Of a stretch of 64,000 bases of DNA, positions 1 to 64,000 are shown in pieces. The first letter of the stretch is position 1, and every line of letters starts with the position of its first letter. The notes below the pieces were generated by a model that ran no database searches, was not told the DNA's origin, and was given only the letters and a program-made list of their open reading frames with translations. The position numbers and the translations under genes were made by a program. Origin of the DNA: Wenyingzhuangia fucanilytica (GTDB lineage Bacteria; Bacteroidota; Bacteroidia; Flavobacteriales; Flavobacteriaceae); NCBI RefSeq assembly GCF_001697185.1, contig NZ_CP014224.1:186001-250000 (forward strand), in the 5' to 3' direction.

Positions 1-546
1 GTAAATAGGATCTGTATTACGTCCAAATGCATAAGAGTCTGTAGCCCAGTTTTGGAAACGTTTTCCTTTAAGATTGGTGTGTTCAGGTTTATCTCCTAAA
101 CCATAAAAGCTTTCTCCTGTTGGAGAGCTTTTAGTCATTTTTACAATATTTCCACCAAGCTCGTAACTTTCTTCCCAGTGAAATCCTAATTCATCTTCAG
201 AAATTAAAGTTTCGTCTATAGCATCGTAAATACGAGTTCTTAAATCTTCTTTAGAAATGTAACAGATTAACTTTGAAGTGGTAACAATATACTTTTCAAT
301 ATCTTCTGTAATTTCTAATTTGTTGTATCCTTTTACAGCTTCTTTAGCTATAGCGTATGAAAAATCTGGTTCAAATTTAGCGTCAGTTGTAAATCTAAAA
401 CGCAACATACTATCTCTAAGTACAGTCATTTGTAGAATAACACCATTTTCAGAATGAAAGTAAAGTGTATCTACGTCCTTTTTAAAATCTATCACTTTTG
501 AAGGAAACGCATTTCCTTTGTGTTCGATTCTTTCGTTTAAAATCAT
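1..546 (-). CDS. Glycoside hydrolase family 31 alpha-glucosidase, N-terminal part (cut by window edge)
   Basis: Reading leftwards from the ATG at 546-544, 182 codons stay open to the edge of the window. The protein begins MILNERIEHKGNAFPSK and ends with FYGLGDKPEHTNLKG followed by FQNWATDSYAFGRNTDPIY, a block typical of the beta-sandwich N-terminal domain of GH31 enzymes just before the barrel. Family members hydrolyse alpha-glucosidic bonds from the non-reducing end. The catalytic barrel lies outside the window. No signal peptide is visible, so a cytoplasmic role is likely. It lies downstream of glgB on the same strand but beyond a strong terminator, so it is probably transcribed separately. 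A role in glycogen or maltodextrin breakdown is inferred from position. Confidence 0.85.
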   Translation of the reverse strand, partial: MILNERIEHKGNAFPSKVIDFKKDVDTLYFHSENGVILQMTVLRDSMLRFRFTTDAKFEPDFSYAIAKEAVKGYNKLEITEDIEKYIVTTSKLICYISKEDLRTRIYDAIDETLISEDELGFHWEESYELGGNIVKMTKSSPTGESFYGLGDKPEHTNLKGKRFQNWATDSYAFGRNTDPIY

Positions 547-712
547 AGTATCTAGTTCATTAATTATTTGTTAGTATTCCAATTTAGTAAAAAATGTTAA
601 CAATCAAACTTTTATAATCTTTTTTTTATTTAGGATTTTTATATTGATGAACCCTTATAAACACTGGGTTTGTGCTTGGGTTGTTGTAGAGGGTCGGGAT
701 TGGAGTATTGAT

Positions 713-752
713 AAAAAAACGCCCTTTATTTTGTTGAATAAAGGGCGTTTTT
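713..752 (-). terminator. Rho-independent terminator downstream of glgB
   Basis: A 12-bp perfect stem (719-730 with 737-748) around a 6-nt loop has an A run on the left (713-718, a T tail on the minus strand) and a T run on the right. It could work in both directions, but glgB is the gene that ends next to it. The rest of the 547-775 gap is AT-rich and I see nothing else in it. Confidence 0.85.
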
Positions 753-775
753 ATAGTATCGTTAGAAATATGATT

Positions 776-2686
776 TTATTTTACCTGAAAAATAACGATT
801 GAAAGGGGTGGAAGGGTCACTTTTGCAGAATAGTCCTTCCAGTTCCAAGGTTTGTCAGAAACGTCAATTTGCTTGCTATTTTTGATTCCACTACCTCCAT
901 ATTTTTTCAAATCGGAGTTAAAAATTTCTTTAATTTTTCCCTTTTTATGAACTCCAATTAGGTAATCCTCTTGAACTGTTGGAGTTGCGTTACACAACAC
1001 AATAATGTCGTTTTTGCTTTCGTGTCCTTTTCTAATATAGCTTAAAACAGATTTTTCTCCATCTTCATGGTTAATCCATTCAAATCCTTCTTGAGAAAAT
1101 CCTTTTTCGTACAATGCAGGAGTGTCTTTCAAGAATTGATTTAAGTCTTTCATATAAGTTTGAACAGCTTTGTGTTCTGGGTTTTCTAACAAGTGCCAAT
1201 CTAAGCTATTAGCGTAGTTCCACTCGTTTTCTTGCCCAAACTCTGCTCCCATAAACAATAAGTTACCTCCGGGGTGTGAGTACATATAACCGTATAACAA
1301 TCGTAAGTTGGCCATTTTTTGCCATCGATCACCAGGCATTCTACCTAGAATAGATCCTTTACCGTATACTACCTCATCATGAGATAAGGGTAACATATAT
1401 CTTTCAGTAAAAGCATAAGCCATACTAAAAGTAATTTCGTTATGATGGTATTTTCTATGGATGGAATCTTTTTTAAAGTATCCTAAAGTATCGTGCATCC
1501 AACCCATCATCCATTTCATTCCAAATCCTAAACCACCGTGTTCAACAGCTCTTGTTACTCCAGGAAATGCAGTAGATTCTTCTGCAATAGTTTGTATACC
1601 AGGGAAACTGTTGTAAACTTCGGTATTAAAATCTTTTAAGAATTCTATAGCTTCTAAGTTTTCGTTTCCACCATATTTATTTGGCTCCCATTCACCATCT
1701 TCTCTGGAATAATCTAAATAAAGCATAGAAGCAACAGCATCTACTCTTAATCCATCAATATGGTATTTGTCTAGCCAAAAACAAGCGTTTGAAATCAAGA
1801 AAGAACGAATTTCATTTCTTCCGTAATTAAAAATTAAACTTTTCCAGTCTTTATGGTATCCTCTTCTTTTATCTGGGTGTTCATACAAATGAGAACCGTC
1901 AAAAAATCCTAAACCGTGGTCGTCAGAAGGAAAGTGCGAAGGAACCCAATCTAAAATAACTCCAATATCATTCTTGTGGAATTCATCAATTAAGTTCATA
2001 AATTCTTTAGGATGTCCAAACCTACAACTAGGAGCAAAGTACCCTGTTAATTGATACCCCCAAGATTGATCAAAAGGATATTCCATAATTGGCATAAACT
2101 CTACGTGAGTAAAGTTCATTTCTTTAACATATTGAACTAGTTTTTGTGAGGCCTCCCAATAAGATAATGGTCTTGTTCCTTCATCTGTTTTCATCCAAGA
2201 TTCCATGTGTACTTCGTAAACAGAGTAAGGTTTGTCTAAACCGTTTTTGTCTTCACGATAGCTCATCCAATCTTTGTCCTGCCATTCATAACCTTCTATG
2301 TCATAGGTTACAGAGGCGGTTTTAGGTGGGTGTTCTGTATGATATCCGTAAGGATCACATTTTTCGGTTACAATTCCGTTGTTGTTAGAGTGTATTTTGT
2401 ATTTATAAACTTCTCCCACTTTTACGTTAGGAATAAATCCTTCCCAAATCCCTGAGCTATCCCATCTAACATTTAAAACGTGTTCACTGTCATTCCAAAA
2501 GTTAAAGTCTCCAACCACAGATACTCTATTAGCAGTAGGTGCCCATACAGAAAAATACATTCCATTTACGCCATCAACAGTAGCTGGGTGTGCTCCAAAC
2601 TTTTCGTAAAGTCTATAGTGTTTACCAGATTTAAAAAGGTATATATCAAAGTCTGTAAACAGACTGTATATTTGTACGTGATTCAT
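776..2686 (-). CDS. glgB: 1,4-alpha-glucan branching enzyme GlgB
   Basis: This enzyme transfers a segment of an alpha-1,4-glucan chain to a C6 hydroxyl and so creates the alpha-1,6 branches of glycogen. The 636-residue protein has a CBM48-type N-terminal beta-sandwich (about 30-120, with FSVWAPTANRVSVVGDFN) and a GH13 barrel. The expected catalytic residues are visible: nucleophile D316 in DGLRVDAVASMLYLDY, acid/base E369 in TIAEEST, and D437 in LSHDEVV. The start MNHVQIYSLFTDFD matches the usual N terminus of Bacteroidota GlgB. It is the last gene of glgA-glgC-glgB, 76 nt after glgC, with a hairpin in the gap. A terminator follows. Length and motifs are complete. Confidence 0.96.
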   Translation of the reverse strand: MNHVQIYSLFTDFDIYLFKSGKHYRLYEKFGAHPATVDGVNGMYFSVWAPTANRVSVVGDFNFWNDSEHVLNVRWDSSGIWEGFIPNVKVGEVYKYKIHSNNNGIVTEKCDPYGYHTEHPPKTASVTYDIEGYEWQDKDWMSYREDKNGLDKPYSVYEVHMESWMKTDEGTRPLSYWEASQKLVQYVKEMNFTHVEFMPIMEYPFDQSWGYQLTGYFAPSCRFGHPKEFMNLIDEFHKNDIGVILDWVPSHFPSDDHGLGFFDGSHLYEHPDKRRGYHKDWKSLIFNYGRNEIRSFLISNACFWLDKYHIDGLRVDAVASMLYLDYSREDGEWEPNKYGGNENLEAIEFLKDFNTEVYNSFPGIQTIAEESTAFPGVTRAVEHGGLGFGMKWMMGWMHDTLGYFKKDSIHRKYHHNEITFSMAYAFTERYMLPLSHDEVVYGKGSILGRMPGDRWQKMANLRLLYGYMYSHPGGNLLFMGAEFGQENEWNYANSLDWHLLENPEHKAVQTYMKDLNQFLKDTPALYEKGFSQEGFEWINHEDGEKSVLSYIRKGHESKNDIIVLCNATPTVQEDYLIGVHKKGKIKEIFNSDLKKYGGSGIKNSKQIDVSDKPWNWKDYSAKVTLPPLSIVIFQVK

Positions 2687-2712
2687 AAGCTAAATGATTA
2701 TGTTGTTAAGAA

Positions 2713-2743
2713 ACACGCCCAAGTAGGATTTACTTGGGCGTGT
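2713..2743 (-). other. Intercistronic hairpin between glgC and glgB
   Basis: A perfect 13-bp inverted repeat (2713-2725 with 2731-2743) encloses a 5-nt loop in the 76-nt gap between the glgC stop and the glgB start. Unlike the other terminators in the window it lacks a good T tract on the transcribed strand. It is therefore more likely an mRNA processing or stability element, or a partial terminator that lowers glgB expression, than a full terminator. Confidence 0.6.
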
Positions 2744-2762
2744 AGAAATTATTTTGTGTAAT

Positions 2763-4034
2763 TTAAATAATTACAGTTCCGCTAGGTACGACCACACCAT
2801 TTTTGATGACTACAATACCATTTCTAACGGTGTATAAATCAGTATCAATATCTTCTAGGTGATCCCCTCCGTTAATTTTAACGTCGTTACCAATAGATGA
2901 ATTCTTGTCAATAATACAGTTGTTAATATAACAACGATCTCCAATACCTTTTAAAGGAATATTTGCTTTCCTTTTTTGTTCAATTTCTGTAGCTCCTTCG
3001 TACTTGTCGTTACCCATTACATAACAGTTAGAAATAGTACTTCCTATTCCTATTCTTGCACGAATACCTATAATAGTTCTTTCAATTCTACTAGCATTAA
3101 TAATTCCTCCCTCTGCAATTAAAGTTTTTTCTAAGGTAGTACCAGAGATTTTAGTTGGAGGTAAAAAACGTGGACGAGTCAATACATTAGTGTCATTTCC
3201 AAACAAATCAAATTGAGGAATATCATCAGTTAATCCTAAATTGGCTTCAAAGAAAGATCCAATAGTTCCTATGTCTGTCCAGTAACCTTCGTATTGATAG
3301 CTAGAAACTTTATGTGTTTTAATGGTTTGTGGAATAATTTCCCCACCAAAGTCCATAGTTTCTTTATTTTCCATTAACTCTATAAGTAATTCTCTATTAA
3401 AAATATAGATACCCATAGAAGCTAAATAGTCTCTTCCTTGAGAACTCATTTCGCTAGTTACATCAGATTTCCAATCACCTAATTCTTCTGCTGATGGTTT
3501 TTCAACAAATGAAGTAATTTCGTTGTTGTCATTGGTTTTTAAGATTCCAAATCCTGTAGCATCTTTTGCATTTACTGGTAAAGTAGCAATGGAGATGTCT
3601 GCGTTACTTTTTTCGTGGTTTTTAACCATTTCGTTAAAATCCATCTGATACAATTGATCTCCTGATAAAATCAATGCGTAATCCCAATCATAAGCAGTAA
3701 AATGTTGCATAGACTGTCTAACAGCATCGGCAGTTCCTTGGAACCATCCATCGTTTTCTGGGGTTTGCTCCGCAGCTAAAATATCTACAAATGCACCAGA
3801 AAAATTACCAAAGGTGTAGGTGTTTTTAATGTGTTTGTTTAATGAGGCTGAGTTAAATTGAGTTAGAACAAAAATTCTATCAATATTAGAGTGTAAACAG
3901 TTTGAAATAGGAATATCGACCAATCTATATTTTCCTGCAATTGGGACAGCTGGTTTTGATCTAGTAGATGTTAGTGGTTTTAGTCTAGATCCTTGTCCTC
4001 CTCCTAAAATAATTCCTAAGACTTTCTTTTTCAT
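2763..4034 (-). CDS. glgC: Glucose-1-phosphate adenylyltransferase (ADP-glucose pyrophosphorylase)
   Basis: GlgC makes ADP-glucose from ATP and glucose-1-phosphate, the committed step of bacterial glycogen synthesis. The 423-residue protein starts with the nucleotidyltransferase signature GGGQGSRLKPLTSTRSKPAV (residues 11-30), followed by the Rossmann-like catalytic domain and, from about residue 300, a left-handed beta-helix with hexapeptide-type repeats. Full length for the family. It lies 3 nt downstream of glgA on the same strand, so the two are almost certainly co-transcribed and perhaps translationally coupled. GlgC enzymes are usually allosterically controlled, but effector specificity cannot be read from the sequence. 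Confidence 0.95.
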   Translation of the reverse strand: MKKKVLGIILGGGQGSRLKPLTSTRSKPAVPIAGKYRLVDIPISNCLHSNIDRIFVLTQFNSASLNKHIKNTYTFGNFSGAFVDILAAEQTPENDGWFQGTADAVRQSMQHFTAYDWDYALILSGDQLYQMDFNEMVKNHEKSNADISIATLPVNAKDATGFGILKTNDNNEITSFVEKPSAEELGDWKSDVTSEMSSQGRDYLASMGIYIFNRELLIELMENKETMDFGGEIIPQTIKTHKVSSYQYEGYWTDIGTIGSFFEANLGLTDDIPQFDLFGNDTNVLTRPRFLPPTKISGTTLEKTLIAEGGIINASRIERTIIGIRARIGIGSTISNCYVMGNDKYEGATEIEQKRKANIPLKGIGDRCYINNCIIDKNSSIGNDVKINGGDHLEDIDTDLYTVRNGIVVIKNGVVVPSGTVII

Positions 4035-4037
4035 AAT

Positions 4038-5456
4038 TTACTTTGATATTAGGTTATATAATTCGATGTATTCTTTTGCTGAATTCTCCCATGAGTTGTC
4101 AATCTTCATAATTTCTTTTCGAATTCTTTTAAATTCATCAGTGTCATTATACAGCTTGTTAGCACGGGTAATGGCTAAGGCAACATCATCAACAGTAACA
4201 TGTTCATGACGGATTCCAAAACCACCTTTTTCCCCAATATCTTTTACGGTATCTTTTAAACCTCCTGTGGTTCTAACTACAGGGATGGTTCCATAGCGTA
4301 AAGCATATAACTGATTTAAACCACAAGGTTCAAATCTAGAAGGCATAATTAAAAAGTCTGCACCTGCATAAATTAAATGAGATAATTCTTCATCGTAACC
4401 TATAAAAGTGTTATATCTATTAGGGTATTTTTCTTTTAGTTCGTTTAGTAAAAATTCAGCATGTGGGTCTCCAGAACCTAGTACTAGTCCATTGATGTCA
4501 TTTGCATCTAGGGCTCTGTCAAAAATACCAGCCATTATATCGGCTCCTTTTTGATAAACCAATCGACCAATAAAAGCAACTAAAGGTTTGTTAGGGTCTA
4601 AACCAAATTTTTCACAAAGCACTAATTTATTAGCTTTTTTACCTGCTTCAACAGTTTTTGCTGAATAGTTTTTGGCAATCATAGTATCTGTAGAGGCATT
4701 CCATACATCTGTATCAATACCATTTAATATACCTACAGATTTTTCTCTTTCGGTATCAAACAGCCAATCCAACCCTGTTGATGAATATGGTAATTCATTC
4801 ATGTAGTTTGGAGAAACTGTAGTATATCTCCAGCAAGCTTTAATAGCCGCTGCCATTGGGTTGATAGCATAATCCCACTCTAGAATTCCTGAGAACTCTA
4901 AATCGTATTCTGGTAAGTAAGATAGTTTTTCAAATGAAAACTCACCTTGGTACTCTGCGTTGTGAATAGTAAATATCGTAGGAATTCCACGCATTGATTT
5001 ATACTTAGTACATTGAGTAAGCATAAAAGGAATCAATCCTGTATGATGATCGTGACAATGAATGATTTCTGGAGCTTTTGCAAATTGGAGTATCCAATCT
5101 AAAACAACTTTTTGGAAGGCAATAAACCTTTCTGTGTCATCTTGATATCCATAAACATTTTCTCTGTCTAAAAGATTTTCAATCTTAATTTGATATAAGT
5201 GAAAACCTAAATCATCAAAGCTGTTTTTTACCTTATAAACAATAGCTTTGTAGTTGTTTTCAGCCAATGCTACTTCGCATTCAAAGTCTGAAGTGTATTT
5301 TGCGTCTTTGGCATACTTGTTGTTATAGTATGGCATAATTACAGCCGACTCATAGTCTAAGTTGGTTTGGTATTTAGGTAGGGCACCAACAACATCTGCA
5401 AGTCCTCCGACTTTAGCTGCAGGATAGCATTCCGCACTAACGTGTATTACTTTCAT
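4038..5456 (-). CDS. glgA: Glycogen synthase (ADP-glucose, GT5)
   Basis: GlgA extends alpha-1,4-glucan chains with glucose from ADP-glucose. The 472-residue protein opens with the ADP-glucose-binding KVGGLADVVGALP motif (from residue 15) and carries the C-terminal GT-B motif EPCGLNQLYALRYGTIPVV plus RTTGGLKDTV. It is the first gene of the glgA-glgC-glgB transcript. The 174-nt gap upstream holds the lepA terminator on its far side and presumably the promoter, although I find no clear TAnnTTTG box there. Length and motifs are normal for the GT5 family. Confidence 0.95.
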   Translation of the reverse strand: MKVIHVSAECYPAAKVGGLADVVGALPKYQTNLDYESAVIMPYYNNKYAKDAKYTSDFECEVALAENNYKAIVYKVKNSFDDLGFHLYQIKIENLLDRENVYGYQDDTERFIAFQKVVLDWILQFAKAPEIIHCHDHHTGLIPFMLTQCTKYKSMRGIPTIFTIHNAEYQGEFSFEKLSYLPEYDLEFSGILEWDYAINPMAAAIKACWRYTTVSPNYMNELPYSSTGLDWLFDTEREKSVGILNGIDTDVWNASTDTMIAKNYSAKTVEAGKKANKLVLCEKFGLDPNKPLVAFIGRLVYQKGADIMAGIFDRALDANDINGLVLGSGDPHAEFLLNELKEKYPNRYNTFIGYDEELSHLIYAGADFLIMPSRFEPCGLNQLYALRYGTIPVVRTTGGLKDTVKDIGEKGGFGIRHEHVTVDDVALAITRANKLYNDTDEFKRIRKEIMKIDNSWENSAKEYIELYNLISK

Positions 5457-5593
5457 AAAATAATTATTTACTTTTAATTCACTTCCTAAACTTAGTAAAA
5501 AAAACCGTTAACATATATTAATAACTAAATAAATTCTAAAAAAATACCGGTGGGGTTTTATGAAGGCAATTGACTTTAGTTTTTAAATTTTAA

Positions 5594-5626
5594 CCAAAAA
5601 AAAGACCTTGCTTAGCAAGGTCTTTG
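5594..5626 (-). terminator. Rho-independent terminator of lepA
   Basis: An 11-bp perfect stem (5601-5611 with 5615-5625) with a 3-nt loop is followed on the minus strand by a T run, the complement of the A run at 5596-5603. It starts 5 nt after the lepA stop codon. Confidence 0.9.
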
Positions 5627-5630
5627 AGTA

Positions 5631-7427
5631 TTAGTCGTTTAGTTTTAAAACGGCCATAAATGCTTCTTGTGGAATTTCAACATTTCCAACTTGTCTCATT
5701 CGTTTTTTTCCTTTCTTTTGTTTTTCTAAAAGTTTACGTTTTCTAGAAATATCTCCACCGTAACATTTTGCGGTAACATCTTTTCTTAATGCTTTAGTTG
5801 TTTCTCTAGAGATGATTTTAGCTCCAATAGCAGCTTGAATAGGAATATCAAATTGTTGACGAGGAATCAATTCTTTTAGTTTTTCACACATCTTTTTACC
5901 TATATGGTGTGCGTTGTCTGCGTGAATTAAGGCTGATAGTGCATCTACTGAACTTCCGTTTAATAAAATATCTACTTTAACAAGTTTTGAAGGTCTCATT
6001 CCTGTTGGGTGATAATCAAAAGAAGCATATCCTTTAGAAACAGTTTTTAAACGATCGTAAAAATCAAAAACAATTTCAGCCAAAGGCATATCAAAAATCA
6101 ATTCAACTCTTTCTGTAGTCAAATAGGTTTGATTAACAATCTCTCCTCTTTTTTCTATACACAAACTCATTACTTGTCCAACAAAATCTGATTTTGTAAT
6201 GATAGAAGCCCTAATATATGGTTCTTCTACTCTGTCCATACTAGATGGGTCAGGTAAATCAGTAGGGTTGTTAACCATAATGATTTGGTCAGGTTGCTTT
6301 TTGGTAAAAGCGTGATAAGATACGTTAGGTACAGTAGTAATTACCGTCATGTCAAATTCACGTTCCAAACGTTCTTGTATAATTTCCATGTGTAACATTC
6401 CTAAGAATCCACAACGGAAACCAAAACCTAAAGCGGCAGAACTTTCTGGTTGAAAAACCAATGAAGCATCATTTAATTGTAGCTTTTCCATAGATGCTCT
6501 CAATTCTTCGTAATCTTCAGTGTCTACTGGATAGATTCCAGCATAAACCATAGGTTTTACATTTTCAAAACCATCAATTCTCTCAGCTGTTGGATTAACC
6601 AAGCTAGTAATGGTATCTCCAACTTTTACCTCAGAGGCAGTTTTAATTCCAGTAATTAAATATCCTACATCTCCTGTTTTTATTTCTTTCTTAGGGCTTT
6701 GTCTTAAATTTAAAGTACCTACTTCATCGGCAAAATAATCCTTACCGGTAGCCATAAATTTAATTTTTTCTCCCTTTTTAATAGAACCATCAATAATTCT
6801 AAAATAAGTTTCTATTCCTCTGTATGAATTATAAACAGAGTCAAAAATCAAAGCTTTTAATGGCGCTTCTGGATTTCCTTGAGGCGCTGGGATTTTTTCT
6901 ATAATAGCCTTTAAAATGTTTTCTACTCCAAATCCTGTTTTTCCACTTGCGTGAATCACATCTTCTGGGTCACAATCTAAAAGGTCTACAATATCATCTG
7001 TAACTTCTTCAGGGTTTGCACTTGGCAAATCAACTTTGTTTAGTACAGGAATAATTTCTAATTCGTTTTCTAAAGCTAAGTATAAGTTAGAAATAGTTTG
7101 TGCTTGTATGCTTTGCGCAGCATCTACAATTAATAAAGCTCCTTCACAAGCTGCAATAGATCTAGATACTTCGTAAGAAAAATCTACGTGTCCAGGAGTG
7201 TCTATTAAGTTTAAAATATAGTCTTCTCCTTCGTAGTGATAATTCATTTGAATGGCATGAGATTTAATGGTAATACCACGTTCTCTTTCCAAATCCATAT
7301 TGTCTAACAATTGTGCTTGCTCTTCACGTTGGGTAACAGCCCCAGTAAAACCTAATAGTCTGTCGGCTAAGGTACTTTTACCGTGATCAATATGTGCAAT
7401 AATGCAAAAGTTTCTAATGTTCTTCAT
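5631..7427 (-). CDS. lepA: Elongation factor 4 (LepA), translational GTPase
   Basis: LepA/EF4 is a ribosome-associated GTPase linked to back-translocation and ribosome assembly. The 598-residue protein has the P-loop [15 protein letters not shown] near the N terminus, [15 protein letters not shown] as G3, and NKVDLP as G4. The EF4-specific C-terminal domain ends [20 protein letters not shown], the usual basic tail. Length is standard. It appears monocistronic: a terminator follows immediately, and a TATCTTTG promoter box lies about 30 nt upstream of the ATG. Confidence 0.96.
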
Positions 7428-7457
7428 CTATCCTAAAATACTAGCTTGTTTAACGTG

Positions 7458-7465
7458 CAAAGATA
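7458..7465 (-). promoter_or_regulatory. Predicted -7 box for lepA
   Basis: The minus strand reads TATCTTTG, a match to the Bacteroidota -7 consensus TAnnTTTG, 31 nt from the lepA ATG. No good TTTG -33 box is visible at the right distance. Confidence 0.5.
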
Positions 7466-7569
7466 TAGTATTCTATTGGGATAATAATCGCATCTAAATA
7501 AATTCCTTAATTAAACTGTAGAGAGTTGTATATTAGCTTTTAAAAATAAATGATAAAAGCTTTTTAAGA

Positions 7570-8094
7570 ATGAAAAAAATATTGATTTTGGTAATGTTGG
7601 TTTTGAGCTGTGTAGATAGCAATGCTCAGAATTTTAAAGGACTGGATGTGAGTCCTATGGATGCGCTTTCGTACCCAATGAGTTATAAAACATCAGACAA
7701 AGTTGTTAAGATTATTTACAGTAGACCCCAGTTAAAAGGCCGTACAGTAGAAAGTTTAGCAAAAAATGGAGAAGTATGGAGAATGGGAGCAAATGAAGCT
7801 ACCGAAATTAGATTTTATAAGGATGTAGTTTTTGGGGGTAAAAAAGTAGAAGCAGGAACTTATTCCTTATTTGCTATTCCAGGAGAAAAAGAATGGACTA
7901 TTATTTTAAATAATGATATAGATGTTTGGGGAGCTTATTCTTATAACGAAGAAAAAGATGTGGTAAGAGTACAAGCCGAAGTTTCTAAAAACGAGGAAAG
8001 TATTGAGCCATTTACAATGGTTTTTGATCATAAAATGAATTTATATTTGGCATGGGGGAATGAAATTATAACCATCCCTATGAGCGAACAATAA
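7570..8094 (+). CDS. DUF2911 family secreted protein
   Basis: This 174-residue protein has a signal peptide (MKKILILVMLVLSCVDSNAQ, likely cut after the Ala in SNAQ). The rest is one DUF2911 domain, recognised by the block IIYSRPQLKGRTVESLA, then WRMGANEATEIRFYKDV and the later GTYSLFAIPGEKEWTIILN. The family is common in Bacteroidota and has no established biochemical role. Periplasmic or surface location is predicted from the signal peptide. It stands alone: lepA is divergent and a terminator follows. I do not assign a function beyond the family. Confidence 0.85.
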   Translation: MKKILILVMLVLSCVDSNAQNFKGLDVSPMDALSYPMSYKTSDKVVKIIYSRPQLKGRTVESLAKNGEVWRMGANEATEIRFYKDVVFGGKKVEAGTYSLFAIPGEKEWTIILNNDIDVWGAYSYNEEKDVVRVQAEVSKNEESIEPFTMVFDHKMNLYLAWGNEIITIPMSEQ

Positions 8095-8116
8095 AAATAA
8101 AGGAGTAACCTCAGTA

Positions 8117-8150
8117 AAAAAAAACAACAAATTTATTTGTTGTTTTTTTT
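8117..8150 (+). terminator. Rho-independent terminator after the DUF2911 gene
   Basis: An AT-rich inverted repeat (8123-8131 with 8136-8144) is flanked by an A run and a run of eight or more T. The stem is weak in GC but the layout is typical for this genome. Confidence 0.7.
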
Positions 8151-8200
8151 TGTCTATAATTTTACTTACAACAAGGTTTTATTGTTTCAGTTAAGAACTG

Positions 8201-8208
8201 TATTTTTG
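8201..8208 (+). promoter_or_regulatory. Predicted -7 box for leuS
   Basis: TATTTTTG matches TAnnTTTG, with a TTG at 8182-8184 as a possible -33 element (spacing 16, slightly short). Transcription would start near 8215, which places the whole AGCC heptad array at 8221-8281 in the leuS 5' leader. Confidence 0.5.
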
Positions 8209-8220
8209 CCACTCAAAAAT

Positions 8221-8281
8221 AGCCGTTAGCCATAGCCTTTAACTCCAAAGCCAAAAGCAAACAGCCAATAGCCAATAAGCT
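8221..8281 (+). repeat. Heptad array in the leuS leader, AGCC-type unit
   Basis: The tetramer AGCC (or AGCA/AGCT) recurs at 8221, 8228, 8234, 8249, 8256, 8263, 8270 and 8278, so most steps are exactly 7 nt with a few one-base slips. The array fills the space between the predicted promoter and the leuS ATG. The pitch is that of the YCG arrays further right but the unit is different. Confidence 0.7.
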
Positions 8282-8286
8282 AAAAA

Positions 8287-11178
8287 ATGGAATATAATTT
8301 TAACGAGATAGAAGCCAAATGGCAAAAACATTGGGCCGAAAACGAAACTTTTAAAGCAGAAAACACTTCAGACAAACCTAAGTTTTATGTCTTAGATATG
8401 TTTCCTTATCCATCAGGAGCAGGATTGCATGTGGGGCATCCTTTAGGATATATTGCTTCTGATATTTTTGCACGTTACAAACGTCATAAAGGGTTTAATG
8501 TATTGCACCCACAAGGGTATGATTCATTTGGGTTACCTGCGGAACAATATGCCATTCAAACAGGACAACATCCTGCAATAACTACCGAAACCAATATTAA
8601 TACGTATAGAAAACAATTAGATAAAATTGGTTTTTCTTTTGATTGGTCTCGTGAAATTAGAACTTCTACTCCAGAATATTATAAACATACACAGTGGATT
8701 TTTACTGAATTGTTTAATGCTTGGTATAACAAATCAGCAGATAAGGCAGAGAAAATAGATACACTTGTGGCTTTGTTTGAAGCTAACGGAACAGAAAATG
8801 TAAATGCTGTTTGTGATGAAGAGGTAACTGAGTTTACCGCAGCAGCATGGAATGCTTTTTCTGATAAAGAAAGAGAGCAAGTTTTGGCTAAATATAGATT
8901 GACTTATTTGTCAGAAACAGAAGTAAACTGGTGTCCTGCACTAGGAACTGTTTTGGCAAATGATGAAATTATCAACGGGTTGTCAGAGCGTGGAGATCAT
9001 CCTGTGGAACGTAAAAAAATGATGCAGTGGTCTATGCGTATTGCAGCTTATGCACAACGTTTGTTAGATGGATTAAATACTATTGACTGGCCACAGCCAT
9101 TAAAAGATGCTCAAACCAACTGGATTGGTCGTTCTCAAGGAGCATCGGTTAAGTTTAAAGTAGATGGGTCTTCGAGTAAAGCCATCGAGCGTAGTCGAGA
9201 TGGAGTCGATAACCAAAATTTAGAAGGGTCTTCGAGCGGAGTCGAGAAGCAAAATTTTGAAATAGAAGTATTCACCACTAGACCTGATACTATTTTTGGA
9301 GTAACGTTTATGACTTTGGCTCCAGAGCATGAATTAGTATCTCAAATTGTCTCAGACGCTCAAAGAGCGGAAGTAGAAGCTTATATTCAAGCAACAGCAA
9401 AACGTTCAGAACGTGATAGAATGGCTGATGTAAAAAATATTACTGGTGCTTTTACAGGGGCTTATGCCATTCATCCTTTTACAGGAGAAAATATTCCAAT
9501 TTGGATTGGAGATTATGTATTGGCTGGATATGGAACAGGTGCAGTAATGGCGGTTCCTTGTGGAGATCAGCGTGATTACGATTTTGCCAAACATTTTGAT
9601 ATTGAAATCAAAAACATTTTTGAAGGAGTTGATATTTCTGAAGGAGCTTGCGAAGATAAAACTGCTAAAATTGCCAATTCTGATTTCTTATCAGGTTTGC
9701 CAGTAAAAAAAGCAACCAAGTTGGTGATATACGAAATGGAACAACGTGGTTTTGGACAAGGAAAAATAAACTATCGTTTGCGTGATGCAGTATTTAGCCG
9801 TCAACGCTACTGGGGAGAACCTTTCCCTGTATATTATGTAGATGGAATGCCACAAATGATTGCAAAAGAACATTTGCCAATCTTGTTACCAGAAGTAGAG
9901 AAATATTTACCAACAGAAGATGGACAACCACCTTTAGGAAATGCTGAGGTTTGGGCATGGAGTAGTACTGAGAACAAAGTAGTGAGTAATGAGTTGATTG
10001 ATAATGAAACTGTGTTTCCATTGGAATTAAATACTATGCCAGGTTGGGCAGGGTCTTCTTGGTACTTTAACCGTTATATGGATGCGAATAATCCAAATGA
10101 GTTTGCAAGTAAAGAAGCTTTGAACTATTGGAAAGAGGTTGATTTATATTTAGGTGGTTCTGAACATGCTACTGGGCACTTATTATATGCGCGTTTTTGG
10201 CAAAAATTCTTATTCGATTTAAACTACGTTCCTGTTGATGAATTTGCGAAAAAATTAATCAACCAAGGAATGATTACCGGGACTTCTGCTTTTGTGTACC
10301 GTTTAGAGGGAACTCAAACATATGTATCAAAAGGATTGATTGGAGATCAAAAAGTACAGCCTATCCATGCAGATGTGTCTTTTGTAAATGCACAAAACGA
10401 GTTAGATATAGAGGCTTTTAAAGCATGGCGAGAAGAATATGCAAATGCTGAATTTGTATTAGAAGATGGAAAATACATTGTAGGACGTGAGGTAGAAAAA
10501 ATGTCTAAATCTAAATACAATGTGGTCAATCCAGATAGTATTTGTGAGGAGTTTGGAGCAGATAGTTTACGTTTGTTCGAAATGTTTTTAGGGCCTTTAG
10601 AGCAATCTAAACCTTGGAATACAGCAGGTATTTCTGGAGTACATTCTTTCTTGAAAAAATTATGGAGATTATATGCAAACGCCAATAATTTTAAAGGAGT
10701 AGAAGGAGAGCCAAGTAAAGATGAATTAAAAGTTTTACACAAAACCATTAAAAAGGTACAGGAAGATATAGAAAACTTTTCTTTCAATACTTCAGTAAGT
10801 ACTTTTATGATTGCTGTAAATGAATTAGGAGCTTTAAAGTGTGATAAAAAAGAAATTTTAGAACCTTTATTGGTTTTAATATCTCCTTATGCTCCACATA
10901 TTACTGAGGAATTATGGTCTAAATTGGGGAATAGTGAATCTATTGCTACAGCTGCCTTCCCGGTTTTTGAAGCAGGTTATTTGGTAGAAAGCGCTAAAGA
11001 ATATCCTATTTCTTTTAATGGGAAAATGAGGTTTAAATTAGAGTTACCGTTAGATTTATCTGCTAAAGAAATAGAAGATATTGTAATGGCTCACGAAAAA
11101 ACAGAAGCACAATTACAAGGAAGAACTCCTAAAAAAGTAATTATTGTACCTGGAAAAATCATCAACATAGTAGGGTAG
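8287..11178 (+). CDS. leuS: Leucyl-tRNA synthetase with a repeat-derived insertion
   Basis: LeuRS charges tRNA-Leu and is essential. The 963-residue class I enzyme shows the HIGH-type motif in PYPSGAGLHVGHPLGY and the KMSKS loop in VEKMSKSKYNVVNPDS. The editing (CP1) region includes EVFTTRPDTIFG (T-rich peptide, about 328-339). The extra segment around residues 150-210 (VALFEANGTENVNAV) is, from memory, usual in Bacteroidota LeuRS. Unusual is residues 294-324, GSSSKAIERSRDGVDNQNLE plus GSSSGVEKQNF, between the strand ending VKFKVD and the strand starting EIEVFTTRP. Its DNA is two copies of the dispersed REP-like hairpin (see the repeat at 9166-9258). The frame is intact, so the protein should be made with a surface loop there. 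Promoter upstream, 20-bp-stem terminator downstream; likely monocistronic. Confidence 0.97.
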   Translation: MEYNFNEIEAKWQKHWAENETFKAENTSDKPKFYVLDMFPYPSGAGLHVGHPLGYIASDIFARYKRHKGFNVLHPQGYDSFGLPAEQYAIQTGQHPAITTETNINTYRKQLDKIGFSFDWSREIRTSTPEYYKHTQWIFTELFNAWYNKSADKAEKIDTLVALFEANGTENVNAVCDEEVTEFTAAAWNAFSDKEREQVLAKYRLTYLSETEVNWCPALGTVLANDEIINGLSERGDHPVERKKMMQWSMRIAAYAQRLLDGLNTIDWPQPLKDAQTNWIGRSQGASVKFKVDGSSSKAIERSRDGVDNQNLEGSSSGVEKQNFEIEVFTTRPDTIFGVTFMTLAPEHELVSQIVSDAQRAEVEAYIQATAKRSERDRMADVKNITGAFTGAYAIHPFTGENIPIWIGDYVLAGYGTGAVMAVPCGDQRDYDFAKHFDIEIKNIFEGVDISEGACEDKTAKIANSDFLSGLPVKKATKLVIYEMEQRGFGQGKINYRLRDAVFSRQRYWGEPFPVYYVDGMPQMIAKEHLPILLPEVEKYLPTEDGQPPLGNAEVWAWSSTENKVVSNELIDNETVFPLELNTMPGWAGSSWYFNRYMDANNPNEFASKEALNYWKEVDLYLGGSEHATGHLLYARFWQKFLFDLNYVPVDEFAKKLINQGMITGTSAFVYRLEGTQTYVSKGLIGDQKVQPIHADVSFVNAQNELDIEAFKAWREEYANAEFVLEDGKYIVGREVEKMSKSKYNVVNPDSICEEFGADSLRLFEMFLGPLEQSKPWNTAGISGVHSFLKKLWRLYANANNFKGVEGEPSKDELKVLHKTIKKVQEDIENFSFNTSVSTFMIAVNELGALKCDKKEILEPLLVLISPYAPHITEELWSKLGNSESIATAAFPVFEAGYLVESAKEYPISFNGKMRFKLELPLDLSAKEIEDIVMAHEKTEAQLQGRTPKKVIIVPGKIINIVG
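9166..9258 (+). repeat. REP-like elements inserted in frame inside leuS
   Basis: The segment contains CATCGAGCGTAGTCGAGATG (9183-9202) and CTTCGAGCGGAGTCGAGAAG (9230-9249). The first equals the intergenic elements at 37025 and 52543 except for one loop base. The second differs in the outer stem at positions 2 and 19 together (A-T becomes T-A), which keeps the stem paired. GGTCTTCGAG also occurs twice (9167 and 9228), suggesting two insertion or duplication events. The total is about 31 codons without a stop. Confidence 0.85.
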
Positions 11179-11242
11179 TTTTAAGGTTACATAAATAACC
11201 TGTTGTACATTTGTAAAATTTACTACACCTAGATAACAAAAC

Positions 11243-11290
11243 AAATAATAAAGAGCCAATGCTTTCGCATTGGCTCTTTATTATTTATCA
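11243..11290 (+). terminator. Strong terminator after leuS
   Basis: A perfect 20-bp stem (11243-11262 with 11267-11286) closes a 4-nt TTTC loop. It contains a GC-rich core and an AT-rich base with T-rich 3' side. Confidence 0.9.
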
Positions 11291-11391
11291 CTACTCTTTG
11301 AATTTAGAATATAAAATCAATTTCTTACATTGGCTTAGCTTTTGATAATAGGACTGTAGAAATCTCAGTCCGTTCAATTAACAATTTTCAG

Positions 11392-12828
11392 ATGAATAAA
11401 GTTTCTTTAAGAATACGAATATTTTTAGCCATGCTACTTTTAGTAGGACTTGCCTCTATATTTATTGCAGTAGTTACGGTAAGACAGTATAAAAAACAAA
11501 CAAAAGAATATTACGATTCTCGTTTTGAAAGAAAAGAAACGGCAGCACAAAAGAATGTGAATTTTGAGTTGGAAAATACTATTTATCCAGCCTATCAGCA
11601 GTTTTTAGGACCTATTTTTAGAGAAAGAATTTATGAAATTGCGACTGTGCATGACATGAAGATGAGTATTTATGATTTGAATGGAAATCTAAAAATAAAT
11701 TCTTTTGACCCTTGGTTTAGAGTGTTTAAAGATCGAATGGCCATACAGGTTTTAGAGAATTTAAAAGAGAAAGATGAATATAAGGAGTCGGTAAACCTAG
11801 AAAGTGGTAAAATTTCTCAGTCTTCTTATTCTTATATTCATGATAGAAACATGAATAAAATTGGAATTCTAAAAATTGAATATATCCAAGATAACAGTCA
11901 AGAAGAAGAAGAGTTAACTTCTTTTTTAAATAGACTTTTTGTAGTATATGCCATCATGTTGCTTTTGGCGGTTGCCTTTGCTTATTTCTTGTCTAGTTAT
12001 ATTACTCGTTCCTTAAAGTCGATTTCTGATAAAATTCAAGAAACCAAATTGTTGCAAAACAATCAAAAGATTGATACCAAAGATTCTACTCCAGAAATTG
12101 CTTCAATTGTTGATGCCTATAATCAAATGATTGACGAGCTAGAAGAAAGTGCAGAAAAATTAGCAAAGAGTGAAAGGGAACAGGCTTGGCGAGAAATGGC
12201 AAAACAAGTAGCTCACGAAATTAAAAATCCGTTGACCCCAATGAAATTAACGGTGCAAAGTTTTGAAAGAAATTTTGATCCAAATGCAGAGGGAATCAGA
12301 GAAAAAGTAAAAGATTATTCTTTAATGCTTACCCAACAAATAGATGTGATGTCTTCTATCGCTACTTCTTTTTCAGACTTTGCAAGAATGCCTAAGAAAA
12401 CCATAGAAAGAGTTGATTTGGTAAGAACCATAAAGTCAGCTATTGATATTTTTTACGAGGAGGATATAGCTTTTAATTCAGAACAAGAAGAAATTTATTT
12501 AAATGTAGATAAAAATCAAATTACCAGAGTAGTTAATAATTTGGTTAAAAATGCTACTCAAGCTACAGAAAACATAGAAGAACCTAAGATTGAAGTAAGC
12601 TTGAAAGAGACAGATAAAGAGGTGGTTTTAATCATTAAAGACAATGGAAAGGGAATAGAAGAAGATGATAAAGAACTTATTTTTGAGCCAAAATTCACCA
12701 CCAAAACGAGTGGTATGGGATTAGGCTTACCTATGGTTAAAAATATAGTGGAAACGTATAACGGAGAGGTTGTCTTTAATTCTGTAGTTGGCTTAGGAAC
12801 AGAGTTTATCATTACCTTTCCTAAGTAA
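11392..12828 (+). CDS. Membrane sensor histidine kinase, NtrY-like
   Basis: A 478-residue two-component sensor. A transmembrane helix at about 9-28 and another at about 183-203 bracket an extracytoplasmic sensor region of some 150 residues. A HAMP linker follows, then the phosphoacceptor box QVAHEIKNPLTPMKLTVQSF with H275. The ATPase has the N box (NNLVKNATQATEN), G1 (DNGKGIEEDD) and G2 (GMGLGLPMVKNIVE). The HEIKNPLTPM form and the layout resemble NtrY-type kinases. No response regulator is adjacent, so it is an orphan in this window and its signal is unknown. Upstream 11291-11391 shows no clear promoter box. Confidence 0.9.
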   Translation: MNKVSLRIRIFLAMLLLVGLASIFIAVVTVRQYKKQTKEYYDSRFERKETAAQKNVNFELENTIYPAYQQFLGPIFRERIYEIATVHDMKMSIYDLNGNLKINSFDPWFRVFKDRMAIQVLENLKEKDEYKESVNLESGKISQSSYSYIHDRNMNKIGILKIEYIQDNSQEEEELTSFLNRLFVVYAIMLLLAVAFAYFLSSYITRSLKSISDKIQETKLLQNNQKIDTKDSTPEIASIVDAYNQMIDELEESAEKLAKSEREQAWREMAKQVAHEIKNPLTPMKLTVQSFERNFDPNAEGIREKVKDYSLMLTQQIDVMSSIATSFSDFARMPKKTIERVDLVRTIKSAIDIFYEEDIAFNSEQEEIYLNVDKNQITRVVNNLVKNATQATENIEEPKIEVSLKETDKEVVLIIKDNGKGIEEDDKELIFEPKFTTKTSGMGLGLPMVKNIVETYNGEVVFNSVVGLGTEFIITFPK

Positions 12829-12900
12829 TATATTCTTAGTCTTCTTTTTAAACTAAGTTAAATTCATATCTTCGTAATAACACTTGTAAAAAATACAGAT

Positions 12901-14430
12901 ATGATAAAAAGACTTTCGTTATTGTTAATGTTGATGATATTTGGAGTAATCAATGCTCAAAAAACGTCAATACTTGTTTTTAGTAAAACAGCTGGGTTTA
13001 GACATAAATCAATCGAGCCAGGTAAAAAAGCAATCGAAAACATGGCTAAAGAAAAAGGTTGGAAAGTAACTTTTTCTGAAGATTCCGATTTGTTTAATGC
13101 TAAAGATTTATCAGCATTTGATGTTTTATTTTTCTTAAACACTACAGGTGATATCTTAAATGATGAACAACAAGAGGCAATGAAATCTTTTTTAACCAAA
13201 GGAAAAGGTTTTGTGGGAACTCATGCTGCAACAGATACAGAAATGGAATGGGAATGGTATGTAAATCTTTTAGGAGCTAGTTTTGCAAGTCATCCAAAAC
13301 AACAAAAAGCAACATTACATATTAATAAGTCACATGGACATAAAGCCGTAGCACATTTAAATGACAGCGAAGAGTTCTTTGATGAATGGTACAATTTTAA
13401 AAATCCTGTAGCTCAACATGTAAATGTATTAGCAACTTTAGATGAAAGTACTTATACAGGAAAACAGATGGGAATTACACATCCTATTACCTGGTATCAC
13501 AATTACGATGGAGCTAGAGTTTTTTATACAGGTCTTGGGCATACTTCAGAATCTTATTCTGATGAGCGTTTACTAAAACAATTGGAAGAGGGAATTAAAT
13601 GGGCTTCTGGTCAAGAGCAAGCAACAGTGCTTTCTAATAAATGGACTCCTTTATTAAAAGGAGATCCTAGTCAAAATTGGGATGTGTTTATTGGTGTGCC
13701 TCATAAAACAGTAAAAGGCTTGCCCAATGTAGATCCTAATAGTAATGGAATTAAAGGGGAGCCTCTAGGTTTAAATAACGACCCTAAAAACGTGTTTAAC
13801 TTTATTGAAGACAAAAAAGGAAACAATACAGTACATATTACAGGAGAGGTTTACGGTGCTCTAAGTTCTAAGCAGGAGTATGAAAATTATCATTTAAAAC
13901 TACAAGTAAAATGGGGAGAACAAAAATGGGAACCAAGATTAGGAGATTTAAGAGATAGTGGCTTATTGTATCACTGTGTTGGGCCGTATAGACAATTTTG
14001 GAATGTTTGGATGCGTTCTCAAGAATTACAAATTCAAGAGGGAGATATAGGAGATTATTATGCTTTAGGAGGAGCAACTGCCGATGTACCGGTAAAACTT
14101 ACATCTGTAGGTGGAAAAGAAGTAAAGCTGTATGATTTGAATGGGGATTTTAAAAGCGGTAATACCAAAAAAGCCACAGACAATGAAAAGAAAAACGGTA
14201 AATGGAATACGGTTGAATTAATTACTTATAACGGAACAAGTTTGCATATAGTAAATGGTAAAGTAATGATGTCTTTATACAATTCAAGAGAAAAAACAGC
14301 GGATGGTTTTGTTCCTTTGACTAGAGGAAAAATACAAATCCAAAGTGAAGCTGCTGAGGTTTATTACAGAAATATAAAAATCAAATCTATTGATAAGATT
14401 CCAAGCAAGTATAAAAAGTATTTAAAATAA
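12901..14430 (+). CDS. Secreted ThuA-DUF1080 two-domain protein
   Basis: The 509-residue protein starts with a signal peptide (MIKRLSLLLMLMIFGVINAQ). Residues about 22-235 form a ThuA-like domain (SILVFSKTAGFRHKSI, DVLFFLNTTGDILNDEQQEA, VGTHAATDTEMEWEWY, ITWYHNYDGARVFYTGLGHT). About 265-500 is a DUF1080 beta-sandwich (3-keto-disaccharide hydrolase family), with SGLLYHCVGPYRQFWNVWMR and IVNGKVMMSLYNSRE. ThuA is named after trehalose utilisation in rhizobia, and DUF1080 members act on 3-keto-glycosides. The pairing suggests extracytoplasmic sugar processing, which is inference. It is followed by a terminator and has no sugar-uptake genes beside it. Confidence 0.85.
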   Translation: MIKRLSLLLMLMIFGVINAQKTSILVFSKTAGFRHKSIEPGKKAIENMAKEKGWKVTFSEDSDLFNAKDLSAFDVLFFLNTTGDILNDEQQEAMKSFLTKGKGFVGTHAATDTEMEWEWYVNLLGASFASHPKQQKATLHINKSHGHKAVAHLNDSEEFFDEWYNFKNPVAQHVNVLATLDESTYTGKQMGITHPITWYHNYDGARVFYTGLGHTSESYSDERLLKQLEEGIKWASGQEQATVLSNKWTPLLKGDPSQNWDVFIGVPHKTVKGLPNVDPNSNGIKGEPLGLNNDPKNVFNFIEDKKGNNTVHITGEVYGALSSKQEYENYHLKLQVKWGEQKWEPRLGDLRDSGLLYHCVGPYRQFWNVWMRSQELQIQEGDIGDYYALGGATADVPVKLTSVGGKEVKLYDLNGDFKSGNTKKATDNEKKNGKWNTVELITYNGTSLHIVNGKVMMSLYNSREKTADGFVPLTRGKIQIQSEAAEVYYRNIKIKSIDKIPSKYKKYLK

Positions 14431-14432
14431 AG

Positions 14433-14465
14433 AAAAAGCAATCTAATTTTTAGATTGCTTTTTTT
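14433..14465 (+). terminator. Terminator after the ThuA-DUF1080 gene
   Basis: A 14-bp stem (14433-14446 with 14450-14463) with a 3-nt loop ends in a T run, directly after the stop codon at 14430. Confidence 0.85.
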
Positions 14466-14528
14466 ATCTTAATGATGTTTTAAAATCAGTTAAAGGACAA
14501 CCATTTTTCATCTTCTAAATAGTTTATA

Positions 14529-15296
14529 ATGCAAATAGAAAACATACAATTTAAGCAAGAAGGAGCCATCATGTATATTACTATTGATCGCGAAAAACAA
14601 CTAAATGCCTTAAATAAAAAAACCATTTTAGAATTAAATCATGTGCTCTGTTTGTGTGAATCAGACGATGATATCCGTGTGTTAATCATTACAGGAGCAG
14701 GGAGTAAAGCTTTTGTTGCTGGAGCAGACATCAAAGAGTTTGCAAATTTTAGCAAAAGAGAAGGAACAGAATTATCTCGTTTTGGTCATGAATTATTGTT
14801 TGATAAAATAGCAACTTATACCAAACCTGTAATAGCTGCTATTAACGGTTATGCTTTAGGAGGGGGATTAGAATTGGCTTTGGCTACACAAATTAGAATT
14901 GCATCAGACAATGCTAAAATGGGACAACCAGAAGTTTCTTTAGGGGTGATTCCTGGTTATGGTGGAACCCAAAGATTAACTCAGTTGGTGGGAAAAGGAA
15001 AAGCTATGGAGTTGATTTTAACTGGAGAGATGATTAGTGCCAAAGAGGCTTTGGCCTTAGGTATGGTAAATTATGTAGTGCCTCAAGAAGACTTGTTGAT
15101 TAAGGCTATTGAAATGGCAAATAAAATCATAAAGAACTCTCCTAGAGCAGTAAGAAAAAGTATTCAAGCAATAAATGCAACTTATGGAAATATTGGTTTG
15201 TTAAAAGAAATTGAATTGTTTGGTTCTTGTTTTGGATCTGAGGAATTTAAAGAAGGGGTTTCTGCTTTTTTAGAAAAGAGAAAACCTAATTTTTAA
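14529..15296 (+). CDS. Enoyl-CoA hydratase/isomerase family protein (crotonase)
   Basis: A 255-residue single-domain crotonase. Both oxyanion-hole regions are present: SKAFVAGADIKEFANF and NGYALGGGLELALATQIRIA. The catalytic stretch GQPEVSLGVIPGYGGTQRLT keeps the glutamate typical of active hydratases. The usual reaction is reversible hydration of trans-2-enoyl-CoA in fatty-acid or amino-acid breakdown. The exact substrate cannot be read from the sequence. No other beta-oxidation gene is adjacent. The gene lies 98 nt after the previous one, past its terminator. Confidence 0.85.
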   Translation: MQIENIQFKQEGAIMYITIDREKQLNALNKKTILELNHVLCLCESDDDIRVLIITGAGSKAFVAGADIKEFANFSKREGTELSRFGHELLFDKIATYTKPVIAAINGYALGGGLELALATQIRIASDNAKMGQPEVSLGVIPGYGGTQRLTQLVGKGKAMELILTGEMISAKEALALGMVNYVVPQEDLLIKAIEMANKIIKNSPRAVRKSIQAINATYGNIGLLKEIELFGSCFGSEEFKEGVSAFLEKRKPNF

Positions 15297-15347
15297 AAGA
15301 CAAAGATCTTTGCAATGGTTTAATTGTTGTTAACGAATGTAAAATTG

Positions 15348-15368
15348 TCCATTGTTCATTGTTCGTTG
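15348..15368 (+). repeat. Short heptad array, TTCATTG-type unit
   Basis: Three consecutive 7-mers, TCCATTG, TTCATTG and TTCGTTG, sit upstream of the DUF4286 gene; the preceding AAAATTG may be a fourth, degenerate unit. The TTG ending the second unit falls at a plausible -33 position. Confidence 0.6.
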
Positions 15369-15389
15369 ACAGTCAAACCTGTATTTTTG
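15359..15389 (+). promoter_or_regulatory. Predicted promoter of the DUF4286 gene
   Basis: TATTTTTG at 15382-15389 matches TAnnTTTG. TTG at 15359-15361, supplied by the heptad array, is 20 nt upstream. The start codon follows 15 nt after the -7 box, so the leader would be very short. Confidence 0.5.
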
Positions 15390-15404
15390 CACAAATTTTA
15401 AATT

Positions 15405-15722
15405 ATGTACATATATAATGTAACTACAAATGTAGCAGATGATATTCATGAAGATTGGTTGTTGTGGATGAAAGAATCTTATATCCCTCAAATGTTAGCT
15501 ACTGGAAAATTTTCTGGAGCTAAAATGAGTAGAGTCATGATTCAAGAAGAAATGGGAGGGAAGACCTATTCCGTACAATATGCTGTAAAAGATAGAGATA
15601 CTTTTAAATCTTTTTATGTAGAAAATGCATCAAAAATGAATGCTAAAATGCAAAGCAAATTTGAAAATGGACAAACCGTTTCTTTTCAAACAGAATTAGA
15701 AGTTATAGGAGATTTTTATTAA
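15405..15722 (+). CDS. DUF4286 family protein
   Basis: A 105-residue cytoplasmic protein with no signal peptide or membrane helix. MYIYNVTTNVADDIHEDWLL plus WMKESYIPQMLATGKFSGAK is the typical start of DUF4286, a small ferredoxin-fold-like family common in Bacteroidota and of unknown function. Its domain covers the whole protein. It is monocistronic, with a promoter directly upstream and a shared bidirectional terminator downstream, facing ilvA. Confidence 0.8.
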   Translation: MYIYNVTTNVADDIHEDWLLWMKESYIPQMLATGKFSGAKMSRVMIQEEMGGKTYSVQYAVKDRDTFKSFYVENASKMNAKMQSKFENGQTVSFQTELEVIGDFY

Positions 15723-15741
15723 GAGTATAGCACCATAAATC

Positions 15742-15775
15742 AAAAAAAGCGCTTCGTTTACGAAGCGCTTTTTTT
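15742..15775. terminator. Bidirectional terminator between the DUF4286 gene and ilvA
   Basis: A perfect 15-bp stem (15742-15756 with 15761-15775) with a TTTA loop has A7 on the left arm and T7 on the right, so each converging transcript meets a T tract. Confidence 0.9.
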
Positions 15776-15777
15776 GG

Positions 15778-17019
15778 TTATACGATTTGACTAAACAAAG
15801 CGGGATTATCATTTAAATATTCTCCAAAAAAGCCTTTTTCTTTCATTCTAAAAAGTAAAGGATCAAAATCTTCTTTTTTGCTCAATTCAATTCCCACTAT
15901 GGCCGATGCAGTATTTCTACTATTCTTTTTAGTGTATTCAAAATGTACAATATCATCCGTGTCCGATAATACATCTCCAACAAATTCTTTTAAAGCACCT
16001 GCTCTTTGTGGAAAACGCACAATAAAATAATGTTTTAATCCATCATAAAGTAAAGCACGTTCTTTCATCTCTTCCATTCGAGTAATATCATTATTACCTC
16101 CACTTAAAACGCAAACAATTGTTTTTCCTTTAATTTCTTCTGTATAATTATCCAATGACGCTATAGATAGAGCGCCAGCAGGTTCGGCAACAATAGCATT
16201 TTCGTTGTAAAGTTTTAAAATAGTTTTACAAATATGTCCTTCATCAATTAAAGAAACATCGTGTAAATAGTCTTTACAAATAGGAAATGTTCTATCTCCC
16301 ATTTGTTGAACAGCAGCACCGTCTACAAACTTATCTATATCGTTAATTTTAGTGTTTTCTCCTTTTTCTAATGAAGTTTTAAGAGATGGAGCTCCTTTGG
16401 GTTCAAGACCAATTATTTTGGTGTTAGGGCTTAAATTTTTAAAGACTGTAATGATACCAGAGGCCAAACCACCTCCTCCAATAGGAAGGAACAAATAATC
16501 AATAGGTTTGTCTATCATATCTAAGATTTCAAGACCTACAGTTCCTTGGCCAGACATTACATCCCAATCGTTAAATGGATGTACATAAACAGCCTCTGTT
16601 TCTTGCTGATAACTTTCTGCAGCCTTTGAGCTTTCATCAAAAGTATCTCCAATCAACTTAATGGTTGTGTACTCACCTCCAAACATTTTAACCTGTGATA
16701 TTTTTTGCTTTGGAGTAGTAACAGGCATAAAAATAATTCCTTTAACTTTTAGCGTATTACAGGCAAAAGCCACTCCTTGTGCGTGATTTCCTGCACTAGC
16801 ACAAACAACTCCGTTAACAAGTTCTTTTTTGTTGAGGTTTTTAATTCGATTATAGGCCCCTCTAATTTTATAAGATCTTACTAATTGTAAGTCTTCTCTT
16901 TTGAAATAGATATGAGCATCAAATTGTTTTGAATAATTATCCATATAAGATAATGGAGTGTTTTGAACAACTCCTTTGATATTCATTTGTGCTTTGATGA
17001 TAGATGCTAAGGTAACCAT
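15778..17019 (-). CDS. ilvA: Threonine dehydratase (threonine ammonia-lyase)
   Basis: IlvA deaminates threonine to 2-oxobutanoate, the entry to isoleucine synthesis. The 413-residue protein has the PLP lysine K51 in RSYKIRGAYNRI, the phosphate-binding SAGNHAQGVAFA, and the glycine loop LPIGGGGLASG. A single C-terminal ACT-like regulatory domain starts about residue 325 (HYFIVRFPQRAGALKEFVGD), the short form of the enzyme. It is the last gene of the ilv cluster and lies beyond a terminator-like hairpin after ilvC, so it may be expressed partly on its own. Confidence 0.93.
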   Translation of the reverse strand: MVTLASIIKAQMNIKGVVQNTPLSYMDNYSKQFDAHIYFKREDLQLVRSYKIRGAYNRIKNLNKKELVNGVVCASAGNHAQGVAFACNTLKVKGIIFMPVTTPKQKISQVKMFGGEYTTIKLIGDTFDESSKAAESYQQETEAVYVHPFNDWDVMSGQGTVGLEILDMIDKPIDYLFLPIGGGGLASGIITVFKNLSPNTKIIGLEPKGAPSLKTSLEKGENTKINDIDKFVDGAAVQQMGDRTFPICKDYLHDVSLIDEGHICKTILKLYNENAIVAEPAGALSIASLDNYTEEIKGKTIVCVLSGGNNDITRMEEMKERALLYDGLKHYFIVRFPQRAGALKEFVGDVLSDTDDIVHFEYTKKNSRNTASAIVGIELSKKEDFDPLLFRMKEKGFFGEYLNDNPALFSQIV

Positions 17020-17048
17020 ATAATTAAATTATTTACTTTCATAAAAAT

Positions 17049-17080
17049 AAAAAAGCCGTTGCATTTGCAACGGCTTTTTT
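17049..17080 (-). terminator. Terminator-like hairpin between ilvC and ilvA
   Basis: A stem of about 14 bp (17049-17062 with 17067-17080) with a GC-rich core and flanking A and T runs lies in the 84-nt gap. On the minus strand it would end ilvC transcripts, fully or partly. Confidence 0.8.
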
Positions 17081-17103
17081 GATATATCTTAAAAAAGATC
17101 GTT

Positions 17104-18579
17104 TTATGAAACGATTTTTTTCATTGCCGTCATAGACTCACGTAATTCTTCACCAATATACTCAACTTCGTGCTCACGAATAGCTTTGTTTACAGCAATT
17201 AATTCAGCGTTGTCAACACCATTACTTCCTGTAGAGAATGGCTTACCAATTAAGTTGATAGGAGCGTTCTTAACGTACTCAGCAATTAAAGGCTTACAAG
17301 CGTGGTCAAATAAGTAACATCCGTACTCAGCAGTATCAGAAATTACACGGTTCATTTCAAATAATTTCTTACGTGCAATAGTGTTTGCAATTAATGGAGT
17401 CTCGTGTAAAGATTCGTAGTAAGCAGATTCTTCAACAATTCCAGAGTCAACCATTGCTTCAAAAGCCAATTCAACACCAGCTTTAACCATAGCAACCATT
17501 AAAGTACCATTGTCGTAGTATTCTTGCTCAGAAATTTCGAAATCTCCAGCAGGAGTTTTTTCAAAGTTAGTTTCTCCTGTAGCAGCTCTCCAAGTTAATA
17601 AGTTTACATCATCATTAGCCCAGTCAGCCATCATAGTAGATGAGAATTCACCAGAAATGATATCATCCATGTGCTTTTGGAATAATGGTCTCATGATGTC
17701 TTTTAACTCTTCAGAAACTTTAAAAGCTTCAATTTTAGCTGGGTTAGATAATCTATCCATCATGTTTGTAATACCTCCGTATTTTAAACCTTCAGTAATA
17801 GTTTCCCATCCGTATTGGATTAATTTAGAAGCGTAACCAGCATCAATTCCTTCAGCTACCATTTTGTCGAAACATAAGATAGATCCAGTTTGTAATAATC
17901 CACATAAAATAGTTTGCTCTCCCATTAAGTCAGACTTAACTTCAGCAACAAAAGAAGACTTTAATACACCAGCAGTGTGTCCTCCTGTACCAACAGCATA
18001 TGCTTTAGCATAATCCCATCCTTTTCCTTCTGGATCGTTTTCAGGGTGTACAGCAATTAAAGTAGGTACTCCAAATCCTCTCTTAAATTCTTCACGAACT
18101 TCAGATCCTGGAGATTTAGGTGCTACCATAATTACAGTAATATCTTTACGAATTTGCATTCCTTCTTCTACGATGTTAAAACCGTGAGAGTAAGATAATG
18201 TAGCTCCTTTTTTCATCAATGGCATCACAGCAGTTACAACAGCAGTATGTTGTTTATCTGGAGTCAAGTTGATTAATAAATCAGCAGTAGGAATCATTTC
18301 TTCATAAGTACCTACAGCAAAGTTATTTTCAGTAGCGTTTAAAAAAGATTGTCTTTTTTCTTCAATAGCAGCTCCTCTTAAAGTATAAGATACGTCTAAA
18401 CCAGAATCACGCATGTTTAACCCTTGGTTTAATCCTTGAGCACCACATCCAATGATGACGATTTTTTTACCTTTTAACGCTTCAACACCGTTGCTGAATT
18501 CGCTTCTGTCCATAAATTCACACTGTCCTAATTGCTCTAATTGCTCTCTTAAAGAAAGTGTGTTAAAATAATTTGCCAT
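17104..18579 (-). CDS. ilvC: Ketol-acid reductoisomerase, class II
   Basis: IlvC isomerises and reduces acetolactate or acetohydroxybutyrate with NADPH in valine, leucine and isoleucine synthesis. At 491 residues it is the long class II form with two copies of the knotted helical C-terminal domain. The nucleotide-binding fold starts [20 protein letters not shown]. The residues that decide NADPH preference follow ([16 protein letters not shown]). Metal-ligand carboxylates are expected in the region [15 protein letters not shown]. It lies after ilvN, separated by a hairpin with a possible own promoter. Confidence 0.96.
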
Positions 18580-18626
18580 TTTGCTTTTATTTTTATCTAA
18601 TTGTTTACTTGTTATTTCGCTAAAAA

Positions 18627-18660
18627 TGAGCTTGATGGTATAAAAATACCTTCAAGCTCA
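18627..18660 (-). terminator. Hairpin between ilvN and ilvC (terminator or attenuator)
   Basis: TGAGCTTGATGGTAT (18627-18641) pairs with ATACCTTCAAGCTCA (18646-18660) apart from one mismatch, and the minus strand continues into a T run. It either ends the ilvD-ilvB-ilvN transcript or sits in the ilvC leader. Confidence 0.7.
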
Positions 18661-18681
18661 AAATGTTTTTTATTGCGTTGC

Positions 18682-18689
18682 CAAATTTA
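18682..18689 (-). promoter_or_regulatory. Possible -7 box for ilvC
   Basis: The minus strand reads TAAATTTG, a match to TAnnTTTG, between the ilvN stop and the hairpin. No clear -33 box is seen. If used, the hairpin at 18627-18660 would be in the ilvC leader. Confidence 0.35.
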
Positions 18690-18696
18690 GGGAATT

Positions 18697-19221
18697 CTAT
18701 TCAGTTATCTCTCCTAAAATTTTACGAATATTCATAGCTTCTTTTGAGATAGCAACTCTACCTGAACGAACAAATTGAGCAATGCCAAAAGGTTTAAAAG
18801 ATTCGTAAATAGCATCTATTTCATGTCTTCTACCAGCTTTTTCAACGACAAAGAAATTTCTGTTTACAGTCACAATATTCATGCTGTGCTCTTTGATGAT
18901 GTTTTGAATTTGTGGATTCTCAAACAACAACTCAGACTTAAACTTGAACATAGCTGTTTCTGTAAAAATAATTTCATCCTCAGTATGATAGTAGGCCTGA
19001 ATAACTTCTACTTGTTTTTCTAATTGACCTATAATTTTCTTAACAGCATCTTCGGTCATGTTTACAACCAATATAAACCTAGAAACGTTTTCAATTTCAG
19101 AGTGTGATACAGTTAAGCTTTCTATATTAATATGTCTCTTAACAAAAATGGTTGAAATTCTGTTTAACAACCCTAAGTTGTTTTCAGAATAAACCGATAT
19201 GGTGTATGATTTTTTCTCCAT
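18697..19221 (-). CDS. ilvN: Acetolactate synthase small (regulatory) subunit
   Basis: IlvN/IlvH binds branched-chain amino acids and regulates the catalytic subunit. The 174-residue protein starts with an ACT domain (YTISVYSENNLGLLNRISTI, then NIESLTVSHSEIENVSRFIL) and has the usual second C-terminal domain (about 80-170). The gene starts 12 nt after the ilvB stop, as expected for a two-subunit enzyme made from one transcript. Confidence 0.93.
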   Translation of the reverse strand: MEKKSYTISVYSENNLGLLNRISTIFVKRHINIESLTVSHSEIENVSRFILVVNMTEDAVKKIIGQLEKQVEVIQAYYHTEDEIIFTETAMFKFKSELLFENPQIQNIIKEHSMNIVTVNRNFFVVEKAGRRHEIDAIYESFKPFGIAQFVRSGRVAISKEAMNIRKILGEITE

Positions 19222-19233
19222 GTCTTTCTTTTT

Positions 19234-20934
19234 TTAGCTTAATCTTACGTCTGATACACTTGCTCCTGTAGGTACCATTGGGAATACATTGTCTTCTTTT
19301 TCTACCATTACTTCTAAAAAGTAAGAGGTTTCGCAAGCAATCATTTCATCAATAGCACTTTGTAAATCTTCTCGTTTCACTACTTTTTTCGCAGGAATAC
19401 TATAAGCTTCGGCTAATTTTATAAAATCAGGATTAATCATTTCTGTAGAAGCATAACGTCTGTCAAAAAATAATTGTTGCCATTGACGTACCATTCCTAA
19501 GAACTCATTATTTAATACCACAATTTTAACTGCAGTTCCTGTTTGTAAAATAGTTCCTAATTCTTGACAAGTCATTTGATAACCTCCATCACCAATAATA
19601 GCCACTACATCTCTTTCAGGTGCTCCCATTTTAGCTCCAATAGAAGCTGGTAAAGCAAATCCCATAGTTCCTAAACCACCAGAAGTTACATTACTTCTAG
19701 TATTGGTAAAGTTGGCATAACGAACAGCCATCATTTGGTGTTGTCCTACGTCAGATACAATAACTGCGTTGTCTTTAGCAGCTTTGTTAATTCCTTGTAA
19801 AACTTCTCCCATGGTCAATCCCTCTTTGGTTGGATTTAACTGCCCATCAATTACTTTTTCAAATTCAATTTTATCAAATGCTCTAAATTCATTTAACCAA
19901 GCTGAATGATCGTTTTGATTAATGTATGGTAAAACTTTAGATAAAGTGTCTTTGGCATCACCAAGAACGGCAACATCTGTTTTTACGTTTTTATCTATCT
20001 CAGCAGGATCAATATCAAAATGAACTACTTTTGCTTGTTTTGCATACTTGCTTAAATCACCAGTAACACGGTCGTCAAAACGCATTCCAATAGCAATTAA
20101 AACATCACACTCATTGGTTAATTTGTTAGGTCCATAGTGCCCGTGCATTCCAACCATACCTACATTTAAAGGGTGATTGGTAGGCAATGCAGAAAGTCCT
20201 AAAACGGTCCATGCAGATGGAATTCCAGATTTTTCTATCAATGCTTTTAGTTCAGCTTCAGCACTTCCTAAAATAACTCCTTGTCCAAAAATAATCATTG
20301 GCTTTTTAGCACTGTTGATGATTTCTGCAGCTGCTTTAACCTTTTCTATATTGGTTTCAGGAATTGGCTTATAGCTTCTTACATGAGTACATTTTTCGTA
20401 ACTATAATCTAACTCAGATAATTGTGCATCTTTAGTAATGTCAATCAACACAGGACCTGGTCTACCAGATTTAGCAATGTAAAATGCTTTGGCAATAGCA
20501 GCAGGAATATCTTCTGCTTTGGTTACCTGACAGTTCCATTTGGTAATAGGTGATGAAATACTAATGACATCTGTTTCTTGAAAAGCATCAGTTCCTAATA
20601 AATGAGAAGCTACTTGTCCGGTAATACATACCATTGGAGTAGAGTCTATTTGAGCATCTGCAATTCCAGTAATTAAGTTAGTAGCTCCTGGACCAGAAGT
20701 AGCCAAAGCGACACCAACTCTTCCAGAGGTTCTTGCATATCCTTGAGCAGCGTGAGCAGCTCCTTGCTCATGTCTTGTTAAAACATGGTGCAATTGATCT
20801 TGATATTTATATAATTCATCGTAGATAGGCATGATAGCTCCACCTGGGTATCCGTATGCTACATCAACACCTTCTTCTAGAAGTGATTTAACAACGGCTT
20901 CGGCTCCTATGATTCTTTCTGTTTTTTTGTTCAT
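19234..20934 (-). CDS. ilvB: Acetolactate synthase large (catalytic) subunit
   Basis: The thiamine-diphosphate enzyme condenses pyruvate with pyruvate or 2-oxobutanoate. In 566 residues it has the N-terminal ThDP domain with catalytic E56 in TRHEQGAAHAAQGYAR, the FAD-associated middle domain, and the C-terminal ThDP-binding motif GDGGYQMTCQELGTILQTG ending in NN. Its 85-nt leader, between ilvD and the ATG, holds an ACCAA-type heptad array ending at the start codon. The partner subunit follows directly. Confidence 0.96.
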   Translation of the reverse strand: MNKKTERIIGAEAVVKSLLEEGVDVAYGYPGGAIMPIYDELYKYQDQLHHVLTRHEQGAAHAAQGYARTSGRVGVALATSGPGATNLITGIADAQIDSTPMVCITGQVASHLLGTDAFQETDVISISSPITKWNCQVTKAEDIPAAIAKAFYIAKSGRPGPVLIDITKDAQLSELDYSYEKCTHVRSYKPIPETNIEKVKAAAEIINSAKKPMIIFGQGVILGSAEAELKALIEKSGIPSAWTVLGLSALPTNHPLNVGMVGMHGHYGPNKLTNECDVLIAIGMRFDDRVTGDLSKYAKQAKVVHFDIDPAEIDKNVKTDVAVLGDAKDTLSKVLPYINQNDHSAWLNEFRAFDKIEFEKVIDGQLNPTKEGLTMGEVLQGINKAAKDNAVIVSDVGQHQMMAVRYANFTNTRSNVTSGGLGTMGFALPASIGAKMGAPERDVVAIIGDGGYQMTCQELGTILQTGTAVKIVVLNNEFLGMVRQWQQLFFDRRYASTEMINPDFIKLAEAYSIPAKKVVKREDLQSAIDEMIACETSYFLEVMVEKEDNVFPMVPTGASVSDVRLS

Positions 20935-20937
20935 GGT

Positions 20938-20965
20938 AGTTGGTGTTTGGTAGTTGGTATTTGGT
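20938..20965 (-). repeat. Heptad array directly upstream of ilvB, ACCAANN unit
   Basis: Read on the minus strand this is ACCAAAT, ACCAACT, ACCAAAC, ACCAACT and then ACC next to the ATG, a strict 7-nt pitch. Further upstream, 20991-21010 carries the inverted counterpart (AAATACCAATTT and CTAACTAC on plus), so the two could pair around a GCGAAGC mini-hairpin (20980-20986). Confidence 0.75.
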
Positions 20966-21019
20966 AAGAGTTCTAAAAGCGAAGCGTACTAAATACCAAT
21001 TTCTAACTACTTTATTTTA

Positions 21020-22699
21020 TTAATATTTATCAGTAACACATCCTTCAGAAGCAGAAGCTACTGATTTAGCGTACTTAAATAAGATTCCTTTATTGTGTTT
21101 TAAAGGTGGTTGTATCCATTTGGCTTTACGTTCTGCAATTTCTTGTTCAGAAACTTGTAACGTAATAGAATTATCTTCTGCGCTAATAGTAATGGTATCT
21201 CCCGTTTCTACCAATCCAATCAATCCACCGTCTTGTGCTTCGGGCGTTATGTGACCTACTACAAAACCGTGAGTACCACCAGAAAAACGTCCGTCAGTAA
21301 TCAAAGCAACTGATTTTCCTAAACCAGCTCCCATAATTAATGATGTTGGTTTTAGCATCTCTGGCATACCAGGTCCACCTTTAGGTCCAACATAACGAAT
21401 AACGACGACGTCTCCTCTATTTACTTCTCCATTAGAAATTCCTGTATTTGCTGCTTGTTCACCATCGTAGACAACAGCTCTTCCTTCGAATTTTAATCCT
21501 TCGTTTCCAGAAATTTTAGCAACAGCACCTTTTTCTGCAAGGTTTCCGTATAAAATCTGTAGGTTTCCAGAAGATTTTAAAGCTTTGTCTGTAGGGAAAA
21601 CTACATCTTGATCTTCAAATTCCATTGCCTTAACATCAGCTAAGTTTTCTGCCAATGTTTTTCCAGTAACAGTCATACAATCTCCATGTAAATACCCTTC
21701 TTCTAATAAGTATTTCATAATGGCAGGAGTACCTCCAACACCATGAACATCTTCCATTAAGTATTTTCCAGATGGTTTTAAATCTGCAATTAATGGAGTT
21801 CTATCAGAAACTCTTTGGAAATCTTCTAAAGTAAAGTCTATATCTGCTGCATAAGCAATAGCTAAATAGTGCAATACCGCATTGGTAGATCCACCTAAAG
21901 CGTTTACTATGGCAACCGCATTTTCTATAGATTTTTTAGTAACAATATCTTTTGGTTTTAAATCTAACTCCAATAAGTTCTTCATTGCCTGTGCAGTACG
22001 CTCAGCTTCTGATAATTTATTAGGGTTTTCTGCAGGAATAGAAGAGTTGTAAGGCAAAGCCAATCCCATACATTCTATAGAAGATGCCATGGTATTAGCA
22101 GTATACATTCCTCCACAAGCTCCAGCACCTGGAATTGCTGCTTTGATAATTTCTCTATATTCAGTTTCGTCAATTTCACCTGCAACTTTTTGCCCTAAAG
22201 CTTCAAAAGCAGATACGATGTTTAATTTACGTCCTTTGTATTTACCAGATGCGATAGTTCCTCCGTATACCATAATAGAAGGTCGGTTTAAACGCAACAT
22301 AGCAATAATAGCTCCTGGCATGTTTTTATCACATCCTACTACACCTATTAAACCATCATAACTTTGTGCATTAACAACAGTTTCCATAGAATCTGCAATA
22401 ATATCTCTAGAAGCTAATGAGTAGTTCATTCCAGAAGTACCCATAGAAATACCATCACTCACACCAATAGTGTTAAATGTCAACCCAACTTGATCGTTAA
22501 GATTAGCGTATTTTTTGATTTCTTGAGCCAAGTTATTCAAATGCATGTTACATGGGTTTCCGTCATAACCAGTACTTGCAATACCGATTTGAGGTTTATT
22601 CATGTCTTCATCTGTTAATCCTACTGCGTACAACATTGCTTGAGAAGCTGGTTGTGATGGATCTTGAGTAAGTCTTTTACTGTGTTTATTTAATGCCAT
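21020..22699 (-). CDS. ilvD: Dihydroxy-acid dehydratase
   Basis: IlvD dehydrates 2,3-dihydroxy acids to 2-oxo acids, the step before transamination in branched-chain synthesis. The 559-residue protein contains the Fe-S ligand cysteines in [21 protein letters not shown] and [17 protein letters not shown], and ends in the substrate-binding [20 protein letters not shown] region. It is the first gene of the ilv cluster; 85 nt separate it from ilvB. A possible -7 promoter box lies 40 nt upstream. Confidence 0.96.
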
Positions 22700-22739
22700 T
22701 CTTAAATGTCTTTATTTCGAAAATTTCTCAATGAACACA

Positions 22740-22747
22740 CAAAATTA
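22740..22747 (-). promoter_or_regulatory. Possible -7 box for the ilv cluster
   Basis: The minus strand reads TAATTTTG (TAnnTTTG). A convincing -33 box is missing. The divergent 355-nt gap 22700-23054 otherwise holds the gltA promoter and AT-rich DNA. I see no leader peptide or T-box there. Confidence 0.4.
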
Positions 22748-22983
22748 GAATAGTAATTAAGGATAAAAAAATAATCATAAAAAACTTACGTTGTTCAATT
22801 TGTTTATTTTATTGTAATTAATTGATATACAGAAGATTGTGTTTTTAAAGTAATGATGTTAAGTTCTTTATAATCTATTTGTAAATATTCTTTAAAAATG
22901 GAATAGTTGTTATATATTGTAAGTCAAATAAGAGTTTTGTTAAACTACGTATATGTACGTAGTAAAATTAAGTAGTTTTATCT

Positions 22984-23013
22984 TTTGAAAAAAGGGATTT
23001 ATTTGTAGATTTG
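22984..23013 (+). promoter_or_regulatory. Predicted gltA promoter
   Basis: TTTG (22984-22987), 18 nt, then TAGATTTG (23006-23013) fits the Bacteroidota sigma-A consensus well. Transcription would begin near 23018, giving a leader of about 37 nt. Confidence 0.7.
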
Positions 23014-23054
23014 TGAATCTCAAGAAAATATATTAAGGAAATATTAAATTTTAT

Positions 23055-24341
23055 ATGTCAAACACAGCAATACTAGAAATAGAAGGAAAAAAGTACGAGC
23101 TTCCATTAGAGCGTGGTTCAGAGAACGAAATAGCAATTGATATCAAAGCGCTTAGAGGAGCAACGGGTGGTGTGACGACAATTGATCCAGGATTTAAAAA
23201 CACAGGTTCATGTAAAAGTGCTATTACCTTTTTAGATGGTGAGAAAGGGATCTTAAGATATAGAGGGTATGCAATTGAAGAATTAGCAGCAGAAGCTTCT
23301 TTTCTAGAAGTTTCATATTTGTTGATTTTTGGAGAGTTACCAACAGCTGAGCAGTTGGAGAAATTTGATCAAGACATCAAAGACAATTCAATGGTGGATG
23401 AAGATATTCACAAAATTTTAGATGCTTTTCCTAAAAACGCACACCCAATGGGAGTGTTAACATCTTTAACAAGTGCTTTAACTGCCTTTAATCCTAAAGC
23501 AGTAGATATCTCTTCTGAAGAAGATATGTACAATGCCATTGTGATATTAATGGGTAAATTCCCTGTGTTAGTATCTTGGTGTATGCGTAAGATGAAGGGT
23601 GAACCTTTAGATTATGGAGATGTTGATTTGAGCTACGAAGAGAATTTTGCAAAAATGATGTTCAAAAAGCCAAACAAAGAATATCAAATCAACAAAATTG
23701 TTATCGATGCACTTGATAAGTTATTAATCTTACATGCAGATCACGAGCAAAACTGTTCTACATCTACAGTAAGAATAGTTGGATCATCTCATGCTGGATT
23801 ATTTGCTTCAATTTCTGCAGGAATTTCTGCTTTATGGGGACCATTACACGGTGGTGCTAACCAAGCGGTTATTGAAATGTTAGAGGCAATTAAAGAAGAT
23901 GGTGGAGATTTTGAAAAATATTTAGCTAAAGCAAAAGACAAACAAGATCCTTTCCGTTTAATGGGATTCGGACATAGAGTTTATAAAAACTTTGATCCTC
24001 GTGCTAAGATTATAAAAGTTGCAGCAGAAGAGATTTTAAAAGATTTAGATATAGAAGATCCTGTGCTTGATATTGCTAGAGGTTTATCTGAAGCAGCATT
24101 AAGTGATGAGTACTTTAAATCTAGAAACTTATATCCTAACGTAGATTTCTATTCAGGGATTATTTACCGTGCATTAGGAATCCCTGTAGAGATGTTTACA
24201 GTGTTATTCGCAATGGGACGTTTACCAGGATGGATTGCTCAGTGGAAAGAAATGAGAGAGAACAAAGAGCCTATTGGTCGTCCTCGTCAATTATATGTAG
24301 GGGAAACATTAAGACCTTATGTTTCTATCGATAAAAGATAA
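23055..24341 (+). CDS. gltA: Citrate synthase
   Basis: GltA condenses acetyl-CoA and oxaloacetate at the entry to the TCA cycle. The 428-residue protein has the type I (hexameric-type) N-terminal beta domain (GKKYELPLERGSENEIAIDI) and the catalytic motifs HADHEQNCSTSTVR, GPLHGGANQAVIEML and MGFGHRVYKNFDPRA. The aspartate region NVDFYSGIIYRALG is also present. The length is normal for the family. The gene is monocistronic between a well-formed promoter and a terminator. Confidence 0.96.
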   Translation: MSNTAILEIEGKKYELPLERGSENEIAIDIKALRGATGGVTTIDPGFKNTGSCKSAITFLDGEKGILRYRGYAIEELAAEASFLEVSYLLIFGELPTAEQLEKFDQDIKDNSMVDEDIHKILDAFPKNAHPMGVLTSLTSALTAFNPKAVDISSEEDMYNAIVILMGKFPVLVSWCMRKMKGEPLDYGDVDLSYEENFAKMMFKKPNKEYQINKIVIDALDKLLILHADHEQNCSTSTVRIVGSSHAGLFASISAGISALWGPLHGGANQAVIEMLEAIKEDGGDFEKYLAKAKDKQDPFRLMGFGHRVYKNFDPRAKIIKVAAEEILKDLDIEDPVLDIARGLSEAALSDEYFKSRNLYPNVDFYSGIIYRALGIPVEMFTVLFAMGRLPGWIAQWKEMRENKEPIGRPRQLYVGETLRPYVSIDKR

Positions 24342-24360
24342 TATCTTTATGATAAAATTA

Positions 24361-24392
24361 AAAACTCCAATACAAAGTATTGGAGTTTTTTT
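24361..24392 (+). terminator. Terminator of gltA
   Basis: A perfect 13-bp stem (24361-24373 with 24377-24389) with a 3-nt loop runs into a T tract. Confidence 0.9.
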
Positions 24393-24425
24393 ATGCGCTG
24401 TTTTTTGAATTAAATATTGAGGAAT

Positions 24426-24464
24426 AAAAAATCCCCTTTCTTAAATTAAGAAAGGGGATTTTTT
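24426..24464 (-). terminator. Terminator of accD
   Basis: A long perfect inverted repeat (24426-24442 with 24448-24464), A6 on one side and T6 on the other, lies 20 nt beyond the accD stop. Confidence 0.9.
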
Positions 24465-24484
24465 ATATGATGACTAAAGAAGTT

Positions 24485-25357
24485 TTAGCTAGCTTCTTCG
24501 GTTCTAATTTTATTGTTTTGAATCAAATCAATATAAAGATTGATTTGTTTTTTTAAGTTTTTACGCTCGTAAATAGCATCTAAGAAACCGTGTTCTAATA
24601 AAAACTCTGAACGTTGGAAACCTTCTGGTAAATCTTGACCAGTAGTATCTCTAACAACACGTGGTCCTGCAAAGGCAACCAAAGCGTTAGGTTCAGCAAT
24701 GTTAATATCTCCTAACATGGCATAAGAGGCAGTTGTTCCTCCTGTGGTAGGGTCTGTACATAATGAGATGTACGGAATTTTAGCCTTTGCCAATTGTGTT
24801 AATTTAGCAGAGGTTTTAACCAATTGCATTAATGATAATGGTGCTTCTTGCATACGAGCCCCACCAGATTTAGAAATCATTAAAAATGGAATGTTGTTTT
24901 CTCTTGCGTAATCAATAGCTCTTGCTATTTTTTCACCTACAACAGATCCCATTGAACCTCCAATAAAGGCAAAATCCATAGCAGCAATAACTAATGGTTT
25001 TCCGTATGAATCACCTACAGCAGTTCTTACAGCATCATTTAATTTTGTTTTTGCTTGAGCCTCTTTAATTCTTACTGGGTAAGGTTTGGTATCTTCAAAG
25101 TCTAAAGAATCGACAGATGTTAAACTTTCATTTAACTCAGTGTATTTATTGTCGTCAAACAAAATTTCAAAATACTCATTACTTCCAATTCTAACGTGGT
25201 ATCCGTCTTCTGGACTCACATATAAATTTTCTTTTAACTCATCAGTATCTATAATTTTACCACTAGGAGTTTTGTACCATAAACCTTTAGGTACATCTTT
25301 CTTTGCTTCTGTAGGGGTTTGAATTCCTTTATCACTTCTTTTAAACCAAGCTGTCAT
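24485..25357 (-). CDS. accD: Acetyl-CoA carboxylase carboxyltransferase subunit beta, without zinc-ribbon cysteines
   Basis: AccD with AccA transfers the carboxyl group from biotin to acetyl-CoA in fatty-acid synthesis. The 290-residue protein has the crotonase-like core ([55 protein letters not shown]). In the N-terminal domain the usual CPxC and CPxCG pairs are replaced: KTPSGKIID and [12 protein letters not shown] hold no cysteine. The surrounding sequence ([20 protein letters not shown]) is still collinear with the family, so the fold is kept without the metal site. It lies upstream of a terminator and downstream of fbaA's terminator. Confidence 0.94.
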
Positions 25358-25389
25358 AATTATTCATTTAAATAGGTGGGCAATTTACT

Positions 25390-25430
25390 AAAAAAAATAG
25401 AGAAACTGCATAAAAACAGTTTCTCTATTG
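25390..25430 (-). terminator. Terminator between fbaA and accD
   Basis: A 13-bp perfect stem (25396-25408 with 25417-25429) with an 8-nt loop has a T tail on the minus strand, from the A run at 25390-25397. Confidence 0.8.
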
Positions 25431-25461
25431 TATTTGGTAAAAACAATTTTAATCTAATTGA

Positions 25462-26529
25462 TTATAAAGTGTTTACGTTGTTTAAGTCAGAAAAAGCTTG
25501 CTTTAAACGTGCTTTTAAAGTTTCTTCACCTTTACGTAACCAAACTCTTGGGTCGTAGTATTTCTTGTTTGGTGCCTCAGCTCCTGAAGGGTTACCGATT
25601 TGAGATTGTAAGTAGTCTGTGTTAGCAGCCATATAGTCTCTAACTCCTTCCATAAATGCATACTGTAAATCAGTATCAATATTCATTTTGATAGCTCCAT
25701 AACCAATAGCTTCTCTAATTTCTTCTACAGAAGAACCAGATCCTCCATGGAATACGAAGTCAATTGGGTTGTGAGATAATCCGTGCTTCTTTTCGATGAA
25801 TTTTTGTGAATTATCTAAGATTTTTGGAGTTAACTTCACGTTTCCTGGCTTGTAAACACCGTGTACATTTCCAAAAGCAGCAGCAACTGTAAATCTTGGA
25901 GAAACTTCAGATAATTGCTCGTAAGAGTAGTTTACTTCTTCTGGTTGAGTGTATAATTTAGATTCATCAACGTTAGAGTTGTCAACACCATCTTCTTCAC
26001 CTCCTGTGATACCTAATTCAATTTCTAAAGTCATACCCATTTTATCCATACGCTTTAAGTATTCTTTACAAATAGCGATGTTTTCTTCTAAAGGCTCTTC
26101 GGATAAATCAATCATGTGAGAAGAGAATAATGGAGCTCCAGTTTCCTCAAAGTGTTTTTCAGAAGCATCTAATAAACCATCAATCCAAGGTAATAAATTT
26201 TTAGCAGCGTGGTCTGTATGTAAAATTACAGGTACTCCATAAGCTACAGATAATTCGTGTACGTGTTTTGCTCCAGCAACAGCTCCAGCAATAGCAGCAG
26301 CTTGACCATCGTTAGATAATCCTTTTCCTGCGTTAAAAATTGCTCCACCGTTAGAGAACTGAATAATTACAGGTGAGTTTAATTCTTTAGCAGTTTCTAA
26401 AACTGTGTTGATTGTGTTACTACCTGTTACGTTAACAGCTGGTAATGCAAATTGTTTTTCTTTTGCTAGTTTGAAAATTTCTTGAACTGCATCTCCTGTA
26501 GCAACTCCTGGTTTGATATTGTAACTCAT
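25462..26529 (-). CDS. fbaA: Class II fructose-1,6-bisphosphate aldolase
   Basis: This Zn-dependent aldolase interconverts fructose-1,6-bisphosphate with dihydroxyacetone phosphate and glyceraldehyde-3-phosphate. At 355 residues it matches the class IIA (FbaA) length. Zinc and catalytic motifs are present: VILHTDHAAKNLLPWIDG, ELGITGGEEDGVDNSN, AAFGNVHGVYKPGNV, FVFHGGSGSSVEEIREAI and GAIKMNIDTDLQYAF. It is monocistronic, with a TATTTTTG box 31 nt upstream and its own terminator. Confidence 0.95.
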   Translation of the reverse strand: MSYNIKPGVATGDAVQEIFKLAKEKQFALPAVNVTGSNTINTVLETAKELNSPVIIQFSNGGAIFNAGKGLSNDGQAAAIAGAVAGAKHVHELSVAYGVPVILHTDHAAKNLLPWIDGLLDASEKHFEETGAPLFSSHMIDLSEEPLEENIAICKEYLKRMDKMGMTLEIELGITGGEEDGVDNSNVDESKLYTQPEEVNYSYEQLSEVSPRFTVAAAFGNVHGVYKPGNVKLTPKILDNSQKFIEKKHGLSHNPIDFVFHGGSGSSVEEIREAIGYGAIKMNIDTDLQYAFMEGVRDYMAANTDYLQSQIGNPSGAEAPNKKYYDPRVWLRKGEETLKARLKQAFSDLNNVNTL

Positions 26530-26559
26530 TTTATAATTAGTTTATTGAATTAATCACAA

Positions 26560-26567
26560 CAAAAATA
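26560..26567 (-). promoter_or_regulatory. Predicted -7 box for fbaA
   Basis: The minus strand reads TATTTTTG (TAnnTTTG), 31 nt before the fbaA ATG. The -33 region is poor. Confidence 0.45.
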
Positions 26568-26627
26568 GTCATTTTTATATAATAAACAGGGGGCAAGTGT
26601 ACTAGTTTATACGAAAACGATATCGTA

Positions 26628-29120
26628 CTAAAAAGGATAGTTGATACCAATGTTCAATACTGAATTGTTTAAAGTGTAATTGCTGAACCATTTATTTTCA
26701 GTTAAATAGGGTTCGTAGGTTTTAAATGCCAAGTCTAATCGTAGTACCAAAAAGTTAAAGTCATATCTAATTCCTGTTCCTGTTCCAATAGCAATGTCTT
26801 CTAGAGAATCAAATCCAGAAAAAAGTTCTTCTTCTGATGCGGTAGATGATGCATTGGGTAAGTTCCATATGTTTCCGGCATCCATGAACAATGCACCGTG
26901 TATACTATTAAAAATTTTAAATCGATACTCTAAACTGCTTAATATTTTAAAGTTACCAATATTAAATTCTAATCCAGTGTTTGAGCTACCTGGCCCTAAT
27001 TCATAAGTTTTCCAAGCTCTGATATCATTAGAACCTCCTGCAAAATAACTACTAATAAATGGAATGTCTTGATTTTTACCTGTTGGAAGAGCAACCCCTA
27101 CAAAGGTTCTAAATGCCAAAGATTGATTGTTGCTGGTACTCCAAAATTTTCTAAAATCAACATCTAACTTTACAAATTGAGAAATAGGAATGTTTTGGAA
27201 AACTTTTTGATCATTTTGAGTCTCAAAAATAAAATTATTTAGATTTCCTGCTGAACTTATTTTAGCTTTAAAATAATTGTATCTTGTGTCCGAAAGTCCT
27301 TTTTTACTATTGTGTTCAAAGGCATAAGAGGCTGCTGGGATAATGTTGTTACTGGTAATGATGCCTCTCCTTTTTTCAATATTTTTAAGTGTTTTAAACT
27401 CAGTAGGATTACTGTTCTCAAAACTGTTTGGAATGCTTTGAAGAAAGTTAGGAGCATTAGTAGTGGTTAAGTTGTAAGATGGAAATTCTGATTCTTGAAT
27501 GGTTTTGATTTGATTGTATTCAGAACTATAGATATCAAAATAAGAGTTGATGTTTAGGTTTTGAATATATTGTGCATTAAGCAATTCAACCATGTGTTTG
27601 TTTTTTAAAGAAGACTTCCAAGTATAATCAATAATTCCTGTTACTTTTTGTTTATCTAACCCTATGTTTTTCTGAAAACTAGTACCAATGGTAATTTTGG
27701 TTCTAGGGGTCATGGTTCTTGGAATTAAATTACCCATCAACGGAAAAATAAACTTTGGGAATTCTAAAGAAACATCTACCCCAAGTTCATAGGCGTCAAA
27801 ATTATCGTTGTTTGATCCACTTACCTTGGTTGCAGTATCAAAAATACTTCCTTGTAAAGAGAGTTTAAAAATTTCAGCTCCCCTAAAAAGATTTCTGTTG
27901 ATAAAATTAAATCCTCCAGACAAACCTACTTGTTTGATGTTAGAATGTATGATTTCTGAATTGATTCCTACTCCATATTTTTTTAATGGGGTTAAAATAA
28001 TAGTGGTAGCCAATTCATTATTGGGTAATTCTTTTTGATTGATTTTAACAACTCTAAAATTGTTTAAAGATTTTAAGTGTTTTCGGGTAGACTCTACTGC
28101 CTCGTCATTATAAATTTGATTTGGTGCAATAAATATAGAGTTGGCTAAGGTTTTAACCCTGTATTTTAATTTTTCGTGTGCGTAAAATGAGATATCATTA
28201 TGGTCTTTTTTAGTATCGTAAATATTGTTTCGATTCTCATAACTATAATCGGTAAAAACACTTATTTTATTAATGGTTTGTACGTTAGTTGGAATTTCTT
28301 CAAGACGATTTCCTTTTTTAACCTTTCTATTGTCGATATGAATATCAACAGGAGTGATGTGATCTTGAGCTAAAGTATCTATATTTCTAAAGCTAATTAA
28401 ACTTTCTGTAAAGTGATAAAATCCATTGTTTCTTAATACTTGAGTTAAAGCACTAACAGTCTTTTTAAAATTTTCTTGATTGTATTGTTCTCCTTTTTTT
28501 ATAAATACTTGATCTGTGTTTTGTTGAACGATAGAATCTACTTGATTAGAGGCGATGTGATATTGAATGTCTCCTATAAAATAAGGATCTTTTTTGGTGA
28601 CCAAATAGGAAATATCTGCTTTTTTAAGGTCTGTAATCATTTCTGTTTTTACAGTAGCATCAAAATACCCACTGTTAAAAAAGTTAATTCTTAGGTTCTC
28701 TGCAGTATTAGCCGTTTTTTTAGGATCCACAATTACTGGAGCTTCTCCTTTGGTTAAGAACCAGTGATTGATGTTCTTTCTTCGGTTGATGCTTTTTAAG
28801 GTTTGCTTTTTGGATAATAAGTGATCCCAAAAATTATTTCTGTTTTGAAAAGCCTCAATTTTTTTTTCATGTATAGAATCGTAATTAAGATCTCCTAAGT
28901 TATAAATATAGAGTCCTAAAGGAATACCAAGAGGTTTGTTGTTGGGTCTTTGTATTAAATAATCTGTAATAGTATAGTCCGATGTTTTTTTATCGTCTAT
29001 CCTAATCGTGTTTTTTTGTAGTAAATACTCATTTTCTTTTACATACTTAGTGGTATTACATGCAGTAAATAAAATACTGAGTAATAGTGAAAATAGAAAA
29101 AATGAATGTGTTACTTTCAA
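26628..29120 (-). CDS. BamA/TamA-like outer-membrane protein (predicted lipoprotein)
   Basis: A large Omp85-superfamily protein. It has a lipoprotein-type signal (FSLLLSILFTAC, lipid cysteine near residue 21), POTRA-like repeats (LRINFFNSGYFDATVKTEMI; KTVSALTQVLRNNGFYHFTE; ESTRKHLKSLNNFRVVKINQ) and a C-terminal beta-barrel with FAGGSNDIRAWKTYELGPGS and the final strand VLNIGINYPF. It probably inserts proteins or lipids into the outer membrane. An open frame extends to a TTG at 29144, but that TTG lies inside the -7 promoter box. The second TTG at 29120 gives MKVTHSFFLFSLLLS, a normal signal peptide, so I place the start there (830 residues). There is no ATG before the lipobox. Confidence 0.82.
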   Translation of the reverse strand: MKVTHSFFLFSLLLSILFTACNTTKYVKENEYLLQKNTIRIDDKKTSDYTITDYLIQRPNNKPLGIPLGLYIYNLGDLNYDSIHEKKIEAFQNRNNFWDHLLSKKQTLKSINRRKNINHWFLTKGEAPVIVDPKKTANTAENLRINFFNSGYFDATVKTEMITDLKKADISYLVTKKDPYFIGDIQYHIASNQVDSIVQQNTDQVFIKKGEQYNQENFKKTVSALTQVLRNNGFYHFTESLISFRNIDTLAQDHITPVDIHIDNRKVKKGNRLEEIPTNVQTINKISVFTDYSYENRNNIYDTKKDHNDISFYAHEKLKYRVKTLANSIFIAPNQIYNDEAVESTRKHLKSLNNFRVVKINQKELPNNELATTIILTPLKKYGVGINSEIIHSNIKQVGLSGGFNFINRNLFRGAEIFKLSLQGSIFDTATKVSGSNNDNFDAYELGVDVSLEFPKFIFPLMGNLIPRTMTPRTKITIGTSFQKNIGLDKQKVTGIIDYTWKSSLKNKHMVELLNAQYIQNLNINSYFDIYSSEYNQIKTIQESEFPSYNLTTTNAPNFLQSIPNSFENSNPTEFKTLKNIEKRRGIITSNNIIPAASYAFEHNSKKGLSDTRYNYFKAKISSAGNLNNFIFETQNDQKVFQNIPISQFVKLDVDFRKFWSTSNNQSLAFRTFVGVALPTGKNQDIPFISSYFAGGSNDIRAWKTYELGPGSSNTGLEFNIGNFKILSSLEYRFKIFNSIHGALFMDAGNIWNLPNASSTASEEELFSGFDSLEDIAIGTGTGIRYDFNFLVLRLDLAFKTYEPYLTENKWFSNYTLNNSVLNIGINYPF

Positions 29121-29141
29121 AAATATGTTGAATTGATTAGT

Positions 29142-29149
29142 CAAAAATA
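29142..29149 (-). promoter_or_regulatory. Predicted -7 box for the BamA/TamA-like gene
   Basis: TATTTTTG on the minus strand. It overlaps an in-frame TTG and therefore argues for the downstream TTG at 29120 as start. Confidence 0.45.
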
Positions 29150-29192
29150 AGCATTAAATACGTTTAGAAGTAATGCTTGTTGATTTTTAGTT

Positions 29193-29200
29193 TAAATTTG
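29193..29200 (+). promoter_or_regulatory. Predicted -7 box for the SpoU methyltransferase gene
   Basis: TAAATTTG matches TAnnTTTG and lies 19 nt before the ATG at 29219. The -33 region is not convincing. Confidence 0.45.
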
Positions 29201-29218
29201 AATCCAAAATTTCACAAC

Positions 29219-29962
29219 ATGCCTATATCTAAGAATCAAATCAAATTGATAACGAGTTTGCAACAAAAAAAGTACCGAATTAAGGAGGGACTTTTTGTTG
29301 CAGAGGGAATAAAAGTAGTGAATGAGTTTTTGAATTCGGATATTGAATTACAGATGTTGTTTTGTACTGATGAAGCGAGTGCTGAATATGAGCAATATCA
29401 TTGTCAATTGGTTTCGGAACAGGAGCTAAAAAAAGTCAGTGTATTAAAATCTCCAAATAAAGTATTAGCTCTTTTTAAAATCCCTGAAGAAATCCAACAG
29501 GGGGATAATGGCTTAAAAGTAATATTAGATACTATCAACGATCCTGGGAATTTAGGAACCATTATAAGGTTGTGTGATTGGTTTGGAGTAAAAGAATTGA
29601 TTTGTAGTAAAGAAACGGTAGATTGTTATAATACTAAAGTCGTACAGTCAACCATGGGCTCTTTAACCAGGGTAGCGGTAACTTATGTTGATTTGATACC
29701 TTATATAAAAGAAACAAAACAACCTGTATTTGTCACAGACATGGAGGGTGAAAATGTATATACAGCAACTTTGCCAGAGAACGGAATCATTATTATGGGA
29801 AATGAAGCCAATGGGGTGAGTGAGGAGATTAAAAAAATAGTCAAGCAAAAGTTAACCATTCCAAGATTTGGAGAACTACAAGCTACAGAAAGCTTAAATG
29901 TAGCAACGGCAACCGCAATTTTGTTGAATGAATTTAGAAGAGCTATTGGAAAGTTAAAGTAA
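29219..29962 (+). CDS. TrmH/SpoU-family RNA 2'-O-methyltransferase
   Basis: A SPOUT-class RNA methyltransferase of 247 residues. An N-terminal substrate-binding domain (ISKNQIKLITSLQQKKYRIK, then EGLFVAEGIKVVNEFLN) is followed by the knotted domain with motif 1 LDTINDPGNLGTIIRLCDWF, motif 2 IIMGNEANGVSEEI, and motif 3 IPRFGELQATESLNVATATA. It probably methylates rRNA or tRNA; the target base cannot be told. I choose the ATG at 29219; the frame is open to a TTG at 29177, but a promoter box lies inside that extension. Its 3' end overlaps the convergent porT gene by 20 nt. Confidence 0.88.
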   Translation: MPISKNQIKLITSLQQKKYRIKEGLFVAEGIKVVNEFLNSDIELQMLFCTDEASAEYEQYHCQLVSEQELKKVSVLKSPNKVLALFKIPEEIQQGDNGLKVILDTINDPGNLGTIIRLCDWFGVKELICSKETVDCYNTKVVQSTMGSLTRVAVTYVDLIPYIKETKQPVFVTDMEGENVYTATLPENGIIIMGNEANGVSEEIKKIVKQKLTIPRFGELQATESLNVATATAILLNEFRRAIGKLK

Positions 29963-30590
29963 GAAAAATACCTCTGGTTCTTAATTCGCTTAAGCTATTT
30001 TTAGCAGTGCTTCCCAATCCAATAAATTCGTTTTGAAAACCATAAACGCCTCTAATTGAAGGAGAAAATTTAAAGTAAGGAAAGTAAAAACTAGCACCTA
30101 TTCCTAGTTCTCCCATAAGAGTATGTTGCTTTAACTCAAAATCTCTTGGGTTTGCACCGTTGTCATTATTGTTTTTATTTGCAGTAAAATTATAGTTATA
30201 AGAAGCTCCTCCTATAATAAATCCTCTAACATTATTAAGCCTTCTTGTGCTGAGTTTGATGTTTAAAGGAAAATGAAAATAAGTAGCAGGAACTTCGGTT
30301 TTTTCACCGTCAAAAGTTAAAGAATTACTACTACTAATAATACCCGGCTCTGTTAAAAAACTCAAAAAATCAGAGACTTTTAAATCAGCCAAAACCCCAA
30401 GGTGAAATCCAGCGCCATTGCTTAAAACAGCATCAGTAGCTTCTAGGGCGTATCCTTTGGTGTGTAGTCCTAAATAAAACCCATAACGAATAGGTTTGTT
30501 GTCAAAACTTTGTAGTTGTGATATTTTTTCAGATTGTCCGTAAATGATAGAACTAAGGCAAAAGAATAAGAATACAACTAACTGCTTCAT
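29943..30590 (-). CDS. porT: PorT-family outer-membrane beta-barrel protein (type IX secretion)
   Basis: A 215-residue protein with a signal peptide (MKQLVVFLFFCLSSIIYGQ) and a predicted small beta-barrel (GFYLGLHTKGYALEATD, FHLGVLADLKVSDFLSFLTE, ending RGIFLTLTFQ). This is the pattern of PorT/SprT, a type IX secretion and gliding component of Bacteroidota. PorT beside ubiE is, to my knowledge, an arrangement also found in Flavobacterium. The frame is open to 30626, but the ATG at 30590 starts the signal peptide and lies just after the ubiE stop, so it is preferred. Two calls compete: PorT proper or a general porin-family barrel. Confidence 0.78.
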   Translation of the reverse strand: MKQLVVFLFFCLSSIIYGQSEKISQLQSFDNKPIRYGFYLGLHTKGYALEATDAVLSNGAGFHLGVLADLKVSDFLSFLTEPGIISSSNSLTFDGEKTEVPATYFHFPLNIKLSTRRLNNVRGFIIGGASYNYNFTANKNNNDNGANPRDFELKQHTLMGELGIGASFYFPYFKFSPSIRGVYGFQNEFIGLGSTAKNSLSELRTRGIFLTLTFQ

Positions 30591-30591
30591 G

Positions 30592-31323
30592 CTATTTTGT
30601 GGCTTTATAAATTGTAGATACTCCAAAAGTAACTGGAATATCTATAACGTTTTTAAAGTTGTTTTCTTTTAAGATGTTATTAAATTTTTCTCCGTAAGGA
30701 AAAGAATTAGCAGATTCAGATAAATAAGAATATGCTGTTTTGTCTTTAGAAAACAAACCACCAATCAAGGGTAAAAGTACCTTGCTGTGAAATTGATATC
30801 CTTGTTTAAAAGGGAATTTTGTTGGAACAGAAGTTTCTAACACCACAAAAGTTCCTCCAGGTTTTAAAACCCTATTTATTTCTTGTAATCCTTTATTTAA
30901 ATCCTCAAAATTACGAACCCCATAAGAAACAGTAATAGCATCAAAGAAATTGTCTTCATAAGGAATGTTCTCAGAATCTCCTAAAACCATATCAATGTTA
31001 GAGGTTAATCCTAATGCTTTAATTTTTTCTTTTCCAACTTCTAGCATTCCAGAAGAAATGTCTAATCCTGTAATTTTAGCATGAGGCATTTGTTGACTGT
31101 GCATAATAGCCAAATCTCCGGTACCTGTAGCAATGTCTAAAATGTTCTTAGGGCTAGATTCTTTTACAAGCGCAACAACTTTTTTACGCCACTTGATATC
31201 AATTCCAAAAGTCATGATCCTGTTTAAGCCATCATAATTTCCAGAAATATTGTTAAACATATCAGCGACTTGAGTCTTTTTAGTAGCGTCTGAATCCTTG
31301 TAAGGTTTGATGATTTTTGACAT
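30592..31323 (-). CDS. ubiE: Demethylmenaquinone methyltransferase
   Basis: UbiE/MenG makes menaquinone (or ubiquinone) by C-methylation with S-adenosylmethionine. The 243-residue protein has MFNNISGNYDGLNRIMTFGI at the start, the SAM motif ILDIATGTGDLAIMHS, and LGDSENIPYEDNFFDAITVS followed by YGVRNFEDLNKGLQEINRVL. In this phylum the quinone is menaquinone. It lies between nfuA (8 nt upstream) and porT (start 1 nt after its stop), forming a tight three-gene operon. Confidence 0.95.
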   Translation of the reverse strand: MSKIIKPYKDSDATKKTQVADMFNNISGNYDGLNRIMTFGIDIKWRKKVVALVKESSPKNILDIATGTGDLAIMHSQQMPHAKITGLDISSGMLEVGKEKIKALGLTSNIDMVLGDSENIPYEDNFFDAITVSYGVRNFEDLNKGLQEINRVLKPGGTFVVLETSVPTKFPFKQGYQFHSKVLLPLIGGLFSKDKTAYSYLSESANSFPYGEKFNNILKENNFKNVIDIPVTFGVSTIYKATK

Positions 31324-31331
31324 AGTAAAGG

Positions 31332-32225
31332 TTATCCGTTAACAGCAATCACATTGTTTACTTTGTTTGGTAGCATTTGTTTAAGCATGGTTTCAATACC
31401 ATTTTTTAAAGTAATGGTAGAAGATGGACATCCACTACAAGCTCCTTGAAGAATAACATACACATCTTGTGTTGCTTCATCATAAGATTGAAAAACAATG
31501 TTTCCTCCATCATTAGCAACGGCAGGTTTAACATATTCTTCTAAAATATTAGCAATCTCTAAAGGAACTCCTTCTAAATCCTGAATTGGAGTAGTAGGGA
31601 TTTCTACTTTTGGCTTTTCAATACTGCTGTCAATAATGGTTTTTCCAGATTGGATATAGTCCTTTAAAAAACTTCTTAATTGGCTGTTGATTTCTCCCCA
31701 CTCAATCAATTCGTTTTTGGTAATAGATACGTAGTTTTCAGAAATATAAACTTCTTTAACAAAAGGGAATTCAAATAAAACTTGAGCTAATGGTGAGTTT
31801 TGGGTTTCTTCTGCAGATTTGTATTCATGATCATCAGGTGTCAACATTTTGTTGCAACCAAACTTCATTACCATAGGGTTAGGAGTACTTTCGGCATAAA
31901 CCTCTATAGCAACTTTTCTTGTTTCTGCTTTATCAGTAACAACGGTATTACCATCGTTTAGGTAAATTTCAATCAACTCTCTTATATCATTTTGAATATC
32001 ACTCCATTCAACAATATCATATTTTTCTATAGCGATAAAATTAGCACTAATAAATACTTTGCTAACAAATGGAAGTTTGAATAATTGTTGAGAAATAGGT
32101 GATTCCTTTGCCTCATCTATATTGTTAAATTGATAGCTTCCTCCTTTTGTAACTTGTTCAGTACTAACAAATTTTACAATAGATGGATTGTTAGTTCCTT
32201 CTATGCTAATGCGATGTGTATTCAT
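31332..32225 (-). CDS. NifU-family Fe-S cluster scaffold protein with two N-terminal Nfu domains
   Basis: A 297-residue protein with two tandem Nfu N-terminal-type domains (about 1-95 and 105-200). The repeats share SPISQQLFKLPFVSKVFISA and SPLAQVLFEFPFVKEVYIS. The C-terminal NifU domain ends with the cluster-binding CSGCPSSTITLKNGIETMLK. It would carry a 4Fe-4S cluster to target enzymes. The duplicated N-terminal domain is common in Bacteroidota. It is the first gene of nfuA-ubiE-porT. Confidence 0.9.
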   Translation of the reverse strand: MNTHRISIEGTNNPSIVKFVSTEQVTKGGSYQFNNIDEAKESPISQQLFKLPFVSKVFISANFIAIEKYDIVEWSDIQNDIRELIEIYLNDGNTVVTDKAETRKVAIEVYAESTPNPMVMKFGCNKMLTPDDHEYKSAEETQNSPLAQVLFEFPFVKEVYISENYVSITKNELIEWGEINSQLRSFLKDYIQSGKTIIDSSIEKPKVEIPTTPIQDLEGVPLEIANILEEYVKPAVANDGGNIVFQSYDEATQDVYVILQGACSGCPSSTITLKNGIETMLKQMLPNKVNNVIAVNG

Positions 32226-32243
32226 AACTCAAAAAAATTTGTA

Positions 32244-32251
32244 CAAAAGTA
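32244..32251 (-). promoter_or_regulatory. Possible -7 box for the nfuA-ubiE-porT operon
   Basis: The minus strand reads TACTTTTG (TAnnTTTG), 19 nt before the ATG. The -33 region is weak. Confidence 0.4.
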
Positions 32252-32318
32252 GTTTATTTAAATTTAATTGACCCTTAATTTCTTAGGAGGATATCATCAC
32301 TTTAGCGGATTTTTTTGT

Positions 32319-33707
32319 TTAAAAAGAATAAGTATAGGTGGCTACAATTCTAGAGTTTTTATTTTGAACCCCTGCTGCTTGTATGTATTGAAACTGTTGA
32401 TTGATATCATTAAAATCATACTCATTATTTTGCATAGTTTTTCTGTAAGCAATGTCTAGTCGTGAAGCTCCAAAACGAATTCCAGCTCCTAAAGAACCAC
32501 TGTACAAATCTCCTAGTTTTAAAATATCAGTATCTCTAGGGTCTAAGTTTGATTTATAAGGGCTTTGTTGATATCCAAAACCTCCTCTTAAACTTAAATT
32601 TTGTAAACGGAATTCTCCCCCAATATTTACATTGTGAGTGTTTTGTAAAACATCGGTAAAGTATTGATTGTCACTTCTAAAATCACCATTTCCGTCTAGG
32701 TTTAAAGATTTATATGTTTTGTAGGTATAATCTGCATTGATAAATCCATTTTTTCCAATAACCAAAGCTCCACTGGCCGTTAGTTTACCAGGAGTTCTTA
32801 ATTGATATTCTAAATATGAATTACGGATAGATGGATCTGCGGCATCAATATTTTCAGAAGGAATACTTGCAATAAGTTCTTTAGAGTTGTAGTCTTCAGA
32901 AAAGTTATACCATGTTGGAGATTCATAAGCCAATCCTAAACGTACAGATTGAATAGGTTTGTAGATAAATCCAAGGTTAATAGAGAAACCATCGGCATTC
33001 TCATTCAAGTTTTCAGTTGCTAAAACATCTAAAGTATTGTTGTTGTCATCAGTACTTAATTCGTTTAAGGTGGTGGATTGAGAATAATCTATATGATGGA
33101 TATTTAAACTAAATCCGGCGTAAAAATTATGTCCGTATTGTCCTGCCAAAGCCAAATTAATTTTAGAGGCTTTTCCTTCTATATAGTTATAAAAATCTTG
33201 ACTAACCGCATTGTTGTATTCATTATTGCTGTCCGGATCTTCTGGATGTTTGTTAAAACTAGCAAAACCACTATTTCCAAAAAAAGCATCTCTTGTATGA
33301 AAATTGGCTGTTTTTTGATAGTTCACAGCAAAGCTAATTTTAGACCAATCATCTGTTGTTATTGCATCTTTAAAAACAAAAACCGCTCCTACTTGATCTG
33401 TATTAAAGGTTGTGGATTGATTATTCATAGTAGAATTAAAATAATCAGTTGTATTCCTAAAATTATATGATCCTAGTGTTAAATTCACTTCATTGTTGTG
33501 ATATACTGCAATTCCAGCAGGGTTGATGTTGATACTGCTTAAATCTCCTCCAACAGCACCCGTAGCTCCGTTAAGTCCGGTAAATCTAGCGGTTCCTGTG
33601 TTTTGATCTTGAGAAAATAATATTCCTAAGTCAGTGTAATTATAGGTCTGTGCCTGTGTTTGATAACCAAAAAAACAAAGCAGGCAAATGTATATGTATT
33701 TTTTCAT
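32319..33707 (-). CDS. OmpP1/FadL-like outer-membrane transport protein
   Basis: A 462-residue outer-membrane barrel with a signal peptide (MKKYIYICLLCFFGYQTQAQ) and the FadL/TodX-type N terminus (GTARFTGLNGATGAVGGDLS, then NINPAGIAVY). The protein ends in aromatic-tipped strands (SRIVATYTYSF). FadL-type barrels admit hydrophobic compounds; the actual substrate is unknown. It is the second gene of a pair: the N/S/Y-rich lipoprotein gene upstream ends 12 nt before it, so the two share a transcript. Confidence 0.85.
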   Translation of the reverse strand: MKKYIYICLLCFFGYQTQAQTYNYTDLGILFSQDQNTGTARFTGLNGATGAVGGDLSSININPAGIAVYHNNEVNLTLGSYNFRNTTDYFNSTMNNQSTTFNTDQVGAVFVFKDAITTDDWSKISFAVNYQKTANFHTRDAFFGNSGFASFNKHPEDPDSNNEYNNAVSQDFYNYIEGKASKINLALAGQYGHNFYAGFSLNIHHIDYSQSTTLNELSTDDNNNTLDVLATENLNENADGFSINLGFIYKPIQSVRLGLAYESPTWYNFSEDYNSKELIASIPSENIDAADPSIRNSYLEYQLRTPGKLTASGALVIGKNGFINADYTYKTYKSLNLDGNGDFRSDNQYFTDVLQNTHNVNIGGEFRLQNLSLRGGFGYQQSPYKSNLDPRDTDILKLGDLYSGSLGAGIRFGASRLDIAYRKTMQNNEYDFNDINQQFQYIQAAGVQNKNSRIVATYTYSF

Positions 33708-33719
33708 AAGATATATTTT

Positions 33720-34622
33720 TTAACGCCTCCTGTAGCTGTTGCTATTGCTTCTGTATGATCCGCTAGAGCTACTTCCGCTACTGCTTGGTGAGCTAGAGCT
33801 TCGGTTGTAACTAGGAGTGCTAGTTTGTGGAGTACTGGTTCTTCTACTTTGACTTTGGTAGTTGCTCTGAGTACTAGTTCTTCGGTACGATTTATTGGTG
33901 TTTGTATTATTGTTGTTATAGTATTTGCTGTTGCTACTATTGCTGTTACTATTCTTGTAGTATCGGCTATTCGTAGAACTGTTTGTTCTGTATGAATTAC
34001 TGTTGCTTCTATAAGTTTGATTTCTTTTGCTACCTGTAGAATAAATAGGTCTCCACCAATTCCAATGTGGATTTCCAAAACCATAACCGTATCCATACCA
34101 ATTATTATACGGAGTTATAAATCCGTAATGAGGATAGTTCCACCCCCAGTTAAAAAATGGATCGTAAAAATTAGAGCCCCAATAAAAATTGTTCCATCGG
34201 TAGGAGTTCCATCCGTAATTATTCCATCTGTTGTTCATACCCCAGTATGGGTCGTTCCAACCATTATTCCAATAAGGGTCAATATTATTGTCAATATAAA
34301 TATTCACATTTGGATTTGAATCTATATTGTTGTTTGCTGATGAAGGTTCTCTATATATATCATAGTTAGCATTGGGGTTGATGTTGTTTTGCTGTGTGAT
34401 GTACGGAGAATTGTTAGGGTCTTCAATTTCAATGCTATTGAGTCCGTTAACTTTGTTCATTTCTTCCGAAAAAACAGTGTTGGGTACATGTACAGGTTCT
34501 TCGTAAATACCATCGTAATAGGTGTAGTATTGATTGCTACTACAAGAGGTATAGAAAATAGCAATACAACCTAATAAAAGATATTTTATCCAACCAACAT
34601 GTAGAACTTTAGAGGTATTCAT
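33720..34622 (-). CDS. Low-complexity N/S/Y/W-rich predicted lipoprotein
   Basis: I do not recognise a family. From the ATG at 34622 the protein has 300 residues: a lipoprotein-type signal (YLLLGCIAIFYTSC), a short region with DPNNSPYITQQNN, an aromatic repeat region rich in Trp, Tyr, Asn and Gly (NNGWNDPYWGMNNRWNNYGW), and a Ser/Asn/Arg/Tyr-rich tail. An extension to a TTG at 34649 is open but less likely. It looks like an extended, surface-exposed or adhesive protein anchored by lipid. It is probably co-transcribed with the OmpP1-like porin. Composition makes homology searches unreliable. Confidence 0.65.
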   Translation of the reverse strand: MNTSKVLHVGWIKYLLLGCIAIFYTSCSSNQYYTYYDGIYEEPVHVPNTVFSEEMNKVNGLNSIEIEDPNNSPYITQQNNINPNANYDIYREPSSANNNIDSNPNVNIYIDNNIDPYWNNGWNDPYWGMNNRWNNYGWNSYRWNNFYWGSNFYDPFFNWGWNYPHYGFITPYNNWYGYGYGFGNPHWNWWRPIYSTGSKRNQTYRSNSNSYRTNSSTNSRYYKNSNSNSSNSKYYNNNNTNTNKSYRRTSTQSNYQSQSRRTSTPQTSTPSYNRSSSSPSSSGSSSSGSYRSNSNSYRRR

Positions 34623-34734
34623 AATACTTGTGTTTTTATTGTTGAACAATGCAAAAAATAGTAGTTTTGCTCCTTATAGGTCTTAGTGCCTTTATATTAC
34701 TATAAATTACAATTTTTGTGCCAAAAAAATACAT

Positions 34735-36213
34735 ATGGGGTCGAAATTAACAAGTAGGAGTACGGATTACTCAAAATGGTATAACGAGTTGGTTGTTAAG
34801 GCTGACTTGGCTGAAAACTCAGCAGTTAGGGGGTGTATGGTCATCAAACCTTATGGTTATGCCATCTGGGAAATGATGCAGAAAGAATTAGATCGAATGT
34901 TTAAAGAAACAGGTCACGAAAATGCTTACTTTCCATTGTTTGTCCCTAAAAGTTTATTTGAAGCGGAAGAGAAAAATGCAGAAGGTTTTGCAAAGGAATG
35001 TGCTGTAGTAACGCACTATCGTTTAAAAGCAGATCCGGATAATGAAGGAAAACTAATTGTAGATCCTAACGCTAAGTTAGAAGAGGAGTTAGTGGTTCGT
35101 CCAACAAGTGAGGCAATTATTTGGAATACTTATAAAGGATGGGTGCAATCTTATAGAGATTTACCTATCAAAATCAATCAATGGGCAAATGTAGTGCGTT
35201 GGGAAATGAGAACGAGGTTGTTTTTAAGAACAGCTGAGTTTTTATGGCAAGAAGGACATACTGCTCATGCAACCAGACAAGAGGCTATTGAAGAGTCTGA
35301 ATTAATGCAACAAGTGTATGCTGATTTTGCTCAGAACTTTATGGCGATGCCAGTAATTAAAGGGGTGAAATCAGAAAGTGAGAGATTTGCTGGTGCAGAT
35401 GATACTTATACTATTGAAGCATTAATGCAAGATGGAAAAGCATTACAAGCTGGAACCTCGCACTTTTTAGGGCAAAATTTTGCTAAGGCCTTTGATGTAA
35501 AGTATACTTCTAAAGAAGGAAAACAAGAACATGTATGGTCAACTTCATGGGGAGTTTCTACTCGTTTGATGGGAGGACTAATCATGACGCATTCCGATGA
35601 TTTAGGGTTGGTATTACCTCCAAAATTAGCGCCAATACAAGTTGCCATTGTGCCTATCTATAAAACAGAGGAGCAATTACAAGCCATTACTGAAAAGGTT
35701 GAGGAAATTGCAGGACAATTAAAGTCAAAAGGAATTTCTGTAAAGTTTGATAATAGAGATACGCACAAGCCAGGTTGGAAGTTTGCAGAGTACGAATTAA
35801 AAGGAGTGCCTGTGAGAATTGCAATGGGGGCTAGAGATTTGGAAAATGGTACTTTAGAGATTGCAAGAAGAGATACTTTAGAAAAGCAAAGTGTTCAGCA
35901 ATCAGAAGCGGTTGAACGCATTGAGCAACTATTACAAGATATTCAAGAGAACTTATGGAATCGTGCATTGCAGTATAGAGATGAGCACATTACGTCTGTA
36001 GACAATTTTGAGGAGTTTAAAGAAGTAATAGAAAATAAAGGAGGATTTGTTGCTGCCCATTGGGATGGTACAGAAGAGACAGAAGACAAGATCAAAGAAA
36101 TCACAAAAGCGACCATTCGTTGTATTCCTTTGGATTTCAAGGAAGAAGAAGGAGTTTGCGTCTTTACAGGAAATCCTTCTAAGAAGAGAGTTTTGTTTGC
36201 AAAAGCCTACTAG
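34735..36213 (+). CDS. proS: Prolyl-tRNA synthetase (archaeal/eukaryotic-type ProS)
   Basis: ProRS charges tRNA-Pro. At 492 residues it is the short type without the bacterial editing insertion. Class II motifs: motif 1 around [20 protein letters not shown], motif 2 [20 protein letters not shown] plus EGHTAH, and motif 3 [22 protein letters not shown]-terminal anticodon-binding domain and a zinc-region-like tail (about 400-492) follow. The motif 2 and 3 residues are intact. The gene lies immediately upstream of a tRNA-Glu promoter with no terminator between. Confidence 0.95.
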
Positions 36214-36244
36214 TAAAAAAAGTTTAAAAATTTTTTAAAAAAAC

Positions 36245-36275
36245 TTTGTGATATTACAAAACGTGTGTATATTTG
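36245..36275 (+). promoter_or_regulatory. Promoter of tRNA-Glu/rpsT
   Basis: TTTG (36245-36248), exactly 19 nt, then TATATTTG (36268-36275): an ideal Bacteroidota housekeeping promoter, 45 nt before the first tRNA-Glu. Confidence 0.85.
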
Positions 36276-36320
36276 CAACCGCTAAAGCAAAAAGGCAATA
36301 GCTTTTAGACTTTAAGCAAT

Positions 36321-36392
36321 GGTCCGTTCGTCTAGGGGTTAGGACGCATGGTTTTCATCCATGTAACAGGGGTTCGATTCCCCTACGGACTA
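36321..36392 (+). tRNA. tRNA-Glu (anticodon TTC), copy 1
   Basis: The 72-nt gene has a 7-bp acceptor stem (GGTCCGT with ACGGACT, including a G-T pair), anticodon stem CATGG/CCATG with loop TTTTCAT giving TTC, and the T arm AGGGGTTCGATTCCCCT. No CCA is encoded. It lies 33 nt before rpsT. Confidence 0.95.
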
Positions 36393-36425
36393 CAATTTTT
36401 TTGAATAAGATAACACATAAGTAAG

Positions 36426-36677
36426 ATGGCAAATCATAAGTCAGCATTAAAGAGAATAAGAAGTAACAGCGCTAAGCAGGTAAGAAACAAATACCAGCAC
36501 AAGACAACTAGAAACGCTGTTAGAGCTTTACGTAACATGACGGATAAGACTGAGGCTGAAGGGCAATTGTCTAAAGTTGTTGGAATGTTACAAAAGTTAG
36601 CTAAAAACAATATTATTCACAAGAATAAAGCAGCTAACTTACAGTCTAAATTGACTAAGCACGTAGCTTCTTTATAA
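36426..36677 (+). CDS. rpsT: 30S ribosomal protein S20
   Basis: An 83-residue basic protein beginning MANHKSALKRIRSNSAKQVR, typical of S20, which binds 16S rRNA early in 30S assembly. The three-helix composition and length are standard. It sits between two identical tRNA-Glu genes with gaps of 33 and 12 nt and must be co-transcribed with them from the promoter at 36245-36275. Confidence 0.97.
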   Translation: MANHKSALKRIRSNSAKQVRNKYQHKTTRNAVRALRNMTDKTEAEGQLSKVVGMLQKLAKNNIIHKNKAANLQSKLTKHVASL

Positions 36678-36689
36678 GAACAATATAAT

Positions 36690-36761
36690 GGTCCGTTCGT
36701 CTAGGGGTTAGGACGCATGGTTTTCATCCATGTAACAGGGGTTCGATTCCCCTACGGACTA
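36690..36761 (+). tRNA. tRNA-Glu (anticodon TTC), copy 2
   Basis: Identical in sequence to the copy at 36321-36392. It starts 12 nt after the rpsT stop and is followed directly by a terminator. No separate promoter box is visible in that gap, so it should be processed from the same transcript. Confidence 0.95.
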
Positions 36762-36763
36762 CT

Positions 36764-36795
36764 AAAGCCTTACTGAATATCAGTAAGGCTTTTTT
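36764..36795 (+). terminator. Terminator of the tRNA-Glu/rpsT transcript
   Basis: A perfect 13-bp stem (36764-36776 with 36780-36792), 3-nt loop and T6 tail lie 2 nt after the second tRNA-Glu. Confidence 0.92.
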
Positions 36796-36881
36796 GCCGT
36801 TTTTGATATTTAGAAAAAAGAGAAGTTAAGGTTCTCTCAAAGTATTAGTATCTCGCGATCAGAAAATACTCCTTTCTCACA

Positions 36882-36972
36882 TCGAAACCCGAATATCGAA
36901 ACCCGAAAAACGATAACCGAACATCGCAAATCGCAAATCGAATACCGATAACCGAACATCACCAATCGAACA
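36882..36972 (+). repeat. YCG-type heptad array A (13 units)
   Basis: Thirteen 7-mers in strict register: TCGAAAC, CCGAATA, TCGAAAC, CCGAAAA, ACGATAA, CCGAACA, TCGCAAA twice, TCGAATA, CCGATAA, CCGAACA, TCACCAA, TCGAACA. The 463-nt gap 36762-37224 holds a terminator, this array, two REP-like elements (36978 and 37025) and a second array at 37118. The non-repeat flank upstream (from about 36863) is also found, slightly changed, upstream of the second array (from about 37099). Confidence 0.9.
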
Positions 36973-36977
36973 CTAGT

Positions 36978-37010
36978 CATTGAGAAGCCTGTACTGAGCT
37001 TGTCGAAGTA
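36978..37010 (+). repeat. REP-like element, long-form left part
   Basis: CATTGAG followed by AAGCCTGTACTGAGCTTGTC and GAAGTA. It matches the first two thirds of the complete long elements at 40794 and 46281 but lacks the closing GTCGAGATG next to it; a complete short element follows at 37025. Confidence 0.75.
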
Positions 37011-37024
37011 TATATCAGATCGGT

Positions 37025-37044
37025 CATCGAGCGAAGTCGAGATG
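37025..37044 (+). repeat. REP-like element, short form
   Basis: CATCGAGCGAAGTCGAGATG, a 20-nt imperfect hairpin: CATC pairs with GATG, then a tandem G-A/A-G step, then G-C, with a CGAAG apex. Confidence 0.8.
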
Positions 37045-37117
37045 CACTATCTTAAGATGATATCAATATTTCACGAAAACATTAAGATGTTGTTGTCAAA
37101 AATATTCCTTTCTTACA

Positions 37118-37187
37118 TCGAAACCCGAAACCCGAATGCCGATAACCGAACATCGCTAATCGATAACCGAGATCCGAACATCGCAAA
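37118..37187 (+). repeat. YCG-type heptad array B (10 units)
   Basis: Ten 7-mers in register, from TCGAAAC at 37118 to TCGCAAA ending at 37187, including CCGATAA, CCGAACA twice and CCGAGAT. The array ends 37 nt before the anmK start. Confidence 0.9.
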
Positions 37188-37224
37188 TTATTCCTTAATA
37201 TTGCTCTATATCAAAATATAGACA

Positions 37225-38274
37225 GTGAAAAATACTTTTGTAATAGGATTAATGTCTGGAACTTCTCTAGATGGGGTAGATTTGGTGTATGCTGAGTTTA
37301 AGGAGGTGAATAATTTTACCATCTTAAAAGCACAAACTATTCCTTATCCACAAGATTGGTTTCTAAAACTTAAAAACATAGCTGATTATCCAAAAGGAGC
37401 TAAAGAGTTAGAGGTTTTAGATGTTGAGTTAGGAAAGTATTATGGGGAGCTGTTGTTGACTTTTATTCAACAACATAACATCAAACAAATAGATTTGATT
37501 GCTTCTCATGGCCATACTGTACATCATCAACCTGAATTGGGTTATACTTTGCAAATTGGATCTGGAGAAGAAATATTTAAGAAGACCAAAATAAAAACGG
37601 TTCATGATTTTAGAGAGCAAGATGTTTTATTGGGAGGACAAGGAGCGCCGCTAGTTCCTATAGGAGATCAATTGTTGTTTTCGGAATATGATTATTGTCT
37701 AAACCTGGGAGGGTTTTCAAATGTGTCTTATCAAGAAGATGGACAGAGAAAAGCTTTTGATATTTGTCCTGTGAATACTGTATTGAATTTTTATGCGAAT
37801 CAATTGGGTTTTGATTATGACCAAAACGGAGAGTTGTCTAAAAAAGGAATCTTAAACAAGGAATTGTTGGTTGAGTTAAATCAATTAACGTTTTATCTGT
37901 CTACAGCTCCAAAATCTTTAGGGGTGGAGTTTTTAAAGCAGGAGGTTTATCCATTGTTGAATAAATATAGTATCCCTCAAATAGATATCATGAGAACTTT
38001 TGTAGAGCATATAGCTTATCAGTTAACAGTTAAGTTAGCAAAAGGAACTGTGCTAGTTACTGGAGGTGGAGCTTACCATGCTTTTTTAATTCGTCGTATG
38101 AAGGAACTTAATCCAAATTTAACATTAATTATTCCTTCAAAAGAAATTGTTGATTATAAAGAAGCTTTGGTGTTTGGACTTTTAGGTTTGCTAAAGTTAA
38201 AAGGTCAGGTAAATTGTTTGTCAAGTGTTACGGGGGCTAGCAAAGACCATGCTTCGGGAACGGTTGTTTTTTAA
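37225..38274 (+). CDS. anmK: Anhydro-N-acetylmuramic acid kinase
   Basis: AnmK opens and phosphorylates 1,6-anhydro-MurNAc from cell-wall turnover, giving MurNAc-6-phosphate. The 349-residue protein starts with the ATP-binding loop FVIGLMSGTSLDGVDLVYAE and carries SHGHTVHHQPELGYTLQIGS, LNLGGFSNVSY and VTGGGAYHAFLIRRMKEL. The start is GTG; no ATG lies near the family start. The gene is monocistronic, with repeats upstream and a short gap downstream. Confidence 0.93.
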   Translation: MKNTFVIGLMSGTSLDGVDLVYAEFKEVNNFTILKAQTIPYPQDWFLKLKNIADYPKGAKELEVLDVELGKYYGELLLTFIQQHNIKQIDLIASHGHTVHHQPELGYTLQIGSGEEIFKKTKIKTVHDFREQDVLLGGQGAPLVPIGDQLLFSEYDYCLNLGGFSNVSYQEDGQRKAFDICPVNTVLNFYANQLGFDYDQNGELSKKGILNKELLVELNQLTFYLSTAPKSLGVEFLKQEVYPLLNKYSIPQIDIMRTFVEHIAYQLTVKLAKGTVLVTGGGAYHAFLIRRMKELNPNLTLIIPSKEIVDYKEALVFGLLGLLKLKGQVNCLSSVTGASKDHASGTVVF

Positions 38275-38414
38275 TGATGATTGTTAATGAGATGGGTAGT
38301 ATTCTTAACAATTTTAATCGATTTTGTTTGATTCATTAAAAATAACATAGGCTATTGTTTTAAAGAGTCTTAAAATGTTATTTTAGCAATCAAATTTTTA
38401 AAATATAAAATAAA

Positions 38415-39878
38415 ATGAAATATTTTCTAGGGTCTAGTCCTAAGTGGTTCAAACTTATCATGATATTTTTCTTATTGATAAATATTCCAATCTCAATATT
38501 TGCTCCTCACGTTGGTGCGTGGTTATTTATTGGAGAGTTTATCTTTACGTTAGCAATGGCTTTAAAATGTTATCCACTTCAATCAGGTGGTTTGTTGGCT
38601 ATTGAAATTATCATTTTGGGCTTAACATCGCCAGAAAAAGCTTATCACGAAGTAGATCAAAATTTAGAAGTATTGCTTTTGTTGGTTTTTATGGTAGCGG
38701 GAATCTACTTTATGAAACCATTATTGATGTATATCTTTAGTAAGATTTTTACCAAGATAAAATCAAAAATAGTACTGTCTTTATTGTTTGTATTCTTATC
38801 AGCAATCTTATCTGCTTTCTTAGATGCTTTAACTGTAACTGCGGTGTTGATTAGTGTAGCAGTTGGTTTTTATGGTATTTATCACAAAATTCACTCAAAT
38901 GGAGGAGATTATAATGCTGATGGTGTTTTAGATACTAAAGAGTTAAGTGGTGAAACATTAGAGCAGTTTAGAAGTTTCTTAAGAAGTTTAATCATGCATG
39001 GAGTTGTAGGTACAGCTTTAGGTGGGGTTTGTACTTTGGTAGGAGAGCCTCAAAACTTATTGATTGGTGAAAGAATGGGATGGGATTTCATTGAGTTCTT
39101 TGTAAGAATGTCGCCTATTACAATGCCTGTTTTGGTTTGTGGTTTATTAACAACCATATTTTTAGAGGTAACAGGTCTTTTTGGTTTTGGAGCAAAATTA
39201 CCTAAAATAGCAGATCAAATTATCCAAGGATATACCAATGAACAAGATCAAAAAAGAAGTGCAAAAGAAAAGTATGGATTAAAAATTCAAGGTCTTGCAG
39301 CAATCTTATTAATAGCAGGTTTGGCATTGCATTTGGCTCCAGTAGGATTTATTGGTTTGGCTTTAATTATCTTTCAAACAGCTTTCATGGGAATTACCGA
39401 AGAGCACCAACTGGGACATGCTTTTGAAGAGGCATTACCTTTTACAGGTTTGTTAGTAGTTTTCTTTGTAGTAGTAGCAATGATTCATGATCAACATTTG
39501 TTTTCGCCAATTATCCATTGGGCATTAGATCAAAGTCCAGAATCACAACCAGGTTTGTTTTATGTAGCAAATGGTGTTTTATCAGCGATTAGTGATAATG
39601 TATTCGTAGCAACGGTGTACATTGGTGAGGTTCAAGAAGCGTTTAAATCAGGCGCAATTGATAGAGAACATTTTGAACATTTAGCGATTGCAATTAACAC
39701 TGGAACAAATTTACCAAGTGTGGCAACACCAAACGGACAGGCAGCATTTTTATTCTTATTAACATCTGCATTGGCTCCGTTAATCAACCTATCTTATGGA
39801 ACAATGGTGAAAATGGCTTTGCCTTATACAATTGTTTTAGGTGGAGTAGGATACTTAATGGTGAGAATTATTTTATAA
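38415..39878 (+). CDS. nhaB: Na+/H+ antiporter NhaB
   Basis: An inner-membrane sodium-proton antiporter of 487 residues with about 12 hydrophobic segments. The block [20 protein letters not shown] plus [30 protein letters not shown] and [20 protein letters not shown] plus FYGIYHKI is collinear with E. coli NhaB. It would export sodium in exchange for protons and fits a marine lifestyle. It stands alone; a terminator follows. Confidence 0.93.
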
Positions 39879-39896
39879 TAAAACTTACAAAATATA

Positions 39897-39932
39897 TCAA
39901 AAAGGAATCTTAGCAATAAGGTTCCTTTTTTT
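39897..39932 (+). terminator. Terminator of nhaB
   Basis: AAAAAGGAA and the following CTTA pair with TAAG and TTCCTTTTT around a short loop, with one bulge, followed by T residues. Confidence 0.75.
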
Positions 39933-39991
39933 GTTTATGGAGATGCAATAATAAATTGTATTTTCGTTACATAAATTAAGTATTTATAATT

Positions 39992-40675
39992 ATGATTCAG
40001 AATCAAGAAGAAGTGTTGCCAGTAGTAGAGGCTAGTCAAGAAAAAACCTTATCAATCTTCCAGTTAATCATGGATGGTGGTTTAGGAGGACAAATTATTA
40101 TGGGGATTTTATTTATCCTATTAGTAATGGCTGTGTACATATATATAGAAAGATTTTTAGCCATCAAAGCAGCCAATAAAGTGGATAAAAACTTTATGAA
40201 TCAGATAAAAGAGCAAATTAGCGCGGGGAATATTGATGCGGCTAAAATGTTATGTGCTAAGGTGGATTTACCAGTAGCAAATTTGATTGAAAAAGGAGTG
40301 TCTAGAATTGGAAAGCCTTTGGAGGATATCAATACAGCGATTGAAAATGCTGGAAAGTTAGAGATTTATAAGTTAGAGAAAAACGTAAGTGTTTTGGCAA
40401 CCATTTCTGGTGCAGCACCAATGATTGGTTTTTTAGGAACAGTAATTGGAATGATTGTTTCTATTCACGAAATAGCCAATGCAGGTGGGCAAATAGATAT
40501 TAAAATGTTGTCTGATGGTTTGTACACGGCAATGACAACAACGGTAGGAGGATTAATAGTTGGGATTATTTCTTATATAGCCTATAACCATATAGTAGCT
40601 AAAACAGATAAAGTAGTATATAAAATGGAAGCTACTTCTGTAGAGTTTTTAGATTTATTAAACGAACCAGTATAA
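39992..40675 (+). CDS. MotA/TolQ/ExbB proton channel family protein
   Basis: A 227-residue inner-membrane protein with three hydrophobic segments (about 34-57, 140-165, 185-210). The channel motifs SVLATISGAAPMIGFLGTVI plus GMIVSIHEIANAGG and LYTAMTTTVGGLIVGIISYI are those of ExbB/TolQ. With the ExbD-like and TonB-like genes that follow it should form a proton-driven energy transducer for outer-membrane processes. A heptad array of 91 nt and a long REP-like element separate it from the ExbD-like gene. Confidence 0.88.
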   Translation: MIQNQEEVLPVVEASQEKTLSIFQLIMDGGLGGQIIMGILFILLVMAVYIYIERFLAIKAANKVDKNFMNQIKEQISAGNIDAAKMLCAKVDLPVANLIEKGVSRIGKPLEDINTAIENAGKLEIYKLEKNVSVLATISGAAPMIGFLGTVIGMIVSIHEIANAGGQIDIKMLSDGLYTAMTTTVGGLIVGIISYIAYNHIVAKTDKVVYKMEATSVEFLDLLNEPV

Positions 40676-40687
40676 ATTTCCCAAATC

Positions 40688-40778
40688 CCGATATCCGATA
40701 TCCGATATCCGATATCCGATAACCGAACAACGAATATCGAACCCCGAACATCGCTAACCGAAACCCGAACATCGAAGT
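40688..40778 (+). repeat. YCG-type heptad array C (13 units)
   Basis: Four perfect copies of CCGATAT are followed by CCGATAA, CCGAACA, ACGAATA, TCGAACC, CCGAACA, TCGCTAA, CCGAAAC, CCGAACA and TCGAAGT. It begins 12 nt after the exbB stop. The four identical units look like a recent slippage expansion. Confidence 0.9.
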
Positions 40779-40793
40779 AGAGTCGAGATTGGT

Positions 40794-40838
40794 CATCGAG
40801 CAGCCTGTACAGAGCTTGTCGAAGTAGAGTCGAGATGC
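40794..40838 (+). repeat. REP-like element, long form
   Basis: A 45-nt element: CATCGAG, then CAGCCTGTACAGAGCTTGTC and GAAGTAGA, closed by GTCGAGATGC. It is the short form with a different, longer apex. A partial short form (CATCGAAGTAGAGTCGAGAT) overlaps the end of the preceding array at 40771. The ExbD start codon is 25 nt downstream. Confidence 0.8.
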
Positions 40839-40863
40839 AAGAACCATAAAATAAAACTGAATA

Positions 40864-41256
40864 ATGAACATCAGAAGTAGAAATAAAGTAAGCGCAGATT
40901 TTAACATGTCGTCAATGACGGACATTGTTTTCTTGTTGTTAATTTTCTTTATGTTAGCCTCCACTTTAGTAACGGTAAATGCTATTGATGTATTATTGCC
41001 AAAAGCAGGTGGGAAAACAGAAAATAAAGGAATTGTATCTGTTTCAATCACAAAAGATGGTGATTACTATATTGATGCGGATAAAGTAGAATTCAATCAA
41101 TTAGAAAATTCGTTATTGACAAAAATGTCATCAACAAAAGAAGGTTCTTTAGTCATTAGAGGTGATCACGAATCTGCTTATAAAAACATTATGCAAGTCA
41201 TTGATATTGCAAACAGAAATAAAATCAAAATGATTTTAGCAGTAAAAGGTCAATAA
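40864..41256 (+). CDS. ExbD/TolR family protein
   Basis: A 130-residue protein with one N-terminal membrane helix (about 18-38). The aspartate in FNMSSMTDIVFLLLIFFMLA, required for proton coupling in this family, is present. The periplasmic part has the ExbD fold (VSVSITKDGDYYIDADKVEF). It partners with the ExbB-like and TonB-like proteins encoded on either side. It starts 4 nt before the TonB-like gene. Confidence 0.9.
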   Translation: MNIRSRNKVSADFNMSSMTDIVFLLLIFFMLASTLVTVNAIDVLLPKAGGKTENKGIVSVSITKDGDYYIDADKVEFNQLENSLLTKMSSTKEGSLVIRGDHESAYKNIMQVIDIANRNKIKMILAVKGQ

Positions 41257-41260
41257 ATAG

Positions 41261-42088
41261 ATGATGTTTAAAACCACATATCAAAAACAATCAGCCATTT
41301 TAACCGCTATCTTAATGGTATTGGTGGTGTTTATCATGTTCTTTTGTGGGTTGAGATATTTAGATCCTCCAGAGGAATATGGAGTGGCTATTAATTTTGG
41401 TACTTCAGATGTAGGTTCAGGAGCGCCAAAGTTGAATGAAAGCATTCAGTCTAACCCTACTCCAAGTCAGGCAGAGCCTGTTACCAAAAGTGTTGAAAAT
41501 AACGTTACAGAAGAAAAAGTCATCACTCAAGAAAATGCGGAAGCGCCAGTAATCAAGCCAAAAGAAAAAAAAACTGAGCAGCCTGTAAAAACAGTTGAAA
41601 AAAAGGTAGAGGAGAAAAAAGTAGAAAAACCTGTAGAAAAAAAAGCACCAACGCCTACCAAAGAAACTCAGAATGTATTGAATAGTTTGTTTGGAAACCC
41701 ATCAAAAGGAGAAGTGGTAGAAGGAGAGGGAGATGATACTGCTCAAGGGGTAAAAGGAAGTACTTCGGGAGATCCAAATAGTGATAAATATTATGGAAAT
41801 AAAGGTTTAGATGGAGATGGGGATTATTTATTAGGTGGGAGAGAAGCTATGTCTAAACCGAAAATAACCCCCAATTGTAATGAAGAGGGAATCGTTGTGG
41901 TTAAAGTAACGGTTAACAATGACGGAAAAGTAATCAGTGCAGTCCCTGGAGAAAAAGGAACCACTAATAGCAGTCCATGTTTGTTTGAACCAGCAAAAAA
42001 AGCAGCTTTGGCAACCACTTGGAATGCAGATGGCAATGCTCCAAGTAAACAAGTAGGTTATATATATTATTACTTTAAGCCAAAATAA
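41261..42088 (+). CDS. TonB-like energy transducer protein
   Basis: A 275-residue protein with a short cytoplasmic start, one membrane helix (about 13-33), a Pro/Glu/Lys/Val-rich periplasmic spacer (about 80-140, with EKKVEEKKVEKPVEKKAPTP), a Gly/Asp-rich segment and a C-terminal domain (about 200-275) that resembles TonB (NEEGIVVVKVTVNNDGKVIS). It would connect the ExbB-ExbD motor to outer-membrane receptors or act in a Tol-like role. The gene pair starts 4 nt after exbD. Confidence 0.8.
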   Translation: MMFKTTYQKQSAILTAILMVLVVFIMFFCGLRYLDPPEEYGVAINFGTSDVGSGAPKLNESIQSNPTPSQAEPVTKSVENNVTEEKVITQENAEAPVIKPKEKKTEQPVKTVEKKVEEKKVEKPVEKKAPTPTKETQNVLNSLFGNPSKGEVVEGEGDDTAQGVKGSTSGDPNSDKYYGNKGLDGDGDYLLGGREAMSKPKITPNCNEEGIVVVKVTVNNDGKVISAVPGEKGTTNSSPCLFEPAKKAALATTWNADGNAPSKQVGYIYYYFKPK

Positions 42089-42129
42089 GTAACTTCCGAA
42101 GTAGGTAATAGAGTTACAAAAAATAATAA

Positions 42130-42157
42130 TACTCAGTGCTCAATACTCAGTACTATA
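42130..42157 (+). repeat. Short heptad array directly upstream of folC, ACTCA-type unit
   Basis: TACTCAG, TGCTCAA, TACTCAG and TACTATA follow one another in exact 7-nt register and stop one base before the folC ATG. Confidence 0.7.
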
Positions 42158-42158
42158 T

Positions 42159-43391
42159 ATGAATTATCAAGAAACTTTAGATTGGTTGTTTAACCAGTTG
42201 CCAATGTACCAAAAAGATGGTGCTAAGGCTTATAAAAAAGATTTGTCAAATACACTTTTGTTGATGGATTATTTAGGTAATCCAGAACAGCAAATTAAAG
42301 CTATTCATGTAGCAGGTACTAACGGAAAAGGGTCTACAAGTCATATGCTGGCTTCTGTTTTACAAGAGCAAGGCTATCAAGTGGGTTTGTATACTTCTCC
42401 GCATTTAATTGATTTTAGGGAGCGAATTAAAATCAACGGACAAGAAATTTCAGAGGGGTATATTGTTGATTTTGTAGCAAAACATAAAAGTTTTTTTGAG
42501 CAAAATGCTTTGTCCTTTTTTGAAATGACAGTAGGATTGTCTTTTGAATATTTTAAAGATTCAAAAGTGGATTATGTAGTCTTAGAAACAGGATTGGGAG
42601 GAAGGTTAGATTCTACCAATGTGGTGACTCCTTTGGTGTCAGTGATTACAAACATTGGTTTAGATCACACTCAGTTTTTAGGAGATACTTTACCTTTAAT
42701 AGCCTCTGAAAAAGGAGGGATTATCAAACGCAATATTCCTGTAGTGATTGGAGAGTATCATGAGGAGACTTTTGAAGTTTTTGAAGGAATTGCGAATAAA
42801 AACAATGCACCATTATATAAAGCCTTTGATTTAGGAGAGGTATTATATGATTGTGAGTTAAAGGGAGAGTATCAAAAGTATAATTTAAAAACAGTTGTTA
42901 GAGCCTTGGAGGTTTTACAGGGCTTAGGAGTTGAGTTAACTGAGCAAGCTATAGAAAATGGATTGTCTAAAGTGATTCAGAATACAGGTTTGTTGGGGAG
43001 GTATCAGGTAGTACAAGAGTTGCCAAAACTGGTTTGTGATACAGGACATAATAAAGAAGGAATTGCTTTGGTATTGTCTCAGTTACTGGCAGAGGATTTT
43101 GAGAAATTACACATTGTTTTTGGAGTGGTAGATGATAAGGATTTAGGTAGTGTGTTACCTTTACTACCAAAACAAGCACAGTTTTATTTTACAAAACCTT
43201 CAATAGCAAGAGGTTTGTCAGAAGAAAAGTTAAAAGACATAGCAGAAGAATTTGGATTAGCAGGAGATACTTTTACAACCGTAGAACAAGCGGTGAATAC
43301 AGCGTTGACAAATGCAAAACCACAAGATTTGATATATGTTGGAGGGAGTACCTTTGTAGTAGCAGATTATTTGAGTTTGATTATAAAATAA
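42159..43391 (+). CDS. folC: Folylpolyglutamate synthase / dihydrofolate synthase
   Basis: FolC adds glutamate to dihydropteroate and/or extends the glutamate tail of folates. The 410-residue Mur-ligase-type protein has the P-loop HVAGTNGKGSTSHMLASVLQ, the SPHLIDFRERIKING loop and the catalytic LETGLGGRLDSTNVVTPLVS, with the C-terminal domain containing CDTGHNKEGIALVL and GVVDDKDLGSVLPLL. Standard length. It follows the TonB-like gene after 70 nt that hold a short heptad array and no clear promoter. Confidence 0.93.
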   Translation: MNYQETLDWLFNQLPMYQKDGAKAYKKDLSNTLLLMDYLGNPEQQIKAIHVAGTNGKGSTSHMLASVLQEQGYQVGLYTSPHLIDFRERIKINGQEISEGYIVDFVAKHKSFFEQNALSFFEMTVGLSFEYFKDSKVDYVVLETGLGGRLDSTNVVTPLVSVITNIGLDHTQFLGDTLPLIASEKGGIIKRNIPVVIGEYHEETFEVFEGIANKNNAPLYKAFDLGEVLYDCELKGEYQKYNLKTVVRALEVLQGLGVELTEQAIENGLSKVIQNTGLLGRYQVVQELPKLVCDTGHNKEGIALVLSQLLAEDFEKLHIVFGVVDDKDLGSVLPLLPKQAQFYFTKPSIARGLSEEKLKDIAEEFGLAGDTFTTVEQAVNTALTNAKPQDLIYVGGSTFVVADYLSLIIK

Positions 43392-43404
43392 TATTTAGAA
43401 CCAC

Positions 43405-43537
43405 CCGAATATCGCTCATCGAAACCCGCCAACCGAACATCGCCCATCGCCAACCGAATCCCGAACATCGAATATCGTAATCCGAACATCGCCCATCGCC
43501 AATCGTTCATCGAATCCCGATAATCGAAGACCGCTAA
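43405..43537 (+). repeat. YCG-type heptad array D (19 units)
   Basis: Nineteen 7-mers without a slip, from CCGAATA (43405) to CCGCTAA (ending 43537), including CCGAACA three times, TCGCCCA twice and TCGCCAA twice. No REP-like hairpin follows. The array separates folC from the promoter of the polysaccharide locus. Confidence 0.92.
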
Positions 43538-43588
43538 CAATTTTCCCAAAACCTAGAGTAGAATCAGTTAAGCTAAAAAACATTATTA

Positions 43589-43596
43589 TATATTTG
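43589..43596 (+). promoter_or_regulatory. Predicted -7 box at the start of the polysaccharide locus
   Basis: TATATTTG, a perfect TAnnTTTG, 25 nt before the epimerase ATG. The -33 region is weak. Confidence 0.5.
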
Positions 43597-43621
43597 TCGT
43601 TTATAAAACTAAAGACTTTCT

Positions 43622-44650
43622 ATGAGAATTTTAATTACTGGAGCAGCAGGGTTTATAGGATATCATCTGTCAAGTTTGTTGTTGAGCAAGGGACATCAAG
43701 TAGTAGGAATAGATAATATCAATGATTACTACGATGTTAATTTAAAATACGCTCGTTTAAACGAATTAGGGATTCAAAGAGAATCTGCTTCGGAGTTTTT
43801 AAAAGAAGTAACTTCAGGAAAGACGAATAATTTCAAGTTCATAAGAATGAACTTAGAAGATACAGAGTCAATAAATCAACTTTTTGAAAAGGAAAAATTT
43901 GAAGTAGTATGTAATTTAGCTGCTCAGGCAGGGGTTCGTTATAGTATAGAAAATCCACATGCTTACGTAGAGAGTAATATTGTGGGCTATGTAAATTTAT
44001 TAGAGGCTTGTAGAAATACAGGAGTAAAACATTTAGTTTATGCAAGTAGCTCTAGTGTTTATGGATTGAACTCTAAAATTCCATTTTCTACAGATGATAC
44101 TGTCGATACTCCAATTAGTTTATATGCGGCTTCTAAAAAAAGTAATGAGTTAATGGCTCACACGTATTCTCATTTATTTGGGTTTGCTACAACAGGTTTG
44201 CGTTTCTTTACTGTTTATGGACCATGGGGTAGACCAGATATGGCAGCATATTTATTTGCTGAAGGAATTAGAAACAATCAGCCGATTAAGGTGTTTAATC
44301 ATGGAAAAATGGAACGTGATTTTACCTATGTTGGGGATATTGTAGAAGGGGTGATGAGGATTATAGAAGGAGAAGTAGATACCAGAAAAGAAAAAGGAGA
44401 GTTATATAAAGTATACAATATTGGAAATAATAATTCTGTAAAATTAACGGAATATATAGAGAATATTGAAAAGAACTTAGGGAAGGAAGCAGAGAAAATC
44501 ATGATGGATATGCAACCTGGTGATGTCGCAAAAACTTGGGCTGATGTTTCTGCTCTAATCAAAGATTATGGATATAGTCCGAACACTTCTGTTGAAGAAG
44601 GAGTGAAGAAATTTATTGATTGGTATAAAAAATATAATAATTTAAAATAA
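43622..44650 (+). CDS. NAD-dependent epimerase, probably UDP-glucuronate 4-epimerase
   Basis: A 342-residue extended short-chain dehydrogenase. The NAD-binding GxxGxxG is GAAGFIGYHLSS, the start has GIDNINDYYDVNLKYARLNE (typical of UDP-glucuronate 4-epimerases such as those in capsule loci), and the catalytic pair is Y168/K172 in SLYAASKKSNELMAHTYSHL. It would make UDP-galacturonate from UDP-glucuronate, consistent with ugd at 48970. UDP-GlcNAc or UDP-GlcNAcA epimerases cannot be excluded. The manC-like gene follows after 5 nt. Confidence 0.82.
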   Translation: MRILITGAAGFIGYHLSSLLLSKGHQVVGIDNINDYYDVNLKYARLNELGIQRESASEFLKEVTSGKTNNFKFIRMNLEDTESINQLFEKEKFEVVCNLAAQAGVRYSIENPHAYVESNIVGYVNLLEACRNTGVKHLVYASSSSVYGLNSKIPFSTDDTVDTPISLYAASKKSNELMAHTYSHLFGFATTGLRFFTVYGPWGRPDMAAYLFAEGIRNNQPIKVFNHGKMERDFTYVGDIVEGVMRIIEGEVDTRKEKGELYKVYNIGNNNSVKLTEYIENIEKNLGKEAEKIMMDMQPGDVAKTWADVSALIKDYGYSPNTSVEEGVKKFIDWYKKYNNLK

Positions 44651-44655
44651 TAGCT

Positions 44656-45681
44656 ATGGGGAATAATATTATCAATGTTGTTTTAAGTGGTGGAGTAGGT
44701 TCAAGATTATGGCCTATTTCTAGAAAAAATAGCCCTAAACAATTCATTCAAATTTTTGAAAAAAAATCCTTATTTCAATATACAATCTTGAGAAATAAAA
44801 AATTGGTAAATGACTATATGTTAGTGACTAATGAAAGTCAATTAACAATGGCGATTGATCAATCAAAGGAGTTAGGAATCAATATTGATAAAAAGATTAT
44901 TGAGTCTGTAGGAAGAAATACAGCTCCGGCTATTACTTTGGCGGCATTGAGTTTAAACCCTGAGGATATTATGTTTATTACTCCCTCTGATCATATGATT
45001 GGAGATGAAAAGGAGTATAAGTTGGCTGTTAAAAATGCGATTAGATTGGCCAAAGAAGGAAGTATTGTAACTTTTGGAATACAGCCTTTAAAACCAGAAA
45101 CAGGTTATGGTTATATTGAGTATGATGAGGAAGATGTAAAATCATTTAGAGAAAAACCAAATCAAGATTTAGCAATAAAGTATATCCGTTCAGGTAATTT
45201 CTGTTGGAATAGCGGAATGTTTTGTTTTAAGGCGTCTGTTTTTTTAGAAGAGATAAAAAAATACCAACCAGAGATTTACGAAGCTTCAGTACTTGCTTAT
45301 AAAAACAGTACAGATGGCTTTGTAAAAAAGGAAGATATGGAGAAGATTCCTGAGGACAGTATTGATTTTGCTGTTTTAGAAAAGTCTAGAATTATCAAAA
45401 TGGTAAAGTCTCACTTTATATGGTCTGATTTAGGTTCTTTTGATTCTTTGATTTCTTACGCGAAAGATTTTCAGAATGATGAGTTGTTTGAGATGGTAAA
45501 AGGAGAAAATATTGTAAATTCTTATGCAATGTGTTCAAAACCTGTATATGCAACTAGAGGAATTGATCATATTGTATTGATAGAAGCAGAAGATTGTATA
45601 TTGTTGATTACCAAAGACAAAAGTGAAGAGGTAAAGCAGATACGTGAGTTTGCTGGAAGTAGAGATGAAAATTTATTGTAA
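44656..45681 (+). CDS. Mannose-1-phosphate guanylyltransferase, single-domain
   Basis: A 341-residue nucleotidyltransferase with the signature VVLSGGVGSRLWPISRKNSP plus KQFIQIF, the central SDHMIGDEKEYKLAVKNAI and FREKPNQDLAIKYI followed by NFCWNSGMFCFKASVF. It forms GDP-mannose from mannose-1-phosphate and GTP. The C-terminal cupin (phosphomannose isomerase) domain of two-domain ManC/AlgA enzymes is absent; a separate class I isomerase (manA at 50392) fills that role. No phosphomannomutase is seen in the window. Confidence 0.85.
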   Translation: MGNNIINVVLSGGVGSRLWPISRKNSPKQFIQIFEKKSLFQYTILRNKKLVNDYMLVTNESQLTMAIDQSKELGINIDKKIIESVGRNTAPAITLAALSLNPEDIMFITPSDHMIGDEKEYKLAVKNAIRLAKEGSIVTFGIQPLKPETGYGYIEYDEEDVKSFREKPNQDLAIKYIRSGNFCWNSGMFCFKASVFLEEIKKYQPEIYEASVLAYKNSTDGFVKKEDMEKIPEDSIDFAVLEKSRIIKMVKSHFIWSDLGSFDSLISYAKDFQNDELFEMVKGENIVNSYAMCSKPVYATRGIDHIVLIEAEDCILLITKDKSEEVKQIREFAGSRDENLL

Positions 45682-45698
45682 TTTTTTAGAAATAAGTG

Positions 45699-45728
45699 TT
45701 TGACAAATGAAATAAAGTTCTATATTTG
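45699..45728 (+). promoter_or_regulatory. Promoter of the tRNA-Val pair
   Basis: TTTG (45699-45702), 18 nt, then TATATTTG (45721-45728), 10 nt before the first tRNA-Val. It lies just after the manC-like stop. Confidence 0.85.
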
Positions 45729-45738
45729 CACCCGCTAA

Positions 45739-45813
45739 GGGCAATTAGCTCAGTTGGTTCAGAGCACCTCGTTTACACCGAGGGGGTCGGGGGTTCGAAT
45801 CCCTCATTGCCCA
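45739..45813 (+). tRNA. tRNA-Val (anticodon TAC), copy 1
   Basis: A 75-nt gene with acceptor stem GGGCAAT/ATTGCCC, anticodon stem CCTCG/CGAGG with loop TTTACAC giving TAC, and a GGTTCGAATC T loop. No CCA follows the discriminator A. Confidence 0.95.
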
Positions 45814-45847
45814 CAAAAGGTTTCCTTAGTACCTTCAAAAAAAATTA

Positions 45848-45925
45848 GGGCAATTAGCTCAGTTGGTTCAGAGCACCTCGTTTACACCGAGGGGGTCGGG
45901 GGTTCGAATCCCTCATTGCCCACCA
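45848..45925 (+). tRNA. tRNA-Val (anticodon TAC), copy 2, with encoded CCA
   Basis: The first 75 nt are identical to copy 1. The discriminator A at 45922 is followed by CCA (45923-45925), which the first copy lacks. The copies are 34 nt apart and share the promoter at 45699-45728. Confidence 0.93.
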
Positions 45926-45930
45926 TAAAA

Positions 45931-45960
45931 AACCTATTCGTTATCGGATAGGTTTTTTTT
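45931..45960 (+). terminator. Terminator of the tRNA-Val pair
   Basis: A 10-bp stem (45931-45940 with 45945-45954, one G-T pair) with a TTAT loop and a tail of T residues, 5 nt after the second tRNA. Confidence 0.9.
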
Positions 45961-45983
45961 ATTTTCCACACCGCTCCTCAAGC

Positions 45984-46053
45984 TCGAAAATCGATAAACG
46001 ATAACCGAACATCGTAAATCGCCCATCGCAAACCGATCATCACACATCACTAA
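45984..46053 (+). repeat. YCG-type heptad array E (10 units)
   Basis: Ten 7-mers in register from TCGAAAA (45984) to TCACTAA (46053). The last two carry TCA instead of TCG. The 450-nt gap 45926-46375 holds a terminator, this array, about 80 nt of non-repeat DNA, a REP-like core, a second array and a long REP-like element. Confidence 0.85.
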
Positions 46054-46093
46054 TTTTCTTCGCAATATTAGGTATTCCTTCCGGCTCTTTTTC

Positions 46094-46101
46094 TATATTT
46101 G
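46094..46101 (+). promoter_or_regulatory. Possible -7 box upstream of wlbA
   Basis: TATATTTG is a perfect TAnnTTTG in the non-repeat island between two arrays, but no TTTG is 18-20 nt upstream. If used, array F and a REP-like hairpin would be in the wlbA leader. Confidence 0.35.
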
Positions 46102-46146
46102 AAAGTTCATGGTTTATTGGTAATATATCGTGAGTCAAACAACGAA

Positions 46147-46173
46147 GAAGCCTGTATTGAGCTTGTCGAAGTA
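46147..46173 (+). repeat. REP-like element, core only
   Basis: GAAGCCTGTATTGAGCTTGT followed by CGAAGTA matches the core of the long elements at 40794 and 46281, without the CATCGAG and GTCGAGATG arms. Confidence 0.7.
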
Positions 46174-46177
46174 AACA

Positions 46178-46289
46178 TCGCAACCCGAATATCGCCAACC
46201 GATCATCGCTAGCGGAACATCGATCATCGCTAGCCGAACATCGAAACCCGAACATCGAAACCCGAACATCGAAACCCGAACATCGAGTA
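46178..46289 (+). repeat. YCG-type heptad array F (16 units)
   Basis: Sixteen 7-mers in register. The second half shows a 14-bp super-unit, CCGAACA plus TCGAAAC, three times. Two units end in TAG (TCGCTAG), one is CGGAACA. The last unit, TCGAGTA, is also the left arm of the REP-like element at 46281. Confidence 0.92.
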
Positions 46290-46325
46290 GCCTGTGCAGA
46301 GCTTGTCGAAGTAGAGTCGAGATGC
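46281..46325 (+). repeat. REP-like element, long form
   Basis: Same 45-nt length and layout as the element at 40794: CATCGAG, TAGCCTGTGCAGAGCTTGTC, GAAGTAGA, GTCGAGATGC. The centre differs at TGTGCAG versus TGTACAG. Confidence 0.8.
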
Positions 46326-46362
46326 AAAACATAACATAAAGAAAAACAAACCCTCAAAGAAC

Positions 46363-46369
46363 AAAGGAG
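46363..46369 (+). promoter_or_regulatory. Shine-Dalgarno-like sequence of wlbA
   Basis: AAAGGAG lies 6 nt before the ATG at 46376. Such a sequence is unusual here; most genes of the window have only an A-rich stretch before the start. Confidence 0.5.
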
Positions 46370-46375
46370 TAAAAA

Positions 46376-47350
46376 ATGAAAAAAAACTTTGCCTTAATAG
46401 GAGCTGCAGGATACATTGCTCCAAGACATTTAAAAGCTATTAAAGACACTGATAATGTCTTGTTGGCTGCTTTGGATAAGAATGATAGTGTCGGAATAAT
46501 AGATTCATATTTTCCGGAGGCTTCATTTTTTGTTGAGTTTGAAAGGTTTGATAGGCATGTAGAAAAATTAAAAAGAGAGCAAGGGTTGCAGTTGGATTAT
46601 GTGAGTATTTGTACACCAAATTATTTACATGATGCGCATATTAGAATGGCACTAAGGTCAGGGGCAAATGCAATTTGTGAAAAACCATTGGTGTTAAACC
46701 CTTGGAATATTGATGCTTTACAGGCGATTGAAAATGAAACAGGTAAAAAAATATTTACCATTCTTCAGTTGAGACATCATCAAGCAATATTAGATTTGAA
46801 GGAAAAGGTTGAGAATGCACCTAAGGATAAGGTGTTTGATGTAGATTTAACTTATTTAACTTCTAGAGGTAAGTGGTACTATGCTTCTTGGAAAGGAGAA
46901 CAATCAAAGTCTGGAGGGATTGCATCAAATATTGGTGTTCATTTTTTTGATATGCTAGGTTGGGTGTTTGGTGAGTTAAAAGAAAACTTAGTTTACGAAC
47001 ATGCCCATGATAGAGCATCTGGTTATTTGGTTTTTGAGAAAGCAAGAGTCAAGTGGTTTTTATCTATTAATTATGATTTAATTCCTGAGGAAATAAAAGA
47101 AAAGAATCAGAGAACTTATAGATCAATAACAGTAGATGGTGAAGAGGTTGAGTTTAGTGGTGGGTTTACAGAATTACATACAGAGAGTTATAAGCACATT
47201 TTAGCGAATAATGGTTTTGGTTTAGAAGAGGCAAGAACGTCTATTGAAATTGTGCATGAAATCAGAAATTCAGAAATAGTGGTGCCTAAAAATGACAAAG
47301 TACATCCGATGTTTTATAAACAAAAAACCAAGCATCCTTTTGATTTATAG
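46376..47350 (+). CDS. wlbA: Gfo/Idh/MocA oxidoreductase, WlbA/WbpB-like UDP-GlcNAcA 3-dehydrogenase
   Basis: A 324-residue NAD-dependent dehydrogenase. The start NFALIGAAGYIAPRHLKAIK and the stretches LDYVSICTPNYLHDAHIRMA, AICEKPLVLNPWNIDAL, ILQLRHHQAILDLKEKV and VDLTYLTSRGKWYYASWKGE are collinear with WlbA/WbpB. These enzymes oxidise C3 of UDP-GlcNAcA before transamination and acetylation to a 2,3-diacetamido uronic acid. The EKP lysine and the later HFFDMLGWVFG region are present. The next gene probably supplies UDP-GlcNAcA, but no aminotransferase (WbpE) or acetyltransferase (WbpD) is next to it. Confidence 0.88.
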   Translation: MKKNFALIGAAGYIAPRHLKAIKDTDNVLLAALDKNDSVGIIDSYFPEASFFVEFERFDRHVEKLKREQGLQLDYVSICTPNYLHDAHIRMALRSGANAICEKPLVLNPWNIDALQAIENETGKKIFTILQLRHHQAILDLKEKVENAPKDKVFDVDLTYLTSRGKWYYASWKGEQSKSGGIASNIGVHFFDMLGWVFGELKENLVYEHAHDRASGYLVFEKARVKWFLSINYDLIPEEIKEKNQRTYRSITVDGEEVEFSGGFTELHTESYKHILANNGFGLEEARTSIEIVHEIRNSEIVVPKNDKVHPMFYKQKTKHPFDL

Positions 47351-47426
47351 GTGTTTTTAGGGAAGATTTTGATGGAGTTGATTAGTAATTTTTAGTGTTT
47401 TTAACATATGTTATCGAGTTTTAATT

Positions 47427-47434
47427 TATATTTG
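47427..47434 (+). promoter_or_regulatory. Predicted -7 box upstream of the WbpA/TviB-like gene
   Basis: TATATTTG, a perfect TAnnTTTG. An upstream TTG at 47439 is in frame with the gene but falls 5 nt after this box, so it cannot be the start if the promoter is used; the ATG at 47460 is then the first usable codon. Confidence 0.5.
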
Positions 47435-47459
47435 CGCTTTGGAAAAAGAAAATGATAAA

Positions 47460-48743
47460 ATGACAATAGGGGTAATAGGTTTGGGATATGTGGGGTTGCC
47501 TTTAGCAAGACTTTTTTCAACCCAATATGCTACAGTAGGGTTTGATATAGATAAAGAAAGAGTTTCTGAATTAAATCAAGGTGTCGATAAGACCTTAGAA
47601 GTAGAAAGAGAAGCGCTACAAAAAGTACTTTTACCTTCAGTTTTAGAGGTAGAAAGGTCAACAGGTCTTTATTGTACATCAAAACTTAATGATTTATCCA
47701 ATTGTAATTTTTATGTAATTACAGTACCTACACCAGTTGATAAAAATAATAGGCCCGTATTAACTCCATTAATCAAGGCAAGTGAAACTGTAGGGGCAGT
47801 GTTGAAAAAAGGAGATATAGTGGTGTATGAATCTACAGTATATCCTGGGGCAACCGAAGAAGATTGTATTCCTGTTTTAGAAAAGGTTTCTGGTTTAAAG
47901 TTTAATCAAGACTTTTTTGCGGGTTATTCCCCAGAGCGAATCAATCCAGGAGATAAATTGCACACTGTAGATAAGATATTAAAAGTAACTTCAGGTTCTA
48001 CTCCAGAAATTGGAGAAAAAATAGATAAAGTTTATCGTTCGGTAATTTCTGCCGGAACACATTTAGCACCTACCATAAGAGTAGCAGAAGCCGCTAAGGT
48101 GATAGAAAATTCACAAAGAGACATCAATATTGCTTTTGTTAATGAATTGTCTAAAATATTCAATTTAATGAATATTGATACGAGTGATGTTTTAGCAGCT
48201 GCAAGTACCAAATGGAATTTTTTACCTTTTAAGCCAGGTTTGGTTGGGGGACATTGTATAGGTGTTGACCCGTATTATTTAGCCCAAAAGGCTCAAGAAT
48301 TTGGTTATCATCCAGAGATTATTTTAGCAGGGAGAAGGATGAATGATAGTATGGGATCTTATGTTGCTGCACAAGTAGCAAAGCTAATGATTCATCATGA
48401 TTTAAAAGTAAAAGCTGCCGAAGTGTTGGTGTTGGGAATTACTTTTAAAGAGAATTGTCCTGATGTAAGAAATACAAAAGTGGTGGATGTAGTAAGAGAA
48501 TTACAAGACTATGGGATGCAAGTAGAAATATTTGATCCATTGGCTAACCCTCAGGAAGTTGAAAGGGAGTATAGATTAAAAATACTTGATACAAAACCAA
48601 GTAAAAAATATGGAGCGATTGTTTTGGCAGTAGCACATCAAGAATTATTGAGTTTGGATTTAGAAAGTTTGTTGGTACAAAATGGAGTGGTATATGATGT
48701 AAAAGGAGTATTACCTAAAGAAAAAACCAACGGAAAATTATAA
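47460..48743 (+). CDS. UDP-N-acetylhexosamine 6-dehydrogenase (WbpA/TviB/CapL-like)
   Basis: A 427-residue UDP-sugar dehydrogenase with the N-terminal NAD fold TIGVIGLGYVGLPLARLFST, the central VYESTVYPGATEEDCIPVLE, catalytic C266 in VGGHCIGVDPYYLA, and the C-terminal substrate domain (LGITFKENCPDVRNTKVVDV). The subgroup includes enzymes for UDP-GlcNAc and UDP-GalNAc. Adjacent wlbA makes UDP-GlcNAc to UDP-GlcNAcA the most likely reaction. The frame is open to a TTG at 47439, rejected because of the promoter box. Confidence 0.85.
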   Translation: MTIGVIGLGYVGLPLARLFSTQYATVGFDIDKERVSELNQGVDKTLEVEREALQKVLLPSVLEVERSTGLYCTSKLNDLSNCNFYVITVPTPVDKNNRPVLTPLIKASETVGAVLKKGDIVVYESTVYPGATEEDCIPVLEKVSGLKFNQDFFAGYSPERINPGDKLHTVDKILKVTSGSTPEIGEKIDKVYRSVISAGTHLAPTIRVAEAAKVIENSQRDINIAFVNELSKIFNLMNIDTSDVLAAASTKWNFLPFKPGLVGGHCIGVDPYYLAQKAQEFGYHPEIILAGRRMNDSMGSYVAAQVAKLMIHHDLKVKAAEVLVLGITFKENCPDVRNTKVVDVVRELQDYGMQVEIFDPLANPQEVEREYRLKILDTKPSKKYGAIVLAVAHQELLSLDLESLLVQNGVVYDVKGVLPKEKTNGKL

Positions 48744-48803
48744 AAACGAAAGGATCTAAGCCTATTTATAGAGATTAAGAAAAAGAATTGTATAAAAAAT
48801 AAA

Positions 48804-48949
48804 TCGACCATCGCAAACCAAATATCGAATAACGATCACCGAACATCGATAACCGATAACCGATAACCGATAACCGAGAATCGCCAATCGAAACCCGAAT
48901 ATCGAATATCGCCAATCGAATAACGAACATCGAAGTAAAGTCGAGATGC
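48804..48949 (+). repeat. YCG-type heptad array G (19 units) with hairpin tail
   Basis: Nineteen 7-mers in register to 48936, including four consecutive copies of the CGATAAC frame (TCGATAA, then CCGATAA three times). The final TCGAAGT runs into AAAGTCGAGATGC (48937-48949), the closing arm of the REP-like element. Twenty A/T-rich bases later comes the ugd ATG. Confidence 0.9.
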
Positions 48950-48969
48950 AAAAAATAAAAAAATAAAAA

Positions 48970-50295
48970 ATGAACATTACAGTAGTAGGAACGGGATATG
49001 TAGGACTAGTTACTGGAACTTGTTTTTCTGAAATGGGAAATAAAGTAATATGTATTGACATAGATGAAAAAAAAGTTGAAGCATTAAAAAAAGGAATTAT
49101 TCCTATTTACGAGCCTGGTTTAGAGCCATTGGTAAAGAAAAACGTAGAATTAGGAAACCTGACTTTTAGTACTGATATAAAAGAAGGTTTAGAAAACTCA
49201 GAAGTAGCTTTCATTGCTGTTGGTACTCCTATGGGAGATGATGGTTCTGCAGATTTACAATATGTATTGGCGGTAGCTAAGCAAATTGGTGAAGAAATGA
49301 CAAAACCTTTAGTGGTAATAGACAAATCTACAGTGCCTATTGGAACCGCAGATAAAGTAAAAGCAACTATTAAAGCGGCACTAGATAAAAGAGGAGCAGA
49401 TATTGAATTTCATGTAGTGTCTAATCCTGAATTTTTAAAAGAAGGAGCAGCTGTAAATGATTTTATGAAACCAGACAGAGTTGTGATAGGAGCAGAAACC
49501 GAAGCAGCTTTTAAAGTGATGAGAAAGTTATATGCAACCTTTACACATAATCACGATAGATTGATAGAGATGGATGTGCGTTCTGCAGAAATGACCAAGT
49601 ATGCCGCAAATGCAATGTTGGCAACTAAAATCTCTTTTATGAATGAGATTGCAAATATTTGTGAAAAGGTTGGGGCAGATGCCAATAAAGTGAGAATTGG
49701 AATTGGTTCTGACAATAGAATTGGGTATAGTTTTATTTATCCAGGAGCTGGATACGGAGGTTCTTGTTTTCCTAAAGATGTAAAGGCCTTAAAGAAAATA
49801 GCAGAAGAAAATGGATACAAAGCTAAATTGATTACTTCTGTTGAAGAGGTGAATGATGCACAAAAAGTGGTCATCTCAAATAAAGTCATTGCTAGATTTG
49901 GTGAAGATTTATCAGGATACACCTTTGGTGTATGGGGATTATCTTTTAAACCAGGAACGGATGATATGCGTGAGGCACCAGCCATTTATGTAATCAAAGA
50001 ATTGGTGAAAAGAGGAGCAAAAGTAAAAGCTTATGACCCTAAAGCCATGCATGAAGCACAAGTATTTTATTTAAAAGGAGTGGAGAATGTAGAGTATGTG
50101 TCTTCTAAATACAAAGCTTTAGAAAATGCCGATGCGATGATTTTATTAACAGAATGGAAAGAATTTAGATCTCCTGATTTTATGGAAATAAAGACTTTGT
50201 TAAACTCGCCTATAGTATTTGACGGTAGAAATCAATATGGAGTGTTTGAAATAGAAAAAGAAGGATTTGAATATTATCAAATAGGAAAAGCATAA
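48970..50295 (+). CDS. ugd: UDP-glucose 6-dehydrogenase
   Basis: Ugd oxidises UDP-glucose to UDP-glucuronate. The 441-residue protein has NITVVGTGYVGLVTGTCFSE, VIDKSTVPIGTADKVKATIK, catalytic C266 in GYGGSCFPKDVKALKKIA, and LSFKPGTDDMREAPAIYVIK. Length and motifs are those of the large Ugd class. UDP-GlcA is substrate for the epimerase at 43622. A heptad array precedes it, and another begins on the first base after its stop codon. Confidence 0.95.
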   Translation: MNITVVGTGYVGLVTGTCFSEMGNKVICIDIDEKKVEALKKGIIPIYEPGLEPLVKKNVELGNLTFSTDIKEGLENSEVAFIAVGTPMGDDGSADLQYVLAVAKQIGEEMTKPLVVIDKSTVPIGTADKVKATIKAALDKRGADIEFHVVSNPEFLKEGAAVNDFMKPDRVVIGAETEAAFKVMRKLYATFTHNHDRLIEMDVRSAEMTKYAANAMLATKISFMNEIANICEKVGADANKVRIGIGSDNRIGYSFIYPGAGYGGSCFPKDVKALKKIAEENGYKAKLITSVEEVNDAQKVVISNKVIARFGEDLSGYTFGVWGLSFKPGTDDMREAPAIYVIKELVKRGAKVKAYDPKAMHEAQVFYLKGVENVEYVSSKYKALENADAMILLTEWKEFRSPDFMEIKTLLNSPIVFDGRNQYGVFEIEKEGFEYYQIGKA

Positions 50296-50380
50296 CCGAA
50301 ACCCGACCATCGATCATCGCCAATCGCCAATCGCTAATCGAAACCCGACCATCGAAACCCGCTAAAACGAACAACGAACA
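50296..50380 (+). repeat. YCG-type heptad array H (10 clean units plus 2)
   Basis: The array starts immediately after the ugd TAA: CCGAAAC, CCGACCA, TCGATCA, TCGCCAA twice, TCGCTAA, TCGAAAC, CCGACCA, TCGAAAC, CCGCTAA, then after one extra A two ACGAACA units. The manA start is 11 nt downstream. Confidence 0.9.
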
Positions 50381-50391
50381 ATAAAAAGACC

Positions 50392-51366
50392 ATGATAAAT
50401 TATCCAATTAAATTCACTCCTATTCTTAAAGATAAAATTTGGGGAGGAGAAAAATTAAAAACTGTATTAAATAAAGAGACATCTTTAAATAATGTAGGAG
50501 AAAGCTGGGAATTATCTTCTGTAGATGGAGATATTTCTGTAGTGGCTAATGGAGTTTTAAAAGGAAAAAAATTAACAGAATTACTAGAGACATACCAAGA
50601 GCAATTGGTAGGGCAAAAAGTATATGGAGAATTTGGAAATAAATTTCCGTTGTTATTTAAGTTTATTGATGCTAAAGAAAATTTGTCTATTCAATTACAT
50701 CCAAATGATGAAATAGCTAAAAAATTACACAATTCTTTTGGGAAAACAGAAATGTGGTTTGTGATGGATGCTGATAAAAACTCAGAATTAAACATCGGAT
50801 TTTCTGAGGCTATGAATCCAGAAAAATATAAACAAGCAGTTGAAGATAAGAAAATATTAGACAAACTAAATTTTGAAAAAGTAACCAAAGGAGATTCTTT
50901 CTTTATTAAAGAAGGATTGGTTCATGCCATTGGTGCAGGTTGTTTAATTGCAGAAATTCAACAAACTTCTGATATTACTTATAGAATTTACGATTGGGAT
51001 AGGGTAGATGATCAAGGAAATGAACGTGAATTACATACCGAATTAGCTTTAGAGGCTTTAGACTATGATGCTGTTGGAGCCAATAAATGTAAATATGATG
51101 AAGAGGTAAATCAGCCTTCAAACATTGCTTCTTGCGAATACTTTACAACCAATTATGTTAAAGTTAATAATTTGTTTACGAGAGATTTATCTGAAGTACA
51201 GTCGTTTGCCGTGTATATTTGTGTTGGAGGACAAGGAACCATTGAAATAAATGGAAATACAGAAGAAATAAAAAGAGGAGAAACAGTTTTGATTCCTGCC
51301 AATACTCAAGAATTAGTAGTAAAATCAGAAGGAATAGAATTATTAGAAGTGTATATCAAATCATAA
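50392..51366 (+). CDS. manA: Mannose-6-phosphate isomerase, class I
   Basis: ManA interconverts fructose-6-phosphate and mannose-6-phosphate. The 324-residue cupin-type zinc enzyme has KFTPILKDKIWGGEKLKTVL, the metal/substrate region KENLSIQLHPNDEIAKKL, GKTEMWFVMDA and the second histidine region FIKEGLVHAIGAGCLIAEIQ plus Q. It supplies mannose-6-phosphate for GDP-mannose. The wecB gene starts on the base after its stop codon. Confidence 0.92.
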   Translation: MINYPIKFTPILKDKIWGGEKLKTVLNKETSLNNVGESWELSSVDGDISVVANGVLKGKKLTELLETYQEQLVGQKVYGEFGNKFPLLFKFIDAKENLSIQLHPNDEIAKKLHNSFGKTEMWFVMDADKNSELNIGFSEAMNPEKYKQAVEDKKILDKLNFEKVTKGDSFFIKEGLVHAIGAGCLIAEIQQTSDITYRIYDWDRVDDQGNERELHTELALEALDYDAVGANKCKYDEEVNQPSNIASCEYFTTNYVKVNNLFTRDLSEVQSFAVYICVGGQGTIEINGNTEEIKRGETVLIPANTQELVVKSEGIELLEVYIKS

Positions 51367-52488
51367 ATGGAAAAGAAAAACTTAATCATATTTGGAACTA
51401 GACCAGAAGCTATAAAAATGGCTCCACTGGTAAAAGAATTTTTAAAAAATAATGCTTTTGAAACAAGAGTGTGTGTAACAGCACAACATCGTGAAATGCT
51501 AGATCAAGTATTGTCTTTTTTTGAGATAGTACCTAATTATGATTTAGATTTAATGAAACCCAATCAAAATTTGTATTCTTTAACAGGAGACATTATCAAT
51601 GGCTTAAAACCAATTTTGGAAGATTTTAAACCCGACTATGTATACGTTCATGGAGATACAACCACTACCATGGCAGCTAGTATTGCAGCTTTTTATTCTG
51701 GAGCAAAAGTATGTCATGTAGAGGCAGGCTTAAGAACATTTAACAAGAGAGCCCCTTTTCCAGAAGAAATAAATAGAAGTATTGCAGGACGTGTTTGTGA
51801 TTATCATTTTGCACCAACAATCACTTCTAAAAACAACTTGATAAGAGAAAATATTGCTGAGAAAGATGTCTTAATTACCGGAAATACAGTTATTGATGCC
51901 CTACAGCATAGTGTAAAAAAGGTAGAGGATTTAGAGGATAAAGAAATTACTTTCCTAAAAGAAACTATAAATCTTTCTAAGCGAATAATTTTGGTAACAG
52001 GTCATAGACGAGAAAATCATGGACAAGGGTTTATCAATATTTGTTCAGCTCTAAAGCAAATAGCTGTAGAAAATCCAGACGCAGAAATTGTGTATCCAGT
52101 ACATTTAAATCCAAACGTACAAAAACCAGTATATGAATTATTAGATAAAGTAGAGAATGTTAGGCTAATCGCTCCTTTATCATACCCTGCGTTTGTTTGG
52201 TTAATGAATAAATCATATATCATCATTACAGATAGTGGAGGGGTACAAGAAGAAGCTCCTAGTTTAGGAAAACCAGTTTTGGTAATGAGAGACACTACAG
52301 AAAGGCCTGAAGCAGTAGAAGCAGGAACGGTTATTTTAGTAGGAACAGATACACAGAAAATTGTAGAGGAGGCAACAGCTTTACTAAGTAATAAAGAAAA
52401 ATATAACCAAATGAGTGCTTTACACAACCCTTATGGAGATGGAAACGCTTGTAAAAGAATTGTTGAATATATAGAAAACTTAGGATAA
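51367..52488 (+). CDS. wecB: UDP-N-acetylglucosamine 2-epimerase (non-hydrolysing)
   Basis: The 373-residue protein begins NLIIFGTRPEAIKMAPLVKE and contains VHGDTTTTMAASIAAFYSGA, VEAGLRTFNKRAPFPEEINR, TGHRRENHGQGFINI and ITDSGGVQEEAPSLGKPVLV, as in WecB/MnaA, which make UDP-ManNAc. WecC at 52614 would oxidise the product to UDP-ManNAcA. Because WlbA is in the same locus, a WbpI-like epimerase acting on UDP-2,3-diacetamido-glucuronate is a possible alternative. It abuts manA with no gap. Confidence 0.88.
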   Translation: MEKKNLIIFGTRPEAIKMAPLVKEFLKNNAFETRVCVTAQHREMLDQVLSFFEIVPNYDLDLMKPNQNLYSLTGDIINGLKPILEDFKPDYVYVHGDTTTTMAASIAAFYSGAKVCHVEAGLRTFNKRAPFPEEINRSIAGRVCDYHFAPTITSKNNLIRENIAEKDVLITGNTVIDALQHSVKKVEDLEDKEITFLKETINLSKRIILVTGHRRENHGQGFINICSALKQIAVENPDAEIVYPVHLNPNVQKPVYELLDKVENVRLIAPLSYPAFVWLMNKSYIIITDSGGVQEEAPSLGKPVLVMRDTTERPEAVEAGTVILVGTDTQKIVEEATALLSNKEKYNQMSALHNPYGDGNACKRIVEYIENLG

Positions 52489-52551
52489 CCGCATACTGAT
52501 TACCGATTGTCGAAACCCGAACAACGAAAATCGAAAATCGCTCATCGAGCG
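52489..52551 (+). repeat. YCG-type heptad array I (9 units)
   Basis: The array starts on the first base after the wecB TAA: CCGCATA, CTGATTA, CCGATTG, TCGAAAC, CCGAACA, ACGAAAA, TCGAAAA, TCGCTCA, TCGAGCG. The last unit is shared with the hairpin at 52543. Confidence 0.85.
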
Positions 52552-52562
52552 GAGTCGAGATG
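52543..52562 (+). repeat. REP-like element, short form, upstream of wecC
   Basis: CATCGAGCGGAGTCGAGATG. Its final ATG is in frame with wecC and creates a false upstream start codon (52560). Confidence 0.8.
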
Positions 52563-52613
52563 CAGAATAAAAAACAAACACCTAAATTAGAAGGAAAGAA
52601 CAAAACAAAAGAT

Positions 52614-53831
52614 ATGAAAAATCCAGAAGTAGTAATGATAGGTTTAGGGTATATTGGTTTGCCAACAGCAGCTTTGATTGCAAGTAATGGAACCAATGTA
52701 TATGGGGTAGACATCAATCAAAAAGTGGTAGACACCATCAATGCAGGTAAAATTCACATTGTAGAACCTTCATTAGATAAAGCAGTGGCAACTGCAGTGG
52801 CTAATGGGAATTTAATGGCAGCAACAACTCCGGTTGAAGCGAATACCTATTTAATTGTGGTACCAACACCTTTTAAAGGTAAAAATGAGCCAGATATTTC
52901 TTTTGTTGAAGCAGCAACCCAAGCTGTTATTCCTTTGTTGAAAAAAGGAGATTTATACATCATAGAATCTACTTCTCCGATAGGGACTACAGAAAAAATG
53001 AGAGCTTTAATTCATAGTGAACGCCCTGAATTAAAAGATGAAATATATATGGCTTATTGCCCTGAAAGGGTGTTGCCAGGTAATGTGATGTACGAATTGG
53101 TACATAACGATAGAGTAATTGGTGGAGTAAACCAAGCTTCTACAGAAAAAGCGATTGCTTTTTACAAAAATTATGTAAAAGGAGAATTACATCCAACCAA
53201 CGCACGTACAGCAGAGATGTGTAAGCTAGTAGAAAATTCTTCTAGAGATGTACAAATAGCTTTTGCAAACGAATTATCATTAATCTGTGACAAAGCTAAT
53301 ATCAATGTATGGGATTTAATTAATTTAGCCAACAAACACCCTCGTGTAAATATCTTACAACCAGGTTGTGGGGTTGGAGGACACTGTATTGCGGTAGATC
53401 CGTATTTTATTGTGTCAGATTATCCTATGGAGTCTAAAATTATTGGAACAGCTCGTGAGGTAAATAATTATAAATCATTTTGGTGTGCAGAAAAAGTGCA
53501 AACAGAAAAATTAAAGTTTGAACTAAAATATGGTCGTAAGCCAACTATCGCTTTAATGGGATTGGCATTTAAACCAAATATTGATGACTTACGTGAGTCT
53601 CCAGCAAAATACATTGCTCAAAAAGTATTACAAAACGACAACAATGGCGAATACTTTATTGTAGAACCAAATATAGACTCACACAATGTTTACAAATTAA
53701 CACCATATCAGCAAGCTGCTGAGAAAGCCGATATTATTGTGTTATTAGTGGCTCACAAAGAATTTAAGGAATTGAATTTTGGAGCAGATAAAGTGATTTT
53801 AGATTTTTGTGGGGTAAAAAAAGTAAAATAG
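52614..53831 (+). CDS. wecC: UDP-N-acetyl-D-mannosamine dehydrogenase
   Basis: WecC oxidises UDP-ManNAc to UDP-ManNAcA. From the ATG at 52614 it has 405 residues, starting MKNPEVVMIGLGYIGLPTAA. The catalytic C258 lies in GVGGHCIAVDPYFIVSD; YIIESTSPIGTTEKMRALIH and LAFKPNIDDLRESPAKYIAQ complete the three-domain pattern. The frame is open to an ATG at 52560, but that codon belongs to the repeated hairpin GTCGAGATG and would add 18 unconserved residues, so the internal ATG is preferred. It pairs with wecB. Confidence 0.9.
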   Translation: MKNPEVVMIGLGYIGLPTAALIASNGTNVYGVDINQKVVDTINAGKIHIVEPSLDKAVATAVANGNLMAATTPVEANTYLIVVPTPFKGKNEPDISFVEAATQAVIPLLKKGDLYIIESTSPIGTTEKMRALIHSERPELKDEIYMAYCPERVLPGNVMYELVHNDRVIGGVNQASTEKAIAFYKNYVKGELHPTNARTAEMCKLVENSSRDVQIAFANELSLICDKANINVWDLINLANKHPRVNILQPGCGVGGHCIAVDPYFIVSDYPMESKIIGTAREVNNYKSFWCAEKVQTEKLKFELKYGRKPTIALMGLAFKPNIDDLRESPAKYIAQKVLQNDNNGEYFIVEPNIDSHNVYKLTPYQQAAEKADIIVLLVAHKEFKELNFGADKVILDFCGVKKVK

Positions 53832-53848
53832 GTGTTTAATAAATATTT

Positions 53849-55051
53849 ATGTTAATATTTTATATAGTTTCATTTTTTACCCTAACAGTATTAGTTGTTC
53901 AAAAACAATTTTTTACGTTATATTTTTTATATACGTTAATTTGGACAATATCAGTGCTGTTACTTCCATTATTTTCGACTGTATTAAGACATAATATTTC
54001 GGAAGATTTAGCCTATTTTCTCAATTTTCATTCAATATTTGGTTTGATAGTTTATTTTATTTTTGGTTTTTTAAAAAAAGAACATAAGGTAGAAGAACGA
54101 CAAAAAATGAAAAAATTATACTTGAAATGGGTAAGAAGAGTGATTCGTATTTCCTTTTGTTTAACAATAGTTTTTGCAATAAATATATTATCTAGATATT
54201 CAAATTTATTGATAAATAATCCTTGGGTACTTAGAGAAATGTATTTTAACGGAGATATTAAATTGTTTCCTTCAATTAGTTATACATTAATATTTTTATA
54301 TTTATCTGCTTTTTTAGGGAGTTCGGTTTTGTATTTTAGAGAAGATGTAGGTAGGAAGATATATTATTTACCCATAATATCTTCTATAATATTTGCAGTA
54401 GTTTATATAGGGAGGAATGAATTTGTAAAAATATCACTAATTTATTTTATAGCCATTTTATTAAAAAACAAAGAAATATTTTTATTCAAATCATTAAAAA
54501 AAATATTTGCTATTCTTCTTATTGTTATAGGTGTTTCAAGTATTCTAAAAAAAGGTAGCCATATAGGAGGTGAGAATCTTATTCATAATACACTGTTAAA
54601 TATAGGTTCTTATGGAAGTGGAAGTTTGTTAGTGTTTGATATATTTACCCAAAGAGTAAATAGAGATATAGATTTTGGATATGGAGAGTATACCTTTTAT
54701 CCTGTTTTCAGGAGACTAGCAAGTATTGGCTTTTATAGAGCAGATTTTAAATTGTCTTATATGGATGATTTTGAGTCTTTTATAAATACGTTTACCTATC
54801 TTAGACCTTTTTATAGTGATTTTGGTTGGTTTGGAGTGTATGTATTAAGCTCTTTTTTTTTAATGATAATAATTTATTTTACCCAAATAGATAGTAAGCC
54901 TAAATCAGTAAAAAAATACTTAGTCTTTATTTCTTTATATCCTGCTGTTTTATTTAGTATACAAGGCTTAGAGTATCAAACAATGGAGTATTTCACAGCT
55001 ATTCTATTAGCTTTATTGTTGAATTTTGTTTTTAAATTTAAGTTTTTATGA
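53849..55051 (+). CDS. Predicted O-antigen polymerase (Wzy-like)
   Basis: A 400-residue integral membrane protein with about ten to twelve hydrophobic segments and a larger periplasmic loop (about 245-320, with DFGYGEYTFYPVFRRLASIG). This is the topology of O-antigen or capsule polymerases that join repeat units. Sequence conservation in this group is low, so the call rests on topology, Arg/Tyr-rich loop and position before glycosyltransferases and Wzx. The gene and the seven following are more AT-rich than the nucleotide-sugar genes. Its stop overlaps the next start (ATGA). Confidence 0.7.
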   Translation: MLIFYIVSFFTLTVLVVQKQFFTLYFLYTLIWTISVLLLPLFSTVLRHNISEDLAYFLNFHSIFGLIVYFIFGFLKKEHKVEERQKMKKLYLKWVRRVIRISFCLTIVFAINILSRYSNLLINNPWVLREMYFNGDIKLFPSISYTLIFLYLSAFLGSSVLYFREDVGRKIYYLPIISSIIFAVVYIGRNEFVKISLIYFIAILLKNKEIFLFKSLKKIFAILLIVIGVSSILKKGSHIGGENLIHNTLLNIGSYGSGSLLVFDIFTQRVNRDIDFGYGEYTFYPVFRRLASIGFYRADFKLSYMDDFESFINTFTYLRPFYSDFGWFGVYVLSSFFLMIIIYFTQIDSKPKSVKKYLVFISLYPAVLFSIQGLEYQTMEYFTAILLALLLNFVFKFKFL

Positions 55052-56055
55052 AAGTTTGTATTGTTTTTGATACACTTAGTGGATATCAAAATAAAGGAGG
55101 TGCCGAGGTACAACTAGAAAAAACCATTGAAGTTTTAAAAAAGAACAATATAGAGGTTGTTTTTTATGATAATAGTCCGGATACTATTATATCTTGTGAT
55201 ATTGTTCATTTTTTTAAATCATTGTCATGGTATTGGCCTATTGCATCATTTTGCATAAAACATAATAAGCCATATTTTGTGTCGTCAATTTTTTTTATAA
55301 CGGATAAGTATAATTTAGTTCAATTTTATATAGCAAAAAAAACAAAATTATTAGGCGCACTCACGGTCTCTAATATTATTCGTTTATGGTCTAATGCTGC
55401 CTATGTACTTCCTAATACGACATCAGAAGAATCACAAATTTTAAATTATGCAAATGCAAGAACTAGTATAGTTAGAAATTGTATAGATGAAGAATATATT
55501 AATGCTGCAGTAGATAAGACTTTGTTACCAGATAAAATTAAAATTTTAAAAGGGAATTTTGTGCTAAATATTGGGAGAATTGAAGAAAGAAAAAATCAAT
55601 TACGTCTAGCTATTGCTTGTGAAAAACTGAGTATCCCTCTTGTTTTAATTGGCCCTAATAATAAAGATAATTACTATGATAAATTAATGGAGTTTGATAA
55701 TGTTATTTATCTAGGTGAGATTTGGAATACATCTGTTAAGAAAACAATTATTAATGAATGTAGATTGTTTGCATTACCATCATTACTAGAAACTCCAGGT
55801 ATTGTTGCTATTGAAGCTAAATTCTTGAGAAAGAAAATTGTAATAACACAAGAAGGGATTGGTACTGGTTATTTTGATGATTATAAAGAAATACAAACAA
55901 TAAATCCTCATAGCGAGAATGAGATATATTCAGCAATAAAAAATATGTTAGTTGAAACAAAGGAGTCAATCAATGAAGTTGAAGTGCCTACATATGAGAA
56001 AGAGATATATAAAATAGTTGAGTTTTATAATAAATGTTTAAATACAAATATATGA
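55048..56055 (+). CDS. Glycosyltransferase, GT4/GT-B type
   Basis: A 335-residue cytoplasmic GT-B-fold protein. The N-terminal domain starts MKVCIVFDTLSGYQNKGGAE, with the GGAEVQLEKT loop of GT4 enzymes. The C-terminal domain has VLNIGRIEERKNQLRLAIAC and CRLFALPSLLETPGIVAIEA, with the E-x7-E-like region. It probably adds one sugar of the repeat unit; donor and acceptor are unknown. It overlaps both neighbours by 4 nt (ATGA), so the block is translationally coupled. Confidence 0.8.
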   Translation: MKVCIVFDTLSGYQNKGGAEVQLEKTIEVLKKNNIEVVFYDNSPDTIISCDIVHFFKSLSWYWPIASFCIKHNKPYFVSSIFFITDKYNLVQFYIAKKTKLLGALTVSNIIRLWSNAAYVLPNTTSEESQILNYANARTSIVRNCIDEEYINAAVDKTLLPDKIKILKGNFVLNIGRIEERKNQLRLAIACEKLSIPLVLIGPNNKDNYYDKLMEFDNVIYLGEIWNTSVKKTIINECRLFALPSLLETPGIVAIEAKFLRKKIVITQEGIGTGYFDDYKEIQTINPHSENEIYSAIKNMLVETKESINEVEVPTYEKEIYKIVEFYNKCLNTNI

Positions 56056-56831
56056 TTAGTGCAGTAGTTTTAGTATATAATGAAGAGGAACGTATTGTTT
56101 CTTGTTTAAAAGCACTAAAGTGGTGTAGTCAAATAATTGTAGTTGATATGTCTTCAGAAGATAATACAGTTGAATTAGCTAAATCTTTAGGTGCTGAGAT
56201 TTGTATTGTTGAGAAAGAAAATAATTTTGATCTACTTAGAAATGTGGGAGTAGAAAAAGCAATACATGATTGGGTATTAATGGTTGATGCAGATGAAATT
56301 ATTCCTTTAAAGTTAGCTAACTGGATTTTGACAGAACTAAAAGATCCTAAATTCGATGTTTATAGACTTTCTAGACTAAATTATATATTAGGAGAACCAA
56401 TGAAAGGAAATGGTGTTTGGCCAGATTATCAAATAAAGCTTTTTAAAAAAGGTGCTTTAGAGATAGCTGGTACTATTCATAATTTTATTAAAGTTGAGAA
56501 AGACTCTTTAATTTTTGATATACCAAATAACGAAGAAGATATGTATATGTATCATTTTACGACGAATTCATTAAATGTTTTCTTAGATAAAATGAAAAAC
56601 TATACGGAAGTTCAGGCGGAAAATGAACAAGGAAATAGAAACCCCTTTTATGTCTTTCTAAAAGAATTTCTTTTTAGATTTTTTAGAACTAAAGGATTTA
56701 AAGATAAAAATGGTTTAAATTATAGTGTGTTGTTAGCAATATATAAAACAGTAATTGTTTTAAGAACTAAATACCAAAAACAATATGATTATAAAAGTAT
56801 AAAAAGTGATTTGCTAAAACAATATGAATAA
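56052..56831 (+). CDS. Glycosyltransferase family 2 protein
   Basis: A 259-residue GT-A enzyme with ISAVVLVYNEEERIVSCLKA, IIVVDMSSEDNTVELAKSLG and the DxD-type LMVDADEIIP. It resembles the WaaE/KdtX-type group that adds sugars to lipid-linked or LPS cores (RLSRLNYILGEPMKGNGVWP, IKLFKKGALEIAGTIHNF). The exact sugar is unknown. I place the start at the ATG at 56052, which overlaps the previous stop as ATGA, rather than the ATG at 56034. Confidence 0.83.
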   Translation: MISAVVLVYNEEERIVSCLKALKWCSQIIVVDMSSEDNTVELAKSLGAEICIVEKENNFDLLRNVGVEKAIHDWVLMVDADEIIPLKLANWILTELKDPKFDVYRLSRLNYILGEPMKGNGVWPDYQIKLFKKGALEIAGTIHNFIKVEKDSLIFDIPNNEEDMYMYHFTTNSLNVFLDKMKNYTEVQAENEQGNRNPFYVFLKEFLFRFFRTKGFKDKNGLNYSVLLAIYKTVIVLRTKYQKQYDYKSIKSDLLKQYE

Positions 56832-57897
56832 AATGAATATAGCTATTATATCTTATGGTAGAGGAGGAATGCTACATTATGCTTTAGATTTGGCTTCAAT
56901 TTTAGAGAGAGAAAATAACATATCACTTTTTACTACTGAAGATGTCTCGGAATATCTAATAACTGACAGAATAAAAATTATTAAAGATGTTAATTTAAAG
57001 AAGTTTAATTCAGCAAAACAAGTTTTAAAGAAGTATCCAAATTTTGATATTTATCATTTTACTGCTTTCCATCCATCTATATACTCGTTAATTTTTACTA
57101 GGAAAATTAGACTACCTAATGTTGTTTTTACAATACATGATTGTAATATACATCCTTACAATTTTAAATTATTAAAGCGTTTAAAATTAAAATTAGTATA
57201 TAATAAATTTTTAATGAATATTCTTTTAAATAAAATGGGGATGAATTTATGTCTAAGTACTTATGTAGCAGGTCAAGTAAATCAAAAATATGGGGTAAAT
57301 CCATTGGTTGTGAGGTTACCAAATTTTTCAGATAAATTTAAAAGTATATCTAAAGTAGAAAAACATTATTTTCCAAAAATCAATATTTTGGTTTTTGGAA
57401 GTATAGAAAAGTATAAAGGAATTGATAAAGTAATAGCTTTAATTAATTATGTTAATGAAAATAGTATACCCAATATCCATTTTACAATTGCAGGTAGAAT
57501 TTCAAAAGCATACACAGGAGTTTTCGAAAAATTAAAAAACACTAAAATTTATGATAGATATATATTAGATAGTGAGATAGATATGTTTTTTAGCAATGCT
57601 GATTTTTTAATTGCACCTTATAATGAGGTTAGTCAATCAGGTGTAGTTAGCTTAGCTTTAGATTATCATGTACCAATAATAGCTTCAGATATTGGGTCTT
57701 TTAGTGAATACATCAAGCCAGAAAATGGTGCTTTGTTAATAAAAATGTGTCCTGACTCCATTTTAAATGCTATTAAAGAAATTAGGAAAATAAAAGAAAA
57801 GAGTATTGGAAATATAGAGTTACAAAGGACTACACAGTTTAAAAAATATAATAATATCTATGAAAATATTATAAAAGGAATTAATGAAACAGATTAA
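56824..57897 (+). CDS. Glycosyltransferase, GT4-like
   Basis: A 357-residue GT-B protein: MNIAIISYGRGGMLHYALDL at the start, NVVFTIHDCNIHPYNFKLLK in the middle and INILVFGSIEKYKGIDKVIA plus ADFLIAPYNEVSQSGVVSLA in the donor-binding half. The start can be the ATG at 56824 (8-nt overlap with the previous gene) or at 56833. The function is addition of a sugar to the lipid-linked repeat unit; specificity is unknown. It overlaps the wzx gene by 14 nt. Confidence 0.8.
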   Translation: MNKMNIAIISYGRGGMLHYALDLASILERENNISLFTTEDVSEYLITDRIKIIKDVNLKKFNSAKQVLKKYPNFDIYHFTAFHPSIYSLIFTRKIRLPNVVFTIHDCNIHPYNFKLLKRLKLKLVYNKFLMNILLNKMGMNLCLSTYVAGQVNQKYGVNPLVVRLPNFSDKFKSISKVEKHYFPKINILVFGSIEKYKGIDKVIALINYVNENSIPNIHFTIAGRISKAYTGVFEKLKNTKIYDRYILDSEIDMFFSNADFLIAPYNEVSQSGVVSLALDYHVPIIASDIGSFSEYIKPENGALLIKMCPDSILNAIKEIRKIKEKSIGNIELQRTTQFKKYNNIYENIIKGINETD

Positions 57898-59296
57898 AAA
57901 AAATTATATTTTCCAAGTACTATTACAGGTAATAAATTTTGTACTTCCTTTAATTACAGTTCCTTATGTAGCTAGAGTTTTAGGGCCTGAAATAATTGGA
58001 AAAGTTAGTTATGCTAATTCTTTAGCGTATTATTTTTATATAATTGCTAGCTTAGGTCTTAATGTATATGCGTCACGTGAAGTGGCTTATAATCAAGGGG
58101 ATAATTCAAAAGTGAGTAGTGTGTTTTCTAGTGTTGTTTTTTTAAAAACAGTTATTTTAATACCGTTAGCAATTACATATTTCGCTATAGACCAAAGTTT
58201 AATATGGTTAATTACTTTTGTGAATATTCTGTATTTGTTCATGGATATATCGTGGTTTTTTCAAGGAATTCAAGATTTTAAAATACTCTTTTTACGAAAT
58301 ATTATTATCAAAGTATTATCAGTAGTGTTAATTTTTACATTAGTGAAAAGCACAAAGGATATTTACTTATATGCTTTGATAATGTATGGTAGTTCATTAA
58401 TTGGTTTATTGTTGTTAATACCAAGTCTTAAAAAACACATAGATTTAAATGTTTTTTATAGTAATTTTTTTAAACTAAAAAATTTTAATTATTTATTACT
58501 TTCCCTACCCTTATATATTCCACAATTAGGTATTGATATATATAATAGTATTGATAGATCTTTTATTGGGTATATGGTCAATGAAACAGAAGTAGGGTAT
58601 TATGAAATGTCGCAGAAAATAGTGAGAGTATTCTTGATATTGATTACTTCATTAGGTACTGTTTTAATGCCGCAAATAGCGAGCATGATTAAATCTGGTA
58701 AAGAAATCAAAACTACCATAGATAAATCTATAGGCTTTACTTTGTTTCTTACATGTGGAATAGTAGGATTATTGTTTTCTTTGTCAGATTTTATTGTTAC
58801 TTTCTTTTTAGGAGAGCGCTTTATTCAATCTATTAATTTATTAAGAATTTTATCATTTATTTTATTGCCAATTTCTATAGGTTCTATTATTGGTACTCAA
58901 TATATGTTGCCTATAGGAATGGATAAACAATATAAAACACCTGTATTGATAGGTGTAACTGTTAATATTATACTTAATATTATTTTAATTAGTGCTATTT
59001 CAAGTAATGGAGCTGCAATAGCTTCAGTTATATCAGAATTTTCGGTGATGTCAACAATGATTATTTTAACATTTAAAAAAATTAATTTTTTAAAATTAAT
59101 AAATAAACACAATCAGTTTTTTATTGCATCTGCTTTGTCAATAATTTTATCTTTGATAATTAAGATATATATGAGTATTAACATTTTTAATATTTTGTTT
59201 TTGAGTAGCATTTACGTTTTTGTTTATTTAATATTAAGTTACTCTCTAAGTACTTTTTTTAAGAGGCAAATAAAATCCATTAAATTTAAACATTAA
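57884..59296 (+). CDS. Polysaccharide flippase (Wzx-like)
   Basis: A 470-residue membrane protein of the MOP superfamily with about 12-14 helices. The start INFVLPLITVPYVARVLGPE plus IIGKVSYANSLAYYFYII is typical of O-antigen flippases, as are SWFFQGIQDFKILFLRNI and YNSIDRSFIGYMVNETEVGY. It would flip lipid-linked repeat units across the inner membrane for the Wzy polymerase at 53849. The reading frame starts inside the previous gene. Confidence 0.9.
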   Translation: MKQIKKNYIFQVLLQVINFVLPLITVPYVARVLGPEIIGKVSYANSLAYYFYIIASLGLNVYASREVAYNQGDNSKVSSVFSSVVFLKTVILIPLAITYFAIDQSLIWLITFVNILYLFMDISWFFQGIQDFKILFLRNIIIKVLSVVLIFTLVKSTKDIYLYALIMYGSSLIGLLLLIPSLKKHIDLNVFYSNFFKLKNFNYLLLSLPLYIPQLGIDIYNSIDRSFIGYMVNETEVGYYEMSQKIVRVFLILITSLGTVLMPQIASMIKSGKEIKTTIDKSIGFTLFLTCGIVGLLFSLSDFIVTFFLGERFIQSINLLRILSFILLPISIGSIIGTQYMLPIGMDKQYKTPVLIGVTVNIILNIILISAISSNGAAIASVISEFSVMSTMIILTFKKINFLKLINKHNQFFIASALSIILSLIIKIYMSINIFNILFLSSIYVFVYLILSYSLSTFFKRQIKSIKFKH

Positions 59297-59303
59297 AAGA
59301 ATC

Positions 59304-60434
59304 ATGATTATAATAGATATGAGTGCAATAAAGGCAGGAGGTGGCTGTCAACTAGCATTAAATTATATTAATGAATTATCTACTGGAAAATTTATAATTC
59401 AAGAAAAACTAGTTTTTTTAATCCCTAATATAGGACCGTTATCTAATTCATTAGATAAAAAATACTCAAATTTGAAGTTTGAAATAGCACATACTGATAT
59501 GTTTTTCAGAAGATTTTTCTTTGAAAAAATAACATTAAAACGTATTTATAAGAAGTATAATATTGATACTATATATACTTTTTTTGGAGCTGGTTTGCCA
59601 CATTCAAATTCAATTAAATCAATTGTAAGTGTTGCGTATCCTATTATTTGTTATGACGAAAGCGCGTTTTGGAAACATATACCTGTGAAATTAAAAATTA
59701 GACAAAGGATAGTTAATTATTTAAGAATAATGAGACTTAAAAAAGCAGATTTAATCATAGCTGAAACAGATGTTATGAAAAAAAGGTTGGTTAAAAAAAT
59801 TGAATTTCCTAATGATAATATTTTAGTCTGTCCTCCTTCTCCATCAGGGTTTATTAAAGATGTTTTGAGTGAATATCAAATAAAGGAAGTACCTAGTTTT
59901 TTAATTTTAAGTGGCTGTAGCCATCATAAAAACTTATGGCGTTTACCAGAGTTAGTTGAACAATTGTCTAAGACTATTAGTTTTAAATTAATTATTTCTG
60001 TAGAGGAACATGATTTTATAAAATTATTGACTAGTGTTAATTTAGACTGTAATCTTTTAGCTAAATATACTGAGTATAAAACATTTTTTGAGTTTAAAGG
60101 TACTGTAATGCCTAATGAAATTGAGAACCTTTATAGTAGTTGTGATTTCTTACTTTCTTTAAGTGACTTAGAGAGTTACAGCAATAATTATATGGAGGCA
60201 TGGAAAACTGGTACGCCTTTAATAGTTTCTGATTATGATTTTTCAAGAGAGATTTGTAGAGAAAGCGCAATATATATAGACCCACATGATGTTATAAATA
60301 CAAGTAAAATTATATATAAGTCTATTAAAGAAAAAGAATTAATAAATAAGATGATTTTAAAAGGTAAAGAATATTTAAATGAATTACCTACTCGTGAAGA
60401 AAGAGTCAATCAGATTAATACACTAATATCATAA
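59304..60434 (+). CDS. Glycosyltransferase, GT1/GT4-like
   Basis: A 376-residue GT-B protein. The N terminus has MIIIDMSAIKAGGGCQLALN; the C-terminal donor-binding region has SFLILSGCSHHKNLWRLPEL, GTVMPNEIENLYSSCDFLLS and LSDLESYSNNYMEAWKTGTP. This is the fourth glycosyltransferase of the AT-rich block. Neither sugar nor linkage can be inferred. It ends 5 nt before the acetyltransferase gene. Confidence 0.8.
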   Translation: MIIIDMSAIKAGGGCQLALNYINELSTGKFIIQEKLVFLIPNIGPLSNSLDKKYSNLKFEIAHTDMFFRRFFFEKITLKRIYKKYNIDTIYTFFGAGLPHSNSIKSIVSVAYPIICYDESAFWKHIPVKLKIRQRIVNYLRIMRLKKADLIIAETDVMKKRLVKKIEFPNDNILVCPPSPSGFIKDVLSEYQIKEVPSFLILSGCSHHKNLWRLPELVEQLSKTISFKLIISVEEHDFIKLLTSVNLDCNLLAKYTEYKTFFEFKGTVMPNEIENLYSSCDFLLSLSDLESYSNNYMEAWKTGTPLIVSDYDFSREICRESAIYIDPHDVINTSKIIYKSIKEKELINKMILKGKEYLNELPTREERVNQINTLIS

Positions 60435-60439
60435 TTTTC

Positions 60440-60960
60440 ATGAAGCAAATAAAGAGTTTTTTAGTTTGTACTTATGAAAGTGTTTCTTTTCTAGTATTTT
60501 GTCTTCCGAGACATAAAATATTTAATGTTATAAAAAGTAATTTTTTAAGAATTCAAGGAGCAACCGTTGGAAATAATATAACATTTTATCCAGGTGTCAA
60601 AATAAATCCTTGTTTTAATATAAAATTAGGTGATTATGTTGACCTAGCTTGGGGTGTTATTATAACAACAAAGGGAGGTGTTGATATTGGAACTAGGACT
60701 CTTATTGGATATAGGACACAAATTTTATCAGCGAATCATACTTTCCAATTAATAAAAAAAGAATATTTGATGCTGGTCACACACCTAAAAAAGTAAAAAT
60801 AGGTAATGATGTTTGGATTGGAGGCAACTGTGTTATTGTTGCAGGCGTTACTATTGGTGAAGGTGCGGTTGTTGCAGCAGGAAGTGTGGTGACTAAAGAT
60901 GTCGATCCGTTTACTATTGTTGGAGGTGTACCTGCAAAAATTATAAAAAAAAGAAGTTAA
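60440..60960 (+). pseudogene. Hexapeptide-repeat acyltransferase (WbbJ-like), interrupted by a frameshift
   Basis: The first frame (60440-60796, 118 codons) begins MKQIKSFLVCTYESVSFLVF and enters a left-handed beta-helix ([28 protein letters not shown]), then goes out of frame to a stop. The other frame continues the domain to 60960: [20 protein letters not shown], then [20 protein letters not shown] and [20 protein letters not shown]. One missing base between about 60743 and 60759 explains this, either a C in CTTTCC or an A in the A7 run (60753-60759). Joined, it would be an O-acetyltransferase of about 173 residues acting on the glycan. Sequencing error, true inactivation and slippage remain possible. 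Confidence 0.85.
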
Positions 60961-60969
60961 AATTTAGAC

Positions 60970-63090
60970 ATGAAACAAATCATACAAGACCTTAAAAAAG
61001 GAGATACCATATTAGAAGAAGTACCAGTTCCGAGAGTAAAATCAGGTGCTGTTTTGATAAAAACTACCAAAACATTGGTTTCTTTAGGAACCGAAAAAAT
61101 GTTGGTGGAGTTTGGAAAAGCAAACTTTATTCAAAAAGCAAAACAACAACCAGACAAGGTAAAAATGGTGATGGATAAAATAAAAACAGATGGTTTAAAA
61201 CCTACCTTAGAAGCTGTTTTTACTAAACTAGGACAACCATTACCTTTAGGGTACTGTAATGTAGGAGAAGTAGTAGCAGTAGGGAAAGGGGTTACAGAGT
61301 TTAACATTGGAGATAGAGTTGCCTCTAATGGAAACCATGCAGAGTATGTATTGGTGCCTAAGAACTTAGTAGCTAAAATTCCAGAAAATGTAAGCGATGA
61401 AGAAGCGGCATTTACTGTAATTGGTTCTATTGGTTTACAGGGGATTAGATTGTTGAAACCAACTTTTGGAGAAACCATTGTAGTGGTTGGTTTAGGGTTA
61501 ATAGGTTTGGTAACAGCAGAACTATTAAAAGCGAATGGATGTAATGTGATTGGTTTTGATTTTGATCCTGAAAAAATAAAAATAGCCAAAGAAAAAGGAA
61601 TTATAGCTATCAATCCAGCTGAAGGTACAGACCAAGTAAAGTTTGTAGAAACATATACCAATGGTATTGGTGCTGACGCTGTTATTATAACAGCTTCTAA
61701 TAAAAGCAACGAAATTATTTCCCAATCGGCTAAAATGTGTAGAAAATTAGGACGTGTAGTTTTGGTAGGTGTCATTGGTTTGGATATTAGTAGGGCTGAT
61801 TTTTATAACAAAGAAATTACGTTTCAAGTATCTTGTTCTTATGGGCCTGGACGTTATGATGAGGAATATGAAAATAAAGGAAATGACTATCCAATAGGAT
61901 ATGTACGTTGGACAGAAAAAAGAAATTTTGAAGCCGTTTTAAATGCCATTTCTAATGGTTCTTTAGATGTAAAACCATTAATTACAGAGAGAATCCCTTT
62001 AGAAGATTATCAAACAATTTATGGAGACATGGGAGCTTCTAAATCCATTGCGTCTATTTTAGAATACAATGCTACAGAAAAACCTGTATCTACAGTAGAA
62101 ATAACGGCAAAATCTTTTGAAGGTAAAAAAGGTGTTATTGGTATTGTAGGAGCAGGTAATTTCACAAGTTCTACACTGTTGCCTAATATAAAAAAAAATG
62201 GAGGAGAGATTAAATATATAGCAAGTTCGGGAGGATTGACATCAACAACGATGGCTAAACAATATCAGATTGCTAATTCAACAACCAATTACAAAGAAAT
62301 TTTAAAAGATGCCGATACCGATTTAGTATTGATTACAACCAAACACAATATGCACGCATCTATGGTTTTAGAAACTATTAAGGCTGATAAAAGTGTGTTT
62401 GTAGAAAAACCTTTGGCATTAACTGCAGAGGAGTTAAATGAAATTGTAAAAGAATACAACCAACGTAATGTGAGTATTTCTGTAGGCTTTAACAGACGCT
62501 TTGCTCCTTTGGCAAAGCAAATGAAAAAAGTTTTAGGAAAGGACAATGCTCCTATGAATATCGTAGCGACTATGAATGCCGGTTTTATTCCTGCAGAAGT
62601 ATGGGTGCATGATATGGAAGTTGGTGGTGGTAGAATTATTGGAGAAGCATGCCATTACATGGATCTTTGTACTTATTTTACAGGTAGTAAAATTGTAGCA
62701 GTATGTATGAATGCCATGGGAAAAAATCCTCAAGAGAATACAGATAATGCAAGTATTTTGTTAAAATACGAAAATGGATCTAATGCGGTGATTAATTATT
62801 TTGCCAATGGTTCTAAAGCATATTCAAAAGAAAGAGTAGAGATTTTCTCTCAGGAACGTACCTTAATTATGGACAACTGGAGAAAGTTAAATGCTTATGG
62901 ATTTAAAGGGTTTTCCAAAGCGTCTTCTAAACAAGACAAAGGGCATTATAATCAGTTTAACGAATTAATAGCACAACAACAAGCAGGAGGGGAACCTATT
63001 ATTCCTTTTGACGAAATTGTGAATACTACAAAAGCTTCTTTTGCAGCGATAGAATCACTGAAACAAGGAACATGGATAGAAGTAAAATAA
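60970..63090 (+). CDS. Two-domain oxidoreductase: zinc-type alcohol dehydrogenase fused to Gfo/Idh/MocA
   Basis: A 706-residue fusion. Residues 1 to about 365 are an MDR-type dehydrogenase (VPVPRVKSGAVLIKTTKTLV, GNVGEVVAVGKGVTEFNIGD-like region, NAD motif VVVGLGLIGLVTAELLKANG). About 385-706 is a Gfo/Idh/MocA dehydrogenase (GVIGIVGAGNFTSSTLLPNI, VFVEKPLALTAEELNEIVKE, GRIIGEACHYMDLCTYFTGS). Such two-domain proteins recur in polysaccharide loci beside heparinase-like genes, as here. The substrate is unknown; a nucleotide sugar or glycan-derived uronic acid is a guess. The next gene begins inside its 3' end. Confidence 0.85.
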   Translation: MKQIIQDLKKGDTILEEVPVPRVKSGAVLIKTTKTLVSLGTEKMLVEFGKANFIQKAKQQPDKVKMVMDKIKTDGLKPTLEAVFTKLGQPLPLGYCNVGEVVAVGKGVTEFNIGDRVASNGNHAEYVLVPKNLVAKIPENVSDEEAAFTVIGSIGLQGIRLLKPTFGETIVVVGLGLIGLVTAELLKANGCNVIGFDFDPEKIKIAKEKGIIAINPAEGTDQVKFVETYTNGIGADAVIITASNKSNEIISQSAKMCRKLGRVVLVGVIGLDISRADFYNKEITFQVSCSYGPGRYDEEYENKGNDYPIGYVRWTEKRNFEAVLNAISNGSLDVKPLITERIPLEDYQTIYGDMGASKSIASILEYNATEKPVSTVEITAKSFEGKKGVIGIVGAGNFTSSTLLPNIKKNGGEIKYIASSGGLTSTTMAKQYQIANSTTNYKEILKDADTDLVLITTKHNMHASMVLETIKADKSVFVEKPLALTAEELNEIVKEYNQRNVSISVGFNRRFAPLAKQMKKVLGKDNAPMNIVATMNAGFIPAEVWVHDMEVGGGRIIGEACHYMDLCTYFTGSKIVAVCMNAMGKNPQENTDNASILLKYENGSNAVINYFANGSKAYSKERVEIFSQERTLIMDNWRKLNAYGFKGFSKASSKQDKGHYNQFNELIAQQQAGGEPIIPFDEIVNTTKASFAAIESLKQGTWIEVK

Positions 63091-64000
63091 AATTATTAAT
63101 TCATACCATTAAGTATCTAAAGCCTATACAAATTTACTATAGGCTTTATTACTTTGTAAGAAATCGATTTTTTAAAAAAAAATACTCAAAAAAACTTCAA
63201 GAGGAGAATTATACTATAGTTTGGAAAGATGATTTATCAAATGTTAATAGTTATTTAGGAAAAAATGTATTTTCTTTTTTGAACGTTAATAAAGGATTTG
63301 ATAGTGAAATTGATTGGAATATTCAAGAGTATGGAAAACTATGGGTATACAATTTAAATTATTTTGATTTTTTAAACCAAGCAAACACGGATATAGATGA
63401 AGGAAAGCGGTTGATTTTAGATTTTATTTATCAAGATCATAAACTGAAAGACGCTCTTGAGCCTTATCCTATTTCCTTGAGAGGAATGAATTGGATAAAG
63501 TTTTTGTCTAAGAACAACATTCACAATAAAGAAATAGATCAAGCTCTTTACAATCATTATCAAATATTAACTCACAATTTAGAATACCATTTATTAGGAA
63601 ATCATTTGTTAGAAAATGGATTTTCTTTATTATTTGGGGCTTGTTATTTTAAAGATGAGCAATTGTACAAACAGGCTAAAAAAATATTAGTTGATGAATT
63701 AGAGGAGCAAATACTGCAAGATGGTGGGCATTTTGAACTGTCACCAATGTACCATCAAATTATATTACATCGAATTTTAGATGGAATCAATTTAATGAAG
63801 TTAAATCCAGGGAGGGTAATTGAAGAGTCTATAAAGTTACTCTTCAAAGAAAAAGCTGAAAAAATGCTATCTTGGTTATCAGAGGTGACTTTTGAAAATG
63901 GAAACATACCTATGGTAAATGATAGTGCTCATAATATAGCAATGAGTTCTATAGATTTATTTAAATATGCAGATAGTTTAGGGCTTAATATAGGTTCTGT
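63072..64000 (+). CDS. Heparinase II/III family protein, N-terminal part (cut by window edge)
   Basis: An open frame from the ATG at 63072 (19 nt inside the previous gene) runs off the right edge after 309 codons. The protein starts MDRSKIKLLIHTIKYLKPIQ and has WVYNLNYFDFL, ALEPYPISLRGMNWIKFL, NHLLENGFSLLFGACYF and ILQDGGHFELSPMYHQIIL. This is the helical toroid domain of heparinase II/III-like proteins in polysaccharide synthesis clusters (alginate-lyase-like fold). The beta-sheet C-terminal domain lies beyond the window. No signal peptide is seen, unlike degradative heparinases, so a role in glycan modification or turnover during synthesis is inferred. Confidence 0.85.
   Translation, partial: MDRSKIKLLIHTIKYLKPIQIYYRLYYFVRNRFFKKKYSKKLQEENYTIVWKDDLSNVNSYLGKNVFSFLNVNKGFDSEIDWNIQEYGKLWVYNLNYFDFLNQANTDIDEGKRLILDFIYQDHKLKDALEPYPISLRGMNWIKFLSKNNIHNKEIDQALYNHYQILTHNLEYHLLGNHLLENGFSLLFGACYFKDEQLYKQAKKILVDELEEQILQDGGHFELSPMYHQIILHRILDGINLMKLNPGRVIEESIKLLFKEKAEKMLSWLSEVTFENGNIPMVNDSAHNIAMSSIDLFKYADSLGLNIGS

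Follow-up and report, generated by a model that had tools for sequence, protein, structure and literature searches.

Wenyingzhuangia fucanilytica carries, between the genes of one chromosomal locus, tandem arrays that keep a 7-bp pitch although the units themselves differ, and the question raised by this locus is what could place such arrays in gap after gap and hold them in register. The window, the whole 64,000-nt stretch that was analysed (assembly GCF_001697185.1, contig NZ_CP014224.1, positions 186,001 to 250,000 of the forward strand), had been the subject of a preliminary description that placed nine arrays there, all in the same orientation. All nine were found at those positions, with YCGNNNN units at 7-bp pitch in each, and all lie on the + strand, which is the gene strand. 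Two are upstream of anmK (36882..36978, 12 units, and 37118..37184, just upstream of the gene, 10 units). These are followed by arrays in the exbB-exbD gap (40688..40775, 13 units, with homogeneous CCGATAT at the start), in the folC-epimerase gap (43405..43534, 19 units), after two tRNA-Val genes (45984..46053, 8 units), upstream of a Gfo/Idh oxidoreductase gene (46178..46286, 15 units), in the tviB-ugd gap (48804..48936, 18 units), in the ugd-manA gap (50296..50386, 10 units, a register shift, and then two units), and in the wecB-wecC gap (52489..52551, 8 units). These counts are restricted to units that have CG at positions 2-3; they come to 113 and are close to the earlier figure of about 120; the indel reported at 50366 can be seen as a one-base register shift near that position. 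The statement that every longer gap carries an array holds for seven gaps but was slightly too strong, since YCG arrays are absent from the anmK-nhaB (143 bp), nhaB-exbB (116 bp), and gfo-tviB (91 bp) gaps and the tonB-folC gap (73 bp) holds a different heptad, a short ACTCAGT/ACTCAAT array outside the YCG family (42130..42155, + strand). A search for Rfam families between 36.2 and 53.9 kb returned four tRNAs and nothing else.

The units are degenerate around a fixed core. Among 130 loosely counted units, a count anchored on YCG, there were 61 distinct sequences, with C at position 2 in 95% and G at position 3 in 92%. When bounds were set by lag 7 only, these values were 94% and 88% (100 units, drawn from eight arrays; the ninth, at 46178, is outside this set because it failed a lag-7 screen). 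Gaps of at least 60 bp were scored as positive if a 42-bp window contained at least 26 lag-7 matches. A total of 9 of 30 window gaps were positive, while the remaining lags from 4 to 12 yielded 0 or 1. Seven of the nine positive gaps contain the nine YCG arrays, and the other two (8095-8286 and 20935-21019) contain other sequences. The preliminary description had made its case depend both on the absence of the signal from shuffled sequence and on a lag-7 peak elsewhere in the genome. The former was borne out, with a mean of 0.07 positive gaps and a maximum of 1 across 200 dinucleotide shuffles, but almost no such peak was seen in random stretches: ten of these, 20 kb each, from the same genome contained one strong lag-7 array, and under a looser threshold 4 of 86 gaps were positive at lag 7 and equally 4 of 86 at lag 8. 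Thus, the lag-7 signal is mainly local rather than genome-wide. The strong degenerate arrays cluster at 222.9-263.6 kb of the 3.43-Mb chromosome, a cluster that runs beyond the window up to 263.6 kb; matches also occur at six other places.

Heptanucleotide arrays are in themselves an already known kind of repeat. Cyanobacterial STRR are heptanucleotide repeats, and the YCG arrays resemble STRR-type repeats as tandem 7-nt units of strict pitch in intergenic DNA; neighbouring units, however, are 56-66% identical in eight arrays rather than near-identical. STRR and the GGGNATC-type repeats found in Xanthomonas and Nostoc share with the YCG arrays the 7-nt pitch, a mainly intergenic position and perhaps a dispersed distribution, but their units are G-rich; 70 and 75 inverted pairs of repeat sites are given for two Xanthomonas genomes (PMC4692102). 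The idea that such repeats are confined to cyanobacteria finds no support: in Bacteroidetes, TAACTGA heptamers have been described alongside "other heptamer direct repeats" (MacGregor, 2015; PMC4679880). According to the available text of that source, TAACTGA repeats are tandem 7-nt direct repeats, mostly intergenic and known from five Bacteroidetes; in Beggiatoaceae they are mostly forward, just upstream of start codons, and in places mixed with other heptamers, and S1, Csp, or Csr proteins have been proposed as their binders (PMC4679880). TAACTGA repeats have one unit sequence, whereas the units described here are YCGNNNN, vary outside the YCG, and lie grouped in a single locus. REP/MITE-type palindromes, which are dispersed, are likewise intergenic, but the YCG arrays consist of tandem 7-bp units.

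This family likeness invites the explanation that the arrays are ordinary STRR-type slippage heptads decayed by point mutation, in which small indels would be rarer than substitutions and the pitch would therefore last. The same chromosome has perfect arrays of TCGCTAA, with 17, 11, and 21 copies at 413.4, 414.4, and 2127.4 kb, and these are consistent with this explanation, as is the over-representation of heptamers already known from bacteria (available text of PMC4692102). Moreover, length differences in the tonB-folC gap resemble, by eye, whole units. The ACTCAGT/ACTCAAT type occupies this gap in W. gilva, W. marina, and W. aestuarii as well, and the gap measures 15-17 bp in Ochrovirga, W. 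heitensis, and W. sp. 2_MG-2023. However, conservation among the seven unit positions of the window arrays was more uneven than simulations give: star decay matched it in 0 of 300 runs, and a slippage birth-and-decay model made for this analysis in 5 of 300. The initial description is borne out in its strict pitch, degenerate units, and single orientation. Its impression that the arrays are unlike slippage repeats was only partly right, in view of the perfect TCGCTAA arrays elsewhere in this genome. Taken with the evidence on unit exchange and flanking genes given below, slippage appears to be a rather unlikely origin.

YCG arrays are present in the same syntenic locus of three Wenyingzhuangia genomes and Ochrovirga. 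With two further species included, a single polarity was observed in 40 of 40 arrays, and in all 40 the A/C-rich strand is the gene strand. Register breaks numbered 3 in 564 units of the 32 larger arrays, in a screen that is anchored on CG and undercounts, having missed the shift near 50366. The sense strand of these 32 arrays is composed of A 40, C 33, G 16, and T 12%. Rho-utilisation sites are C-rich, G-poor RNA with regularly spaced YC dinucleotides, and arrays of this composition, with a YC every 7 nt, could serve as such sites. This is highly improbable, given that the genes on either side of the arrays run in the same direction, so that termination would be polar, and that some other heptad families, e.g., CTACTGA, have no YC. 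Unit repertoires follow the genome and not the gap: unit sharing was 0.249 for arrays of one genome versus 0.122 for arrays of different genomes (permutation P 0.0002), and eight pairs of orthologous gaps gave 0.132. Such genome-wise sharing across gaps suggests exchange between loci, which argues against independent slippage in each gap. Heptads also occur in frame in a gmd loop of W. aestuarii, W. gilva, and W. heitensis, a loop that is missing in Ochrovirga.

A candidate source of the arrays lies within the same locus. S23/IVP is a small, poorly understood gene that encodes a 'four helix bundle' protein (PF05635), and one S23 type, here termed locus-type, is found between YCG arrays in W. 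fucanilytica, W. gilva, W. heitensis, W. aestuarii, and Ochrovirga. Its proteins are 69-91% identical among these genomes, while the best other S23 protein in the set is 54% identical to that of W. aestuarii; the four listed W. marina S23 genes are of other types. The W. fucanilytica gene, at chromosome position 253,978, is about 4 kb past the window, has an internal stop, and has arrays of the same kind on both sides. The ugd-manA gap is occupied by array-S23-array in W. aestuarii and Ochrovirga, whereas the gene is elsewhere in the locus in W. fucanilytica, W. gilva, and W. heitensis, and the W. fucanilytica gap contains an array without S23. Arrays and locus-type S23 are between protein genes and not inside 23S rRNA. 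As to a possible kinship with Avd, a protein that diversity-generating retroelements have along with a reverse transcriptase and a template repeat, the W. aestuarii S23 matched bAvd with an E of 1.6e-6, below the curated cut-off. The different placements of the locus-type S23, together with the single polarity and the clustering of arrays at one locus in several species, could also indicate homology islands at which polysaccharide-locus genes are exchanged, without inversion because all arrays share one orientation. However, the arrays are degenerate, and the genes from anmK to ugd keep the same order wherever the compared stretches cover them, so the arrays are not frequent breakpoint marks there; we regard such islands as quite improbable.

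Arrays of 7-bp pitch accompany S23 genes beyond this locus as well. In the genus, 30 of 39 listed matches were taken and 26 analysed; in the family, the best-scoring 89 of 131 listed matches outside W. fucanilytica were taken and 82 analysed, with 11 genus or family matches dropped because no ORF of 70 codons or more covered the match. A lag-7 flank was present at 63 of the 108 analysed S23 loci and absent at the threshold from 45; the same loci gave 1-3 positives at other lags from 4 to 12, but 14 at lag 8. Outside the genus, lag-7 flanks were found at 52 of 82 S23 loci versus 6 of the 101 small genes that served as controls (Fisher P 1e-17). In a phylum-wide draw of 29 new loci from the best-ranked matches, which included some genomes of the own family, arrays flank 10 of the 27 loci analysed. 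Among cyanobacterial plasmids (18 of 32 S23 records taken, the Riemerella record excluded), arrays occur at 13 of 17 S23 loci versus 5 of the 91 genes on three stretches of Nostoc plasmids. The 17 loci are not all independent, as a few are closely related (L421 resembles L422), and the control stretches come from two Nostoc strains only. Arrays flank 2-6% of control genes and are about ten times commoner at S23 flanks than at other small genes, which speaks against the slippage account, in which S23 genes would simply sit in repeat-tolerant gaps. S23-flank arrays generally do decay uniformly, which speaks for that account: a conserved core was sought there and rejected for want of excess over uniform decay (mean chi-square 10.16 observed, 10.54 simulated). 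Of seven genomes compared at the hisH-hisA gap, four have S23 together with heptads there; the other three have heptads but no S23, and their heptad families differ.

At the level of genomes, a comparison of five S23-rich and three S23-free genomes (no S23 match at 1e-20), with 400 kb of random stretches each, supports the link weakly at most. It gave 9 versus 2 lag-7 clusters (25/42 threshold), about 7 versus 0 of them convincing by eye, while other lags reached 6 and 5 clusters; none of the stretches from S23-rich genomes contained an S23 gene. At 24/42, lag-7 gaps numbered 12 of 160, 5 of 167, and, in W. fucanilytica, 4 of 86, respectively. An earlier report of an S23-heptad link was not found in the open-licence literature searched, in which respect 7-bp arrays flanking S23/IVP genes are new as far as that literature shows; the main texts of PMC4679880 and PMC4692102 contain no word beginning with S23.

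The geometry of the flanks bears on whether the arrays act as RNA. Similarity above the 95th percentile of mismatched pairs was inverted at 67 and direct at 19 of the 108 S23 loci, and the former thus have complementary flanks. In Coxiella, as the available text describes it, the 23S IVS is an S23 ORF between complementary terminal inverted repeats that are cut by RNase III (PMC4990558). Unlike the Coxiella IVS, the S23 genes examined here lie between protein genes, many have 7-bp-pitched flanks, and the YCG arms are direct (L216, L218, L219, and L225 have direct scores of 29-74 and an inverted score of 15) and not complementary. Transcribed arrays could be spaced sites for an RNA-binding protein, possibly S23 itself, or processing signals like those of the 23S IVS. 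The A/C-rich gene strand of the arrays, the complementary flanks, and the gene upstream of S23, which a crude ORF calling places on the same strand at 105 of the 108 loci (a raw count, not set against an expectation), are compatible with such a role. However, of 54 strong-duplex S23 loci, duplex energy was stronger on the sense strand in 29 and on the antisense strand in 22, and the proposal of an mRNA leader structure is to that extent unsupported, as judged on S23 flanks only. Further, YCG arms would hardly pair with each other because they are direct and A/C-rich, and heptads are present within the gmd coding sequence. An RNA-level role appears improbable.

Among the roles first suggested for the arrays, which include spaced protein-binding sites, one in recombination or mobility is favoured. 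Because the same kind of array flanks one S23 type on both sides here, we tentatively read the nine arrays as solo arms of an S23 element family that have spread between gaps and been homogenised per genome, and we rate the chance that this is correct as somewhat short of even. The arrays belong to a family of degenerate heptanucleotide repeats that is characteristic of the Wenyingzhuangia/Ochrovirga clade and whose source may be the arms of S23/IVP elements, which we infer to move. Arms and solo arrays would enter intergenic gaps through copying or recombination between existing arrays, would keep their pitch by gaining or losing whole units, and would be homogenised inside each genome; the YCG core may be retained as a requirement of some pairing step or protein. 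Counted for the solo-arm reading are the S23 association, the locus-type S23 within arrays, the unit sharing, the one polarity, the gmd loop, and the hisH-hisA gap. Several observations count against it. First, no S23 gene or remnant was found within the window, and many arrays are far from any S23 gene. Second, W. gilva has a locus-type S23 and yet, with 25 YCG units, about as few as W. marina (23). Third, YCG arms are direct while most S23 loci are inverted, and a lag-7 flank is missing from a sizeable share of the loci. Fourth, the arms appear to have been replaced together at one of four orthologous S23 gaps, and the arrays flanking S23 genes generally have no conserved core.

Heptamers in cyanobacteria, Xanthomonas, Beggiatoaceae, and Bacteroidetes have so far had no agreed function and no agreed reason for the number seven. 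The S23-array association across Bacteroidota and cyanobacterial plasmids hints at a common origin of these separately described repeats. It is possible, if doubtful, that STRR, TAACTGA, and GGGNATC arrays are the arms and solo remnants of one unrecognised class of S23/IVP elements that inserts between operon genes, with S23-dependent copying both making and homogenising arrays in 7-bp steps. The statistical link to S23/IVP, which is reproducible, adds another candidate partner, one encoded between the repeats, and makes the question of why seven testable. Heptad-armed S23 genes, if they are selfish inserts between operon genes, would be a widespread, overlooked kind of bacterial element.

Two further candidate features of S23 loci were tried and rejected. 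Co-replacement of the two arms at the four orthologous gaps was seen at hemE only (32.7 vs 18.9), with no difference at hisA, thiE, or the fourth gap. G-rich upstream arms, considered as a special polarity, are uninformative since array-less upstream flanks are G-rich too (61 of 67); in the family set, the four C-rich upstream arms are the YCG loci. A REP-like element (GGTCATCGAGCGGAGTCGAGATG) adjoins some arrays, and another heptad array of the window outside the YCG family, of GCCAATA-like units, is found upstream of a 963-aa ORF (8220..8295, + strand).

The nine arrays of tandem 7-bp YCGNNNN units described in the gaps from anmK to wecC (window 36882-52551, plus strand) were confirmed at their positions. 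A motif-free test of base identity at a 7-bp offset (lag 7) placed 9 of the 30 window gaps at threshold versus 0 or 1 at other lags, and versus a mean of 0.07 gaps in dinucleotide shuffles; seven of these nine gaps contain the nine YCG arrays and two contain other sequences. Among 100 units, counted in eight arrays with bounds set by lag 7 alone, position 2 is C in 94% and position 3 is G in 88%. Conservation of the YCG core in the window arrays exceeded that under star decay (reached in 0 of 300 simulations) and that usual under a slippage model (reached in 5 of 300), and this uneven conservation suggests constraint. A REP-like dispersed element, GGTCATCGAGCGGAGTCGAGATG (at most 3 mismatches), adjoins two arrays (37022-37044 and 52540-52562) and has further copies at 9180-9202 and 9227-9249; by eye, pieces related to it can be seen after the arrays at 40774, 46286, and 48934. 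Upstream, a small ORF that presumably resembles ribosomal protein S20 lies between two tRNA-Glu genes with identical anticodon (36321-36762).

The W. fucanilytica genome is a single contig of 3,427,057 bp, in which R1, a sequence model built from the nine arrays, found 38 matches, some being both strands of one place. The strongest clustered at 222.9-263.6 kb; the remainder fell near 413-414, 635, 1026, 1084-1086, 1723, and 2127 kb, and those at 413.4, 414.4, and 2127.4 kb (stretches L074 and L075) consist of 17, 11, and 21 perfect copies of TCGCTAA, respectively. The TCGCTAA unit also occurs within degenerate arrays. The lag-7 signal proved mainly local, which goes halfway towards the refuting outcome named in the preliminary description (no lag-7 peak in other intergenic regions): across 10 randomly chosen stretches of 20 kb there was a single strong lag-7 array, and under a more lenient threshold lag 7 did not outnumber lag 8. 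Short YCG arrays also occur within long ORFs of 1258 codons in W. fucanilytica (L078, 7644-7721) and 1256 codons in W. marina (L082, 8974-9053), apparently at an equivalent place in both species.

A BLAST search of 60 genomes, including that of W. fucanilytica, with one array matched four: W. fucanilytica, W. heitensis, W. aestuarii, and one from another family. With R1 at 1e-8 and stricter filters, 12 of 199 family genomes (one per genus) matched. W. fucanilytica had 17 matches, Ochrovirga 15, and the remaining ten genomes 1-2 apiece. The gene order anmK-nhaB-exbB-exbD-tonB-folC-epimerase-gmp-gfo-tviB-ugd is conserved in the stretches compared, that of W. sp. 2_MG-2023 stopping after gmp. Heptads occupy corresponding gaps of different species, yet differ in family or sequence. 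The folC-epimerase gap is an example: W. fucanilytica and W. heitensis have YCG units there, W. marina and W. gilva have CTTCTCA heptads, and W. aestuarii and Ochrovirga have no heptads. Across 564 units in 32 arrays with six or more units each (W. fucanilytica, W. heitensis, W. aestuarii, and Ochrovirga), 3 register breaks were detected by a CG-anchored screen that overlooks some breaks, such as the one near 50366. The single orientation claimed for the arrays held more widely, the A/C-rich strand being the gene strand in 40 of 40 arrays, including eight small ones from W. gilva and W. marina. Unit sharing was higher within genomes (0.249) than between them (0.122; permutation P 0.0002) and was 0.132 between orthologous gaps (eight pairs), indicating that unit repertoires track the genome. 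A loop in GDP-mannose dehydratase is present in four Wenyingzhuangia and absent from Ochrovirga. The DNA encoding this loop resembles heptads in three of the four, with a lag-7 identity of 0.61 in W. aestuarii, 0.47 in W. gilva, and 0.48 in W. heitensis, whereas W. marina shows no such resemblance (0.20); compared with W. heitensis, W. aestuarii has 21 more residues in this protein. By eye, the W. marina loop (joined L201 and L202) instead holds a repeat-like CAGTTCGAGTG ... ATCGAGAACAG, and a similar repeat recurs in several gaps of W. marina and W. gilva.

The ugd-manA gap has the structure array-S23-array in W. aestuarii and Ochrovirga, S23 being a "four helix bundle protein" gene (S23/IVP, PF05635), and one array without S23 in W. 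fucanilytica. This type of S23 gene is also bounded by YCG arrays, at other places in the locus, in W. gilva, W. heitensis, and W. fucanilytica, whose copy (at 253,978) contains an internal stop. W. gilva has the gene but few YCG units, which is at odds with a simple dosage relation. Two relatives of the S23 protein have solved structures of five chains each (2gsc and 2rld), and the protein probably forms nucleic-acid-binding pentamers akin to Avd; the Pfam bAvd match was under the family cut-off.

These two arrangements led to a general test of S23 flanks, using 119 loci from the genus (30 of 39 listed matches) and family (89 of 131, better-scoring first), 108 with a usable ORF. Lag-7 identity in 130-bp flanks of these 108 loci was 0.374 versus 0.271 in control stretches; other lags from 3 to 15 gave 0.27-0.31, save 0.35 at lag 14. 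A flank with at least 24 matches per 42 bp occurred at lag 7 in 63 of 108 loci (11 of 26 within the genus and 52 of 82 beyond it), at lag 8 in 14, and at other lags in 1-3. Among small control genes, a lag-7 flank was present at 6 of 101 from S23-rich genomes, 2 of 102 from S23-free genomes, and 3 of 55 from W. fucanilytica. Lag-7 flanks were also found at 10 of 27 best-ranked loci phylum-wide (lag 8, 6) and at 13 of 17 cyanobacterial plasmid loci (lag 8, 5; lag 6, 4) versus 5 of 91 neighboring genes in three Nostoc stretches. The 7-bp arrays are thus associated with S23; S23-flank arrays in general gave no sign of the constraint suggested for the window arrays. Heptamer arrays have already been described, Bacteroidetes included (PMC4679880), and searches of open-licence papers turned up no report of a link with S23. 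The arrays themselves are therefore a variant of a known repeat type, and the novelty is taken to lie in this link.

Inverted similarity between the two flanks exceeded the 95th percentile of mismatched pairs at 67 of 108 S23 loci versus 19 for direct similarity; the corresponding counts were 18 versus 4 of 27 in the phylum set and 10 versus 1 of 17 in the cyanobacterial set. In Nostoc edaphicum, nrdB-S23-nrdA has GGGAGTA and CCCTACT arms and neighbors antisense to S23, and in Pseudanabaena, cas6-S23-cas4 has direct arms (AAAAGCT and AAAAGCC). RNA pairing of the flanks was considered and set aside, the sense strand not being favored over the antisense. In the hemE gap, both arms change together between species groups (32.7 versus 18.9); three other gaps examined showed no joint change. 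The hisH-hisA gap contains S23 with GTACNNN arms in four of seven genomes (L229, L230, L233, and L234). Short heptads remain in the other three, with 16, 20, and 14 of 21 matches at lag 7 versus at most 11 at lags 5, 6, 8, and 9; they are of CCAA type in W. fucanilytica, GTAC type in W. heitensis, and, in W. aestuarii, three units plus part of ACGAACA, the most frequent unit of that species' main arrays. Arrays may have been made or spread along with S23 elements, solo arrays would then survive in tolerant gaps of the polysaccharide locus, and arrays within one genome could exchange units.

Inverted GTACNNN-type heptad pairs with a short loop and no S23 inside, paired by eye, occur in W. fucanilytica (L083, 16270-16356, ~516.3 kb) and W. 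heitensis (L208, 8258-8331). S23 genes lie between conserved biosynthetic genes, his and hem (hemE set L217, L222, L224, L226, L228, and L232), neighbors whose names we assume from protein motifs. On cyanobacterial plasmids, S23 genes occur among CRISPR genes (L411, L420, and L417), twice between cas6 and cas4 and once between cas10 and a cmr3-family gene.
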